The position numbers and the translations under genes are program-made. A stretch of 64,000 nucleotides of DNA from Sinotaia quadrata. Lineage: Eukaryota > Mollusca > Gastropoda > Architaenioglossa > Viviparidae. This document shows positions 1 through 64,000 of the stretch, in pieces (the stretch's first letter is position 1; each line of letters begins with the position of its first letter). The notes beneath the pieces were generated by a model. It searched no databases. It saw only the letters and a program-made list of their open reading frames with translations, and was not told the origin of the DNA. The stretch covers positions 105,727,635 through 105,791,634 of the forward strand of contig CM054180.1 of the NCBI GenBank assembly GCA_028829895.1. The letters are read 5' to 3'.

Positions 1-609
1 CCCTCCTAGAACAGAGTAAGGAGGAAGGCCCCAGAGGAAATCTACAGAAACTGAGAATATCAAGAGGATGAAAAGTTTCCACGCAATTCCTGTGGGGAAA
101 AAGAAGTCATCGTAAAGAAGAAGAAGAAGAAATGCTATGTATGTACATTGTGAAACCTACATAATTTAACTTTCAGGAAGATTTGTAAAGAGCAATTTAA
201 CACAGTAATATGAAAGAGTAATTTGCCGAATAATTTAATGAAAGCCTCTTACGTTACAATTACTTCTTTCGTTCTATAGATTCGTATATTATATACGACG
301 TTAATTAAGCAGATTATTTAGTCTCAAATAAAATAACATTGAAAAATTGTTGGCGCCCGCCACACTCTTCTGAAAATTTGATAGTGCTCTTGGCCAACAT
401 ATGTTGGATTCCACTGGGCTAGGATATTTAACTGTTGTCGAATTAATCCTATTTGACTGATGACGTACGTATGTGGAATCATATAAACGTACGTCATAGT
501 TTATAAGTATAAAAGTGTTAATTACAGAAATAAATCGTTTACAAGGTTGAGAAGTGTGGAACAAAAGAAAAATTAAGAGAAATCACCGTTTGCGCTATTT
601 TAATCAGGA
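1..609. other. 3' flank of gene A
   Basis: No gene is seen. From about 150 to 609 the sequence is recognisably paralogous to the 3' flanks of loci C (about 47,860-48,290) and D (about 58,530-59,070), including the shared stretch around ACTTxCAGGAAGAT and a single copy of the 25 bp unit that is expanded at D. This supports duplication of whole genomic blocks, not retrocopying. Confidence 0.6.
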
Positions 610-2712
610 TTAAAATTTCATATTATTTACACTACATTGTGAATTGGAATTTCCATGATTAATTTTGAACAACTGCAGAGTAATTAGTTTCCGTCTCTTT
701 TCATATCTTGTTCGTATCCTACGCTCACGGAGAACAGTTAGGCAGTAGAGAATAGTAGTCAAGGCTGAGCTAAGTGGTAAAACTATGGTTGCCATGGCAA
801 TAGTAATCTCTCTAGTGACATAATTTCCAGTTAACGCGAGAAATCCTAGAATCACGATTGGAAAGCAAGACATGGCGTTAAACAAAACAATAATGCTGAC
901 ACGTTGTGCGATGATGACATCTTGTCGCACAGTGGTCATCTCTGTAAATGACAAGTCTTGTACGCAGATAGCACTGAATATAAAGAGTAATCCAACGATG
1001 TCTGCCGAGATTAAGACACAGTTCAAGATTATCATAATACCATATGAATAAAACTTGCCTTCAAATGTCTGTCTAGTTATCGTCAGAGGACTACATACGT
1101 CCGTCTGACTGTACAAGTTCCAGTGTGACGTCATAGGTAGAAAGGGTACAGAGGCTAGCGCCATACTTACACACCAAGTAACTGCACATACAAAGTGTAC
1201 CGAGCGGTTCTGGAAATGTTTGTGAGCGTGAGGAAAGTAAAACAGACAAACTTGGTCGATCATGAGGAGACAAGTAAGAAAAGTAGACATTTCTTTGGAT
1301 ACCAGAGCCAGGAATCCCGCAAGTTTACACATGGCGCTGTTTTTCCAGGTCACATCTTCCCAGAAATAGTTCTCCCCATACGTCCAGTCTGCCGCGCCAA
1401 TCAGAACAAGGTACACACCCATCAGAAAGTCAGACATGCACAAATGAGTAACAAATGTGTTGTAAGCACGGACATTTGTTGTAAGACTGACTACTCGGTA
1501 GACAAGTGAACTCATGTTTCCTAGTAAAGACAAAATTGCAAAGATTACAAGAAAACGTCTGTACATAAAGGAGGGCAAAAGTGTTCCACAAGAATATATT
1601 TCGTCAGTTGGAGCTTGGCAGTCGGTAATCATTACACCTACAGGCAACATGGCAGGACAGCAGAGCTTATAGTCATCAGTGAAAATTGTCTGCAGTTTGG
1701 TCAGGCCTTGAAACAGGTCACGTGGATACTCTGTGATTGGACAACCACGAATGTCTACTTTACGTAACTTGTTCAGAAGTTTCAAACTCTCCCGTTCTAC
1801 ACTGTCAATACCACTGGACTTCAAGATCAAAGTCTCCAAATTAGGAAATAAGATAAAGGAACTCCCGTTTAGTTCTGGCATATAAACTCCAGACAAGTCA
1901 AGATTGCGTATTTTCGGAAAATTAAATGCAACAAGATTGTCAAAATTAAAAAACGTTTTTATTGGATTCCAGGATAATAATAATGTATTCAGATTTTGTA
2001 AGCCCTGCAGGTGTTTCGGGGTTATGAATGTAAATTTATTATTACTGAGATCTAGCGTTTGTAAATTGTCTAAAACTATAATGTCCATCGTCTTCAGTCC
2101 ACAATGTTCTAGACTCAGATATACTAGGAACGTGTTGTTACTGAAATCACCTGGCGACATGAGAGAATGTCCAGCATTCACATAACGAAGTTCTGGAAAA
2201 TCACGGGCTGGGAATGGCCGGGAACACAAGAAAGCCAGTCCGTGACACGAGCAGGTGTCTGGACATTTAAGGTCACATAGAAGTTCGTCATCGTGTCTTG
2301 GGCACTGGAAAATACCGTCACACACGTGACTGGTATGCAGACACACACTGGACGCCCGACAACGGTAGTAACCAGGACACGTGTAGCTGTCACATTCTGC
2401 TTCGTCTTCAGAACCTGGACAATCGTACACCTTATTACAGCGGACAAAAACAGGCAGACAGTACCCAGTATTGGGACAGAGAAAGTGAGTTTCCGGACAT
2501 CTAATGACTGAGTTGTGACTCTTTGGCTTTTCCTCCACATACGGCTGCATCTTATAACGTCCTTTACCGTCCAGGTGTATCACGGCAGGTGGTGGCAGAC
2601 TTATGAAGGTTTGAAAATGATATAAATCAAGAGGTTTATAGTTACAGAGATCTTCGTCTGAACCATCTACACACTGCTCCACGCCATCACAGAGTTGATT
2701 GATATATACACA
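610..2712 (-). CDS. Gene A exon 5: LDLa-LRR-seven-transmembrane receptor body
   Basis: This 2,103 bp terminal exon starts after a pyrimidine-rich tract and AG (phase 0) with CVYINQLCDGVEQC and ends at TAA (612-610), coding 700 residues. In exon-frame numbering from VEQC: completed LDLa (CVDGSDEDLC), LDLa about 62-97, LDLa about 102-136 (CDGIFQCPRHDDELLC), LRR N-cap (CPDTCSCHGLAFLC), six or seven LRRs about 165-335, a CC..C cap at 341-365 and 7TM 374-652. TM2 carries SDFLMGVYL, as in LGR-type receptors. The TM3 Cys452 and ECL2 Cys530 are present. Positions equivalent to DRY, CWxP and NPxxY read DQV (476-478), SCFP (605-608) and LTTILY (641-646). Paralogous to loci C and D. Confidence 0.93.
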   Translation of the reverse strand, partial: CVYINQLCDGVEQCVDGSDEDLCNYKPLDLYHFQTFISLPPPAVIHLDGKGRYKMQPYVEEKPKSHNSVIRCPETHFLCPNTGYCLPVFVRCNKVYDCPGSEDEAECDSYTCPGYYRCRASSVCLHTSHVCDGIFQCPRHDDELLCDLKCPDTCSCHGLAFLCSRPFPARDFPELRYVNAGHSLMSPGDFSNNTFLVYLSLEHCGLKTMDIIVLDNLQTLDLSNNKFTFITPKHLQGLQNLNTLLLSWNPIKTFFNFDNLVAFNFPKIRNLDLSGVYMPELNGSSFILFPNLETLILKSSGIDSVERESLKLLNKLRKVDIRGCPITEYPRDLFQGLTKLQTIFTDDYKLCCPAMLPVGVMITDCQAPTDEIYSCGTLLPSFMYRRFLVIFAILSLLGNMSSLVYRVVSLTTNVRAYNTFVTHLCMSDFLMGVYLVLIGAADWTYGENYFWEDVTWKNSAMCKLAGFLALVSKEMSTFLTCLLMIDQVCLFYFPHAHKHFQNRSVHFVCAVTWCVSMALASVPFLPMTSHWNLYSQTDVCSPLTITRQTFEGKFYSYGIMIILNCVLISADIVGLLFIFSAICVQDLSFTEMTTVRQDVIIAQRVSIIVLFNAMSCFPIVILGFLALTGNYVTREITIAMATIVLPLSSALTTILYCLTVLRERRIRTRYEKRRKLITLQLFKINHGNSNSQCSVNNMKF

Positions 2713-3850
2713 CTTACAGAAAGAACAAAATAAAACAATAAATCGAAGAAGAAGTCATTGATTTAGTATGTAGTTAATTAGAAATAAAGTGCTGCAAGCG
2801 GGAAATCATTTATAAAAGTACATGCAAAGTACATTGTGAGTATATTTGAAATTTTGAAAGAATCTATCATTATTTGCTTTTCTTTTATTGTATATAAGTC
2901 TTTTCCAACTTACTGACTTAATTTTTTAAGTTTATAGTATTATCAATCTTGTAGTGTAGAATGATACCTACAGTGACCTTTATCTACGCCCACACTTCGA
3001 TTTAACACACTAATTCTCCTACAGATGGTGACGCGACGGTCTGATATTCTTTGTGATTAATAAGTTTGACTCGTCACGTCTGCACACGGTACAACTGTAG
3101 CCTACCTACAGAACAAAGCAAACAATTACACTATAGTGACATCAACGTTGTTACAAGACACTATACCACAGTTACAATTGAGAGATCACTAGATGCAGCA
3201 CAAAAAGAGACACAACACTGACAGTTAACAGTACACTGTCAATGACGCATAAAGAAGAGTTTAATAATTATTTTATTTAAAGGAAAATAATAAACGGTAA
3301 ATATGGTGCATGATGCAAACTTCGAGTCACGGATCAGGTGTCATCTCACCAAGATTTCACACGTCAGTCGAAGGTAAAACTTCGCATGTCATCATGTTAA
3401 TAAACATTAAAAAAAATAAATAACAAAAAGGAATAAAACCTAGATACACAAGGTGTACAGGAAGCCTAGTACAAAAACCACATTTAATATATTTAATCAA
3501 GTTGCCCCAAGACGCTAACAGGATGTTTGCTAGAATACAGGACCTGGCGGGGGTGGGACCATTATCTTTAACCCTTTAACCTGAACTAGACCTGCAGTCA
3601 TGATAAAGGGAGAATCGAGCTTCTGAAGGATAGCATGGCACAGGCCAGCTGTCCAAGACAATCAATCGTGAATAACCAAAGGTGGCTCACTTTCCTGTTA
3701 TATCTTGTTAGTTCTGTCCCTTTAATTACATAATCTTGACTATGCATATCAGGGGGACTCGCAGTTTTATTTCTGTCTTTCTTCTATTATGCTCCATCTA
3801 TCTTCTGCATATCCAACACCTGTGATTACTTTGAAGGGGTATTTGGGGGA
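2713..3850. other. Gene A intron 4, paralogous to the upstream flanks of C and D
   Basis: Intronic sequence with no coding content seen. Up to about 3,430 it aligns by eye with the sequence upstream of the C terminal exon (50,399-51,100) and the D terminal exon (61,176-62,700). It contains the uninterrupted site (GTGATTAATAAGTTT near 3,052) where locus D carries the LTR insertion. Confidence 0.6.
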
Positions 3851-4480
3851 CTATCGCATTGTCATATACTGACTGAAGTAGCCCACCCCCACCAACCCTT
3901 CCTCTAAAAATAGGCTAAATGTAAACGTACGTTCTAGAAAATCTGACCTTATCTTCGGGCTGGAAACATATCTGAATGTTCCAGACAACTCAGAAATTAA
4001 CCAGTGAAAGCACAGCTCAGTCACTTGAATGAATATATCAGACACCCACCTGTAAATCATTAGTTGAATGCAGCTGACTGTGAAAGCAACACATATTTTG
4101 GCTCCTGGCAATTATAAGTTACATCCATATATTACTTGTTATTACTCGTTATTAACACAGCAGGAAATCATCCTTTGTGCATATTACTGCCAAAGGTATG
4201 TGGTTTTGCTTGTCTAACTAATATTATATTAATGTTTATCTTTTGACATTAATTATATTTTATACTGTTATATTTTGCTTATGGTATTTAAATGTATGAT
4301 GACCATGTAGATAAGAGTATTTTGCCGGAGAACATGATGATGAATTTTTAGCCCATGTATATTTTATTGGCAGATCAGTACCATCTGATACTTTTATTTG
4401 AGATCATATCAGAGACATTGATTGACAAGTTTTCAGTCGTAAAACAATGCCAGAAATAGAGCCACTTTATACTGGATGTC
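3850..4480 (-). repeat. Dispersed repeat R2, copy 1
   Basis: About 630 bp that is the reverse complement of a similar stretch at about 14,380-15,135. Shared landmarks include the stretches around GCAGGAAATCATCC, GCAAAACCACATACC (opposite strands) and GAGTTGTCTGGAACATTCAG. No coding potential seen; element class unknown. Lies in intron 4 of gene A. Confidence 0.6.
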
Positions 4481-4559
4481 GACTTTGATGAGTATTGCAC
4501 CACAAAGCTACAATTTAGCAGAATGACCCACGTTCCAATGTCTGGTTGAATGGAGCAAG

Positions 4560-4623
4560 TGTAAGTCTGATGTGTAAATTTGCTTTAATATTTAGATCAA
4601 ATGTGTAAAATGTACTCATTCAT

Positions 4624-4689
<66 letters not shown>

Positions 4690-5345
4690 TACACACATTT
4701 TGTGTTAATTTATAGATCAAGGATGTAAAAGTATTTGAATTTTTAGATCAAACACATAAAAACATGTTAATTTTATATCAATAATGGATGCGTTTGTCAT
4801 TTTATAGACCGAATATGAGAAAGTTTGTTAATTTAAATATCAAACAGGTAAAAGTAAATTTATGTGTATATCGAATCTGTAGAGGAATGTTAATGAATAG
4901 ATAAAAGTATTTTAACTGATAGATGAAGCATGTAACATTATGTTTATTTATAGATCAAGCATGTAAAAGTATGTTAATATATAGATCAAGAGTGTAAAAG
5001 TATAATAATAATTAATTATATTATTAATTAATAATAATATTATTAATTAATTATATTAATTATAATTAATAGGTCAAACATGTAAAGGTATGTTAATTTA
5101 CAGATGAAACATGTAAACTTATGTTAATTATATTTAAATTTATAGATCACATGTGTAAAATAAAGTTAATATTTAGATCACAATTGTAAAATATATTAAT
5201 GTGTACATAAGATATGTAAAAATATGTTAATTTTTAGATCATAATTGTAAACGTATGTTAATTTATAGTCAAATATGTAAACGTAGGTTAATTTATAGTC
5301 AAATATGTACACGTATATGTTAATTTATAGTCAAATATGTAGAAT
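4560..5345. repeat. Degenerate minisatellite, unit about 30 bp, with (CT)n/(CA)n tract
   Basis: About 25 diverged units of the type TTAATTTATAGATCAAACATG followed by TAAAAGTATG. The array is interrupted at 4627-4690 by a (CT)n then (CA)n microsatellite and at about 5000-5070 by an AT-only stretch. Intronic (gene A intron 4). Confidence 0.75.
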
Positions 5346-5631
5346 TGTCTGGACACCTGTATGCATTGTGCATTGATGCGTTGTGCAAATGGTTGGTTTA
5401 AGTGTCCTAGATTATTTTATTTATTCTACTCCTAAATATCTGTTTACTTTGTCTTTTCCATGGTTCTTACAACATTAGTGAAGGATTTTTTTTTTTGGTG
5501 AGGCTTACATGCGGAACTATGTCAGATTTTTACTTTTGCACATCACTCATGAAGAGTGACCCCTGATATACAGCATGTTGGAATAACCTAAGAGAATAAG
5601 GGGAGACAAGCAGAAAACGCCAAATGTTTAC

Positions 5632-6181
5632 CTGCCGGCCACCGCATCTTACTTGTGTCGTCTGGTCACATTTCTTGAAGACACAAAAGTTTTCATCACT
5701 CGAGTCACTGCAGTCGGGCCGATGATCACAGACCAATGTAAATGGCACACTTTCTCCTGAACTTTCACACAAGAAAGATGGCGGAAGTGACGTCAATGGA
5801 GCATTACATATAATATTTCTTTTACCAAAGCAGAGGCTTTTCTCGTCACATATAAAGAACATCTGAGTCACGTGACCGGCTGGGCATTCAAGTAATGTTT
5901 TATTTGATTGCAATATTGGTTTGGTCAGTGTAATGGCTGGTGGAGAAAAGCTATCAAAGGCAAAGCTATAATTAGTGCTTTGATGAAAATTAAATACTTT
6001 CCGTTTCTCGCAGAGAAAGTTAGAAAACAAAAAGTCGAATTTGTTAATAAATATTTCTATTGTAACTGTCATTTGAGTATTAATATTCAGCTGTCCATAT
6101 GACGGTGTGGTAAAATATGGATTTGTGATGTTCAGTAAATATGCAATAGAGTTATCCGCCCATTGCCATGAAACAGCATAC
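5632..6181 (-). CDS. Gene A exon 4: end of C-type lectin-like domain and LDLa modules
   Basis: The exon is 550 bp, with acceptor gtgaaag before GTATGCTG and donor CGGCAG-GTAAAC, entered in phase 2 and left in phase 0. It begins YAVSWQWADNSIAY, the WxW core of a C-type lectin-like fold, and reaches the closing Cys at NFLCEKRK. Next come a Cys-rich unit (CPAGHVTQMFFICDEKSLC) and a clear LDLa end (VCDHRPDCSDSSDENFC) with the calcium-binding acidic residues. The last codons (CDQTTQVRCGGRQ) are the first third of another LDLa, completed by exon 5, so this intron splits a domain in phase 0. The locus B exon 37747-38293 has the same borders and almost the same length. Confidence 0.88.
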
Positions 6182-6298
6182 CTTTCACAAAGAAAAAAAG
6201 CAATAAAAATCAGTTCCAGAGATAAAATACATAATAATTTTTAACATTCATTTAAATAAATATAATTGGCAACGCAAGACAAAACGTTGTTACTTGTT

Positions 6299-6557
6299 AC
6301 TTATAGCTATGTTATATTGGGAAATGTACATTTATGTCGCCTTTCATACTAGACTGCCTCGTTATTTATAGCTATATGATATTGGGAAATGTAAATTTAT
6401 GTCGCCTTTCATACTAGATTGCCTCGTTATTTATAGCTATATGATATTGGGAAATGTAAATTTATGTCGCCTTTCATACTAGATTGCCTCGTTATTTATA
6501 GCTATATGATATTGGGAAATGTAAATTTATGTCGCTTTCCATCTTGGTTGCCTCGTT
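6299..6557. repeat. 65 bp tandem repeat, about 4 copies
   Basis: Near-identical 65 bp units (ATTTATAGCTATATGATATT...GATTGCCTCGTT), the first and last slightly diverged. It lies about 120 bp upstream of the exon 4 acceptor, in intron 3 of gene A. Confidence 0.85.
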
Positions 6558-6708
6558 TAATGGCACTTACGTGATCGCGATGTCTAGGCCTGGGAATTAA
6601 ACAAATATTTTGTTTTCTTTTTAATTTGAGCCAGAAAATCAATTTAAATACGCATTGGGCATTTAGTTTGCTATCTTACACTATTCAGCCAAAAGATCAA
6701 TAAAAATG

Positions 6709-6820
6709 TACATTGGACGTATAATATTTTTTTTTACATTGGACGTATAATATTTTTTTTTACATTGGACGTATAATATTTTTTTTTACATTGGACGTAT
6801 AATATTTTTTTTTACATTGT
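6709..6820. repeat. 26 bp tandem repeat, 4-5 copies
   Basis: Units of ACATTGGACGTATAATA plus nine T. Intron 3 of gene A. Confidence 0.85.
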
Positions 6821-7020
6821 CCTACCAGAAAATTAATTTAAATGCTTGGTTAATCGACCTCAACGTTTTGAACAGTATACATAAAGTGGTCTAATTTTGT
6901 TCATCAAGAGAAATTCAATCCTGTTTCTTATCTATATAGTAACAGGTCAGTCAATAAAAAAAATCCTCAATCATCAGAGCCAGTACTTAAACGTGCAGTT
7001 ATATTTTTATTTTCAACATT

Positions 7021-7590
7021 TATTTGAATATATTGTTACTATATACAAGTACTTGAATGATTTAGATGATTACAAGGTAATATATTTTTAATATTTATTT
7101 GAATATATTGTTACTATATACAAGCACTTGAATGATTTAGATGATTACAAGGTAATATATTTTTAATATTTATTTGAATATATTGTTACTATATACAAGC
7201 ACTTGAATGATTTAGATGATTACAAGGTAATATATTTTTAATATTTATTTGAATATATTGTTACTATATACAAGCACTTGAATGATTTAGATGATTACAA
7301 GGTAATATATTTTTAATATTTATTTGAATATATTGTTACTATATACAAGCACTTGAATGATTTAGATGATTACAAGGTAATATATTTTTAATATTTATTT
7401 TAATATATTGTTACTATATACAAGCAAGCACATGAATGATTTAGTTGATTACAAGGTAATATATTTTTAATATTTATTTTAATATATTGTTACTATATAC
7501 AAGCACATGAATGATTTAGATGATTACAAGTCACTATACTTTTAATATTTATTTTATTATATTGTTTCTAAAGACAAGTACAAGGATGAT
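7021..7590. repeat. 75 bp tandem repeat, about 7.5 copies
   Basis: Units start TATTTGAATATATTG at 7021, 7096, 7171, 7246 and 7321, exactly 75 bp apart. Later units are diverged and one carries a 4 bp insertion. Intron 3 of gene A. Confidence 0.88.
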
Positions 7591-7739
7591 TTAATTAATT
7601 AAGTTTGTTTCAACAATTATGCGTGTATGTTGGAGACAGTGAGCAGAGACAGTATTCACAGTTTCAAATTATCGCTTAAGTACCGTTTTTATCATTGTCA
7701 TTTAAAAAATAATGAAGGCACTTATTGCTTGTTCAGCCA

Positions 7740-7890
7740 TGTATACACACTCACTCCTAATGTATACACACTCACTCCTAATGTATACACACTCACTCCT
7801 AATGTATACACACTCACTCGTAATGTATACACACTCACTCGTAATGTATACACACTCACTCCTAATGTATACACACTAACTCCTAATGTA
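7740..7890. repeat. 21 bp tandem repeat, about 7 copies
   Basis: Unit TGTATACACACTCACTCCTAA. Because 21 is a multiple of 3 it translates as a VYTLTPN repeat, but nothing suggests it is coding. Confidence 0.85.
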
Positions 7891-7919
7891 TATTTTCAAA
7901 ATTCTAAGTATGAACATTG

Positions 7920-8078
<159 letters not shown>

Positions 8079-8240
8079 GAGCTATGATTGCTCATGTTAT
8101 GCACATGATTATCCCCCATGTATAAACAAATTAAAACTGTTATTATTATTTTTCTGCATTATTATATAAAGTAATATCAACAACAAATCTTATTGCTTAT
8201 GGTACGAGGTTGATTGTACATTCAACAATATGACACTTAA

Positions 8241-8666
<426 letters not shown>

Positions 8667-8779
8667 ATAATTGTGAAAGAAAGTGTTTTAATAGTGGCTG
8701 TCAGGGCTGTTATGAACCGTTAACAAGCAAACCTTCGTGAACACTTTGGATCCTCTATCAATAGAGGTAGTGCTAGCCA

Positions 8780-9010
8780 CACTTCTAGTCACTAATGAAT
8801 GGAATCGGCCCAGTGCTCATCTTTAATGAATATAATATGCTCACTATTAATTTCTAATGAATAGAATCTGCTCAGTGCTAATCTCTAATGAATATAATGT
8901 GCTCACTACTAATCTTTAATGAATTGCATTTGCTCATTGCTAATCATTAATGAATAGAAGCTGCTCACTGCTAATTTCTAAAGAATAGAATCTGATCACT
9001 CTCAGCCACA
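8780..9010. repeat. Degenerate repeat, unit about 31-33 bp
   Basis: Diverged units of the type CTCACTGCTAATCTCTAATG followed by AATAGAATCTG, about seven copies. Confidence 0.6.
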
Positions 9011-9619
9011 CTTATGAATTAAAGCTTATATTGACCATTTAACATGTAAGGGCCAAGATAATGATGCACGAGTCACGTGATGGAAACTGTCTAAAAGGTC
9101 TGGCTGTGGACTCACCAGTGTTAATTGGCTTTTGTCATGTATTGTTTTTCCCTCTATTTTGTTTTGATAGTCCTGCCAAGGCAAGTGACCATGTCACGGT
9201 ATGTCTGAATTCTATTGCAAAATATATATCTAATTTGCCTCTTATACACCCCTTTGTATTTATTGATAATTTGAAAGCTATTTTGTAACTTTATTATTAA
9301 CACTATTTTGTTAATTGTGTGAACTATTTTACTAGAATTACTTGTAATTACAATTACTGTTTAAGAATTTAGTAATAGTTTTAACATAAGGTGAGGTCGA
9401 GGTCATAAGCTTTTTCATTTACATACCTGAGGTGATAGGTAAGGCAAGAAATCTCATTAAACTATTAAGTGGCAACCTACAATATAGGACAGGTCATACA
9501 ATTTGAGTTAATGAGACAGGACTGGAGGCTAAACTGTATCAAAACACTGAAGTTACAGTTTGTACCAATGTCTGCATTTAGTTTCACATGCTTGGACCAG
9601 GAAAGATAATAGGAGAACT
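9011..9619. other. Intronic sequence without recognised content
   Basis: Nothing recognised beyond AT-rich intronic DNA of gene A. Confidence 0.4.
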
Positions 9620-10110
9620 GTAATGCCAATATCGCATAGTTATTGGTTATTATTATTATTATTATTAAATAATTGTCCATAACTAATTGAAAGTGATGAG
9701 AATCTTAATTTATGTTATTAATAATTCTCCAGAAGACACCAATTGTCTCTCTCAGTTGGCAGATAAGCGGTGCTATAAACATTTTCTCTCTTCCACAACA
9801 TTAAAAACAAACAGTTACCATCACACAATATTTCTGTAGGTGGAGAACCTCTTACAATAGGAGAAGACAAATCCATCTTTAATCTATATTTCTTCTCAAA
9901 AATAAGGTCATAAATGTGTGTAAGAATGTCAATAAATGTAATAATAAATTTATTAAAACAACAATCAAATATACATATAACAAACACTATGATAAAGATT
10001 ACTCAACATCAGTATTTGTACAAAACCACTGTTGAATAATTTTAATATCTATGCAGTCTCATATCCTACTACACAATTCAACAATTTCAAACTAGCAAAG
10101 ATGGCTTCAC
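9620..10110 (+). repeat. Dispersed repeat R1, left-end fragment
   Basis: Similar to the left part of the R1 copies at 16,446 and 21,930 and to the inverted end near 35,305. Landmarks are AATAATTCTCCAGAAGACAC, a CTCTCTTCCACAACATTAAA-like stretch and ACAAATCC(A/G)TCTTTAATCTA. It abuts the gypsy RT remnant. Confidence 0.7.
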
Positions 10111-10121
10111 ACTTCTCCATC

Positions 10122-10870
10122 CTAATCACTATATATGCCTTTCCTTATCAAATTAGTGAGTAGTTTGGCAACAACACTAAACCTGGGAATGAATTTTCTA
10201 TAGTAACTGGCCAACCCAATAAAGGATTGAATATTTGTTTTTGAGATTTTTCTCTCAAATTCTTCAGGTTTTCCAAAGTTTGATGCCTCTGTCCCAATGT
10301 GTCCCAAATATTCAAATTTGAAATGTCCAAAGAAATATTTGGTTAGTTGAGCTGTAAGGTTAAATTCCTTTAAATGCTGGAATAACTTTTGTAACACTCA
10401 GATGTTTGTTTCCAGGATCTGAGTAGCCTCAATATGTCATTCATGAAGTTAGAGACATTACTCTTTCAATAGTTCAATGAACGATCACATCAATTTTAGA
10501 TCAAGTGTGTAAAATAAAGTTAATATTTAGGATCAAAAACAGCTGGTGCTATGAGAATATCGAATGGCATTGCCTGCCATTGATATTGGCCATCAGGAGT
10601 ACTGAATGCTAATTTCAGTTTGTCTGTTTCTCAAACGGGAATTTGCCAAAACCCTTTTGTGAAATCTAATTTAGAATAAGTATTTTGTTTCACTCTGTAA
10701 AAGCTCTGCAAAAAGGTGTTCTGGTTCAGGCATCAGCTTAGCTGAAAAATCAATCAACTTCTTCAACTGTCTGTAGTCCACACAAAATCAGGGTATGCCA
10801 TCTTTTATAACAGTAGGAGAGCTATACAGGGCCTCCACCTTCTAAATCATGCCTAAAACTAACATGCCTA
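10122..10870 (-). mobile_element. Gypsy-type retrotransposon reverse-transcriptase remnant
   Basis: Read on the minus strand with several stops and frame changes. It shows SPTVIKDGIP then FCVDYRQLKKL, later a KGFWQIP / LAFSTPDGQYQW-like stretch, and at 10122-10397 the end of the RT with YLGHIG and SFIGLASYYRKFIPRFS, the hallmark of Ty3/gypsy pol just before RNase H. The segment expected to hold the catalytic YxDD is disrupted at about 10,490-10,530 by a unit resembling the 4.56-5.35 kb minisatellite. No gag, integrase or intact LTR pair was found. Inactive. Confidence 0.8.
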
Positions 10871-11734
10871 AAGCTGTTTTACTGCGTATCATTTAGCACA
10901 AGGTAAAACTTAAAGTTTCATGCAGATTCGATTACGTAACCCATATTAGTCCTGCAGGCCATATTCAGAACCATAATTTTGCAACATGATATTTAAATTT
11001 GTAAAAAATGAAATTGCAAGGTTTCCATCTTGGATTCAAATGCTGGGTGTAAGTAATCTTGAGAAAATGTTTTATTATTTCACGATTCCCATGCCACGTC
11101 ATTTCAGCAAGTGAACTAAGAGATTGTACGTGAACAGAGAATGCATTGTAGTCATGTGATCAAAAGAGCAACATTGAGACAGGTGGTCCTTGTGAAGTTA
11201 AGGTACCCTAAATTAACTCCAGGAAAATGTGTTCCTTCATTAAAAGAGACTTGAAAGAGAATGATATATATGGTTCTTATAATTTTGTCTTTTTATAAAC
11301 CAAGAATACTGATGGAGAAATGATGAGAATAATTGCAAATGAACAGACATATTGAACTGTAAAAAACTTTGATTTATGTAACAGGTTGTAGGCTAATACA
11401 CTGGGATGGGATAATAATGTGAAATACTACTTTTTTGTATAATAATTAATTCTTTTTTATTTGTTTTTATTTTCTATATATTTTATTAATTTTTCACTCA
11501 CTTCTTGTTCAGTTCTTTATCATCATCCTCATTTTATGTAAAATTCAAATCGTAATGCATATATTGTCATTGTGATTTTTATCTGTTTCACCAATAGCAA
11601 TTTCTAACATGGAACAAATCAGAAAGAAGATATATATATATACAATTCCAAAGGTTAACAGAGGCATTAATACTTCTTTTTCATCAGAGCTGTCCATTCA
11701 TGCTCCCGAATCAAACAGCCTCCCAAAACATAAC
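10871..11734. other. Intronic sequence without recognised content
   Basis: AT-rich, with a short (TA)n at about 11,632. No gene, RNA or clear repeat seen. Confidence 0.35.
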
Positions 11735-11851
11735 CACTAATTCTGAACTTGGTACCTGACGTGCATAATACTCAGTGTTAAACTTGGTACCTGACGTCAT
11801 AATACTCAGTGTTAAACTTGGTACCTGACGTCATAATACTCAGTGTTTAAC
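11735..11851. repeat. 34 bp tandem repeat, about 3 copies
   Basis: Unit AACTTGGTACCTGACGTCAT followed by AATACTCAGTGTTA; each unit carries a TGACGTCA (CRE-type) palindrome, slightly altered in the first. Confidence 0.8.
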
Positions 11852-11929
11852 TTCTGGTGGAGAGCGAAGCTTGTTACATTTACGACCAATCAATCGCTCA
11901 AAGTCCCGATAAGTTAAGCACATTAACAC

Positions 11930-12190
11930 GTGTGATTACAGTTGGATATGTAAGATAAGCACATTCACATTAGTAATTAGGGTAGCATATGTGAGCTAAG
12001 CTCATTTACACGAGTGATTATAATAGGATAAGTGAGGTAAGCTCATTTACACGAGTGATTATAATAGGATAGGTGAGCTAAGCTCATTTACACGAATGAT
12101 TATAGGAAGAAATGAGAGCTAAGCACATTAACACTAGTTTATTTAGTATGTTAAGTGAGCTAAGGACATTTACACAAGTGATTATAGTAG
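11930..12190. repeat. Degenerate repeat, unit about 38 bp
   Basis: Units of the type GAGCTAAGCTCATTTACACG followed by AGTGATTATAATAGGATA, about six copies with drift. Located about 330 bp downstream of gene A exon 3 in intron 3. Confidence 0.65.
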
Positions 12191-12514
12191 GATAGAATAT
12201 TTAAGTGCAAATTAATTCCTCACCAAGTGCATAGTGCAACAGAGAAGAAAATGACATTTCCCAAACTTAAGACGCTATTTTCTATTAAATTTTTATTGAT
12301 TATAACTGATAAGTTTTATATCCGAGTCTTCAACGATGATGACCAGTTAAAAAAGCTTTTCAAACTTTTACATATTTGCACTCATATTTGTAAAATATTT
12401 TTTATGTCGGCCTAAATCATATTTCTTCAAATGATTATAATTCTATGCGCCCTTTTTTAATGAAATAAACATTCCAGAAAAATAACAATACCGAAGAATG
12501 TAAATATTAATTAC

Positions 12515-13208
12515 ATTATTGGCAATCCTTGCTTAAAAGAGAATACCCCTAGTGGTATATTACTTCCAATCATTCCTGATGTTAGTAATTCTGAGAAGTA
12601 TTTCCATTTTGTCCACCTGCTTAGTATGGCCAAACTTGAGTTGTACTTCGAACACAGGGCCACTCCTTCATCTCTACTTAACTTTGTTCTTGTCACTTCA
12701 TATCGAAAACAGCTGTCTTCAACAGTTATGTATCCTACGCCACACTTATCACTCGTGTAAGGACAGGACAGTTCGTCTTCACCATTCAGGCACTGGGGAG
12801 ACATGTCACAAGAAAAGTGATGATTTATGACAGTTTGACTGAGTCTTGAACAGTTCCACTTGCCGTCAGGCATTTCTTCTGGAAGTGTCGACTCGTGAAA
12901 AGAGAAGTTGAGTCTGAAACCAATGTGTAATATTCCCTTTCTACTTTTAAAATGCAAGAGGAATGCTCTCCCTTGTGGTATAACAATAGGACTATAAGAA
13001 TCAAGCCACGAATTCCATATGTCATCATGACCATTGAAATGAGAGTTATAGATGACTAGACCGTATTTATAAGAAGGAACTTTAATCTGTAGTATTCTGA
13101 AAACACTTATTATAACCGAGTTGTTTGGAGGTGTTTCTACTCTCAACCATCTGTCAATATCGGCGTTGAATGTTGATTTCCTTTTTCCCCTAGCGAGCTC
13201 TATGAAAC
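12515..13208 (-). CDS. Gene A exon 3: second CUB-like region, LDLa and start of C-type lectin-like domain
   Basis: The exon is 694 bp, entered in phase 1 (ccag before GTTTCATAG) and left in phase 2 at an AT-GTAATT donor. The first about 105 residues are CUB-like (FIELARG, DRWLRVETPPNNSVIISVFRI, DIWNSWLDSYSP, GILHIGFRLNFSF). An LDLa module follows (WNCS, HHFSCDMSPQCLNGEDELSC). Then a C-type lectin-like domain begins (CGVGYITVEDSCFRYE, ALCSKYNSSLAILSRW). The split codon at the donor restores Met, and the lectin fold continues in exon 4 with a WxW-type motif. Locus B has the same donor position and phase (GAAT-GTAATG). Role: extracellular ligand-binding portion; ligand unknown. Confidence 0.85.
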
Positions 13209-13640
13209 CTGGAAATTATAATACACATACAATTAATTAATACAAAATGTCACGTGAAATAATGTAAAAATAATAATGTGTTATACATTTAGAATACTAA
13301 CGTATCATAGTTCCAAAGTCTTATAAGAATGAAATGGAAGTATATATAGATATATCGGATACGTCATGTGAATTATGGTTCGTTTTTATTTACAGACTGT
13401 GACTCGGAAATTATAGAAAGTAACTATACTGTTAAAGGGTAGTTTAGCATTATTTGTTTCAATTTTATGCGAAATAAAATCAGGCTTCAACCACTGAAAT
13501 TAGAGTGTAATAATTCGTTTATATACCAACATTTCTTTGTTTATCTATAAACATTAAGAGATTTTATTAGGTACTAAAATTAATTATGGATGACAACGTT
13601 TATGAGAAATATTGTGAACATAATATTAAAAGTTACCTAC
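13209..13640. other. Gene A intron 2 proximal sequence
   Basis: Nothing recognised besides the splice acceptor of exon 3 at 13209-13210. Confidence 0.4.
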
Positions 13641-13960
<320 letters not shown>

Positions 13961-14379
13961 AGTTCTGAGATAAGAGTCAAATAAGTCAGTGAGTGAATAT
14001 TCAGTTATGAAATTATTAATTTCTTTTTTCTATCTCACTTTAACTTCTAATTAAGTTTTATATTATATATTATCTTTATTTTGTTTTCCATTAAAGTTCT
14101 ATAAATTAACATTAAGAGAAAAAATATTATACAATTTTAGTATACACATCCCTTGAGTGTAGTTGTTGCTGAGTCTAATGGTATCTGTTTGAATTCTAGT
14201 TTAATTGTAATTCTTAAGTTACAACGATTTATTTCATTATTTAGACTTGTTAATTGAATGCTCCTGTAAATAAAAATAATATTACCAGGAAACATAAATA
14301 AAGTAAACCTCCTTGGTATATATTCAATTACAAAATAGAAGAGTCACATACACTGATTACATCATGCACATTTTAAATC

Positions 14380-15135
14380 TGGTCTCGCCCAATATTATAA
14401 TATTATATCAGTTCATTTTAATTTGATTATCTTCAGAAAAGGCTTGAAATGTCAGACACAGATCAGTCACACATATAAACACACTCCAGTATATTATCTC
14501 TCTCTTTATATATATCTTTATATTCTGGCATTGTTTTGAAACTGAATGCTCATTTTTCAACATCTCAGATAAAGTGTCAAGATAAAAATGCTGATCTGCC
14601 AATAATATGCAAATGAGCTATCAATTCATCCTCATGTGTCCTCTGACAGAATATATGGTCATTATATATTTAAATATCATAAATGAACTATAACAATATA
14701 AAATAGGGATTGTCAAGAGACGAACGATATTAATTGGGCAAGCAAAACCACATACCTTAAGCAGTAATATATAGAGGATGATTTCCTGCTGTGTTGATAA
14801 TAATCAGCAATAGGTTTAGTAGTATGATTATACTTTGTTAACACCGGGAGCCAACATACGTGTTGCCTCAATGGTCATCTGCATTTGTCTAACATTTTAC
14901 AGGTGCATTTCTGGCACATTTGTTCATGTGGCTGAACTGTGCTTTGATTTGTCATTTTAGTGAGTTGTCTGGAACATTCAGGTATATTTCCAGCCGGAGG
15001 ATAAGGGTCAGCCTTTCTAGAAGGTAAGTTTACGTGTAGTCTATTTTTAGACGAGGGGAATATGTTTGCTACATAAGACATTATGTGACAATCTGCATTC
15101 ATACTTATAATTTTGAAAATGTTTATGTGTGCCAG
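14380..15135 (+). repeat. Dispersed repeat R2, copy 2 (inverted relative to copy 1)
   Basis: About 750 bp matching the reverse complement of 3,850-4,480. Landmarks in order: CTGATCTGCCAATAA, TTTAAATA(T/C)CATAA, GCAAAACCACATACC, GATGATTTCCTGCTGTGTT, GAGTTGTCTGGAACATTCAG and GTCTATTTTTAGA. Intron 2 of gene A. Confidence 0.65.
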
Positions 15136-16445
15136 AAAATTTAATTGCATGCTCCAATGATTTAATCAGCAAGGTGTTTATTTAAAGTTGTGTACAATAT
15201 TTTAGTTATATTTTACATTTGCAGCACTAAGCAATACCACAAATGCAAACAAATATTCAATATCAAAATGATATTAAACACTAGTGCCAGAAGAGTAAGT
15301 CCAAACTAAAAATCCAAACATATATCTTGTTATGCACATATTTGCATTGCAATACCTTTTGTAATTTAAAGTTGTCACTCAGTGCTATTTTTGTGTTTAC
15401 AGTTTTACAATTTCAAACTAACACATTTTCTCTGCTAATGGATAAAACACACATACCCTCCCCTGAATGGTTTTGTTTCAAGCTGACAAAATTGAAGAAA
15501 ATATAATCTTTATATAGAAAAATTACAACTTTAGCCATGTGACATCCATTAGCATCCCACCCACCCACCTTCCCACTAATGTGTGAGAAGTGATAACAGG
15601 TTTTCTCACCCTGCTCTTTCATGAAATCTTCACTTGCAGTACCGTACAGTCTGCTATTATTGTTTCCTTCATAAAATCAATGACGACTGTCATTTAACAG
15701 TGGCTCTATTTACTTGTTACATCGTCTCTACTGTTGGAAATTCCTTTCTTACTAATGGTTAGTGTCGCACATTAAATGGTAAACGTTTCAGTTCCCAATA
15801 CTGACCCTTCTAGGTGTAAATTACTGTCTGGGGGGCTTACTGGCGCGAATGATGTACGAAATTGGAAATGAATCCAGATTTTTCAGAAGTTTCCGATTTT
15901 TATTCTACAGCGTTTCTTCCAGGAAACTTTTAATTCAGATGCAACACACGTTAACACTACGCGGATTTTCCAAGAACGGATTATTCACTTATAGGACTGG
16001 TCTTGAAGTGTCGTAAAAAGGCAACCATCTTAAGTACGGTGGCTGAATTCCTGAGTTAGCAGAAGTTTGTTGGATAATAGAAAAGCTATTGTTTTGTCCA
16101 AATGGAGACAACAACTATCCTTTTATGGAAGGACAATAAAATGGGTCTGATACTTAGGCGTGAACATAGCACTGTTTCCTTAATTTAGTGTGTCAGAAAT
16201 TTGTCAGGATTTCCTTCAATTAAAGATCAATGTTATCTAACGTAAACTCAGTATAAAGAAATGGAATGCTTTCTCTTGCAGAGATAAGCTCCCCTGATTT
16301 ATATATTACATGATCACTCACACACTATGACCAGCTGACTTAGTTGTTGTGGGTCAGCGCTTGACCGGCATGAGACTAGGCAATGTTAAAACGATCAAAT
16401 ATGTATTAGGTTCTTTAACAACGTTATATCTGGCGAACAAATCAG
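15136..16445. other. Intronic sequence without recognised content
   Basis: No exon or clear repeat seen. A short stretch near 15,680 (GACGACTGTC...GTGGCTCTATTTAC) resembles, inverted, the edge of R2 copy 1 near 4,430-4,470, so R2 may extend further than marked. Confidence 0.4.
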
Positions 16446-17205
16446 TGACACAACGCCACCCTAGTTATCAATTATAATTATTATTATCATTAATCATCCA
16501 TAACCAATTACAGGTGACGAGAATCTTGATTTATTAATAATTCTCCAGAAGACATCTCTCGTTTTTCTCATTGGCGGATATGCAGGGGCTGTAAAAGTTT
16601 TCTCTCTTTCACAACATTAAAGACAAGCATTTACTAATACAATATTTCCGTAGGTGAAAAACATCTTACGAAAGGAAAAGATAAATTCGCCTTTAATCTA
16701 CATTTAACGAGTCCTCATCCATCCACTATCTTTCCAACATAAAGGTATTAATATGTGTAAGAAGGTTGATAAATTTAACAATAAATTTATTAAAGCAGCA
16801 ATCAAATAGCAAACATATACGAAATATTTATAAGTCCATTCTTTCTTTATTAGTCTGATAACTTACTATATGCTGACAATCGCCTTTATGACAGAACATG
16901 ATTCATGTTCAGATGAAAGTGATTGGAATATAGGCTTTCTTCAACGAAGTAACTTTCGGTCCATCCCTATTGGATGAATTTGTTATGAACAAGTTTGAGA
17001 CTATTAGTCAGAAAATCTACAATCAAGTTGGAACTGGTTTGGATTGCATCAGCAATTTCTAGCATATTCTTCATCTGAGTTGTTTACTCCAACTTTGACA
17101 ATTAAAAATATAACATCGATGCTCAAGATCGGATCATTTTAACATTTAATAATTTATACAACAATTAAGTTTACAAATACGGATAGGCAAATTTACTCCA
17201 CCACA
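16446..17205 (+). repeat. Dispersed repeat R1, internally deleted copy (760 bp)
   Basis: Starts TGACACAACGCCACC and ends GCAAATTTACTCCACCACA, matching both ends of the longer R1 copies at 21,930-24,748 and, inverted, 33,789-35,305, with the centre missing. Lies close to gene A exon 2. Confidence 0.75.
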
Positions 17206-17426
17206 AAATCCAAATGGTTTAGCACATTAAATTTTCTTTAAAATTTGTTCGACTAATATTTAGGAGAGGGTATCATGATAAAAAGAAAGAGAGGGAGAAT
17301 AAAAGAGAAAGAGCGAGGAAAGGTGGAAGGAGAGAAGGATATGAAGAGAGAAATGCAGGAGAATAAAAGAATGGTGGAAGAGAACCATATAAATAGAGAA
17401 AAGAACCCTTTATATAATTGTCTTAC

Positions 17427-17943
17427 CGTGTTTGGGAGACATATAGGTGATCTCTAATTTAGGCTGCAATACTTTAAGCACTCCAGAGAAGTGTACGGAG
17501 ATAAAAAAAGCTTTCAGTAAAGCTGGTTGAAATTCAAATATCACGTGATTGGTAGCACTTCTCACAAAAGAGACACTATCTGTATGTAACAAAAATGATG
17601 GGTAGTCTGGACTATCATAGACAAAAATGTCATGATTGAGAAACCAATTTCTGCGGACATTCATTATCATGTAGGTCGGCAAGATCACCTCGACTACAGT
17701 TGAACAGTTTTGCTGCAAAAAGTCTTTTTTTCTTCTTCTTTCTTCTGAAATGCTCTTCGGGGGTTTGTAATTAAAATTTATAATTCCTTCCTCAGCACAA
17801 AACTGTAATTTCTCGAGACTTGAATCACACATGTCAGTGTCGTTTTTTGAAATCGTGATGTTGATGTAAACCGGGCATTTCAGCAAAGAATATTGCGTGA
17901 TGTTTTGCTCCGTAACGTATGGTAGTTTACTTATGTCAGAAAT
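17427..17943 (-). CDS. Gene A exon 2: first CUB-like ectodomain region
   Basis: The exon is 517 bp, with an AG acceptor just upstream (tcttag before ATTTCTGACATAAG) and a GT donor (GTAAGA) after the first base of a glycine codon, so it ends in phase 1. The protein (ISDISKLPYV... to TYMSPKH-G) has several N-glycosylation sequons, cysteines near its start (LKCPVY, DMCDSS, QFCAEE) and a late beta-rich stretch. That pattern resembles a diverged CUB domain, but I cannot assign the fold by sequence alone. It joins exon 3 as PKH-G-FIELARG, a typical start of a second CUB-like unit. Extracellular, after signal peptide removal. Confidence 0.75.
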
Positions 17944-18249
17944 CTAAGACAAGTATAAAAACAACAACAACAACAATTTGATTAAGAAATGGAATTTGAA
18001 GGCATTAATAAGTGTGCTGTTATACAATAAACCATAAATCCGACCAAAATATGCCTATAATGAATGTCCCTAAAATTATGCCTTATTATTTTCCTGAAAC
18101 TAATTTATAATTTCTCATGAACAACGATGGTTTCCACATCTTCCTGATTCCTTATAGATCTTTGCAAGAAATCAGATATTGCGTATGATATTTTATTTAT
18201 TAATACATTTATATTTTCGGTTTATTATCGTGATATTTTATCTATGCAA
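17944..18249. other. Gene A intron 1 proximal sequence
   Basis: Contains the exon 2 acceptor at its edge and a short (CAA)n. Nothing else recognised. Confidence 0.4.
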
Positions 18250-18540
18250 CGCTCAATATATTGTAACCATTTGATATCAATCTGAAGATTTACAACGCTC
18301 ATTAAACTGGAAACACTTGATATCAATCAGTAGCTTTACAACTGACTATGCTGTAAACACTCTATAACAATCAGTAGTTTTACAGCTCATGTTACTTAAA
18401 TCACTCGATATTAAACAGTAGAAATCAATAAGAAGTTTTACAGCATTCATACTGGAAACTTTCGAAATGAAACTATAGTTTTACAGCACTCATGATAAAG
18501 GAAGTTCCGGACATCAATCAGTATCATGATGCTAATTTGC
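18250..18540. repeat. Degenerate repeat, unit about 45 bp
   Basis: Diverged units of the type GGAAACACTTGATATCAATC followed by AGTAGTTTTACAGCTCATAC, about six. Confidence 0.6.
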
Positions 18541-19074
18541 TATTGATATGTTATACTTGTGTTTTACATAGATATATTATTTGAGTAGACTATTATTTCT
18601 ACAAATTGTGAACAATAATGCTTGCGTGTAGTATGCTAATCATTTGACATTATTTCAAATTGAAACTGCTCAAAACAATTATATGCTTATTTATTATGCT
18701 GTGCGCCTGTGTCAGGCTAATAAATATTGTTGCAGAAAACTGTAAGTTGAGATTTGGATGTAAGAGAGAATGGAGAAGAAAAGGAATAAATTGGAAACTT
18801 AGTGTTGTTCCTAGTTTTATTTTACAGGTGAAAAGCAGCCTTTTCTTGTTTTATCTGGTTTATTTATTTTACCACTATGATCGTAGAAGATACATGAAGT
18901 ATCTACTGCAGTGTGTAAGTGTAAACAATGCACTACACTCTTTTAATGTATGATGCAATGTATGCTGAGTACATCGAACAATTTCTAGCACAAGGAAGTA
19001 ATTGAAATTGCTAGAATTATAGTTCTGCTTGAGGGAGTTTGTTTGGTGATGGAGCTTCCAGGTAGCCGTTAAAG
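18540..19074 (-). repeat. Dispersed repeat R1, internal fragment
   Basis: Collinear with 34,190-34,740 of the inverted R1 copy (landmarks: TGAGTAGACTATTATTTCTAC, GTCAGGCTAATAAATA, TTGTTGCAG, GCTTGAGGGAG). It is cut off at 19,075 by the hAT element, so the hAT inserted into, or beside, an existing R1. Confidence 0.65.
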
Positions 19075-20520
19075 CAGGGGTGTCAAACTCAATCACACAA
19101 GGGGACAAAACTCAAATCACACTTAAGGTTGTGGGCCGAACTGTATAAACACTCTTTGAATAGTGGAAAACTAAACCATTTTAAAAAACACACACTAATA
19201 TGAATTAAAACAGACAAAAGTTAAAATAATAACAAATCAAGACATACTGATTTTCGCTCTTATGCCAATTTGTGAGAACTGGATGTTTGGCATTTTTTGT
19301 TGGCAACAAGTTCGTTTATGTTTGGAGCAAGGTTCTGTGTTATGGAAATTCTCAGGATGGACTGTAGGTGTTCATCAGTGAGACGATTCCTGTGTGATGT
19401 TTTGTTAATCTTCATCACAGAGAACAGCTGCTCACACAAATATGTGCGACCAAACATGCTCAAGGTTCGAGCCGCATGTACACGAAGCTGGGGTATCACT
19501 CCAGGAATGAAACGAGTGAACTGTGCAAGCCTCAGAGCGTCATACTTTGCCTTTAGTGTCCCATTACACTGCAGCTCTATGAACTCCTTCTGCAAATATA
19601 CAGGCGCAGTTACAACGTCGATGGCAAATGGGTTGTGAAACAGCTCGAAACTACTTTTCTGTTTCAAAGTCACTAAAGTGCCATGCAAAATCAGTGCGAA
19701 GTGAGCTGAGGTTTTCAGCAAACTGTGCATTTGGGACACCATGGTGCTGACTTGGTTCAAACATTGCTTTGCAACAAGGAAAATGAGACAAGTTGCATTG
19801 GTGCAATTGTGTCTCCCATTAGCGCAGCTTCACTTGAAATGCCTTCACTGTCCTGGAGCTGCAGGTTCAAGGCTTTGAGATGAGTGGCTATGTTAGACAG
19901 AAACGCCAACTCACATTTCCACTTTTCATCCCGCAAAACTGTGGACTCTTTTCCTTTGCTGTTCATGAACTGACAGATTTCCTCGATCAGCTGGAAAACA
20001 CTACTGTGAACATTTCCCCAACTTAGCCACCGCACCTCTGTATGATATGTCGCTGAACTCTGAGTCTATTTCCTGCAGAAAAGACTGAAATTGGTGGTGA
20101 TTTAAACCCTTGGCTCTGATAAAGTTAACGGTTTGTTTTACAGTGCTCATTACATGTCCATGTTGAGGACTTTACCACACAGCGATCCTTGGTGTATGCT
20201 GCAGTGATATGCTATCAACTCACCAGTACCGTTCTCCTGCATCTTTAACCGCATCCTTCCAACTAGTCCATTTTTCCCGCCACACTTCGCCAGTGTTCTA
20301 TCTGTTAAGTCCAACAAGTTTGTCCCAAGGCAGGTTAATGTCAGTTACACTTTGACATACGTTGTCAAAAATGTCTTTTCCTGTTGTTGTCCACTGCATG
20401 GATTTCACGTCCAATATTTCTTCTGTAACATTTCAAACTGGAGTCCACTCCACGGATGAAGATGGCGAGCTATGCAGTGTCAGTCGTGTCACTACCTGAA
20501 TGCGTGCAAAACCTGACAAG
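19075..20520 (-). mobile_element. hAT-superfamily transposase remnant (GTF2IRD2/ZBED-like)
   Basis: Read on the minus strand. The upstream part shows STD-like [67 protein letters not shown]-stop, then VNFIRAKGLNHHQFQSFLQEIDSEF. A frameshift precedes EVRWLSWGNVHSSVF and KWKCELAFLSNIATHLKALN, and the hAT C-terminal dimerisation block follows (SMFGRTYLCEQLFSVMKINK, RNRLTDEHLQSILRIS). At 19075 the sequence CAGGGGTGTCAAACTC is a typical hAT terminal inverted repeat; the opposite end was not found. Stops and frameshifts make it inactive. Inside intron 1 of gene A. Confidence 0.85.
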
Positions 20521-21302
20521 AAATACCACATATCGAGATATTTTTTCTAACCTGAAGACTTGATTGTCTGCCCTTAGTGGAATAGCAATGTTGACATTTT
20601 GTCTGTACAGAAGATTGCCTTCTTATGAAGAAATTGAAATCAATATTTGAGTAATGTGAGCGACCCCGGGATAGAACAAAAGTCCCAACAGGGTTCATAA
20701 AAAAAATCAACAGTTAAATGGATGCTACCCTGATTCTCTCTGATTTTACGTCACATTTCTGCCAGAGCAGTCTCACTTTAATAACCCTACGACATTCTCT
20801 CTGGCATTACTGCAGCTGAAATTAATCCCGCACGTTAATTCATTGTTAAGGTTTTTTTTTTAAAGTTGTATATCCGCGTATTGTAACTGAATTGAAGGTT
20901 ACAAAACTTATTAAGTTTATTCTTAAGAGGAAGAGGTTCCAGTGTTGGAGCCAATCGATTTGTTTAGTGAGAATAGCACCTCAAAGACCGACCTGGAAAG
21001 ATGGTCTGAGAAAATGAGATTTGCTTTGTTGTTTGTCATATGTATGCTTTGCTGTTTTCTTTGGTGTGTTGCATACAATTGATACGTTGCATATTTCGTA
21101 TTCATGAAAATATTTTTAAATTTCAAATCTTACCTTAGGATTCATATATTCTCATATTTTCACCAGCAGATGAAGACTGGAATTGTGTGGTGTTGTGTTT
21201 GTGTGTTTGTGTCTTTTAAAGCTGACGACTTGTGTGTTTGCAAGTGCGACAGTTATTCCCAGAATGACTGTGAAGTGGCAATTGTGATATAAAGATATTT
21301 AC
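20521..21302. other. Gene A intron 1, possible N-terminal part of the hAT remnant
   Basis: No clear exon. About 20,520-20,710 on the minus strand may hold degraded hAT N-terminal coding sequence, but I cannot align it. The exon 1 donor lies at 21301-21302. Confidence 0.35.
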
Positions 21303-21419
21303 CACACGTGTCACTCCGGTTATCTGTTCGACGTCACTTCTGTCCATTGATACATCAACGTCACTACAGGACGTCAAGCGTGACGCGGTGAACACGACCA
21401 ATGTGAACAGCAGAGCCAT
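21303..21419 (-). CDS. Gene A exon 1: start codon and signal peptide
   Basis: The exon codes 39 residues, starting ATG at 21419 with a hydrophobic core (MALLFTLVVFTASRLTSC) typical of a secretory signal peptide, followed by an acidic linker ending GVTRV. It ends in phase 0 at a GT donor (21302-21301), which joins in frame with exon 2 (ISDISK...). It was chosen because it is the only signal-peptide-like exon found upstream on this strand with a matching donor phase. Upstream of the ATG are about 20 bases and then a 140 bp (CA)n tract, read as (TG)n on this strand and ending in a CAG. That could be a splice acceptor for a 5' UTR exon, or the tract could sit in the promoter. Assignment to gene A is inferred from phase and position. 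Confidence 0.7.
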
Positions 21420-21436
21420 GTTTCTGTTCTTGGTTT

Positions 21437-21440
<4 letters not shown>

Positions 21441-21530
<90 letters not shown>

Positions 21531-21539
21531 ACACACACA

Positions 21540-21582
<43 letters not shown>
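21441..21582. repeat. (CA)n microsatellite directly upstream of gene A start codon
   Basis: About 70 CA units with short GAACAC and CAACACATAC interruptions. It begins 22 bp upstream of the gene A ATG (minus-strand sense: (TG)n ending TGCAG then AAACCAAGAACAGAAAC). It may act as an acceptor tract of a 5' UTR intron or lie in the promoter. Confidence 0.9.
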
Positions 21583-21584
<2 letters not shown>

Positions 21585-21929
21585 TTCCATACTTGGAATG
21601 ACGGAGATAACCAGTATTTATAATTGATTAATTTACTTTTGCATGTGGTATTAGAGGTAAATAACGTATTGAGGCATTACTCACTTAATTTACTTATTGC
21701 TTACTCACGATGTCGTTTAATAGCTGTCATTATTTATCTTGTAACTTACCATACTTACTGAAGCTTACCTGGAAAAAATCAACTTACTCTATTAAATTAC
21801 ATACCTACCTCATTTAATTTATTAACTTAATACATTTACTTCCTATACCTTAACTTCACATGTCGTGATGTAGTTGATGCTTGAATTGTTTGGAAAAGTC
21901 TTTCCAAATATTCTTTCTAATGCAGTCAG

Positions 21930-24748
21930 TGATGTCAACGCCACCTAGTTAATGATTATGATGATTATTACTTACTTAATAATTCATAACTAATCACAGT
22001 TGATGAAAATCTTAATTTATTTTATTAATAATTATCCAGCAAATAACACTCATCTCTCTCACAGGCGAATATGCGGGAGTAGTAAAGGTTACCTCTCTTC
22101 TGCAAAATTAAAGATGAACATTTATTGTCACACAATATTCCGTAGGTAGAAAACTTCTAAATAAAGAAGAAGACAAATCCGTCTTTAATCTATATTTAGC
22201 GAGACCCCATCCATCCACTTTCTTCTTCAACATGTGATTATCAATATGAGTAAGTAGGTCAATAAATTTATTAAATCAACAATCAAATATACATAGGAAA
22301 AATACAATGAAATAGATTACTTGACATGAAATCACGTTCGAATAATTTCTAAAATTCACAGTCTTATACCTAAAATACAATTCAACAGTTATGACAATAC
22401 AAATCACAGGATAGTCTTATCAGAGAACAGAAATGGAGTTATTAGAGAAAAGCAATAATAGTCTTTACATAACCTGATTCAGGTGCCGCCTCAACAGTCT
22501 TTCATGCCTTCTTGTAACAGAGAAACTTTAAAGAGGTAAGTTCAATTTCCATGTGTATCATTCTGTCGCCGCTGTACCCTGGGGTGACTTTGTAATAATG
22601 AATTATATCAAATATGAGTAATTAGTTATGATACAAGACATCTACAAGTGCCGATGCAGAGTATGAGTCACTGGTATATACGTATATCTGCAACTGTTAC
22701 ACCGATAAACAAGTACGCTACCAAGTTGGCTCCACACACACACACACACACTCCCCAGTTATCGCTGAGAATCGATGTTTATGAATAGATATATGACGAT
22801 TATAAGTTGACGAACAGAGAACAAGACGAAATCATTAGATTATCACTTCAGACTACGAAAACGAAAATAGATATTACTTCACTAAGAAGTACGCGAGGTT
22901 AAAATAATAGCAATAATTTTGATAAAAGAAAAGTTAACAAGAATTAGAAAAATAAGTAACAGTTTTCATCCTAATGCCTGGTCAAGTTCTAGCCACACTG
23001 TAGTCACCTTAAAACCAAAACTTATCTTGATGCGCTGGAGTGACGTACACTCGCTGGTAGACTCTCAATAGGACATGACGTCACATCAGGAATGGATTCC
23101 AAAGCTCACATTGAAATCAAAGATCAAGATGCAATCAAAGTCAAAAATCAGAACCAAAGCCAGAAACAGCCAGAAACCCTGAAACGCAAGCAATTGCAGA
23201 GTGTACGTGTCCAGTCAATTGCTCTATTTATAAATACTAAGTTTGACATAGGCCTCTGAAAGAAATAAATGTTAACATGTTCAAAATAAAACATAGCAAA
23301 TAGCGTCATAATAAAACCTAACCATTCATACAATACAAAGACGCTTTTACCTTATCCAGCCAGGGTTTGACTGCTCCATGTACAACCAATGTAGGGAGGG
23401 ACTCAGTTTCGACACGTTCACCCCAAGAGATGACTGAAGAAAGAGTAATGAGTAAAATTTGCTATCACCTTTATTTTCCTTGAAATCACAGCTATGTCTG
23501 TTAGACCCGCTTTCGAGCCGGTCAGTTACTTAGAGCTAATATTATTATGATTTTCGTAACAACTCCCGATCAACTCTGCCGATCCAGTAACAACGCATCC
23601 CATTGTACATCCAAAAAAACCACACACGCGCCACAAATTAATCCCTTGCTACATTTATTGGCCATTGATCACGCAAATTTAAACAACAAACACTCGCTCA
23701 CCTATATGACGCAAGTGCTAATGACCGGTCTCTCACTGCCGAAACAGCACGATGTAATATACACGTCATTGAAATTACAAATAGCATTCAATTTAAATTG
23801 CAACATGAAAATTTATATAAAATATATTGGAAAATTCTCTATCATATAACACCCTCCTTGAAACAGATTCACATGTACTCTTGAAGTCAATATGTTCTTT
23901 TCCCACTGTACCAGTTCGTTCAAGTGGAACAATAATTGAGGCAACTTCCAGTACCTCCCTTTGCCACGATCATCAAAGAAGCATAGTGTATTCCTTTACA
24001 CTTACACACACCAAGGCAGATGATTCTCGTGTCTCCCAGTTTTAACGGTTTACAATCAGTGAACCGGCAGATTCAAATAACAAGAAACAAGAAAGCAGAA
24101 AGGCTACTTGTCTCTGCAAAATATAATCAGAAAACAAACACTATGCTTCCAGTTTATTGCTTTATAACTCCATCCTTTCTTTCATTCCCGTCTCAACTTA
24201 TAGCTTAAAAATGGTATTTATTAGCCCGATATAAGCACATAGCATAATAAATACAGCATTACAAAACAATGTCAAATGTTAGCATACTAAATGCGAGCAG
24301 AGTAGTTCAAACACTTGTAGAAATAAACATAGTACATTTCTCTACATAAAACACGAGTATAACATATCAATAGCGAAAATGCACGAAATATTTTAACTGA
24401 TTATCAAGCTAATGGCAACCTTTCAAGGTCGGACTTCTTGCCATTCCAAATTAAAAGTGATTAGACAGTAGATTTCTCTAAATCAAGTAAACGTTTAGGT
24501 CTCAACCCATTGGCTGATCTCGTTATCTAAATCATAACCATTGGATAATTAAATCTAATCACTTAGCTGGGATGGTTTACATTAGATCAGCACTTTCTAG
24601 CACATTCTTGACTCGAGTTGTTTATTCTAACTCTGACACTTTCAAAAATACCATCATAAGGAGTGCCCTAGGACGGGTTACTCTGACAATTTAGCACTTT
24701 ATAACAATTCAATTTAAAAATAGGGAGAAGCAAATTTACTCCGCCACA
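21930..24748 (+). repeat. Dispersed repeat R1, longest copy (2.8 kb)
   Basis: Left end TGATGTCAACGCCACCTAG and right end AATTTACTCCGCCACA match the other R1 copies. The left 400 bp and right 550 bp align with the inverted copy at 33,789-35,305, while the middle (about 22,400-24,200) is extra sequence, perhaps a nested insertion. No convincing open reading frame. The ends (TGTGATG / CATCACA type) would fit an LTR or a non-autonomous DNA element. Confidence 0.6.
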
Positions 24749-26311
24749 ATCATAATTAATGCTAACTCTGTTCATTAATGCGTTAATCTACACCAGGAAA
24801 AATAAAATAACTACACATGAAAATAGTGAATGGTAATCTTTCCTACCGCACACCATTAGAAATTTCCTACTACCCACATTCTGTTTCTCATCTACACCAC
24901 AGACGTGAACAACTTCATCACTTTGGACTTGATAAGTACTGTACAGGTAATCGTCCTATATATACAGTTGGAAAGGTGTTACACAAAACAAACGAAATAG
25001 TATTTTAATGTTTGCAGAAGAAATAAACAACTCACATGAATAAACTCAGCCTGGTTCAGATTCAGTTTAAGGAAAGTTTCTGTTTTTAAATCTTAGATTA
25101 TTTTCTTTCATGAAATTAAATTCTAAACCGACAATTTCGACACCTAGCGACAATTTTATCCAATGCTTATTATATTGTTTTTCTGTTAAAAGGATCTAAT
25201 CTCCATGAAGGACGTGAAATATAAAAATAAATCCCTTTTGCTTCAGACAACTCGCATACATAAAATTCTTCTCTCAGCGTGAAACCACTGGAGTTTGATT
25301 AAATGTACAGTAATAACATGATCTGTGAAGTCGGTCGTACACGCGTGTGTGTTTGTGTACAGATATTTCTGTGCGTATGATAGTATATCTGTGTGATCTG
25401 TGTGTCTTAAATCCGCAAAATCGAACACTGTGAAATTATTTGATAGCTTGCATTGATTTTGAATATAAAACACTTTTTCTACTGTGAGCTTTGCTGTAAT
25501 TTGTCTCAGTTTTCATTCCGCATTGTCATTCACTTGGTTTGGTTTCATCTTACTTTTAATGTTTAGATAATTTCACGTATCTTAATTGTGTCTTTATGGA
25601 ACTGCCACAAATTGTTTATATTTATTTTGAAATTATTTTGTTACATCACAGTAAAGCAATTCAAATTGAAATCAAATAATTCAGAGTGGGTAAATATCAG
25701 AATACACATATCTGCCTTGATATAGCGCTGCCTGATTGAGTCCAGGCTGAGCTGACTTTTAATGTAAATTAGCCATGGTTATTAATCCAAAGGCCGTTTC
25801 TATCAAAATGAACTTTAAAAAAATTAGATATACACCTCACACACGGTTTTGTTGTCCGCAGAACGAATTTAAAGTTTTGCATGTTTTACAGTGCATATAT
25901 CAAAGGATTTAAACTGTCAAAGTTAGAGCGTTACACAAATATTGCAACAAGATTAAAAAAAAAATGATTCAAGGTCAGAGGGATTGTTTTAAACCGTTAA
26001 AAATGCGTTCGGCTTTTGTGTTTCTATTTTCGATCCCATGCAAGCTTGTACTCTTATTACGTATGCGTAAAACCGAATTCGCTTATCGGATTGCGTTATA
26101 TCGGAGTAGAAGTGTAGGCATGTATCATTTAATTACTGTAAACAAATTCATTCATTGTCAATGTTAAAAAATGAAATGGCTTTTTGTGCCTCATACAGTT
26201 TATTTTAGCGAGTGTTTGAATTACTGGAGGCAGGCATAGTTAGCATTTTGATGAACTTAAATAACAGAACTAAATGTTATAAAATATTTATTTCCATGCT
26301 TTCAACAAGCA
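24749..26311. other. Spacer without recognised content
   Basis: Intergenic between the gene A promoter and gene B. No exon, RNA gene or clear repeat seen. Confidence 0.35.
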
Positions 26312-26427
26312 CGTTTGTATTTCATCTCTTTTACTGAAAGTTAAATATTTAATTTCACAGAATAAATATCGTTTGTATTTCATCTCTTTTACTGAAAGTT
26401 AAATATTTAATTTCACAGAATAAATAT
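26312..26427. repeat. 58 bp direct duplication
   Basis: Two adjacent, nearly perfect copies of GTTTGTATTTCATCTCTTTT...CACAGAATAAATATC. Confidence 0.85.
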
Positions 26428-26567
26428 CGTTCGTACTTTTGTTCTTAATTAACCATTTAAATTTCATGGAGCATAATTTAAAATATAAGGGCAGAATTAT
26501 TGCTAAGCTTAAAAATATTACAAGCGTATTTTTATCATTTACTTATGATTACTAGATATTTAGTTAA

Positions 26568-26570
<3 letters not shown>

Positions 26571-26627
<57 letters not shown>

Positions 26628-26710
26628 GTGCGTGTGAGTGGTGTACACGTAGGCGTGTTTACTATGTATAAATAGGTATGTGTGTGTTTATATATATATA
26701 TATATATGTT
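26571..26710. repeat. (GT)n and (TA)n microsatellites
   Basis: GT tract at 26571-26622 followed by GT-rich sequence and a (TA)n at about 26690-26708. Confidence 0.9.
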
Positions 26711-27229
26711 TCTCTGCTGAACCGTGTGTAAGTACGTGTATAAATATATATGTATGTGTGTGCGCTGCATTGAATCAGTCAGCAGCAATTGTAAGTATTT
26801 GATTGACTGATGCTTTCACAAAACTGAATTGGACAATTGTTAAAACGAATTTAACAACTATCATATGTCAGTGTATATTAACCATATTCTTTAATATTTT
26901 ACCTTTTTCTGGGTAGAATTCAGAGTCAAGATTAGTTTGAAAAGTTGTAGGCCTATATATTGTAGCTGTAGACGACTAATCTTTTTCATTTGTTTCACCG
27001 ATGGAACATGGCAAGAACGATGAATATATTCATAGTATTTGTGCAACAATTTTTATAATTTCAATAATTATATTAGAATTGCTTTAAACTAGTGTACAAA
27101 GTGATTTCATTGTTTTTCTGCAATTTGTACTACATTTTAATTTCAATAATTACATTAGAATTGCTTTAAAGTGTACAAAGTGATTTCATTGTAGTCTTCT
27201 GCTATTTGAGGAGATATATGTATTCCTAT

Positions 27230-27920
27230 TCTTGATAACTGAGTTAAGAGAATCATCTGTGTTTATTAGTCTATTGAAGACGTCATTATTTCTATTAGTC
27301 TATTTCATACGTCATTATTTCTTATTAGTCTATTTCAGACGTCATTATTTCTAGTTTGTTTATTTCAGATGCCATTATTTCTTATAAACGTATAGGCGAC
27401 ATCAATTATTCTTATTAGTCTATTGTAGACGTCCTTAATTCTTACTGGTGTATTGCTGACGTCATTATTTCTTATAAGTCTATAGCAGACATTATTTCTT
27501 ATTAGTCTAGAGACATCATTATTTCTTATAAGTCTCTAGGAACGTCATTAGTTCTTAAAAGTGTATAGGAGATAATATTTCTTATTAGTCAATAGAAGAT
27601 GTCTTTATTGCAGACCTCATTAGTTCTCATTAGTCTATAGGGGACGTCATTGTTTCTTGTTAGTACAAAGGAGACACCATGAGTTCTGATTAGGAGACGC
27701 CACTATTTCTGATTAGGAAACGTCATTATTTCTTATTAGTACATGTTATTATTTCTTTTTATTCTGTAGGAGACGTCATTATTTCTTATTCATTAGGAGA
27801 CGTCATTATTTCTTATTAGTGTATAGGAGTCGTCATTAGTTCTTAGCAGGAGACGTCATTAATTTTTATTAATCTTCGGGAGACTTTGTTGTTTCGTATT
27901 AATCAATAGGAGACCACATT
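27230..27920. repeat. Degenerate minisatellite, unit about 28 bp, GACGTCATTATTTC core
   Basis: About 22-25 diverged units of the type TAGGAGACGTCATTATTTCT followed by TATTAGTC. Many units keep GACGTCA. No gene seen. Confidence 0.8.
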
Positions 27921-28239
27921 AGTATTACCAATACCACAAACTAAATGAAAGTCATGTTTAAAAACAAATGAATTTAGAATTGCTCTCAGCTTTCTGTATA
28001 ATTTGGTTAGAGATAGTGTTCCTATTACGTTCAAGTATTTATTTATTTTTTCCTTTAGTCAATATTTATTCAGAATATTACATTGCAGACTACAAATGTT
28101 ACAGAGTGCACTTTACTAAACTACAGGAACTGTGAAGTAATTTCCATTGCAAAATCGAACTGCTATGAATATTTTATTGAACTAAATGAACAGAAAAGCA
28201 AATTTCAATGCAAATGGAACTACAAATGTTGCTGAAGGC

Positions 28240-28720
28240 AATTTTCTATGTTTGCATGACGTCACACGTAGGCCTCCTGATTTCTAAAGCACGGGTGATG
28301 GAGACAGATCAAAAATGGCGACTTACTGACATTGGCAACAAAGAAGGTGATTTATTTATTTATTTTTATATTTTTATTTTTTTTATTACGTTTACTGAAA
28401 TTCTTGATTGCCGAATGGGATTTTCCGTTTTCCTCACTGTGTTTATTAAGACCACGGAACTACTTAGCGGGAATGCGGCATGTTAGTTTTCATTATCGTA
28501 TAAATAATTATAAACATTATAATGTTCGCCATATAACATCCGAATGCGGCATGTTACTTTTCATTATCATTGTCATTATCATGATATTGGCAACAAAGAA
28601 GGTGATTTATATAATTATTTTTTATTACGTTCACTGACCTTCTTGATTGCCGAATGGGATTTTCCGTTTTCGTCAGTGTGTTTACATACCGTTAATACTA
28701 CGGGACTACTTAACGCGAAT
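28240..28720. repeat. Two diverged long repeat units preceding the 72 bp array
   Basis: The segment 28,325-28,560 (GGCAACAAAGAAGGTGATTTAT, TTGATTGCCGAATGGGATTTTC, ACTACTTAxCGxGAATGCGGC) recurs at about 28,590-28,735, forming a longer-period duplication that leads into the 72 bp array. Confidence 0.65.
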
Positions 28721-29325
28721 GCGGCATGTTACTTTTCATTATCGTGATAAATAATTATTAACATTATAATTTTTGCCCTAAAGCATCCAATTGCGGCATG
28801 TTATTTTTCATTATCGTGATAAATAATTATTAACATTATAATTTTTGCCCTAAAACATCCAATTGCGGCATGTTATTTTTCATTATCGTGATAAATAATT
28901 ATTAACATTATAATTTTTGCCCTAAAACATCCAATTGCGGCATGTTATTTTTCATTATCGTGATAAATAATTATTAACATTATAATTTTTGCCCTAAAAC
29001 ATCCAAATGCGGCATGTTATTTTTCATTATTGTGATAAATAATTATTAATATTATAATTTTTGCCCTAAAACATCCAATTGCGGCATGTTATTTTTCATT
29101 ATCGTGATAAATAATTATTAACATTATAATTTTTGCCCTAAAACATCCAAATGCGGCATGTTATTTTTCATTATCGTTATAAATAATTATTAACATTATA
29201 ATTTTTGCCCTAAAACATCCAAATGCGGCATGTTATTTTTCATTATTGTGATAAATAATTATTAATATTATAATTTTTGCCCTAAAACATCCAATTGCGG
29301 CATGTTATTTTTCATTATTGTGATA
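28721..29325. repeat. 72 bp tandem repeat, about 8.4 copies
   Basis: GCGGCATGTTA starts recur exactly every 72 bp (28721, 28793, 28865 and so on to 29297) with very low divergence. Unit: GCGGCATGTTATTTTTCATT...TTTTTGCCCTAAAACATCCAATT. Confidence 0.92.
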
Positions 29326-29518
29326 ATTTACTTATTCAGACCATCAAGTAAATTATCAACAAGTTGACGTTGCACTCTGCCATCAGTGAAGTGTCGTCAT
29401 AGCGTGGTATTAGCCTCCATTGAAGTCCACATGATGTAAATTGGTCACCTTGGAATAGCGTCTAGAGGAAAAAATCTGCCATCCACAGGCAAAATGTCCC
29501 ATCTGACTGTTCTGCCAG

Positions 29519-29637
29519 TGCAACGCAATGGCTCATTAAGTAATTAATGATCTTGCTAACGCAATGATTCATTAAGTAATTAATGATCTTGCCAACACAA
29601 TGGCTCATTAAGTAATTAATGATCTTGCCAACGCAGT
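29519..29637. repeat. 36 bp tandem repeat, 3-4 copies
   Basis: Unit AACGCAATGGCTCATTAAGT followed by AATTAATGATCTTGCC. Confidence 0.85.
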
Positions 29638-31129
29638 GGGACATCTTTGTCTCAGTTAACTTCAAAGTGCTCAAAGAAAATTCACATTGCTTTATCATGA
29701 CAACTTTTCTGACTGTCTAGCATGGCGTCGCATAGAGAAATACCATTAAGCAGAAGTGTGTCAGAAGTTGAAGGTCCAAGCACGAACTACCCCACGACAG
29801 ACAGGGATGACAGCAAAGACATTTAAACAGCAACTCTCCTTCAGTTGTTTTTCCATTTTTTTCATGCATGGCCGATTGTGTCATCTTTTCATCAGACACA
29901 CTCAACTTAATTTTTGAAGTGTTCTCATTGTTTCTCAATTCTCGAGTGGGGACACGTGATCAGACTGACAGCTCTTGAAATAAATTCTGGACAATGTTAG
30001 TTAACTCAGGGCCAGAAGAGTGACTTCAATTTGCACAGGTGTTTGAAGAAATGGCTGTAAGCAATTGGTATCTATTCGTGCATGACGGAGGGCCTATAAA
30101 ATTTATATCTTATGACCACAAAATTGTGTGCCAATTAGAATAATCGTTTAGACATTGTCAAGACTATCCTGTCCAACTCTTAACTAACAATTACTGCTTT
30201 AACAGGTCTTTTGTAACCTTTCTTAGCAAACAGGTCAGAAAGAAATATCAAAGACCGAATGAGACAAACACTTAATTAAATTGAAAGTTGAATTAATTCA
30301 TAAAATATAATAATTAACTGTCGTATGCTGCTTGGGGTGACTCGTATTAATGCTGATCAGCTCAAATCTATTTCAGCTGGCACACTAACCCATCTACAAA
30401 TGCCGATACAAGCAACAAGTCTTATTATGGGGCGATGGTCTGATCTATTTAATTGACTCGCCAGCCACCAGCAGAAGAACTGCATATATATATAAAAGAA
30501 TTTAATAACGATATACAACAATGACGCTAACTTACAAGGGACACTACACTACAATTATGACGCGGATTTACATTACATAAACAGCTACATTAACATTAAA
30601 TAAGATGCGTAAGAAGTGTAAACAATTAACAATAAAACTTTAATTAAGGAAAAGAATACTTATAAGGCATACATTTATCAACGCGTGTTTTCTTAACTAG
30701 CTACAGTCTTTCTTCATTGATCAGATTTGTCTAGTAAACTGTTCGAAATTCATCGTTTCTTTGATCTAGGAAGATCTAGGAAAAACCAAGGAAGACTTTT
30801 GGAAGACCTAGGAAGACAAAAGCCACAATTCCTCGTTTGTTTTTAACTGTAACGCTCGTTCATTGAAGCTATGGCCACGCCCAGATTGCGCGCGTCAATG
30901 TCCTCTCCACCACAAGCTTCAAACGAAATTGTACTTGTACTTGCACATCAAATAATAGTCTTGTAACTGGCATGGTTAAAAACTTCAAATGGATGTAGAA
31001 GGCAGGCATAAAGCAGGCTAATGCCCTGATGAAGAAGTGAAAATTAGTCTCATCATGGCGGCCAAGGTCAAAGTCAGGTTCACAAGATGGTGATTAATGA
31101 CGCCGTACACTTTCTCCACAGTATGATGC
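29638..31129. other. Spacer without recognised gene
   Basis: No exon seen. The stretch around 30,320-30,900 has a composition like a degraded transposon flank, but I cannot assign it. Confidence 0.3.
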
Positions 31130-31330
31130 TTGGAATATCCTCAGAGTATGGCTACAAATGGCGGTTTGATGCTCACCCCAAATGGCTACAAATGGCAGTT
31201 TCAATATGGTTACGAATGGCGGCTTAATGTTCACACAATATGGCTATATATGGTGGTTTGGTATTTTCTCATAGTATGGCAGGACAATTCGGTTTGAAGT
31301 TAACTCAATATGGCGACAAATGGCAGCAAC
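31130..31330. repeat. Degenerate repeat, unit about 36-60 bp, ATGGCTACAAATGGCGG core
   Basis: About five diverged units (TATGGCTACAAATGGCGGTTT). Confidence 0.65.
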
Positions 31331-31488
31331 AAGGATGAGGAATAGCAAACCTTCATTTTTACTTAGTAAGTGAATAGTGAATGCTCCCCCCTCCGCCCCG
31401 CTCTGGATAGCGAGCGACACGCCAACAAGTACGACAATTCCTGGATATTCGTAATACTACAAGACTCCTATCTTAATATAGTGAAAAT

Positions 31489-31850
31489 GAGCGTACTATT
31501 GTAGTTTTGAGCGGTCATCTCAACATCGTGCAACTGAGCGTACTTTTGGGCGGTCATCATTACATCGACGTGAATTTGAGCGTACTTTTGTAGTTTTGAG
31601 CAGTCATCTTAATATCGTGAATCTGAGCGTACTTTTGTAGTTTTGGGCGGTCATCTCAACATCGTGAATCTGAGCGTACTTTTATAGTTTTGAGCAGTCA
31701 TCTTAATATCGTGAAACTGAGCGTACTTTTGTAGTTTTGGGCGGTCATCTCAACATCGTGAATCTGAGCGTACTTTTATAGTTTTGAGGAGTCATCTTAA
31801 TATCGTGAATCTGAGCGTACTTTTGTAGTTTTGAGCGGTCATCTCAATAG
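31489..31850. repeat. 47 bp tandem repeat, about 8 copies
   Basis: Unit GAGCGTACTTTTGTAGTTTT followed by GGGCGGTCATCTCAACATCGTGAATCT, with small variants. Confidence 0.85.
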
Positions 31851-32504
31851 CGGAGAATAAACTTAAGTACAGCAGAAAACACTTTAGGTTGTCTATATGT
31901 AATTCAGAAAAATTCCTTTTGGTTAATTTCTATTACACATTGCCATTCTGGTGAGTATGACATGACAAAACAGAGCAAAGTGTGCCTTTTGTTCAACTGT
32001 ATGTAAAACATCGAGGAGAAGAGTTTATTTAAAATTTATTTTGCACGTGCCTTTTGTTGCTTTTACTTATCTTCACTAAAGTTCCTGTAGGTGATTATGA
32101 ACCCTTATGGATTAGTTCAATTGCCTTTAGGAGTTGAGCTTTAAATATAAATGCAGAAGTAAGGGAGGGTGAGGTGGTGGTGGTGGTAGGAAATGTCTCA
32201 GTTATAGATATTACTTTTACTGACTGTATCAAACTGTCGTATATTTTGCAGATACTATTTTATCACCGATACGTACGCAAAGTGACAGACCTGTTTGCAT
32301 GACAATCATAATGGCAATTAAAAAAAAATTCTTTACCGTATTGTAGATTTCGTATTTATTTATTTATTGCTTTATTGATATTATTTTATTACTGGACAAG
32401 GCATGCACAATCTTCTGTTTTGAAAGAAACATACGATACACAGATATTTCATTCGCAGGAGTAGATGTACCCAGCCACCACGCTGTTCTTTTAAACATTC
32501 ATAA

Positions 32505-32670
32505 CAATCATACATCTCTCTAGACACACTGTATAAAGGCGATAATGATACATCTCTCTCTCTTTCTCTCTCTCTCTCTCTTTCTCTCTCTCCCCCACAT
32601 ACACACATATTACAAAGGCGATAACGATACATCTCTCTAGACACACTGTACAAAGGCGATAATGATACAA
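32505..32670. repeat. Short duplicated block with (CT)n tract
   Basis: Three copies of ACATCTCTCTAGACACACTG followed by TATAAAGGCGATAATGAT (the middle one altered), with a CT microsatellite between. It lies about 100 bp upstream of the first recognisable gene B exon and could mark the breakpoint that removed its 5' part. Confidence 0.7.
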
Positions 32671-32776
32671 ATGAAAATTTCTGTACTAGTGATAGACATT
32701 ATATTACCTTAACAATAAGGTTATAACTAAAGTAGTTTGTGTGCTTTAACACATACATGATCAAATCGGATAACAG

Positions 32777-33192
32777 GTTATGTTGATGTTTTCGTTTAAC
32801 ACGTCAGCACTGCTAGAGCAGACTCCTGAGAGAAGGTGGAACTGTTCTTTGCCGATCTGGGATGATGTTAAACAACACCTGTCTTGTAATCTGATTGAGG
32901 AATGCATAAATGGCGAGGATGAACAAAACTGTCCTCTGCTGACCGGCACGTGCGAGCCTGGTTATTTCAAGGCCGGAGGAAGCTGTTTCATGTTCATTCT
33001 GACCAATCAAAAGATGTCGTGGGAAACCGCTGAAGACATTTGCCATCAGAGAGGGAGTATACTGGCTTCACTTAGCACCTGGGAAAAGTATACAGAAGTC
33101 TTTAAAGTATTGTCCACACACTTGCCTACGCGTTTTCAAGGTCAAAGTGTCTTTCTGGGACTCAGAGCTATTGCATCAGGGAAAGGAGCAAT
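32777..33192 (+). CDS. Gene B, first recognisable exon: LDLa and start of C-type lectin-like domain
   Basis: It starts after ataacag (AG at 32775-32776) and ends AAT before GTAATG (phase 2), the same donor as gene A exon 3. Content: MLMFSFNTSALLEQ, aligned without gaps to the end of gene A's second CUB-like region, then WNCS...HLSCNLIEECINGEDEQNC (LDLa) and CEPGYFKAGGSCFMF, AEDICHQRGSILASLSTWEKY, VFLGLRAIASGKGAM (C-type lectin-like). An in-frame TAA lies just upstream and the pyrimidine tract is poor, so the true 5' border is uncertain. No signal peptide or complete CUB-like exon was found on this strand in the preceding 11 kb. Confidence 0.8.
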
Positions 33193-33257
33193 GTAATGTT
33201 GTTTTATATTTTGTTCTAACACGGATATTAGAATTTATAGATTTATAATAGATATCG

Positions 33258-33788
33258 TGACACCCCTCTGGGCACACTTCACCCGTTATTATTTTTATTT
33301 ATTATTAACATCTCATAACTAATTACGAGTAATCAAGAGTCTAAACTCCAAAGGCATGGTTATTAATAATTCTCGAATAAGACACTAACACGTCTCTCAC
33401 TCTGCAGATTATAAAGATAATAAAACTCTACTCTTTACACAATAATAAGATATACTTTTTACTGTAGCATAATGTTTCTGCAGGTGGAAGCTTCTTAATA
33501 AAGAAGTTAAAAAAAGCCGTCTTTTATTTATATTTAACAAGCCCCCATCCACCCGCTGCTACTCCAACATAAGATTTTAATATGTGTAAGAAGGTTAATA
33601 AATTTATAGATGAGTTAATTAAATACACATTCAAATTTACAACATATGAATGTAATCAAACGAGTATTGACATTTACATCACTTCAAAATAATGTTTTAT
33701 TAAACATTAGACACTGATTTACGTAATCCTAGTATTGATATCAGCAGTCAAATTAGCACACATATATAATCAAGATCTTTAATCAAAG
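33258..33788 (+). repeat. Dispersed repeat R1, left-end fragment
   Basis: Collinear with the left part of the 16,446 and 21,930 copies (TAATAATTCTCGAATAAGACAC, GTTTCTGCAGGTGGAAGCTTCT, CCCCCATCCACCCGCTGCTA). It directly abuts the inverted R1 copy, so together they form a large inverted repeat in the first intron of gene B. Confidence 0.65.
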
Positions 33789-35305
33789 TGTGATGGAGTT
33801 AATTTGCCTATCCCTATTTCTAGACTTGTTATATAAATTGTTGAATTGTCGACGTGATCCAACCTTGGGCACTCTTTATGATGGTATGTTTGTAAGTGTT
33901 AGAGTTGAATTAAGCAAAGCAAAGTTGAGAATATGCTAGAAATGGCTGATGTAATTCAAACCAGTTCCAAAGGGATGAGTAGTTTTTATTATAAAATAGT
34001 TAAAATTTACGAGAATGAAAGCAGCCAATGGGCTGAGATCAAAAGTTTACATGCTGTAAGAATTCTATTGTCTAGTCACTTCAATTTGGAGTGGCAAGAA
34101 GTCCAGTCATGAAAGGCGGCCATGATCTTAATGGCGAGCTCACTGACCTATTGAGAGAGAATTGACTTAAATATTATTTCATGCATTTTACCACTGATAT
34201 GATATATATGTGTTTTATGTAGAGATGCATTATGTGAGTAGAATATTATTTCTACAAACTGTAAAACTAAGATGCTCATATATAGCTTGCTAAAACACTT
34301 GAGATTTCTTTTAGTGAATATACTCATAAAATTAATATGCTATTTATTATGTTGTGTGCATTTATTTGGCTAATAAATACTGTTGCAGGAAACTGTTAAT
34401 TGAGACTTTAATATAAGAGAGAATGGAGTAAAATATGAATAAGCTTTAAACTTTGCATTTGTTCCCTGTTTACAGTATAAGTGGTCTTTCTTTGTTTTAC
34501 CTGAATCTCCTGGTTTACTGATTATAAACTACTACGACAATGGCAGATGAAATAAGTATCTATTGGAGTGTGTAAGTGCAAAGGAATATACTGCACTCCA
34601 TTGATGTAAGCTAGCAAAGTATATTGACTACATTGAGGAAAATTTCTGGTATAAGGAAGTTACTGAAAATTGCTACAATTATTGTCTGCTTGAGGGAGCT
34701 AATACAGCAAAGGAGTTCCCATGTTAGCCATGAGATAATACCAGCTAATTACTGCTCTTCAATGTGAGAAGGGAAACACGTGGAATTGACAGTAATCACG
34801 TGAAGAATAAACTTGTCTTTTTTATGAAAAGCATGCAAAAGGACCATTGCAACTTCGCTTATACAAGGTTATGATGAAACTATTATCACTTATCTCTAAG
34901 AACTCCATTTTTGTTGTATGATAAGAACTATCCTGTAATTTGTATTGTCACTAATCTGTTGAACTGTTTTATCATATAGACGGAATAGGTATTAAAATTA
35001 TATATTGGAGATGAAAGTGGATGGATGGGGCCTTGCTAAATATATATTAAAGATGGATTTGTCTTCTCCTTTAGTAGGTTTTCCACCTATGGAAATATTG
35101 TATGATGACAAATGTTTGTCTTTAATGTTGTGGAAGAGAGAAAACATTTACAGCGCCCATATATCTGCCAAGTGAGGGAGACGAGTGGTGACTCTGGAGA
35201 ATTATTAATAACATAAATTAAGATTCTCATCACCTTTAATTAGTTATGGATGGTTAACTAATTAATAACAATCATTACCATTAACTAGGTGGCGCTGGCA
35301 TCACA
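33789..35305 (-). repeat. Dispersed repeat R1, inverted full-length copy (1.5 kb)
   Basis: Plus-strand ends TGTGATGGAG and GGCATCACA give a 7 bp perfect terminal inverted repeat (TGTGATG/CATCACA). The flanks are AATCAAAG and CAACAAAG, a possible imperfect target duplication (CAAAG exact, though three bases away from the right end). No coding sequence seen. The class is undecided between a solo LTR-like and a non-autonomous DNA element. Confidence 0.65.
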
Positions 35306-37746
35306 CAACAAAGAGATTAGAGTTTAGAGAGATAATTGTAATTGTCACAAAATGAAATGTCGACTGTTAAGCCGACCCGAGCTGAAGTTAGAGATGCAAG
35401 GGGTGAAGTCTATTTTTGGTCTGCTCCGGTGCACCTCCAAGAAAAGCCCGTATGACATATGCCAGTACTACGTCGTGTCAGGTTGTTACATAGACACACA
35501 TGACATACACCATTGATGTTTGGGTGGGGCCCAGTTTATTAATGTCATGCCAAGGAACGTTTTATTGGCGGTGTGTGTTGTGAGTGAGTATCATGAATGT
35601 GAATAAATGGACGAACAGACGGACGGTGCAAAACAATACTAATACAAATTCTTTCGTCCCTCTCAAAAACTATGAATAACAAGAAAGATGGTTAAATCAG
35701 GATATTTATTTCCCGATTTAAAAGGGGCACTACTCTTTCGCACAGTGATTAATCATACATTCAACTTTCCAATGTCATACACTCTGTGGGAAATAAGGGG
35801 GGGATGAAAATGATGAAATTCAAAATATAAAATAAAGTTTAATTACACAATTCTTATGCGGCAAATGGGGCTGCTTTAACAATAGTTCACATATAAAATA
35901 AGCATTAATTTTAACATTAAAGTTCGTATTTCACAAACGATATAATAGTGTTCATTTTCTTAGAGTCCTAGAGTTAAGTATGTGCGCGTTAGCCATGCTA
36001 ATTATTAGTCACTATTAATGTCAGAGTTCCAAGGAGATGACGTAATCTTGCACGTCACTTATAAGGGGCACTTCAAAGCGAAGACGTGACGCAATTGCGT
36101 CGTCGCATTACAGGTGAAGATTCTGCAGAATCTAGGCACCACTTTCAGATTATCACTGGGGAGAAATCTGAAATTTAGCTGACTGTTGTCAGCCTCGATA
36201 ACTGTCGTTGTTTCTTGGTTGTCATGGAAACGGACGCCCCAACGACGTTTAGCATTATCGGATGAAGTCGTCCAGTGGGATGTGTCGTCACATTACATTG
36301 AGTGTAGAAATCTGGATATCTGTAAGATTATCTCGGTGCTAGCCTCCCAATTGCGGAATAGACTGTCAAACCAAACTCAGACAGGGGGAAGAACAAATTG
36401 GTCCCTCGTGTCGTTAACTGCATACAACCAGCGTCGCATACATCAGTTTTTTTCTTGACAGTGAACTTTCGACTTTGCCAAAAATTATACTGAAGTAATT
36501 TTGCCTCGTTACTCAATATATGGCATCAGATGGATGGAAAACGGATGGAAAGAGATTTTTGCAGCTTTCCTTTATGAAATCTTGTTACATGAGATAATTC
36601 ATACGTGAAGTTAGACTGGCTTCAGACGAATCGACGTTTTCAACATTGAGAGTAAAATCTTCCTTTTGCCTCTTATATAGCTTCACTGAAGGTTTCCAGA
36701 AACTTCCAGAAGCTATGCCTCATGCTCGATTTTCCCTTGGATATTTAGCACTGTCCGTGCGGCACGTCTTTCTGTGGTCAATTCTAATGCGCACTGGCCT
36801 TTTCTCTCGTAAACAACATGTGACCAGTAACGCGTAATTGTCCCAATTGTTCAATATACATATCTTTCACAAACTAATATATATATTCAATATGATATAA
36901 TAACACACTCTCTGTCACGAATGCCTGTCTACTAAAGAGATCTTAGGTGACCGTTCCTGGAATTTACATGCTACATATGAAAAATAACAAAACTCGGGTT
37001 ACTTCAACTAGTTTTGTTAGCGGTTTTTTAAAATGAAATAAAATATAATTTCTGTCCCTCATTTCCTGTGACAGTAATCAAAGTATGTAATGGTAGCTGT
37101 CACTGGCACGTGTTCACAATCACGTGGTTTGCAACAAGTCACTTTATTTCTTATTAGATGATAGGTCCAACGTGCCTCTTCTAGGCACATTACACAGCTG
37201 TTCCAGAATCTTTGATTCGCTCACAATGCACACCACGAGGGCATTGAAAAATCTTCGTGAATTTTCCAGACCAAATTCAAACAAATATACCCATAACAGA
37301 AATAATACAGGGCATTTTACCTTTCTCTAAATACAGGTCCGTGAGGAAATTCTTAGATTGTATACATTGTATAGAGTATACTCATAAATAGATTAACTCC
37401 TATAATTCGAGTGTAGAGTATACAGTTGTAAATAGATCCTTAAAATGCCAATGTAAAATACAACAGTGATAAAATGGTACCCTCATATGCCTTGCTAATA
37501 GACACTTAAATATATGTCCGCATATAACTTGAATGTAAGTGAAACACGAAGTATTAAATAATAACAGACAAATTGTTTGAAATAAACAACAATTGACAAT
37601 GCAAAATCTGATAACTGAACATGTACCAAGTGACTGTTTGATGACTGAGGATGTGAATATATAAACAATTACACAAGTCTGAAGAACATTATAATTCCAT
37701 GCACTATCATGAATATTATTCTATTGTTGCTGTTTTTTTCTGTCAG
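35306..37746. other. Gene B intron, distal part
   Basis: About 2.4 kb with no recognised exon. It has a 14 bp perfect palindrome GACGCAATTGCGTC at 36088-36101. The exon acceptor tract (TGTTTTTTTCTGTCAG) lies at its right edge. Confidence 0.4.
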
Positions 37747-38293
37747 GTATCGATGGATGACTGAGTGGGCTGACGAAACTGTGGCTTACACTGTTTCATA
37801 TGAATTGGTAAAGATGTTGCCAAAGGAAGCGTTGTTTGTGTTGTTTGTATCATCTAATAAAGGCAGAGTCCGTTTTGTCAGAATTATTGCAGAAGTAAAT
37901 TTGAACCTTCTTTGTGAGAGAAAAATACATTCGGAAAATACACTGACTGCTAATGTTAGTACTTTAATTGACTTTGTCATTCAGAAAAGCAATAGAACTT
38001 TAAATACATACCAAGTGCCAAAACACAAATACGTTCAGTGTCCAGCCGGTCACGTACAGCAGACATTTCTAGCGTGTGACGTCAAGAGTGCTTGTTGGGG
38101 TACAGATCATGCTGGGAGTACAACCTTTCTCACGTCACTTCCACCATCTTTTTCTTGTTCAAACAAAAGAGAGATAGTGCAGTACACTTTCATCTGTGAC
38201 TTTCGCTCTGATTGCAGCGATGAAAGTGATGAAGATTTCTGCATTTTTCCTCAATGCTGGGAACAAATGAAACACGACTGTGGTAACTTTCAG
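37747..38293 (+). CDS. Gene B exon: end of C-type lectin-like domain and LDLa modules
   Basis: Acceptor CTGTCAG and donor TTTCAG-GTAACG; 547 bp, entered in phase 2 and left in phase 0, the same as gene A exon 4 (550 bp). It begins YRWMTEWADETVAYTVSYE, the WxxxW core of the lectin-like fold, and closes it at LLCERKIHSE. Then come CPAGHVQQTFLACDVKSACWG and FICDFRSDCSDESDEDFC (LDLa). It ends CWEQMKHDCGNFQ, the first third of an LDLa completed by the next exon (CFTSSERCDGLEQC). Extracellular. Confidence 0.9.
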
Positions 38294-38800
38294 GTAACGA
38301 TAGCAACGAAAATTAAGCTATATTTGTTCTTTTACTTCTTTGAAAATGTATTTTAAGAAATGTAAACAACTTGCGGTCTTTGCATTTCATTTATTGTAAC
38401 AACTAAATTTGGTACACATCGAAAGGAAAATGCAGAGATGTTGTGAAATGGACGAATGTAAGACTGCTTATAGATAAGAATGCTATCGTGAGAAGAAAGA
38501 TTATTTACTTAATAAATATTCATGTGTGCATAACTACACATAGGTGTGTAGTACTGATACTAATATTAATATTCCTGTATGAGAAGTAACCATAATTAAT
38601 TCAAATACTGTTACATTAATTTATTTCTTATCATAAGGCAACTTTTAATTATGTATACATATAAGAGTTGAAACAGACAAGGGAATTCCACAATTTACAC
38701 ATAGAAAACAGCATGACTAGAGGCAACTTCAACCATTCTTATAAGTGATTTGTTGAATCACTTCATGTATGTATTTAATAAATAATATTGTTATAGTAGT
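38294..38800. other. Gene B last intron, proximal part
   Basis: Nothing recognised apart from the donor site at its left edge. Confidence 0.4.
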
Positions 38801-38804
38801 AGTG

Positions 38805-38876
38805 TCTCATCACCATCACCATCACCATCACCACCACCACCACCATCATCATCATCGTCGTCGTCACCATCATCAT
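38805..38876. repeat. (CAC/CAT)n trinucleotide repeat
   Basis: CACCAT, CAC, CAT and CGT triplets. It would code poly-His if translated, but it lies in an intron and has no flanking gene signal. Confidence 0.9.
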
Positions 38877-39069
38877 AAACTCCACCACTCTCATTACTCT
38901 GCCTCTTTCCACGACTTCTGTTTGACTGTCGATTGTGAACCAAGGTCTCGGAATCTTACCAGGATTCTGGGAGATCAAAGTTTTTTTTTTACGTAGGACT
39001 TGGTTCTTTCGAGGAGCGCTGCTTTGAGTAGTGGGGCGAGTCTGTGGTTTCCAGATTGCCTTCCAACTC

Positions 39070-40530
39070 AGATGTTATGTTCCCCAAGGCTCCTATAGGT
39101 ACCACATCTTTTATTTTTTTTACATTCCACATTATTTTTCTATTTTTTTTTAACTCTTTCTTTAGTTTTTATGTTTCTATTACTTGGACAGCAATATAAA
39201 TGTCTGTTGCTGTTCCGTTGGACTTATTGAGAACTACAATGTTTGGTCTTCGTGCAGGAATCACTCAATCTGTTCTTATCTCGAAATTCCACAGTATTTT
39301 GACTTTTTCTGTTTCAGTGACTGTTTCTTATTGGTGTGTGTATCAATGCTCTTTCTGGGGAATTTATGCCATAGTTCTCACACAGATTTCTATATTTGTG
39401 TTTTGCCACTTCGTTGTTATTTGGTGTATTCTGTTCCAGACAGAACCTGACATCCAGATAGTATGTGCTCTGTTGTCTCATCCATGAATTTGCTGAGTCT
39501 ACATTTAGAATAATTTTATATTTTCATGATTTTTTCGTTTTGTGTGATTTCGTGTTTATTGCTTGATCTTGTGTAGCGGCTATGAGTGCTTCTGTTTCTG
39601 TTTTCAATCCTGCTTCTGTCACCCATTTGAGCGTTGATTGTTGTGTCGATATTTCACAAGTCTGTCGTACATACTGGCCATGGAGAGGTTTTGGGTCCAC
39701 GAATGTGATAGTGTTTGCTTCGGTTTTTCCTTCCATGCTTCTTTGTCTGTTTCTGGGAGCTGGTATAGTCCACTCATCTTTACTGTTTCTACCTTTTGAT
39801 CCTCTTTGTTGTTATTCCAGATGTAGTCCACAAGACCAATGGCTTCTCCTTCAATGACATCTTTGATTTTCTTGAGGCCTCGGCCTCCCATTTTCGAGAT
39901 ACATAGAGCCTACGTTTGATTTGGGAAGTAAGGCTGTATATATTGTGAGTAGTTTTCTTGTATTTTCTGTCCAGTACATTTATTTCATTTGCTGTCCAAT
40001 TTATGATACCTCCAGTGTAGCTGACTCATGGTATTGCGTATGCGTTAAGGGCTTGTATTTTGTTAGCCCAATTTAGCTTGGACTTCAGAACTTGTCTTAC
40101 ACGTTTTTCATAATCTCTCTTAATTTTGGACTTCACTCTGTATATTTTCTTGATATTGTTGTATTCCCAGATATTTATATACTTTTTGTATTGAAACACT
40201 GTTGATTTTTCTGATGTTGAATTGTAGGCCCTTTGTTGTTTTGACCTTGCTTTTTCTGGATGATATTTTCCCCACATTTCTCAAGGCCGAATTTCATGTT
40301 AATGTCCTCACTGCAGATCTTGACAGTATTGATCAGTGATGCGATGTCACGTTTATTTTTATTGTAAAGCTTGAGATAGTCCATCAACAGTAAATGATCT
40401 GTCCAGCTTTCATTTTGTATCATTTTTGTATGATGGAGAATTATCCCATATATTTTATATAAATTTTCATTGCATTTAAAATGAACGCTATTGTAATATG
40501 AATGACGTGTGTATTGCGTCATGCTAGTTT
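39070..40530 (-). mobile_element. Non-LTR retrotransposon (LINE) remnant, RT C-terminal half
   Basis: Read on the minus strand. WTDHLLLMDYLKLYNKNKRD and INMKFGLEKCGE (RT palm region; the usual DD of the motif is altered to DY) are followed by IKKIYRVKSKIKRDYEKRVRQVLKSKLN, GGRGLKKIKDVIEGEAIGL, KPLHGQYVRQ, EALIAATQDQAINTK and NNEVAKHKYRNLCENYGINSPE, in the order expected for this LINE family's RT C-terminus. Several frame changes and stops make it inactive. Located in the last intron of gene B, opposite strand. Confidence 0.75.
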
Positions 40531-40929
40531 CAGCAGTGAGGTCTTGAATGAATGAGTCATGCTTGGTGGTAGATGTATTGACTGGTGTTTGATGTTTGCA
40601 TCAGATAAGTGAGTGAGTCTTTGTTGTTTAAAGTTGTGTGATCAATGGCCAATAGGCGTAGCTAGTTGATGAACTCTGGCAGCATACCAGTATATCGGCG
40701 TTTTATTTTTGAATCCAGATAAGTTATCACTAGTATGTCACTGTTTCATTTTTGAGTCTGGTATCCAGTATTTATTATTACAAGTGTCTGACTCACTTTG
40801 TTACCTGCCTGGATGGTATTTGCATGATGATGACGTAATAAGCGACTCAGACGAGTAGATCGCAACAACCCGAACGTATCTTCCACAAGTCGTTATAACA
40901 GTTGTTCTTTACATTGTGCTTCTAACCAG

Positions 40930-42987
40930 TGTTTCACAAGCAGCGAGCGTTGTGATGGCCTAGAGCAGTGTGTGAATGGTGCAGATGAAAAGGACTGCCC
41001 ACACAGTGTAAATATAAAAAGCAAAACACCATTTTTGAGAGCGGCGTTTACAAGCATGCCACCGCCTGCAACCATAAATGTGAACCGTTATACAGAAATG
41101 TATATGACTGAAAGTGTAAACTGCCCAGAAACGCACTTCTTCTGTCCTGAAACTGGTTACTGTATGCCAGTGTTTCTGATTTGTAACGGCGTTTTTGACT
41201 GTCCAGGTCACGAGGATGAGGTAGGTTGTGACAGCTACACGTGTCCTGGCTTCTACCGCTGTCGTGCTTCCAGAGTGTGCATGCACTTAAGTCACGTGTG
41301 TGACGGAATACTACAGTGTCCTCAACGCGACGATGAACTGTTGTGTAACGTTACCTGTCCAGAAAACTGCACTTGTCATGGCCTGGCCTTTGTCTGCACT
41401 CAACGATTCCCAGTTAATGAATTTCCGGACCTTCGTTATGCGGACGTGGCCAACACAGGCATGACATTAGCAAACTTTAAAAACAATTATTTCTTAATAT
41501 ATCTGAATTTGAGGAATTGTGGAATAAAAAATCTCGATCATTCTGTAATGAATAATTTGCGAATTCTTGATCTCAGCAGTAACAAATTAATTAGTATAAC
41601 GTCTTCTCATTTGCAAGGATTTAAACGTCTTCGGGACTTGTCATTAGCAGACAATCCACTAAAATATATTTTCCCAAAACAAAACTTTCATTCAACATCT
41701 TTTCCAGTTGTTCGGAATTTAAATATGTCTCGTGTGTACATGCAGGAACTAGACACAAGTGTATTGAGCATCTTTCCAAACCTTCACACACTGACAATAC
41801 TTGACAGCGGCATTGAAAAAATTGTAGTGGAGGGATTTCAATCACTGAAAAGACTTCGTCAGTTGGATGCCCGTGGTAACCCGGTTGATATTTTCCCCGG
41901 TAACATTTTTAACGGAGTTGAAGAGCTGGAAACAGTTTTGGCTGATAATTTTAAATTATGCTGTGATGCCACACTTCCGGCAGGTTTCCTTCTGAAAAAC
42001 TGTCATGCGCCATCAGATGAGATTTCTTCATGTGAAGACCTATTGGTCTCCGATATTTACCGTTTTTTTCTCGCTTCGTTTGGTCTCTTGACGTTGGTAG
42101 GAAACTTTAGTAGTTTTATATACCGAGTATTTATAAATAAAACAGATAGTCAGTATGGCTATGGGGTGTTTGTTACACATTTGTGTGTGTCGGATTTTCT
42201 CATGGGCGTGTATCTGGCGATGATTGGCGTAGCGGACTGGACATTTCGAGGGAATTACCTCTGGGAAGACTTAACCTGGCGAAAGAGTATCACTTGCAAA
42301 CTGGCTGGCCTCATATCTCTCTTGTCCAACGAGGTGTCGGCGTTCATCGTTTGCCTTATCACCCTCGACAGATTTCTCGTTCTTCGTTTTCCGTTAAGTC
42401 GAATTCATTTCCGGAAACAATCAGCATGGATTGCTTGCACCATGGCTTGGTTGGCAGGTATGGTGTTAGCCGCTTTGCCACTGACCACCTTTATATCAGA
42501 TGGACTTTTTTTCAGTCAAACTGCTATTTGCGTACCATTACCTATCACGAGAAAAACCTTTAAAGGTCAAGGCTACTCATTTGGCATCCTGGTGGTGTTG
42601 AACTTTGTTCTAGTCCTGCTGGTCGGCGTTGGCCAGCTCTTCATCTATTGGTCAATACACATGAACAGTATACTGAGTAGCCAAACGACAAAAAGGTCAA
42701 AGGACACGATTATTGCTCGTAGATTGATTTCTGTCGTTTTGTTTGATTTTTTCTGCTGGTTTCCGATTGGTCTTCTGGGACTTCTTGCATCAGGTGGATG
42801 GCCCATTCCCAGCACAGTTAATATTCCTATAGTGATCTTTGTACTGCCTCTGAACTCTATGTTGAACCCATTTCTCTACACAATGAACATCATTCATGAA
42901 CGCTGGGTGCGTGCCAGTAAACGACTTGAGGAGAAACGTATTCTACTGGAATTTGAAAGACAGGATCGAAGTACAATTTATGATTAG
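40930..42987 (+). CDS. Gene B terminal exon: LDLa-LRR-seven-transmembrane receptor body
   Basis: This 2,058 bp exon begins after the acceptor CTTCTAACCAG in phase 0 with CFTSSERCDGLEQCVNGADEKDC, completing an LDLa, and ends at TAG. Two further LDLa (CPETHFFCPETGYC, CDGILQCPQRDDELLC), an LRR N-cap (CPENCTCHGLAFVC), about six LRRs and a 7TM follow. The switch motifs are canonical or near so: TLDRFLV at the end of TM3, FDFFCWFP in TM6 and LNPFLY in TM7; TM2 has SDFLMGVYL. About half of the residues match loci A, C and D by eye. The three exons seen total about 1,006 residues. AATAAA at 43110-43115 is a possible polyadenylation signal. Likely a surface receptor able to couple to G protein; ligand unknown. 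Confidence 0.93.
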   Translation, partial: CFTSSERCDGLEQCVNGADEKDCPHSVNIKSKTPFLRAAFTSMPPPATINVNRYTEMYMTESVNCPETHFFCPETGYCMPVFLICNGVFDCPGHEDEVGCDSYTCPGFYRCRASRVCMHLSHVCDGILQCPQRDDELLCNVTCPENCTCHGLAFVCTQRFPVNEFPDLRYADVANTGMTLANFKNNYFLIYLNLRNCGIKNLDHSVMNNLRILDLSSNKLISITSSHLQGFKRLRDLSLADNPLKYIFPKQNFHSTSFPVVRNLNMSRVYMQELDTSVLSIFPNLHTLTILDSGIEKIVVEGFQSLKRLRQLDARGNPVDIFPGNIFNGVEELETVLADNFKLCCDATLPAGFLLKNCHAPSDEISSCEDLLVSDIYRFFLASFGLLTLVGNFSSFIYRVFINKTDSQYGYGVFVTHLCVSDFLMGVYLAMIGVADWTFRGNYLWEDLTWRKSITCKLAGLISLLSNEVSAFIVCLITLDRFLVLRFPLSRIHFRKQSAWIACTMAWLAGMVLAALPLTTFISDGLFFSQTAICVPLPITRKTFKGQGYSFGILVVLNFVLVLLVGVGQLFIYWSIHMNSILSSQTTKRSKDTIIARRLISVVLFDFFCWFPIGLLGLLASGGWPIPSTVNIPIVIFVLPLNSMLNPFLYTMNIIHERWVRASKRLEEKRILLEFERQDRSTIYD

Positions 42988-43200
42988 TCCACTTAAAATA
43001 GAGAATCTGAGATTGAGAGAAGAATAAGTACAATTTATGATTATTCCACTTAAAATAGAGAATCTGAGATTGAGAGAAGAATAAGTATAATAATGATTAT
43101 TCCATTTAAAATAAAGAATTGAGATTGAGAGAAGAATAAGTACCAATTATGTTTATTTCATAATTTAAAAAAGAGAATCTGAGATTGAGAGACGAATAAG
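42970..43200. repeat. 57 bp tandem repeat overlapping the gene B stop codon
   Basis: Units start AGTACAATTTATGATTA at 42970 and 43027, then diverged at 43084 and 43139. The first unit includes the last codons and TAG stop of gene B, so the array grew out of the coding end into the 3' UTR. Confidence 0.85.
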
Positions 43201-43494
43201 AAAAACCAACAAACAATAAATTAAATTTTAGCAAAATATTCGCTAATCATGAAAAAACGTTACTGAACTGAAATCTGCAATTACGTGAAAGATGTGTCTC
43301 ACCACGACAACATTAAGACAACATCACCACAACATCTGTACAAATATCACGTCGTCAAACGTATAAATGAATAAATGAAATTATTACACTTAGAAATGCT
43401 GTATCACACTTAGCAAACAGTGTATTGTAACGGAATAAATATATCAAAACCTGGAACTTTTATTGTTGGCATGAACATTTCTAGTGAAAATATT

Positions 43495-43496
<2 letters not shown>

Positions 43497-43531
<35 letters not shown>

Positions 43532-43603
43532 TTGTCTGTCTGCCTGCCTGTCTGTCTGCATGTCTGTCTGTCTGTCTCTGTGCCTGCCTGCCTGCCTGTC
43601 TGT
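43497..43603. repeat. (TGTC)n microsatellite with TGCC and TTTG variants
   Basis: About 26 tetranucleotide units. Confidence 0.92.
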
Positions 43604-45328
43604 CACTTTGTTTGTGCGAAAACTGTATGTTATTTTTATTACTTTTAATCGAATTTTGACAGATTGTCTCCCTCTCTTCTCTCTCTTCTGCCTGGATTGT
43701 AATTTTGTGAATATATTTTGCTGTTTTTCAAACGAAGAAGGCGAAATAGAGTTACATATTTTTTCATGAAATACTATTGAACTATATTTTTTTTCTGAAA
43801 TTCCCAAGACTGAATCTTCTTAATTTCGGTTTACTCTAAACTAGTGGGATGGCTAAAAACAGATCGGGACCCATCACATTCCTTAACGGGAGTGTGTGTA
43901 TAAATTAAATAGAATAGCATTTTTTGATATTTTGTAACTTAAATGAATGAATAATTAGGGCAACAGAACAATTGAGTTCAACACTTCCGATAGCTCGTAC
44001 ACGCCCACAGAACGATGTATCACTCACAATTAATTGGACAAAGACAAAAGACAGGTACAATGACCTCAATAATGCATTTTACACTAAGTGAAAATAATAG
44101 GAAATGACTCAAGATGGGTGAACAATTAACAAAATATTTATATTAAAAAAATAAACAATAAAAGACAGAAACAGCAATCATATTACAAATTCCCACAAAT
44201 ACAGTTCCAAACTGTTTATCAGTCTATTCAGAGAAATCTTTAGCCTCACTTAAAGTCCGTGTTTCTCTCAATAGAAAGTCTATCCAGTTCATAATTTACC
44301 TCTCTCAGTTCCTTCTCCTTTCTCTATCCTATCTGACGTCTACAACATTGACAGTTTCCAGTCTCCTGGTAATGTGATCTTTAGTGTACTAATCAATCAC
44401 CACTGGTGGAGTCTCTTAGCGCTGTCACTGACGCACTTGTGTATATGACGTGTCGACCATGGACCACTTGGCAGATCTAGTCAGGGTAGACTTCTTGGCA
44501 TTCTCACATGGAGCAACCAAGCAAAACTGACGTAATGGTGGTCGCGCTGAAGGCCAACAGGCTGAGAGATCTACAGACAGCTGCAGCAACCAAAAGCTGG
44601 ATAAAAGGATGGATGGATAGATCGATGGATTGATTAATCAATGGATCAATGCATCCTGCAATTAATAATGGCAGTAATCAAAGACTGCTATACGCAAACT
44701 GGTAGTGATCTGGTTCCCATGGCTAAATCTATTTTCTCTGAGGACAATCTCTGACAGAAGCGTTTTGGCGTCCTCTTTCACTGTTGCTGCCCGTTGGTGT
44801 GACCGAATTGAACCTACACCATTACAAATTGTTAAAACTGTTGTGAGAAAGACTATACGAAATTGTCAGTCAATAAAAATGCACTGCATCACGACGCAAA
44901 GAGTTTATATTCATTATATCATTTTGTCATTTTAAACTGATATGCCAACACCTGACCAGGGACTGTCAAGATATGGTTGATATGTTTACTAAATATGCAC
45001 ATTTGTGTACATAAGTATTTACCTGACCAGTGACAGGTACTGTCAATATACTGTTGATATATTTACTAAATATGTAAATTCCTTCCACATTCCTTTACCT
45101 AACTTAATTTTATAGAATATTATATCTCTGTCTCTTGGCATGTTCATGTTCATGTACTCTCAATAGGTGTGTCCATCTCTCTATCCATCTTCCATTCGCC
45201 CATCCATCTCTCCATCTAAAACGAAATACTCTTGTTTATGACATTAATAATTTATTTTAAAGTTTTAAACGCACTCTGTTCTATGAAGCAATATTCCCTT
45301 TCCCATAGATCAATAACCGCGATATTTC
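43604..45328. other. Spacer without recognised content
   Basis: Intergenic between convergent loci B and C. Short imperfect repeats (TGACAGG/TACTGTCAAxATA) near 44,950-45,070. No gene seen. Confidence 0.35.
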
Positions 45329-45508
45329 AACACTACAAGACAATTACAGTTATAATTTTACTAGGAGTTACGATATGGTACACTACACCACACTACAAGA
45401 CTATTACAGTTATAATTTTACTAGGAGTTACGATATGGTACACTACACCACACTACAAGACTATTACAGTTATAATTTTACTAGGAGTTACGATATGGTA
45501 CACTACAC
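45329..45508. repeat. 60 bp tandem repeat, 3 copies
   Basis: Unit ACACCACACTACAAGACTAT followed by TACAGTTATAATTTTACTAG and GAGTTACGATATGGTACACT. Confidence 0.9.
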
Positions 45509-46775
45509 TACGCAACAGTTAACCACTAACATGCTAACAATTAAGAATGAAATGTAATAAATTTAACATAATAAAACAGATATGCCTTCCACAGTTCTCA
45601 TCAAAAATCATCTGTAAAATAAACGGCTATTCTCATTTAGCTACCAACTGTTGTCTTTCTTAGTAGTTTGTATTATATATTTCAGTCTGTTGAGGCGCGC
45701 ACAGTCACCACCCCACCCCCAAACAAAAATGCAGAGTTGATAGTACATAACATTCAGAAAGGATAGGTGCAAATTTATTCATAGTGCACACAAATGCATT
45801 GGATCACCAGCAACAACACTACCAAGAATAATATGGACAGACAGTCGACCTTTGGATCAGATGATTACTGATCACGTGACACCAGGAGGATGTCGTGGGG
45901 AGGCCAGATACGACCGACCCACGAGAGGATACCTTTGTTTCAACCACGTCTCTATCTTGTGTTTTCTTCCATTTTTCTACATGAACATTGATATCATCGT
46001 TCGTGCTACACTTTTTATCACCACTTTGTATTGTCGTTGAACTCACCCTACTTGAATCTTTGAAGGGTATAGAAATAAAAACTGTAAGTAAATTAATTTA
46101 ATATATTGTAGAAAAAAACCTCATGGCATCTAATTTGATTATAACTATGCAAAACTAGTTAAGAATTTGTAATTTAATTGATTATTCATTCTTGCTCAAA
46201 TACGGAGGAGCTAGTCAGCTCCAGGACTTTTGTTGACATTCATTAAATAATCTTGCATTTACTGATAGAAACACTTGATAGCGGAAGTTATCACATTGTC
46301 ATGTATTCTGAACTCATTTTAATCATCATTTATTGTTTAGAAGTTATCCATGTTTATGATGGATGATTTGTAATTTCTGTATGAATAAGAGAGAGAGAGA
46401 GCTAGCTGCAACTTTGTAAGATAATAAATTTTATTCACACTCATCAGAAGACAAACCACTCGTCTGCTATCGTTTTGAGAGGGGGTGAGTGCGGTTGTTT
46501 GTGTTTGTTTTTCGTCCTGTATTGTTTATATTTTCTGCTCATTTCAAATGCACTCTCACTGCAGACACATCAATAAAACGGAACTCTTGCAGGCACAATA
46601 AAGAGAGCCAAACAGACATCAATGATAGTGTGCATGTGGAACTGTGTGACGGTCATCCTAACAGGTCATCCCCTGCGTTTATATTGACAGATCACAAAAA
46701 AGTAGCAAGCCATTGTTTCGCCTGGTTTCGTTTTCTTGCCCTTAGCTTGACCGTCGTTTTATTTCAAAGGCTTTA
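45509..46775. other. Spacer without recognised content
   Basis: No exon or clear repeat seen, apart from a short (GA)n near 46,390. Confidence 0.35.
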
Positions 46776-48291
<1,516 letters not shown>

Positions 48292-50398
48292 TTAACATTT
48301 CAAATTATTCAAACTACATTGTAAATTGGAATTTCCGTGATTAATTTTGAACAACTGCAACATAATTCGTTTCCGTCTCTTTTCATCTCTTGTTCGTATC
48401 CCGCGCTCACGGAGAACAGTTAGGCAGTAGAGAACAGTAGTCAAGGCTGGGCTGAGTGGTAAAACAATGGTTGCCATAGCAATAGTAATCTCTCTAGTGA
48501 CATACTTTCCAGTTAACATGAGTATTCCTAGAATCACGATTGGAAAGCAAGACATGGCGTTAAACAAAACAATAATGCTGACACGTTGTGCGATGATGAC
48601 ATCTTGTCGCACAGTTGTCATCTCTGTAGATGACAAGCCTTGTATGCAGATAGCACTGAATATAAAGAGTAATCCAACAACGTCTGCCGAGATTAAGACA
48701 CAGTTCAAGATTATCATAATACCATATGAATAAAACTTGCCTTCAAATGTCTGTCTAGTTATCGGCAGAGGACTGCATATGTCCGTCTGACTGTACAAGT
48801 TCCAGTGTGACGTCATAGGTAGAAATGGTACAGAGGCTAACGCAATGCATACACACCAAGTTAGTGCACATACACACAAAGTGTGCCGAGCGGTTCTGGA
48901 AATGTTTGTGGGCGTGAGGAAAGTAAAACAGACAAACTTGGTCGATCATGAGGAGAGAAGTAAGAATCATAGACATTTCTTTGGATACCAGAGCCAGGAA
49001 TCCCGCCAGTTCTCACATGGCGCTGTTTTTCCAGACCACACCTTCCCATAAATAGTTCTTCCCATACGCCCAGTCTGCCGAGCCAATCAAAACAAGATAG
49101 ACACCCATCAGAAAGTCAGACATGCACAAATGAGTAACAAATGTGTTGTAAGCACGGACATTTGCTGCAAGACTGACTACTCGGTAGACAAGTGAACTCA
49201 TATTTCCTAGTAAAGATAAAATTGCAAAGATTACAAGAAAACATCTGTAGATAAAGGAGGGTAAAAGTGTTCCACAAGAATATATTTCGTCAGTTGGAGC
49301 TTGGCAGTCGGTAATCAAATCACCCGCAGGCAGCATAGCAGGACAGCAGAGTTTATAGTCGTCAGTGAAAATGGTCTGCAATTTGGTCAGGCCTTGAAAC
49401 AAGTCACGTGGATATTTTGTGATTGGACAACCACGAATGTCAACTTTACGTAACCTGTTCAGAAGTTTCAAACCCCCCCGTTCTACACTTTCAATGCCAC
49501 TGGACTTCAAGATCAAACTCTCCAAATTAGGAAACAAGATAAAAGAACTCCTGTTTAGTTCTGGCATATAAACTCCAGTCAGGTCAAGGTTGCGTATTTT
49601 CTGAAAGTTAAATGCAATAGGATTGTCAAAATAAAAAATAGTCTCGAAAGGATTCCCGGCTAATGATAATGTATTCAGATTTTGAAAGCCCAGCAGGTGT
49701 TTTGGAGATATGAATCTTAATTTATTATTGCTGAGATCTAGCGTTTGTAAATTTTCTAATACTATGATGTCCATCGTCTTCAGTCCACAATGTTCTAGAC
49801 TCAGATATACTAGGTACGTGTTGTTACTGAAGTCACCTGGCGTCATGAGAGAATGTCCAGCATTCACATAACGAAGTTCTGGAAAATCACGGGCTGGGAA
49901 TGGCCGGGAACACAAGAAAGCCAGTCCGTGACACGTGCAGGTGTCTGGACATTTAAGGTCACACAGAAGTTCGTCATCGTGTCTTGGGCACTGGAAAATT
50001 CCGTCACACACGTGACTGGTGTGCATACACACTCTGGATGCCCGACAACGGTAGTAACCAGGACACGTGTAGCTGTCACATTCTGCTTCGTCCTCATGTC
50101 CTGGGCAGTCGAACACTTTGTTACAGCGGACAAAAACAGGCAGACAGTACCCAGTATCCGGACAGAGAAAATGAGTTTCTGGACATCTAATGACTGAGTT
50201 GTGACTGTTTGGCTTTTCCTCCACATAAGGCTGCATCTTATAACGTCCTTTACCATCCAGGTGTATCACGGCAGGTGGTGGCAGACTTATGAAGGTTTCA
50301 AATTGATATAAATCGCGAAATATATAGTTACAGAGATCTTCATCTGAGCCATCTGCACACTGCCCCACTCCATCACAGAGTTGAGTGATATATACACA
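48292..50398 (-). pseudogene. Locus C: terminal-exon copy of the GRL101-like receptor, disabled
   Basis: The copy starts at the same AG acceptor as genes A and D (phase 0, CVYITQLCDGVGQC) and runs through LDLa, LRR and TM1-TM2 in one frame. The TM3 cysteine codon (TGT in A, 1327-1329) is then TGA at 49013-49015. A 4-base ACAC insertion at about 48,869-48,878 shifts frame after NRSAHFVC. The rest (TM4-TM7 and tail) stays readable in its own frame to the stop at 48292. The rest of the sequence is very close to D, so the inactivation seems recent. No matching upstream exons were found between 50.4 and 64 kb. It is not a retrocopy, since intron sequence upstream of the acceptor is retained. Confidence 0.88.
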
Positions 50399-51338
50399 CT
50401 TACAGAAAGAAGAAGAAAATCCAATAAAGAGAAAAAACAGGTAATGGATTTAATATCTTATTAATTAGAAATAAAGTACAGAAAGAGTGGAATGTTTACG
50501 AAACTACATACAATTATACAATTCTTTGTGAGTACAGTTGAAATTTGGAAAAGAAATCTACTGCATGCATGAAAATGTGTAATTCCAACACCATTTTCTT
50601 ATCTTTTATTGTATGCGTGCCTTTTTCTATTTACTGACATTTATTTCGTATTTTTTATATCAATATCAATCTTGTGTTGTTGAATGATACGTATGGTGAC
50701 CTATCCATCCACACACTTTGACTTAGCACACTAATACACGTACAGATGGTAGTGCAGTTGTTCGAGAGGTGGTGGTCTGTTATTTATTGTGATTAATATG
50801 TGCGACTTAATGCGTCTTCACATGGTACAACTGTAGCCTACAACAATAATGTAAGCAATCACGCTATCATGATGTCAACGTTGTAACAAGATGCTACAAA
50901 ACAATTACAGTTGATGATACACAAACAGCAACATGAAAAGAGATCCCGCTACACTGAGAGTTAGCAATACATTTTCTTTGGCATATCAAGAAGTTTTTAA
51001 CCATTAAAATTTAAAATAAAGGAAATCATTAAACATTAGATATGACGCAAACTTCAAGTCATATATCAGGCATCATCTAACCAAAATTTCAACTTACATT
51101 TTAATATTCTCATTATTCTCATTTCAATACTCAAATATTGCTGGAATAGAGGCAAGCAAGTTTACAATCATTCATGCATGTCAGTATCCTCACGATTAGG
51201 ACGTACAACTTTGTTTGGCGTCATTTCAATAAATATTAAAATAATAAAATGGATTTATTCTAGATGTTTAATGACTATTGGCGTAAAAGCAAAAGTGATG
51301 GATGCACATTAAACTAACCATCCGAGTCACAAGTAGCA
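50399..51338. other. Upstream flank of locus C, paralogous to A and D
   Basis: Includes the conserved acceptor tract and about 0.9 kb of former intron that aligns with 61,176-62,943 (D) except for D's LTR, and with 2,713-3,430 (A). Similarity to D ends at about 51,338 (...GTCACAAGTA). Confidence 0.7.
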
Positions 51339-51997
51339 GCACATTATTTACACGAAGCAGGATTGGCCTGTACAGGAGGAATTGGTACCTTGCAAAGCAA
51401 AGAACCTCATAAACAACCCTCTGGTGGACAGAGACAAGATACCTTTCTCACCGCTGCACGTTAAGCTTAGCTTAATTAAACAGTTTACCAAAGCTCTGGA
51501 CAAGGATGGTGGCTGTTTTGCTTACTTGTGCCATGCTTTTCCAGGGTTGACCATTGAGAAATTGAAAGCTGGCATTTTTGATGGTCCACAACTCCGTAAG
51601 CTAATCAGAGATCCAGAGTTTGAAAACTCAATGAATGAAGTGGAACTGAAAGCGTGGAAGGCTTTTGTTGTGGTCGTGAAAACTTTCTTGGCAACAATAA
51701 GGCCAGGAACTATGCAGAGCTTGTTGCCAATATGCTGACTGCTTTCAGAGCCCTTGGATGGAACATGAGCATCAAAATGCATTACTTATTCTCACATATG
51801 GATCGGTTTCCTGAAAATCTGGGATCAATGAGCGACGAGCAAGGGGAGAGATTTAATAGGATATGAAAGAGATGGAAACCAGGTATCAGGCACGCTGGGA
51901 TGCAGTCATGATGGCTGATTACTGTTGGTCTCTAAAGAAAGACATTCCTACAGCTGAGCATTCTAGAAGTTCGAAGAGACGGAAGTCCATGCCCTGA
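51339..51997 (+). mobile_element. Broken repeat-borne protein gene (three frames)
   Basis: From 51,382 one frame gives PLHVKLSLIKQFTKALDKDG, FPGLTIEKLKAGIFDGPQLR and VELKAWKAFVVVVKTFL. After a frameshift near 51,690 a second gives NNKARNYAELVANMLTAFR, MSIKMHYLFSHMDRFPENLG and SDEQGERF. After another shift near 51,860 a third gives DMKEMETRYQARWDAVMMAD, YCWSLKKD and a TGA at 51995. I recognise this as a protein repeated many times in invertebrate genomes and therefore probably transposon-borne; I cannot name the element or its function. Its left edge coincides with the point where C and D paralogy stops. Confidence 0.6.
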
Positions 51998-52399
51998 ATT
52001 TTGAACAATGATGACCTAATATTATATTTATATGTACTTACCATTATCAATGTCTACTATTCAATGTACGCTAATCGACTGTTGTAACATTTAATAAATG
52101 AATTGTGTTATAAAATGATTTTTTAAAATTTAATTTTTTTATTTAAAAACCTATTTTGGAAGAGAAATATTAACAAATATTGCCTAATAATGTTACAAAA
52201 ACGTAATCGATTTAGCTATAAGATTGGATTTTTAAAAATCGATTTAGATAAAAAAAACCTGATCCGATTAAATAAAACGGATGTCATTTTCAAATTTAGC
52301 AGTGCAAAATTGTTCTAAATCAGTTGAAAAATCTTAGACAACTTTCAAAAAAATTGTTTTTGTGACGCAGTGTAATCTTACAATATCGCTCGACTTCAG
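51998..52399. other. Spacer, possible 3' end of the preceding element
   Basis: AT-rich. Contains TTTAATAAATGA near 52,088 and a partly self-complementary AATCGATTTAG / TAAATCGATTTTT region. No gene. Confidence 0.35.
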
Positions 52400-54500
52400 T
52401 CCTGTCCACTATGAGATTTTATACTCCCATCTTTTCCTCTGTCTTCCTCTCCTTCTCCGTCCTTGCCACAGTACCTTGCATGATTATCTTGGCACGCCCT
52501 GTTGATCTTGTGACAGGCTCATATAATTTCATTTTGCATTTTTTCACAATGGGCAATAGCTTTGCTCAGGGCCCAGTGAGTTGCCTAATTCTGTTTCCCA
52601 TTTCCTCATTTGTGACATGATCTCTATACGAAATGCCAAGAAACCTTCGAAAGCATCTCATTTCAGTAGCTTGTATCCTCTATTCGAGATCCACTGTGAG
52701 GGTCCATGACTTACAGACATATAAAAGCACAGATATAACCAAGAAGCGCATCAGTCTGATCTTTGAGCTGACTGAAATGTTTCTATCTTTCAAAACTGTC
52801 GTCTGCCTTGCCATTGCTGCTTTGTCATCACAATCCTGGACAATATTTCTGTTTTTGATCCCCCATCTGTCACGATGGCTTATAAGTAATTTATTAACTA
52901 TTTCCAATTTCTGATCACCAGTCATGATGTCATTGCCAATGTCACTGTTGTTGTTGGTCATCAATTTGGTCTTCTCTGCACTGATTTACACACCAAAAGC
53001 AGTAGCTATCCTGTCCAGTTTTTCCACCAATTGAGCTAGCTCCTCCTCATTTCCTGCAAGGCCATCGATGTCATCAGCAAAGCATAAATTCATTATTGTT
53101 CTGCCTCCAATACTGACATTTCCTTCATGGTATTCCAGAGCATCTATCACGATTCTTCATCATGATAGATGTTGAAGAGAATAGGCAAAAGTAAGCAGCT
53201 TTGTCTGACTCTCACTGTTGTCCTGAACCAATTCCCCATTTGGCTTTTGAAGCAGACTGCACTGGTGACCTTGCTGTAAAGGCTTTATATGACTTTGATC
53301 AGGTTGGCATTGATGCTGTACAGCGTCATGGTGGACTGAAGGGCTGCATGCCACACCCTATCAAACACCTTCTTAAAATATACAAAGACTTGATAAAGGT
53401 CTTGTTGGTGCTGAAGGTACTTCTCACATAGCAGTCTCAGATTAAAAATCTGTTCACTTGTGCTTCACCCTGGTCTGAAGACTGCCTGTTCTTTAGCTGG
53501 ATTTCCTCTGCCTTCGGCTTCAGTCTGTTTAATATGATCTTTAGCATGACTTTGCTTGGGTGGCATATAAGACTTACTGTATGATAGTTCTGACATTGTT
53601 GCAAATTGCCTTTTTCTGGAGTGTTGGCCATTCTCCTGTCTGCCAGATCTTATTGCAGATTCAGTAGGGTGCTTATCATGGTTTCTCCCACTTCTTGGAC
53701 TAATTCTGCAAGGATGTTGTCTATTCCTGCTGCCTTTCCCATTTTCATTGATTTCACTACATTTTCTACTTCTTCTCGGAGGATGGGGTAGTTGCCAGTA
53801 TTGGTCACTGGTGAGGTGTTGAGTATGTCTGGATCCCCTGTATGTCTGTGGTTGTATATGTTTGAGCAATATTCTGTCCATCTCTTAAGAATGTCTTGGT
53901 CTTCTGTAAGACAATTCCTTCCACTATCTTGAATGATGAAGGATGCAGTGTTTTATACTGGTGAGGTCAGTTGGTATGCTTTTTTGCTATTATTTTTCTT
54001 TAGATATTTTCTATATCTTTACACTGGTCTTCAATCCGTCTTCTTTGCCTTTTTTCATGCTTTTCTTGATAATCTGATTATTTTCCCTAGATTGTTTTGC
54101 TCCTTGTACTTCTGATTTCTTCTTATTTAGCTCTCGACGCTTGTCACACAGATCAAGGATGTCAGCTGTAACCCAATGTTTGTTTGATCATATATGTTTG
54201 CCAAGGATCTCATTGGCTGTTTGGATCACTGAGGTGTTAAATATGTCAATCAATATGTCTGTGTCTGTATACTCCGCAGTAAAAAGTAGCAGTGATGCAA
54301 ATTCGAAAGGCTTCAGATACCTCTGGGTCTTTTACTTGTCAAGATTGAACTTGATTCTTGTGGGGCCTTGCTTGTTGACTTTCTTTAGACATAGTCGGAG
54401 GGTCATCATCACTAAGTCATGGTCACTTTCAATGTCTGCTCCTGGGAAGCGTCTTATCTTGGCAATGTTTACACTGGTATGGAAACACCTCTTCACCATG
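52400..54500 (-). mobile_element. Non-LTR retrotransposon (LINE) remnant, endonuclease end through RT
   Basis: Minus-strand order: KRCFHTSVNIAKIRRFPGAD, IESDHDLVMMTLRL (end of endonuclease domain), KVNKQGPTRIKFNLDK, a long degraded linker, YPILREEVENVVKSMKMGKA, AGIDNILAEL, EKGNLQQCQNYHTVSLICHP, SKVMLKIILNRLKPKAEEI (RT fingers), FADDIDGLAG (near 53,070, catalytic motif), KLMTNNNSDIG, LEIVNKLL, KDRNISVSSKIRLMRFL, SWTLTVDLE and YRDHVTNEEMGNRIRQL. Stops and frameshifts are frequent, so it is inactive. The order matches a common animal LINE of the endonuclease-RT type; the clade is not assigned. Confidence 0.85.
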
Positions 54501-54559
54501 ATATAACCAACAAACTAAACAAACAAAAAAAAAAACCAAACAAAAAACAACCAAACAAA

Positions 54560-55450
54560 TATGGGACAAAACAAAACAAATAACGGGTACAGGCGAGAAG
54601 TAAAGCATGATTCCACCACTAATAACATACCAAAAATCAAAAACACAAACTACCTCAGAAAAAGAATTTGCAGAGATATTGGCAGACACATTTCAAGCCA
54701 ACAGGAACAACAAACCATAAAAAACCAAACATCTCCAAACAATCATAAAGATACTAAAATCACTAGAAAAAACCAACAACAAAAATTAAAAAAAATATCT
54801 AACCAAAATAAACACACCCATCATAGTAGTAGAAGTCAAACACAATAAAAAAAAGTGTCAGATCAAGATAAACTAACTTACCATTTCCTCATGACTACCA
54901 TACAACATTTTAAATAACTTAACACAACTTTTCAACAAATATGGAAAACAAGCGAAATACCAACACTTTAGAAATACGCAAATATAATACCGATACCAAA
55001 ATCCGACAAGACCACACACAACCAAACTCATACAGACCAATCTCCTTACTCCCAGCTTTAGCAAAACACTAGAAACAATAGTAAACAAGAGACTGACACA
55101 CTACCTAGAAACGAAAAACCAGTGCAACATGGATTCAGACCCAAAAGATTAACATAGATGCCACCAACAGACTTATGGACAACTTCATGATAGACAGACT
55201 ACAAAGGGACAACATCATGATGACAGACTACAAAGGGACAACATCACGATAGACAGACTACAAAGGGACAACATCATGATAGACATACAAAGGGACAACA
55301 TCATGATAGACAGACTACAAAGGGACAACATCATGATAGACAGACTACAAAGGGACAACATCATGATAGACAGACTGCAAAGAAAACACTCAGTAGTAAT
55401 CTTCAAAACAAAAAAAATACAAAACCAAATTTTTAAAAGAAAAACAATAT
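54560..55450 (+). mobile_element. Jockey/CR1-like LINE reverse-transcriptase fragment
   Basis: Plus strand, scattered over frames: KEFAEILADTFQANRNN, then IIPIPKSDKT, LETIVNKRLTHYLETKNQ, HGFRPKRLT, IDATNRLMDNFMIDRLQR and QRKHSVVIF. These fit the start of a jockey-like RT (IPKxxK, KxLExxxNxRLxxxLE, GFRPxRST). The RT is interrupted by the 30 bp tandem array and lacks the catalytic region downstream. Opposite orientation to the preceding LINE. Confidence 0.65.
55170..55383. repeat. 30 bp tandem repeat inside the LINE fragment, about 6.5 units
   Basis: Unit ATGATAGACAGACTACAAAG followed by GGACAACATC. One unit is 29 bp and one 27 bp. The unit corresponds to RT codons around MIDRLQR. Confidence 0.88.
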
Positions 55451-56118
55451 TGGATAAATACTTTATACTTTGTGTGTATAAGAAAACCGCCTTGCAACCT
55501 TGTTTGACAAAACCTATGAAAAAATACACGTGTGTTGAACTTTATATAAGGGCCCACCCACGTTCTTTGTACCGGGAACTGGACCTACTCTAGGCGGCCC
55601 TGATTGCCTTCATAATACACAACGCAGCCACAGTTCGAACCGACAGTAGTTTTCCATTTATCTTGAAGAAGGTTACATAACGCTTTGGAAGATTAAAACA
55701 ACATTCAAAAGAAATTGCGCTTAAACACTCAAAGGGAAGGTATCTTTATTATCACCACATTTACATTGTGCACACACGTCTGAGTTCTATTAATAACATT
55801 TCTACAAAGATCACGTGATTCGCATGCTCTAGTGCAGTCAAACAAGAAATGGTTGAAAATCTAAATTTTTTCGACTTTTCAGTAGATTCAGATATGGTTT
55901 AGAAATTAATTTGTTCAATGGTTTGATTTACATGGTTACACGATTTAATATAAAATGGATTGGAAACATATTTCAGTAAATAATATTTACACTTGAATAA
56001 CCCCTTATTAAAATTACTACCAACTTACTCAAGCCGTGCAGAGTTATAAATATTTACACTTGAATAACACTATATTAAAATTATTACCAACTTACTCAAG
56101 CCATGTTTGATATATGAT
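55451..56118. other. Spacer
   Basis: No gene. A duplicated stretch (TATTTACACTTGAATAACxCC/ACxxTATTAAAATTA(C/T)TACC) occurs at about 55,986 and 56,049. Possibly the 3' part of the jockey-like LINE at the left. Confidence 0.35.
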
Positions 56119-56637
56119 GCACAGTTTGTTATGAGCGCTGTCTGAGGCACAGTTTGCTATAAGTGCTGTTTGATGCACAATTTGCTTTGAACGCTGTTTG
56201 ATGCACAGTTTGCTATGAGCGCTGTCTGATGCACAGTTTGCTATGAGCGCTGTCTGATGCACAGTTTGCTATGAGCGCTGTCTTGTGCACAATTTGCTTT
56301 GAGCGCTGTCTGATGCACAGTTTGCTATGAGCGCTGTCTGATGCACAGTTTGCTATGAGCGCTGTCTGATGTATTGTTTGCTATGAGCGATGTCTTGTGC
56401 ACAATTTGCTATGAGCGCTGCCTGATGCACAGTTTGCTATGAGCTCTGTCTGATGCACAATTTACTCTGAGCGCTGTCTGATGCACAGTTTGCTATGAGC
56501 GCTGTCTGATGCACTGTTTGCTATGGGCGCTGTCTGATGCACAGTTTGCTATAAGCGCTGTCTGATGCACAGTTTGCTATGAGCGCTGTCTGATGCACAA
56601 ATTGCTATGAGCGCTGTCTGATGTATTGTTTGCTATG
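56119..56637. repeat. 28 bp tandem repeat, about 18.5 copies
   Basis: Unit GATGCACAGTTTGCTATGAG followed by CGCTGTCT, with few point changes. It ends directly at an (ATCT)n array. Confidence 0.93.
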
Positions 56638-56643
56638 AGTAAA

Positions 56644-56831
<188 letters not shown>

Positions 56832-56936
56832 GTGTTACAACAAAAGGGCACAAGACTTTCTGTCCTAGCTTACCAGAGACGTGTTACTTTATCAAAAGAC
56901 AGCTTAAGTTTGGGAATCAATCCATCGCTCTTCAAA

Positions 56937-56943
56937 CACACAC

Positions 56944-57000
<57 letters not shown>

Positions 57001-57050
57001 GCACATGCACACACGCACATGCACATGCATACACTTAAACACACATACAC
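56937..57050. repeat. (CA)n microsatellite and CA-rich tail
   Basis: Pure CA to about 56,996, then CACGCACATG variants. Confidence 0.9.
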
Positions 57051-57880
57051 ACACATGCATGCACTCTTTTCTGCTAACGGTCGTTTGCTTGCTACACGAT
57101 AATAAAAGTACATATTACAAAAAGCAAAACAAACACGATCCCTCAAGAAAGCAAAAGATCAAACAAATTAAACGACCTAACAAAATAAAAAATAAGAAAT
57201 ACATTAAATAAAATAAACAAACAAATAGAGATAATTTCTTTAATTTTAGTTTATACTTTAGTCTGGCTTAACAAACTATATTAGTCTTATGTAAACGTTT
57301 GATTTGGATCTGGCAGGATAGAGTAATTTTGTCTGATAAACTAATGTGCAAATTATGAACACAACATTAGCATGCAACACTCCTCTAAAACATTCAAACA
57401 ACACAACACAAAGAGACAGAAACTCTTTAACTTTATACCTCGGACATTTTAAAAGATTAATCTCTAACAGGTTCGAAGAATTTTACAATTTAGTTCAAGC
57501 AATGTTTTACCCGAATAATTTGAAACATTCATATGAATGAGAAAGCAATTTTTTCTTTCCAATAAAACGACTTTCTAATGTATCATTAACTTACACACGA
57601 ATATAAATTTACAGACACCAGCTGTTATATAATTATGTTATGAACGAGGTTTTAATTAACACATAAGAGTCATTAAGTACATAGTGATGCATCGTTTCTT
57701 GTAATACACTTGAAAATACATGTATCCATGAATCTACACTACTTATAACACATTCCGTTTTCCTGCAAGAGCCTGAAAAATATCTGTATCAATTGTTACT
57801 CCAAATCTGATCCTAGAAATCGGTACACATAAGATTAGCTGCAATCACACTGTGCAAGTGCGATTACATTGTCATTGTGT

Positions 57881-58291
57881 GAGTTGATAATATTTGTTCT
57901 CTATTGAGTGCTGTCTTAGTATAAATAACACGTGAGTTGATAATATTTGTTCTCCTTTGAGTGCTGTCTTAGTATAAATAACACGTGAGTTGATAATATT
58001 TGTTCTCCTTTGAGTGCTGTCTTAGTATAAATAACACGTAATATTTGTTCTCCATTGAGTGCTGTCTTGGTATAAATAACACATGAGTTGATAATATTTG
58101 TTCTCCATTGAGTGCTGTCTTAGTATAAATAACACGTGAGTTGATAATATTTGTTCGCCATTGAGTGCTTTCTTAGTATAAATAACACGTGAGTTGATAA
58201 TATTTGTTCTCCATTGAGTGCTGTCTTAGTATAAATAACACGTGAGTTGATAATACCTGTTCTCCATTGAGTGCTGACTTATTATAAATAA
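57881..58291. repeat. 53 bp tandem repeat, about 7.5 copies
   Basis: Unit GAGTTGATAATATTTGTTCT followed by CCATTGAGTGCTGTCTTAGT and ATAAATAACACGT; one unit lacks about 8 bp. Locus C has only about two diverged units (47,500-47,610). Confidence 0.88.
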
Positions 58292-58788
58292 CACGTGAAG
58301 CCTATTCTTACTGATGATGAGCTCTTATGATTAAAACTTATATTTAACTTTGTCCACAATTGTACTGAAATGCAGAAAAAAGATAATGAAAAGAACATTT
58401 TAATTAACCATGACTGGATGTCTATGTTAAAATAAGAATAATAAATAAATTTTAACCACCAGTTCGAATATATTGTACTTTAAAAATATAAATAAGATGA
58501 GAACTGTTATGGATGTAGATTGTAAAACCGACATAATTTAACTTCCAGGAAGATTTTGAAAGAGCAAATTGAAACATTAATATGAAAGAATAATTTAATA
58601 AAAGCCTGTTACGTTACACTTACTTACTTCATACTACAGATGTATATATCTTATGTACTATTATATACGATGTTTTCCAAACTAGTTAATGTCCAAAACA
58701 AAAATAAGTTTGAAAAATTGTTGTTGCCCGCCATACTGTTCTGGAAATGTTCTCTTGGCCAGAAAAGGTGGGATACTACTGGGTTAAG

Positions 58789-58935
58789 GTATTTGACTGA
58801 TGATGTAAGAATCCTATTTGACTGATGACGTAAGAATCTTATTTGACTGATGATGTAAGAATCCTATTTGACTGATGATATAAGAATCCTATTTGACTGA
58901 TGACGTAAGAATCTTATTTGACTGATGACGTATGT
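58789..58935. repeat. 25 bp tandem repeat, 6 copies, downstream of D
   Basis: Unit TATTTGACTGATGACGTAAG followed by AATCC/T; three units carry TGACGTA. Present once at locus A (about 448-475) and once at C (about 48,129-48,152). Confidence 0.88.
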
Positions 58936-59072
58936 GTAATAATATAAACCTACGTCAAACTTTATTAGTACAGAAGTGTTAATTACGGAAAATAAATCAT
59001 TTGCGAGGCTGAGAAGTGTTGTAGAAAGTAATTATTTAACGTAATTCACTGCTTGCGTAATGTTAATCAGGA

Positions 59073-61175
59073 TTAAAACTTCATATTATTTACACTATAT
59101 TGTAAATTGGAATTTCCAGGATTAATTTTGAACAACTGCAGCATAATTCGTTTCCGTCTCTTTTCATCTCTTGTTCGTATCCCACGCTCACGGAGAACAG
59201 TTAGGCAGTAGAGTACAGTAGTCAAGGCTGGGCTAAGTGGTAAAACTATGGTTGCCATAGCAATAGTAATGTCTCTAGTAACATACTTTCCAGTTAACGC
59301 GAGCATTCCTAGAATCACGATTGGAAAGCAAGACATAACGTTAAACAAAACAATAATGCTGACACGTTGTGCGATGATGACATCTTGTCGCACAGTTGGC
59401 ATCTCTGTAGATGACAAGCCTTGTATGCAGATAGCACTGAATATAAAGAGTGATCCAACGATGTCTGCCGAGATTAAGACACAGTTCAAAATTATCATAA
59501 TACCATATGAATAAAACTTGCCTTCAAATGTCTGTCTAGTTATCGGCAGAATACTGCATACATCCGTCTGAGTATACAAGTTCCAGTGTGACGTCATAGG
59601 TAGAAAGGGTACAGAGGCTAGCGCAATACATACACACCAAGTTACTGTACATACAAAATGCGCCGAGCGGTTCTGGAAATGTTTGTGAGCATGAGGAAAG
59701 TAAAACAGGCAAACTTGGTCGATCATGAGGAGAGAAGTAAGAAACATGGACATTTCTTTGGATACCAGAGCCAGGAATCCCGCCAATTTACACATGGCGC
59801 TGTTTTTCCACGCTACATCTTCCCAGAAATAGTTCTCCCCAAACGTCCAGTCTGCCGCGCCAATCAGAACAAGGTACACACCCATCAGAAAGTCAGACAC
59901 GCACAAATGAGTAACAAATGTGTTGTAAGCACGGACATTCGTTGTAAGACTGACTACTCGGTAGACAAGTGAACCCATGTTTCCTAGTAAAGACAAAATT
60001 GCAAAGATTACAAGAAAACGTCTGTAGATAAAGGACGGTAAAAGTGTTCCACAAGAAGATAGTTCGTCAGTTGGAGCTTGGCAGTCGGTAATCAGTACAC
60101 CTGCAGGCAACATAGGAGGACAGCAGAGTTTATAGTCATCAGTGAAAATGGTCTGCAGTTTGGACAGGCCTTTAAACAGGTCACGTGGATATTTTTTTAT
60201 TGGACAACCACGAATGTCAACTTTACGTAACTTGTTCAGAAGTTTCAAACCCTCCCGTTCTACACTTTCAATGCCACTGGACTTCAAGATCAAAGTCTCC
60301 AAATTAGGAAACAAGATAAAGGAACTCCCGTTTAGTTCTGGCATATAAATTCCAGACAAATCAAGGTTGCGTATTTTCGGAAAATTAAATGCAGTAGGAT
60401 TGTCAAAATAAAAAATAGTCTCTAATGGATTCCCGGCTAATAATAATGTATTCAGATTTTGAAAGCCCTGCAGTTGTTTCGGAGTTATGAATCTTAATTT
60501 ATTATTGCTGAGATCTAGCGTTTGTAAATTGTCTAAAACTATGATGTCCATCGTCTTCAGTCCACAATGTTCTAGACTCAGATATACTAGGAACGTGTTG
60601 TTACTGAAGTCACCTGGCGTCATGAGAGAATGTCCAGCATTCACATAACGAAGTTCTGGAAAATTACGGGCTGGGAATGGCCGGAAACACAAGAAAGCCA
60701 GTCCGTGACACGTGCAGGTGTCTGGACATTTAAGGTCACACAGAAGTTCGTCATCGTGTCTTGGGCACTGGAAAATTCCATCACACACGTGACTTGTGTG
60801 CAGACACACACTGGAAGCCCGACAACGGTAGTAACCAGGACAGCTGTAGCTGTCACAATGTGCTTCGTCCTCATGACCTGGACAATCGTACACCTTATTA
60901 CAGCGGACAAAAACAGGCAGACAGTACCCAGTATCCGGACAGAGAAAGTGAGTTTCCGGACATCTAATGACTGAGTTGTGACTGTTTGGCTTTTCCTCCA
61001 CATAAGGCTGCATCTTATAACGTCCTTTACCGTCCAGGTGTATGACGGCAGGTGGTGGCAGACTTTTAAAGGTTGTAACTTTATAATTCGCTCTAGGTTT
61101 GTAGTTACACAGATCTTCGTCTGAGCCATCTGCACACTGCTCCACGCCATCACAGAGTTGATTGATATATACACA
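59073..61175 (-). CDS. Locus D terminal exon: LDLa-LRR-seven-transmembrane receptor body
   Basis: An intact 2,103 bp exon, exactly the length of gene A exon 5. It begins at an AG acceptor in phase 0 (CVYINQLCDGVEQC) and ends TAA. The order is the same as in A: completed LDLa (ADGSDEDLC), two LDLa, LRR N-cap, LRRs, CC..C cap, 7TM and a short basic tail (RTRDEKRRKR). The class A switch positions read IDQV, SCFP and LTTVLY, as in A. Exons encoding the remaining ectodomain are not in the 2.8 kb to the window edge; in gene A the preceding exon is 2.9 kb away, so they may lie just outside. Whether D is a gene or an orphan exon is open. Confidence 0.9.
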   Translation of the reverse strand, partial: CVYINQLCDGVEQCADGSDEDLCNYKPRANYKVTTFKSLPPPAVIHLDGKGRYKMQPYVEEKPNSHNSVIRCPETHFLCPDTGYCLPVFVRCNKVYDCPGHEDEAHCDSYSCPGYYRCRASSVCLHTSHVCDGIFQCPRHDDELLCDLKCPDTCTCHGLAFLCFRPFPARNFPELRYVNAGHSLMTPGDFSNNTFLVYLSLEHCGLKTMDIIVLDNLQTLDLSNNKLRFITPKQLQGFQNLNTLLLAGNPLETIFYFDNPTAFNFPKIRNLDLSGIYMPELNGSSFILFPNLETLILKSSGIESVEREGLKLLNKLRKVDIRGCPIKKYPRDLFKGLSKLQTIFTDDYKLCCPPMLPAGVLITDCQAPTDELSSCGTLLPSFIYRRFLVIFAILSLLGNMGSLVYRVVSLTTNVRAYNTFVTHLCVSDFLMGVYLVLIGAADWTFGENYFWEDVAWKNSAMCKLAGFLALVSKEMSMFLTSLLMIDQVCLFYFPHAHKHFQNRSAHFVCTVTWCVCIALASVPFLPMTSHWNLYTQTDVCSILPITRQTFEGKFYSYGIMIILNCVLISADIVGSLFIFSAICIQGLSSTEMPTVRQDVIIAQRVSIIVLFNVMSCFPIVILGMLALTGKYVTRDITIAMATIVLPLSPALTTVLYCLTVLRERGIRTRDEKRRKRIMLQLFKINPGNSNLQYSVNNMKF

Positions 61176-62943
61176 CTTACAGAAAGAAGATAGAAATCCA
61201 ATAAACAGAACAAAAGGTAATGGATCTACTATCTTGTCAGTTAGAAATAAAATATAGCTGGAGGGAAAACATTACAAAGCTACATAAAATTATACAGTAC
61301 ATTTATAATTTTGAAAACACGTACTGATTGCATGACGAAGTGTAATTCCAACACCAGTTTCTTTTCTTTTATTCTATGCATGTCTTCTCTATTTACTGAC
61401 ATTTATTTCATATTTTTATAGTAATATCAATCTTGTATTGACGAATGATACGTGGGGTGACCTATATCGATTTACACACTTTGACTTAGCACTCTAATTT
61501 ACATACAGATGGCAGTGCAGTTGTTTGACTCTTACTATTTAGGGGTGACAGTCTGTTATTTATTGTGATTAATAATGTGGAAGGGTGGATGTACGGACAG
61601 AGAAAGTGTGTACAGAGTGTGTGCGTAGCGCTTGTTTTGCCGAGCAGCATAGTAGGTCATCGGCCGCTAGTTTGAACCGCGCGGCGCGGTCTGCTATATA
61701 ATGTGTATGGCTGTGCCAGTGTGTACATGTTTAACCGCCTTTATTATATTATTCATTTATCAAGTAAAGTTGATGTTTAGAGATTCTAATAGTTAGTGGG
61801 ATGTAGTTTATATTTATATAATTTTGTAAGTTAGTTTATTTTGTTTTCTTAGTGTTTTCTACGATTTATGTATGTGTACATGGTTTTCCCCTGGCACATG
61901 AATATAGTTAATTATTTTATTTTATAATTTATTTTGTGAATTATATGGTAAGGAATTATTGTATTTAGAGAGTATTTAATGTAGTATTTTTTGATAGTTA
62001 AAGTATTATATAACTCTAGGTAGTTTAGGAGGAATTTATGTTAGGACGAAAGTACGTTAGCACAGAAGAGCCCGTTTAGCATTAGTTTTAGTACAGTTCC
62101 AGAATTATCTAGTGGAGTCCCCTTTGCCGCCCGGACTTTTTAGATATATTGTGTGTGAGAGAGTGTGCGAGAGCGTTCGTCTTTGTTCGTCTTTGTTCGT
62201 CAGGGTTCGTCTTTAGTCGTCTTTGGTCAAGAGAGGAGCGTGGTTGGCGGTGTGTCGCCGAAATAAAGATCATGAAAATGTAAACACGTGTTGTGTGTTC
62301 TGCCTCTCCTGCTGTGGTTGCCGTATCGTCCCATTGCATCTTCATCGTTTCATCATCGCCTCGCACCCTGGGGTGACCCATAACAACAACATAACACCTC
62401 ACACCATCTCAATAAGTTTAACTTGTAGCCCCCACACATGGTACAACTGCAGCATACAAGAACAATGCAAACAATCACGCTATTGGGATGACAGCATTGT
62501 AACAAGATGCTACACTACAATTTCAGTTGATGACGCACTAACAGCAACAGGAAAAGAGACCCCGCTACACTAAGAGTTAGCAATCCACTTTCTTTGGCAC
62601 ATAAAGAAGTGTTTGACAATTAAAATTTAAAATAAAGGAAAATATTAAACATGATGCAAACTTCTAGTCACAGGTCAGGTATCATCTAAACAAAATTTCA
62701 CCTTATGTCTCAATGATCTCACCCCTCTCATTTCAATACTCAAGCATTGCTGGTATAGAGGCAAGCAAGTTTACAATCATTATGCATGTCAGTATCCTCA
62801 CGATTAGGATGTACAACTTTGCTTGGCGTCATTTCAATAAATATTAAAATAATAAAATGGATTTACTCTACATGTTTAAGCACTATTGGAGTAAAAGCAA
62901 AAGTGATGGATGCACATTAACCTAACCATCTGGGTCACAAGTA
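61176..62943. other. Upstream flank of locus D
   Basis: Former or present intron, paralogous to 50,399-51,338 and 2,713-3,430, interrupted by the LTR-like insertion at 61,576-62,411. Confidence 0.65.
61576..62411 (+). mobile_element. Solo-LTR-like insertion, 836 bp
   Basis: Begins TGTGGAAGGG, ends ACACCATCTCA (TG...CA) and is flanked by ATAA on both sides (61572-61575 and 62412-62415). The paralogous sites in A (GTGATTAATAAGTTT) and C (GTGATTAATATGTGC) are uninterrupted. Inside are TATATAA at 61695-61701 and AATAAA at 62262-62267, in the order expected for promoter and polyadenylation signal of an LTR on the plus strand, and a GTTCGTCTTT short repeat near 62,176. No internal retrotransposon region adjoins it, so it is best read as a solo LTR. 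Confidence 0.75.
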
Positions 62944-63600
62944 AATATAGAAAAGACTTTTTGGGCTAAGATATAATATAGGTCAAATGGGAACTAACTG
63001 AAATGTATACTTTTATACTTGTAAATATGACCTTGACCCTTAGTGAGTCAAACCTGATCTGTATGAATGACTATATCAATGAGGAAATCAGAAATCTGAG
63101 TGGATTAGCGCATGTTCAGAAGTAGGCATGAGAGAATACCTTGATCATTAGGTCAGAATGTGTTGTAACATTATGGGAAATAGGTAATAAGTGCAAGAGA
63201 TGAATGGAAAATTAATTACTTCTCTCACAGCCAGAAAGGTTCATTTTGTTAATTACATTACAGTATAATACTTTTGTTAAACAAAATTTCATGTCATGTA
63301 TGTTTTAATCTATGTTCTTTTTTCAGTTTAGTGGAATTGTGATCAGAAAGGAATTTAGCATTGACACAAAAACAGTATCAATTTTAGTGTAGCAAAATAC
63401 TTATTACCGCATTTGTTATTTGCAGGATATCTTTGTTGTTCCCTTAGTCCTTCCTTTGTTCGTTCATTCATTTCAATTCTATTTGATTTGGAATTGGTGC
63501 TGGGTTGTCATATTCCTTTGATAAATTGATAGAACTATGCATCTTCTTAGCAAGGTTGTATGAGAGAGCTCATAACATGATTGGTGATCAACACATCATG
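62944..63600. other. Spacer beyond the D duplication unit
   Basis: No longer similar to C. No exon seen, including none resembling gene A exon 4. Confidence 0.4.
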
Positions 63601-63603
63601 ACC

Positions 63604-63612
63604 GGTGTGTGT

Positions 63613-63666
<54 letters not shown>
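63604..63666. repeat. (GT)n microsatellite
   Basis: About 31 GT units with one GAGT interruption. Confidence 0.93.
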
Positions 63667-63667
<1 letters not shown>

Positions 63668-64000
63668 TGCACATAGCGAAATCCAAAAAGTTAACTTTAC
63701 CTGGCAGTGAAAACTAGATATGTGCACCATAAGACTTGTTTGTTAAGAGTGCATTCTATTTTCCATACACATTTATGAGAAACTAAAGAGTGTGAAAAGA
63801 AAGGGAGAAACATTATAGAAGAGACATAAACTTTCCTTGGGAGAAAATTAGGAGATTAGGAATTGAAAATGTAATTGTGAATTGTAATTTGATTGTTTTC
63901 TAAATTTTAAACTTTATTTTATATAAAGTTTGTATTAATTTTTCACTCATGTTTGTGTCATTCCTGTCATCTTCACTTTGTGTTTAATTCACAAATGTAG

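What the first reader, a model, noticed from the sequence alone, without database searches (positions are those of the whole stretch)
610..61175. Class A GPCR switch motifs lost together in A, C and D but kept in B
Aligned by eye, B has LDRF at the end of TM3, FxxCWFP in TM6 and NPFLY in TM7. A and D have IDQV, NxxSCFP and LTTxLY, and the readable parts of C agree. The arginine of DRY, the CWxP tryptophan and the NP of NPxxY are replaced at once, while the TM1 GN, the TM2 aspartate (SDFLMGVYL), both disulfide cysteines (in A and D) and the whole ectodomain are kept in an open frame. Random decay would not spare everything else, so these may be a receptor subfamily with non-canonical signalling, a decoy or co-receptor role, or a binding function without G-protein coupling.
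Basis: partly seen in the sequence, partly recalled or inferred. Interest (0 to 1): 0.78.

Follow-up and report, generated by a model that had tools for sequence, protein, structure and literature searches.

The report
Snail receptors missing their activation switches
Two neighbouring snail receptor genes have lost the internal switch residues that such receptors normally use to signal, yet their frames and outer binding parts have stayed under selection, so they probably bind something without signalling in the usual way.

Summary
A (610-2712) and D (59073-61175) are last exons of gastropod GRL101-like LRR receptors in which R3.50, D6.44, C6.47, W6.48, N7.45, N7.49 and P7.50 are all replaced; B keeps them; C shares the state but is a pseudogene. 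Of positions at least 90% conserved in 233 relatives and kept by B, A and D both lost 0 of 70 in the ectodomain but 17 of 69 in the 7TM part. The stem before A/D evolved about 2.6 times faster than B in the 7TM part and 0.9 times in the ectodomain. Since the loss, A-D omega is 0.45 (2dlnL 16.8), with no stop where neutral drift predicts about nine. This is not random decay. Cautions: solved relatives signal without R3.50 (RXFP1) or W6.48 (TSHR, LHCGR); 6 of 233 relatives changed two or more motifs; one shared origin with such relatives is not rejected. Best reading: a tandem subfamily of switch-less LRR receptors that bind ligand without normal G-protein activation; a new variant of a known kind. 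Function, expression and species were not testable.

The parts
610..2712 (-). Gene A, last exon (e4): LDLa repeats, LRR region, switch-less 7TM, stop. Acceptor TAAG|TGT.
   Evidence: ORF; Pfam LDLa and LRR hits but no 7tm_1 at E 0.01; motifs; acceptor read by eye
5632..6181 (-). Gene A exon e3: second half of a C-type-lectin-like region and an LDLa
   Evidence: tblastn to B e3; LDLa hit; GT/AG borders read by eye
12515..13208 (-). Gene A exon e2: CUB-like stretch (by eye only), LDLa, first half of a C-type-lectin-like region
   Evidence: tblastn to B e2; borders by eye; LDLa below cut-off
17427..17943 (-). Gene A exon e1 (CUB-like by eye only; no Pfam support)
   Evidence: ORF; borders and phase match e2 by eye; no relevant Pfam match
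32777..33192 (+). Gene B exon e2 (LDLa-like and first half of a C-type-lectin-like region); start read by eye
37747..38293 (+). Gene B exon e3 (second half of the C-type-lectin-like region, LDLa just below cut-off)
40930..42987 (+). Gene B last exon: LDLa, LRR and a canonical 7TM (LDRF, CWFP, NPFLY)
   Evidence: Pfam 7tm_1 78.9 bits; motifs; acceptor
48292..50398 (-). C: pseudogene copy of the A/D exon, same switch-less state, stop codon at 49013-49015 and a 4-base frameshift, no upstream exon found
59073..61175 (-). Gene D, last exon, switch-less 7TM; no upstream exon found before the window end (61272-64000)
   Evidence: ORF; motifs; AlphaFold2 model with seven helices; acceptor

Best explanation
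A and D (with the pseudogene C) are tandem members of the gastropod GRL101-like LRR receptor family in which the signal-transmission core of the 7TM bundle (TM3, TM5, TM6, TM7) was dismantled in a common ancestor, probably after the split from a B-like canonical receptor. The ectodomain, disulfides, TM1/2/4 and reading frame were kept, and selection still acts. Most likely they display or internalise a ligand at the cell surface without normal G-protein activation, as decoy, scavenger or co-receptor. Shown: the losses, their place in the protein, the compartment-specific rate shift, purifying selection after the loss. Inferred: failure to couple to G proteins, and the binding role.
For: R3.50 is kept in 228 of 233 relatives, W6.48 in 221, N7.49 in 227, P7.50 in 232; A and D have none of the four. 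Losses shared by A and D at positions B keeps: 17 of 69 in the 7TM part, 0 of 70 in the ectodomain (p 2e-6); within helices 0 of 19 in TM1/2/4, 16 of 36 in TM3/5/6/7 (p 0.0004). Stem length 0.99 against 0.37 for B in the 7TM part, 0.43 against 0.49 in the ectodomain; ratio of ratios, bootstrap median 2.97, 2.5-97.5 percentiles 1.79-5.48 of 60 replicates, topology fixed. A-D omega 0.448, 2dlnL 16.76 against 1. No stop between A and D, where neutral simulation gave a mean of 8.9 and 0 of 2000 runs without one. Model of D: seven confident helices; nearest solved folds TSHR, FSHR, LGR4. Gene A has four exons with GT/AG borders read by eye. In chemokine decoys the constraint shifts are biased to the intracellular side in four of five groups (PMC3405870, abstract and passages); C5L2 lacks DRY and NPxxY and no coupling was detected (PMC2697321, abstract and passages).
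Against: RXFP1, the closest solved relative by sequence and solved with Gs, has K at 3.50; TSHR and LHCGR have M at 6.48, so those two losses alone do not prove loss of coupling. D3.49, P6.50, Y7.53 and D2.50 are kept. Omega of ectodomain and 7TM part does not differ (2dlnL 0.3-0.5), so the 7TM part is not shown to be freer than the ectodomain now; the 7TM/ectodomain change ratio of A-D (0.74) is reached by 5 of 18 non-overlapping canonical pairs. The last 177 codons give omega 0.85, not different from 1. In C5L2, one substitution in the DRY position was reported to raise coupling to a co-transfected G protein (PMC2697321, passage), so such a receptor need not be wholly dead. No expression data, ligand, or orthologue from another species.
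Confidence: 0.5

Rival explanations
1. Rewired signalling: A and D still signal, through a G protein with an altered mechanism or through arrestin or another partner, with new residues doing the switching.
For: Selection on TM1-7 persists (omega 0.505, 2dlnL 4.39, p 0.036), though with the tail included it is 0.593 (2.90, p 0.089). Relatives signal without R3.50 or W6.48. A viral receptor with DTW in place of DRY signals (PMC3405870, passage).
Against: P7.50, N7.49 and D6.44 are gone too; P7.50 is kept in 232 of 233 relatives and NP in the five solved chains aligned (RXFP1, LHCGR twice, TSHR twice). A short tail with few Ser/Thr (by eye) gives little for arrestin.
Confidence: 0.25
2. Relic in slow decay: signalling was lost and the copies are on the way to pseudogenes, C being further along.
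For: C is a pseudogene. A and D differ at 5 of 58 family-conserved 7TM positions, while 0 of 62 canonical pairs of like divergence differ at 5 or more, the maximum being 3. Last 177 codons omega 0.85.
Against: Omega 0.45 overall, open frames, intact splice borders in A; neutral drift would have given about nine stops. C itself has omega 0.28-0.32 to A and D in the ectodomain, so its break is recent.
Confidence: 0.15
3. The switch-less state is one old lineage shared with other switch-degenerate gastropod relatives (P0153, P0169, P0179, P0171 and others), not a local event.
For: A tree with A, D and 15 such relatives held together is not rejected (log-likelihood 13.1 lower, p-AU 0.23); in the 7TM-only tree A/D fall beside some of them (support 0.778).
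Against: A+D+B form a clade in the whole-exon tree (FastTree 0.989; SH-aLRT 97 with 17 switch columns left out) and in the ectodomain tree (0.86); the replacements differ (KP against TT, LG against SC).
Confidence: 0.1

Closest known systems
GRL101-like LRR/LDLa receptors of gastropods (named relatives in Littorina, Nucella, Batillaria, Pomacea, Babylonia); GRL101-like cluster SudRes2 of Biomphalaria sudanica
   Same: LDLa-LRR-7TM, here with upstream C-type-lectin-like and LDLa exons, in a tandem cluster; A/D group with B inside the family (PMC12297450, abstract and passages)
   Different: Relatives keep the switches (228, 221, 227 and 232 of 233 at R3.50, W6.48, N7.49, P7.50); A and D keep none of these four. 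The paper proposes G-protein activation; the passages that I saw say nothing of motif loss.
Relaxin receptor RXFP1 and glycoprotein hormone receptors
   Same: LRR ectodomain and 7TM; the best solved sequence match of B is RXFP1; D6.44 and NPxxY shared with B
   Different: These signal through Gs; RXFP1 already has K3.50 and TSHR/LHCGR M6.48, but none loses NPxxY in the five alignments shown
LGR4
   Same: Same fold class; said to work mainly through Wnt/beta-catenin rather than G proteins (PMC4548225, start of abstract in the search listing)
   Different: A separate LGR type (recalled); motifs of LGR4 were not examined here
Atypical chemokine receptors and C5L2/C5aR2
   Same: Decoys, several with degraded DRY, CWxP or NPxxY sites, changes biased to the intracellular side in four of five groups
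   Different: No LRR ectodomain; two of the five chemokine decoy groups (CCRL1, CXCR7) keep a typical DRY; binding is shown there, not here

Membership tests
GRL101-like LRR receptor | LDLa repeats followed by LRR and a 7TM region | tested here: met
   Pfam LDLa and LRR in A, B, D; seven helices in the D model; Pfam 7tm_1 itself matches B only
GRL101-like LRR receptor | Clusters with proteins named GRL101-like | tested here: met
   Listed relatives named GRL101-like are 32-44% identical to A or D; tree
Canonical class A GPCR | DRY arginine, CWxP tryptophan, NPxxY | tested here: not met
   A and D: Q, C, TTxxY; no 7tm_1 hit at E 0.01
Decoy / atypical receptor (by analogy) | Degraded activation motifs with the outer, ligand-binding part kept | tested here: met
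   17 of 69 conserved 7TM positions lost against 0 of 70 in the ectodomain; ligand binding itself is not shown
Decoy / atypical receptor (by analogy) | Binds ligand, does not activate G proteins, internalises | not testable with these tools
   Needs cell assays
SudRes2 cluster of Biomphalaria | Same locus and genus | not testable with these tools
   Window species unnamed; own-genome search did not complete (13 calls, first, last); no named heterobranch protein among the listed hits

The most novel reading that the evidence does not exclude
Snails carry a tandem, selected subfamily of switch-less LRR receptors that act as decoys or display receptors for a pathogen or peptide ligand, the invertebrate counterpart of atypical chemokine receptors, inside the GRL101-like type of cluster linked to schistosome resistance in Biomphalaria sudanica.
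Probability: 0.2. Interest if true: 0.75.

Novelty: new variant of a known kind. Interest (0 to 1): 0.52.

Why it matters
A GRL101-like cluster was recently linked to schistosome resistance in a snail vector, and that work proposed G-protein signalling (PMC12297450, passages). If some members have lost the signalling core but keep selected binding domains, the functional model changes from signalling receptor to decoy, scavenger or attachment site. It also gives a clean case of compartment-specific loss in a receptor, with a canonical neighbour (B) as control.

Tried and rejected
Rejected: plain pseudogene reading of A and D (omega, open frame, splice borders). Rejected: C as a third working receptor. 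Not borne out: that 7TM omega now exceeds ectodomain omega; that the 7TM/ectodomain change ratio of A-D is outside the range of canonical pairs (0.74, reached by 6 of 62 overlapping and 5 of 18 non-overlapping pairs). Not shown: that the A/D loss is independent of other degenerate relatives (p-AU 0.23). A second AU test with six relatives was started, did not finish and was not repeated. One search counted loop positions twice in one Fisher test; the corrected value (p 0.025) is. One search used trimmed ends and positions shifted by five; its counts (26 of 82 lost each) are replaced. One search was a first tally on 197 relatives, replaced on 233. C-type-lectin identity is weak: the B pieces score 18.8 bits against a cut-off of 22.6, the A pieces have no match. 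Stem omega against B was not estimated, and codon tests on relatives were not possible (no DNA). Eight literature searches listed no title or abstract start on switch loss in GRL101-like receptors; one search listed all 20 papers that hold the word GRL101, of which I opened one (passages); the other lists were in part cut short (for example 15 of 156, 10 of 10,156); only open-licence PMC papers are held and supplements could not be read.
Full report
What is there. The window holds four related last exons of LRR/LDLa receptors: A (610-2712, minus), B (40930-42987, plus), C (48292-50398, minus) and D (59073-61175, minus). A and D are 89% identical in protein and 46-47% identical to B. Pfam finds LDLa and LRR in all four, but 7tm_1 only in B (78.9 bits). 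Gene A has three further exons upstream with GT/AG borders that I read by eye and whose phases fit; gene B has at least two. No upstream exon of D was found before the window end (61272-64000). C has no such exon in 50450-59072, a TGA at the TM3 cysteine codon (49013-49015) and a 4-base insertion: it is a pseudogene.

The motifs. The finding is correct and understated. Against B, A and D replace R3.50 (Q), D6.44 (N), C6.47 (S), W6.48 (C), N7.45 (S), N7.49 (T) and P7.50 (T). The relatives are the 233 proteins in the capped lists of three searches (best 120 of 392, 160 and 912). R3.50 is kept in 228, W6.48 in 221, N7.49 in 227, P7.50 in 232, D6.44 in 213. Seventeen of 233 changed at least one of the three motifs, six changed two or more, one (P0179) all three, by other residues; one of the six (P0182) has gaps there. 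The Ballesteros-Weinstein labels are my own, set from the motifs. The C pieces agree with A and D, so the loss came before the A/C/D duplications.

Where the losses lie. I took alignment positions at least 90% conserved in the relatives and also kept by B. Lost in both A and D: 0 of 70 in the ectodomain, 17 of 69 in the 7TM part (Fisher p 2e-6). Within helices of the B model (TM7 cut at residue 688 by me): 0 of 19 in TM1, TM2 and TM4, 16 of 36 in TM3, TM5, TM6 and TM7 (p 0.0004). By half: 11 of 28 in the intracellular half, 6 of 41 in the extracellular half and loops (p 0.025, corrected). Conditioning on B makes B look canonical by construction; it does not affect the contrast between the two parts of A and D. 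Without that condition A keeps 72 and D 73 of 76 ectodomain positions (B 71), and A 55 and D 54 of 75 7TM positions (B 68).

Rates. With the FastTree topology fixed on 40 sequences, the stem leading to A/D is 0.99 in the 7TM part (B 0.37) and 0.43 in the ectodomain (B 0.49). The ratio of ratios has a bootstrap median of 2.97 (60 replicates, 2.5-97.5 percentiles 1.79-5.48). So the acceleration is seen in the 7TM part only. It assumes that A/D and B are sisters.

Selection after the loss. Because A and D share the loss, their divergence follows it (gene conversion apart). Pairwise codon likelihood: omega 0.448 over 703 codons (2dlnL against 1: 16.76), 0.348 in the ectodomain (16.73), 0.505 in TM1-7 (4.39, p 0.036), 0.593 for 7TM plus tail (2.90, p 0.089), 0.853 in the last 177 codons (0.16). 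Separate omegas for the two parts do not improve the fit (2dlnL 0.3-0.5). Neutral simulation gives a mean of 8.9 stops between A and D, with 0 of 2000 runs free of stops; for the 7TM part alone 3.1, with 4.6% of runs free; for the last part 1.6, with 18% free.

Comparison with canonical pairs (62 overlapping pairs of 42 relatives, 86-94% identical). The 7TM part changes 0.35 times as fast as the ectodomain (median); for A-D it is 0.74. That is high but not outside the range: 6 of 62 pairs, and 5 of 18 non-overlapping pairs, reach it. A-D differ at 5 of 58 conserved 7TM positions, while 0 of 62 pairs differ at 5 or more (maximum 3). Against the pooled rate this is p 9e-5, but against the rate of the pairs with most changes only 0.09; the contrast with the A-D ectodomain (1 of 68) is p 0.09. 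So the 7TM part is still selected; that it is held less strictly than in canonical receptors is suggested, not proven.

Tree. A+D+B form a clade (FastTree 0.989 on 231 of 236 sequences, five gappy rows dropped; SH-aLRT 97 on 64 chosen sequences with the switch columns removed). In the 7TM-only tree A/D move to long-branched relatives, and a tree uniting A/D with 15 other degenerate relatives is not rejected (p-AU 0.23). A local origin is likelier but not proven. The window's species is not identified, and a planorbid origin is a guess.

Structure. The D model has seven confident helices and an LRR domain (mean pLDDT 79.5; the LDLa stretch is below 50 in part); nearest solved folds are TSHR, FSHR and LGR4. 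By sequence the nearest solved relative of B is RXFP1.

Mechanism. In class A receptors R3.50, the 6.44-6.48 core, the sodium-pocket asparagines and NPxxY couple ligand binding to opening of the cytoplasmic side (established knowledge, recalled). Losing nearly all at once should uncouple the two. But RXFP1 has K3.50, and TSHR and LHCGR have M6.48; the departures that matter most are D6.44N and the loss of NP. In four of five chemokine decoy groups the changed sites are biased to the intracellular side, and two of the five keep a typical DRY (PMC3405870, abstract and passages). C5L2 lacks DRY and NPxxY, showed no coupling in that study even with the motifs of C5aR inserted, and removes its ligand; another group is cited there as raising coupling with one substitution (PMC2697321, abstract and passages). 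I therefore favour a binding receptor without normal G-protein activation (0.5), then rewired signalling (0.25), slow decay (0.15) and an old shared lineage (0.1).

Context. A GRL101-like cluster (SudRes2) is associated with schistosome resistance in Biomphalaria sudanica, and its authors propose G-protein activation (PMC12297450, abstract, outline and passages). Whether this window is that locus cannot be told.

Noticed in passing
48292-50398: C looks like a recent pseudogene: ectodomain omega to A and D 0.28-0.32, yet it has a stop, a frameshift and no upstream exon found.
   Followed up: yes
P0153, P0169, P0179, P0168, P0171, P0182 (relatives): Six of 233 relatives changed two or three switch motifs by different residues (P0182 has gaps there); P0179 has no precomputed 7tm_1 domain either. 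The family may produce switch-less members repeatedly.
   Followed up: partly
P0009, P0137, P0141, P0206, P0228: Relatives from Nucella and Littorina, named hypothetical proteins, carry a precomputed Lectin_C domain, so a C-type lectin on such receptors is not confined to the Biomphalaria SudRes2 genes.
   Followed up: no
19260-19829: ORF with a weak hAT dimerisation match below the cut-off (E 0.1), perhaps a transposon remnant.
   Followed up: no
7603-8740, 13571-13973, 46489-46935: Long tetranucleotide repeats read as SIYL in the ORF list.
   Followed up: no
51337-51738: Open frame of 133 aa without Pfam match, between C and D.
   Followed up: no
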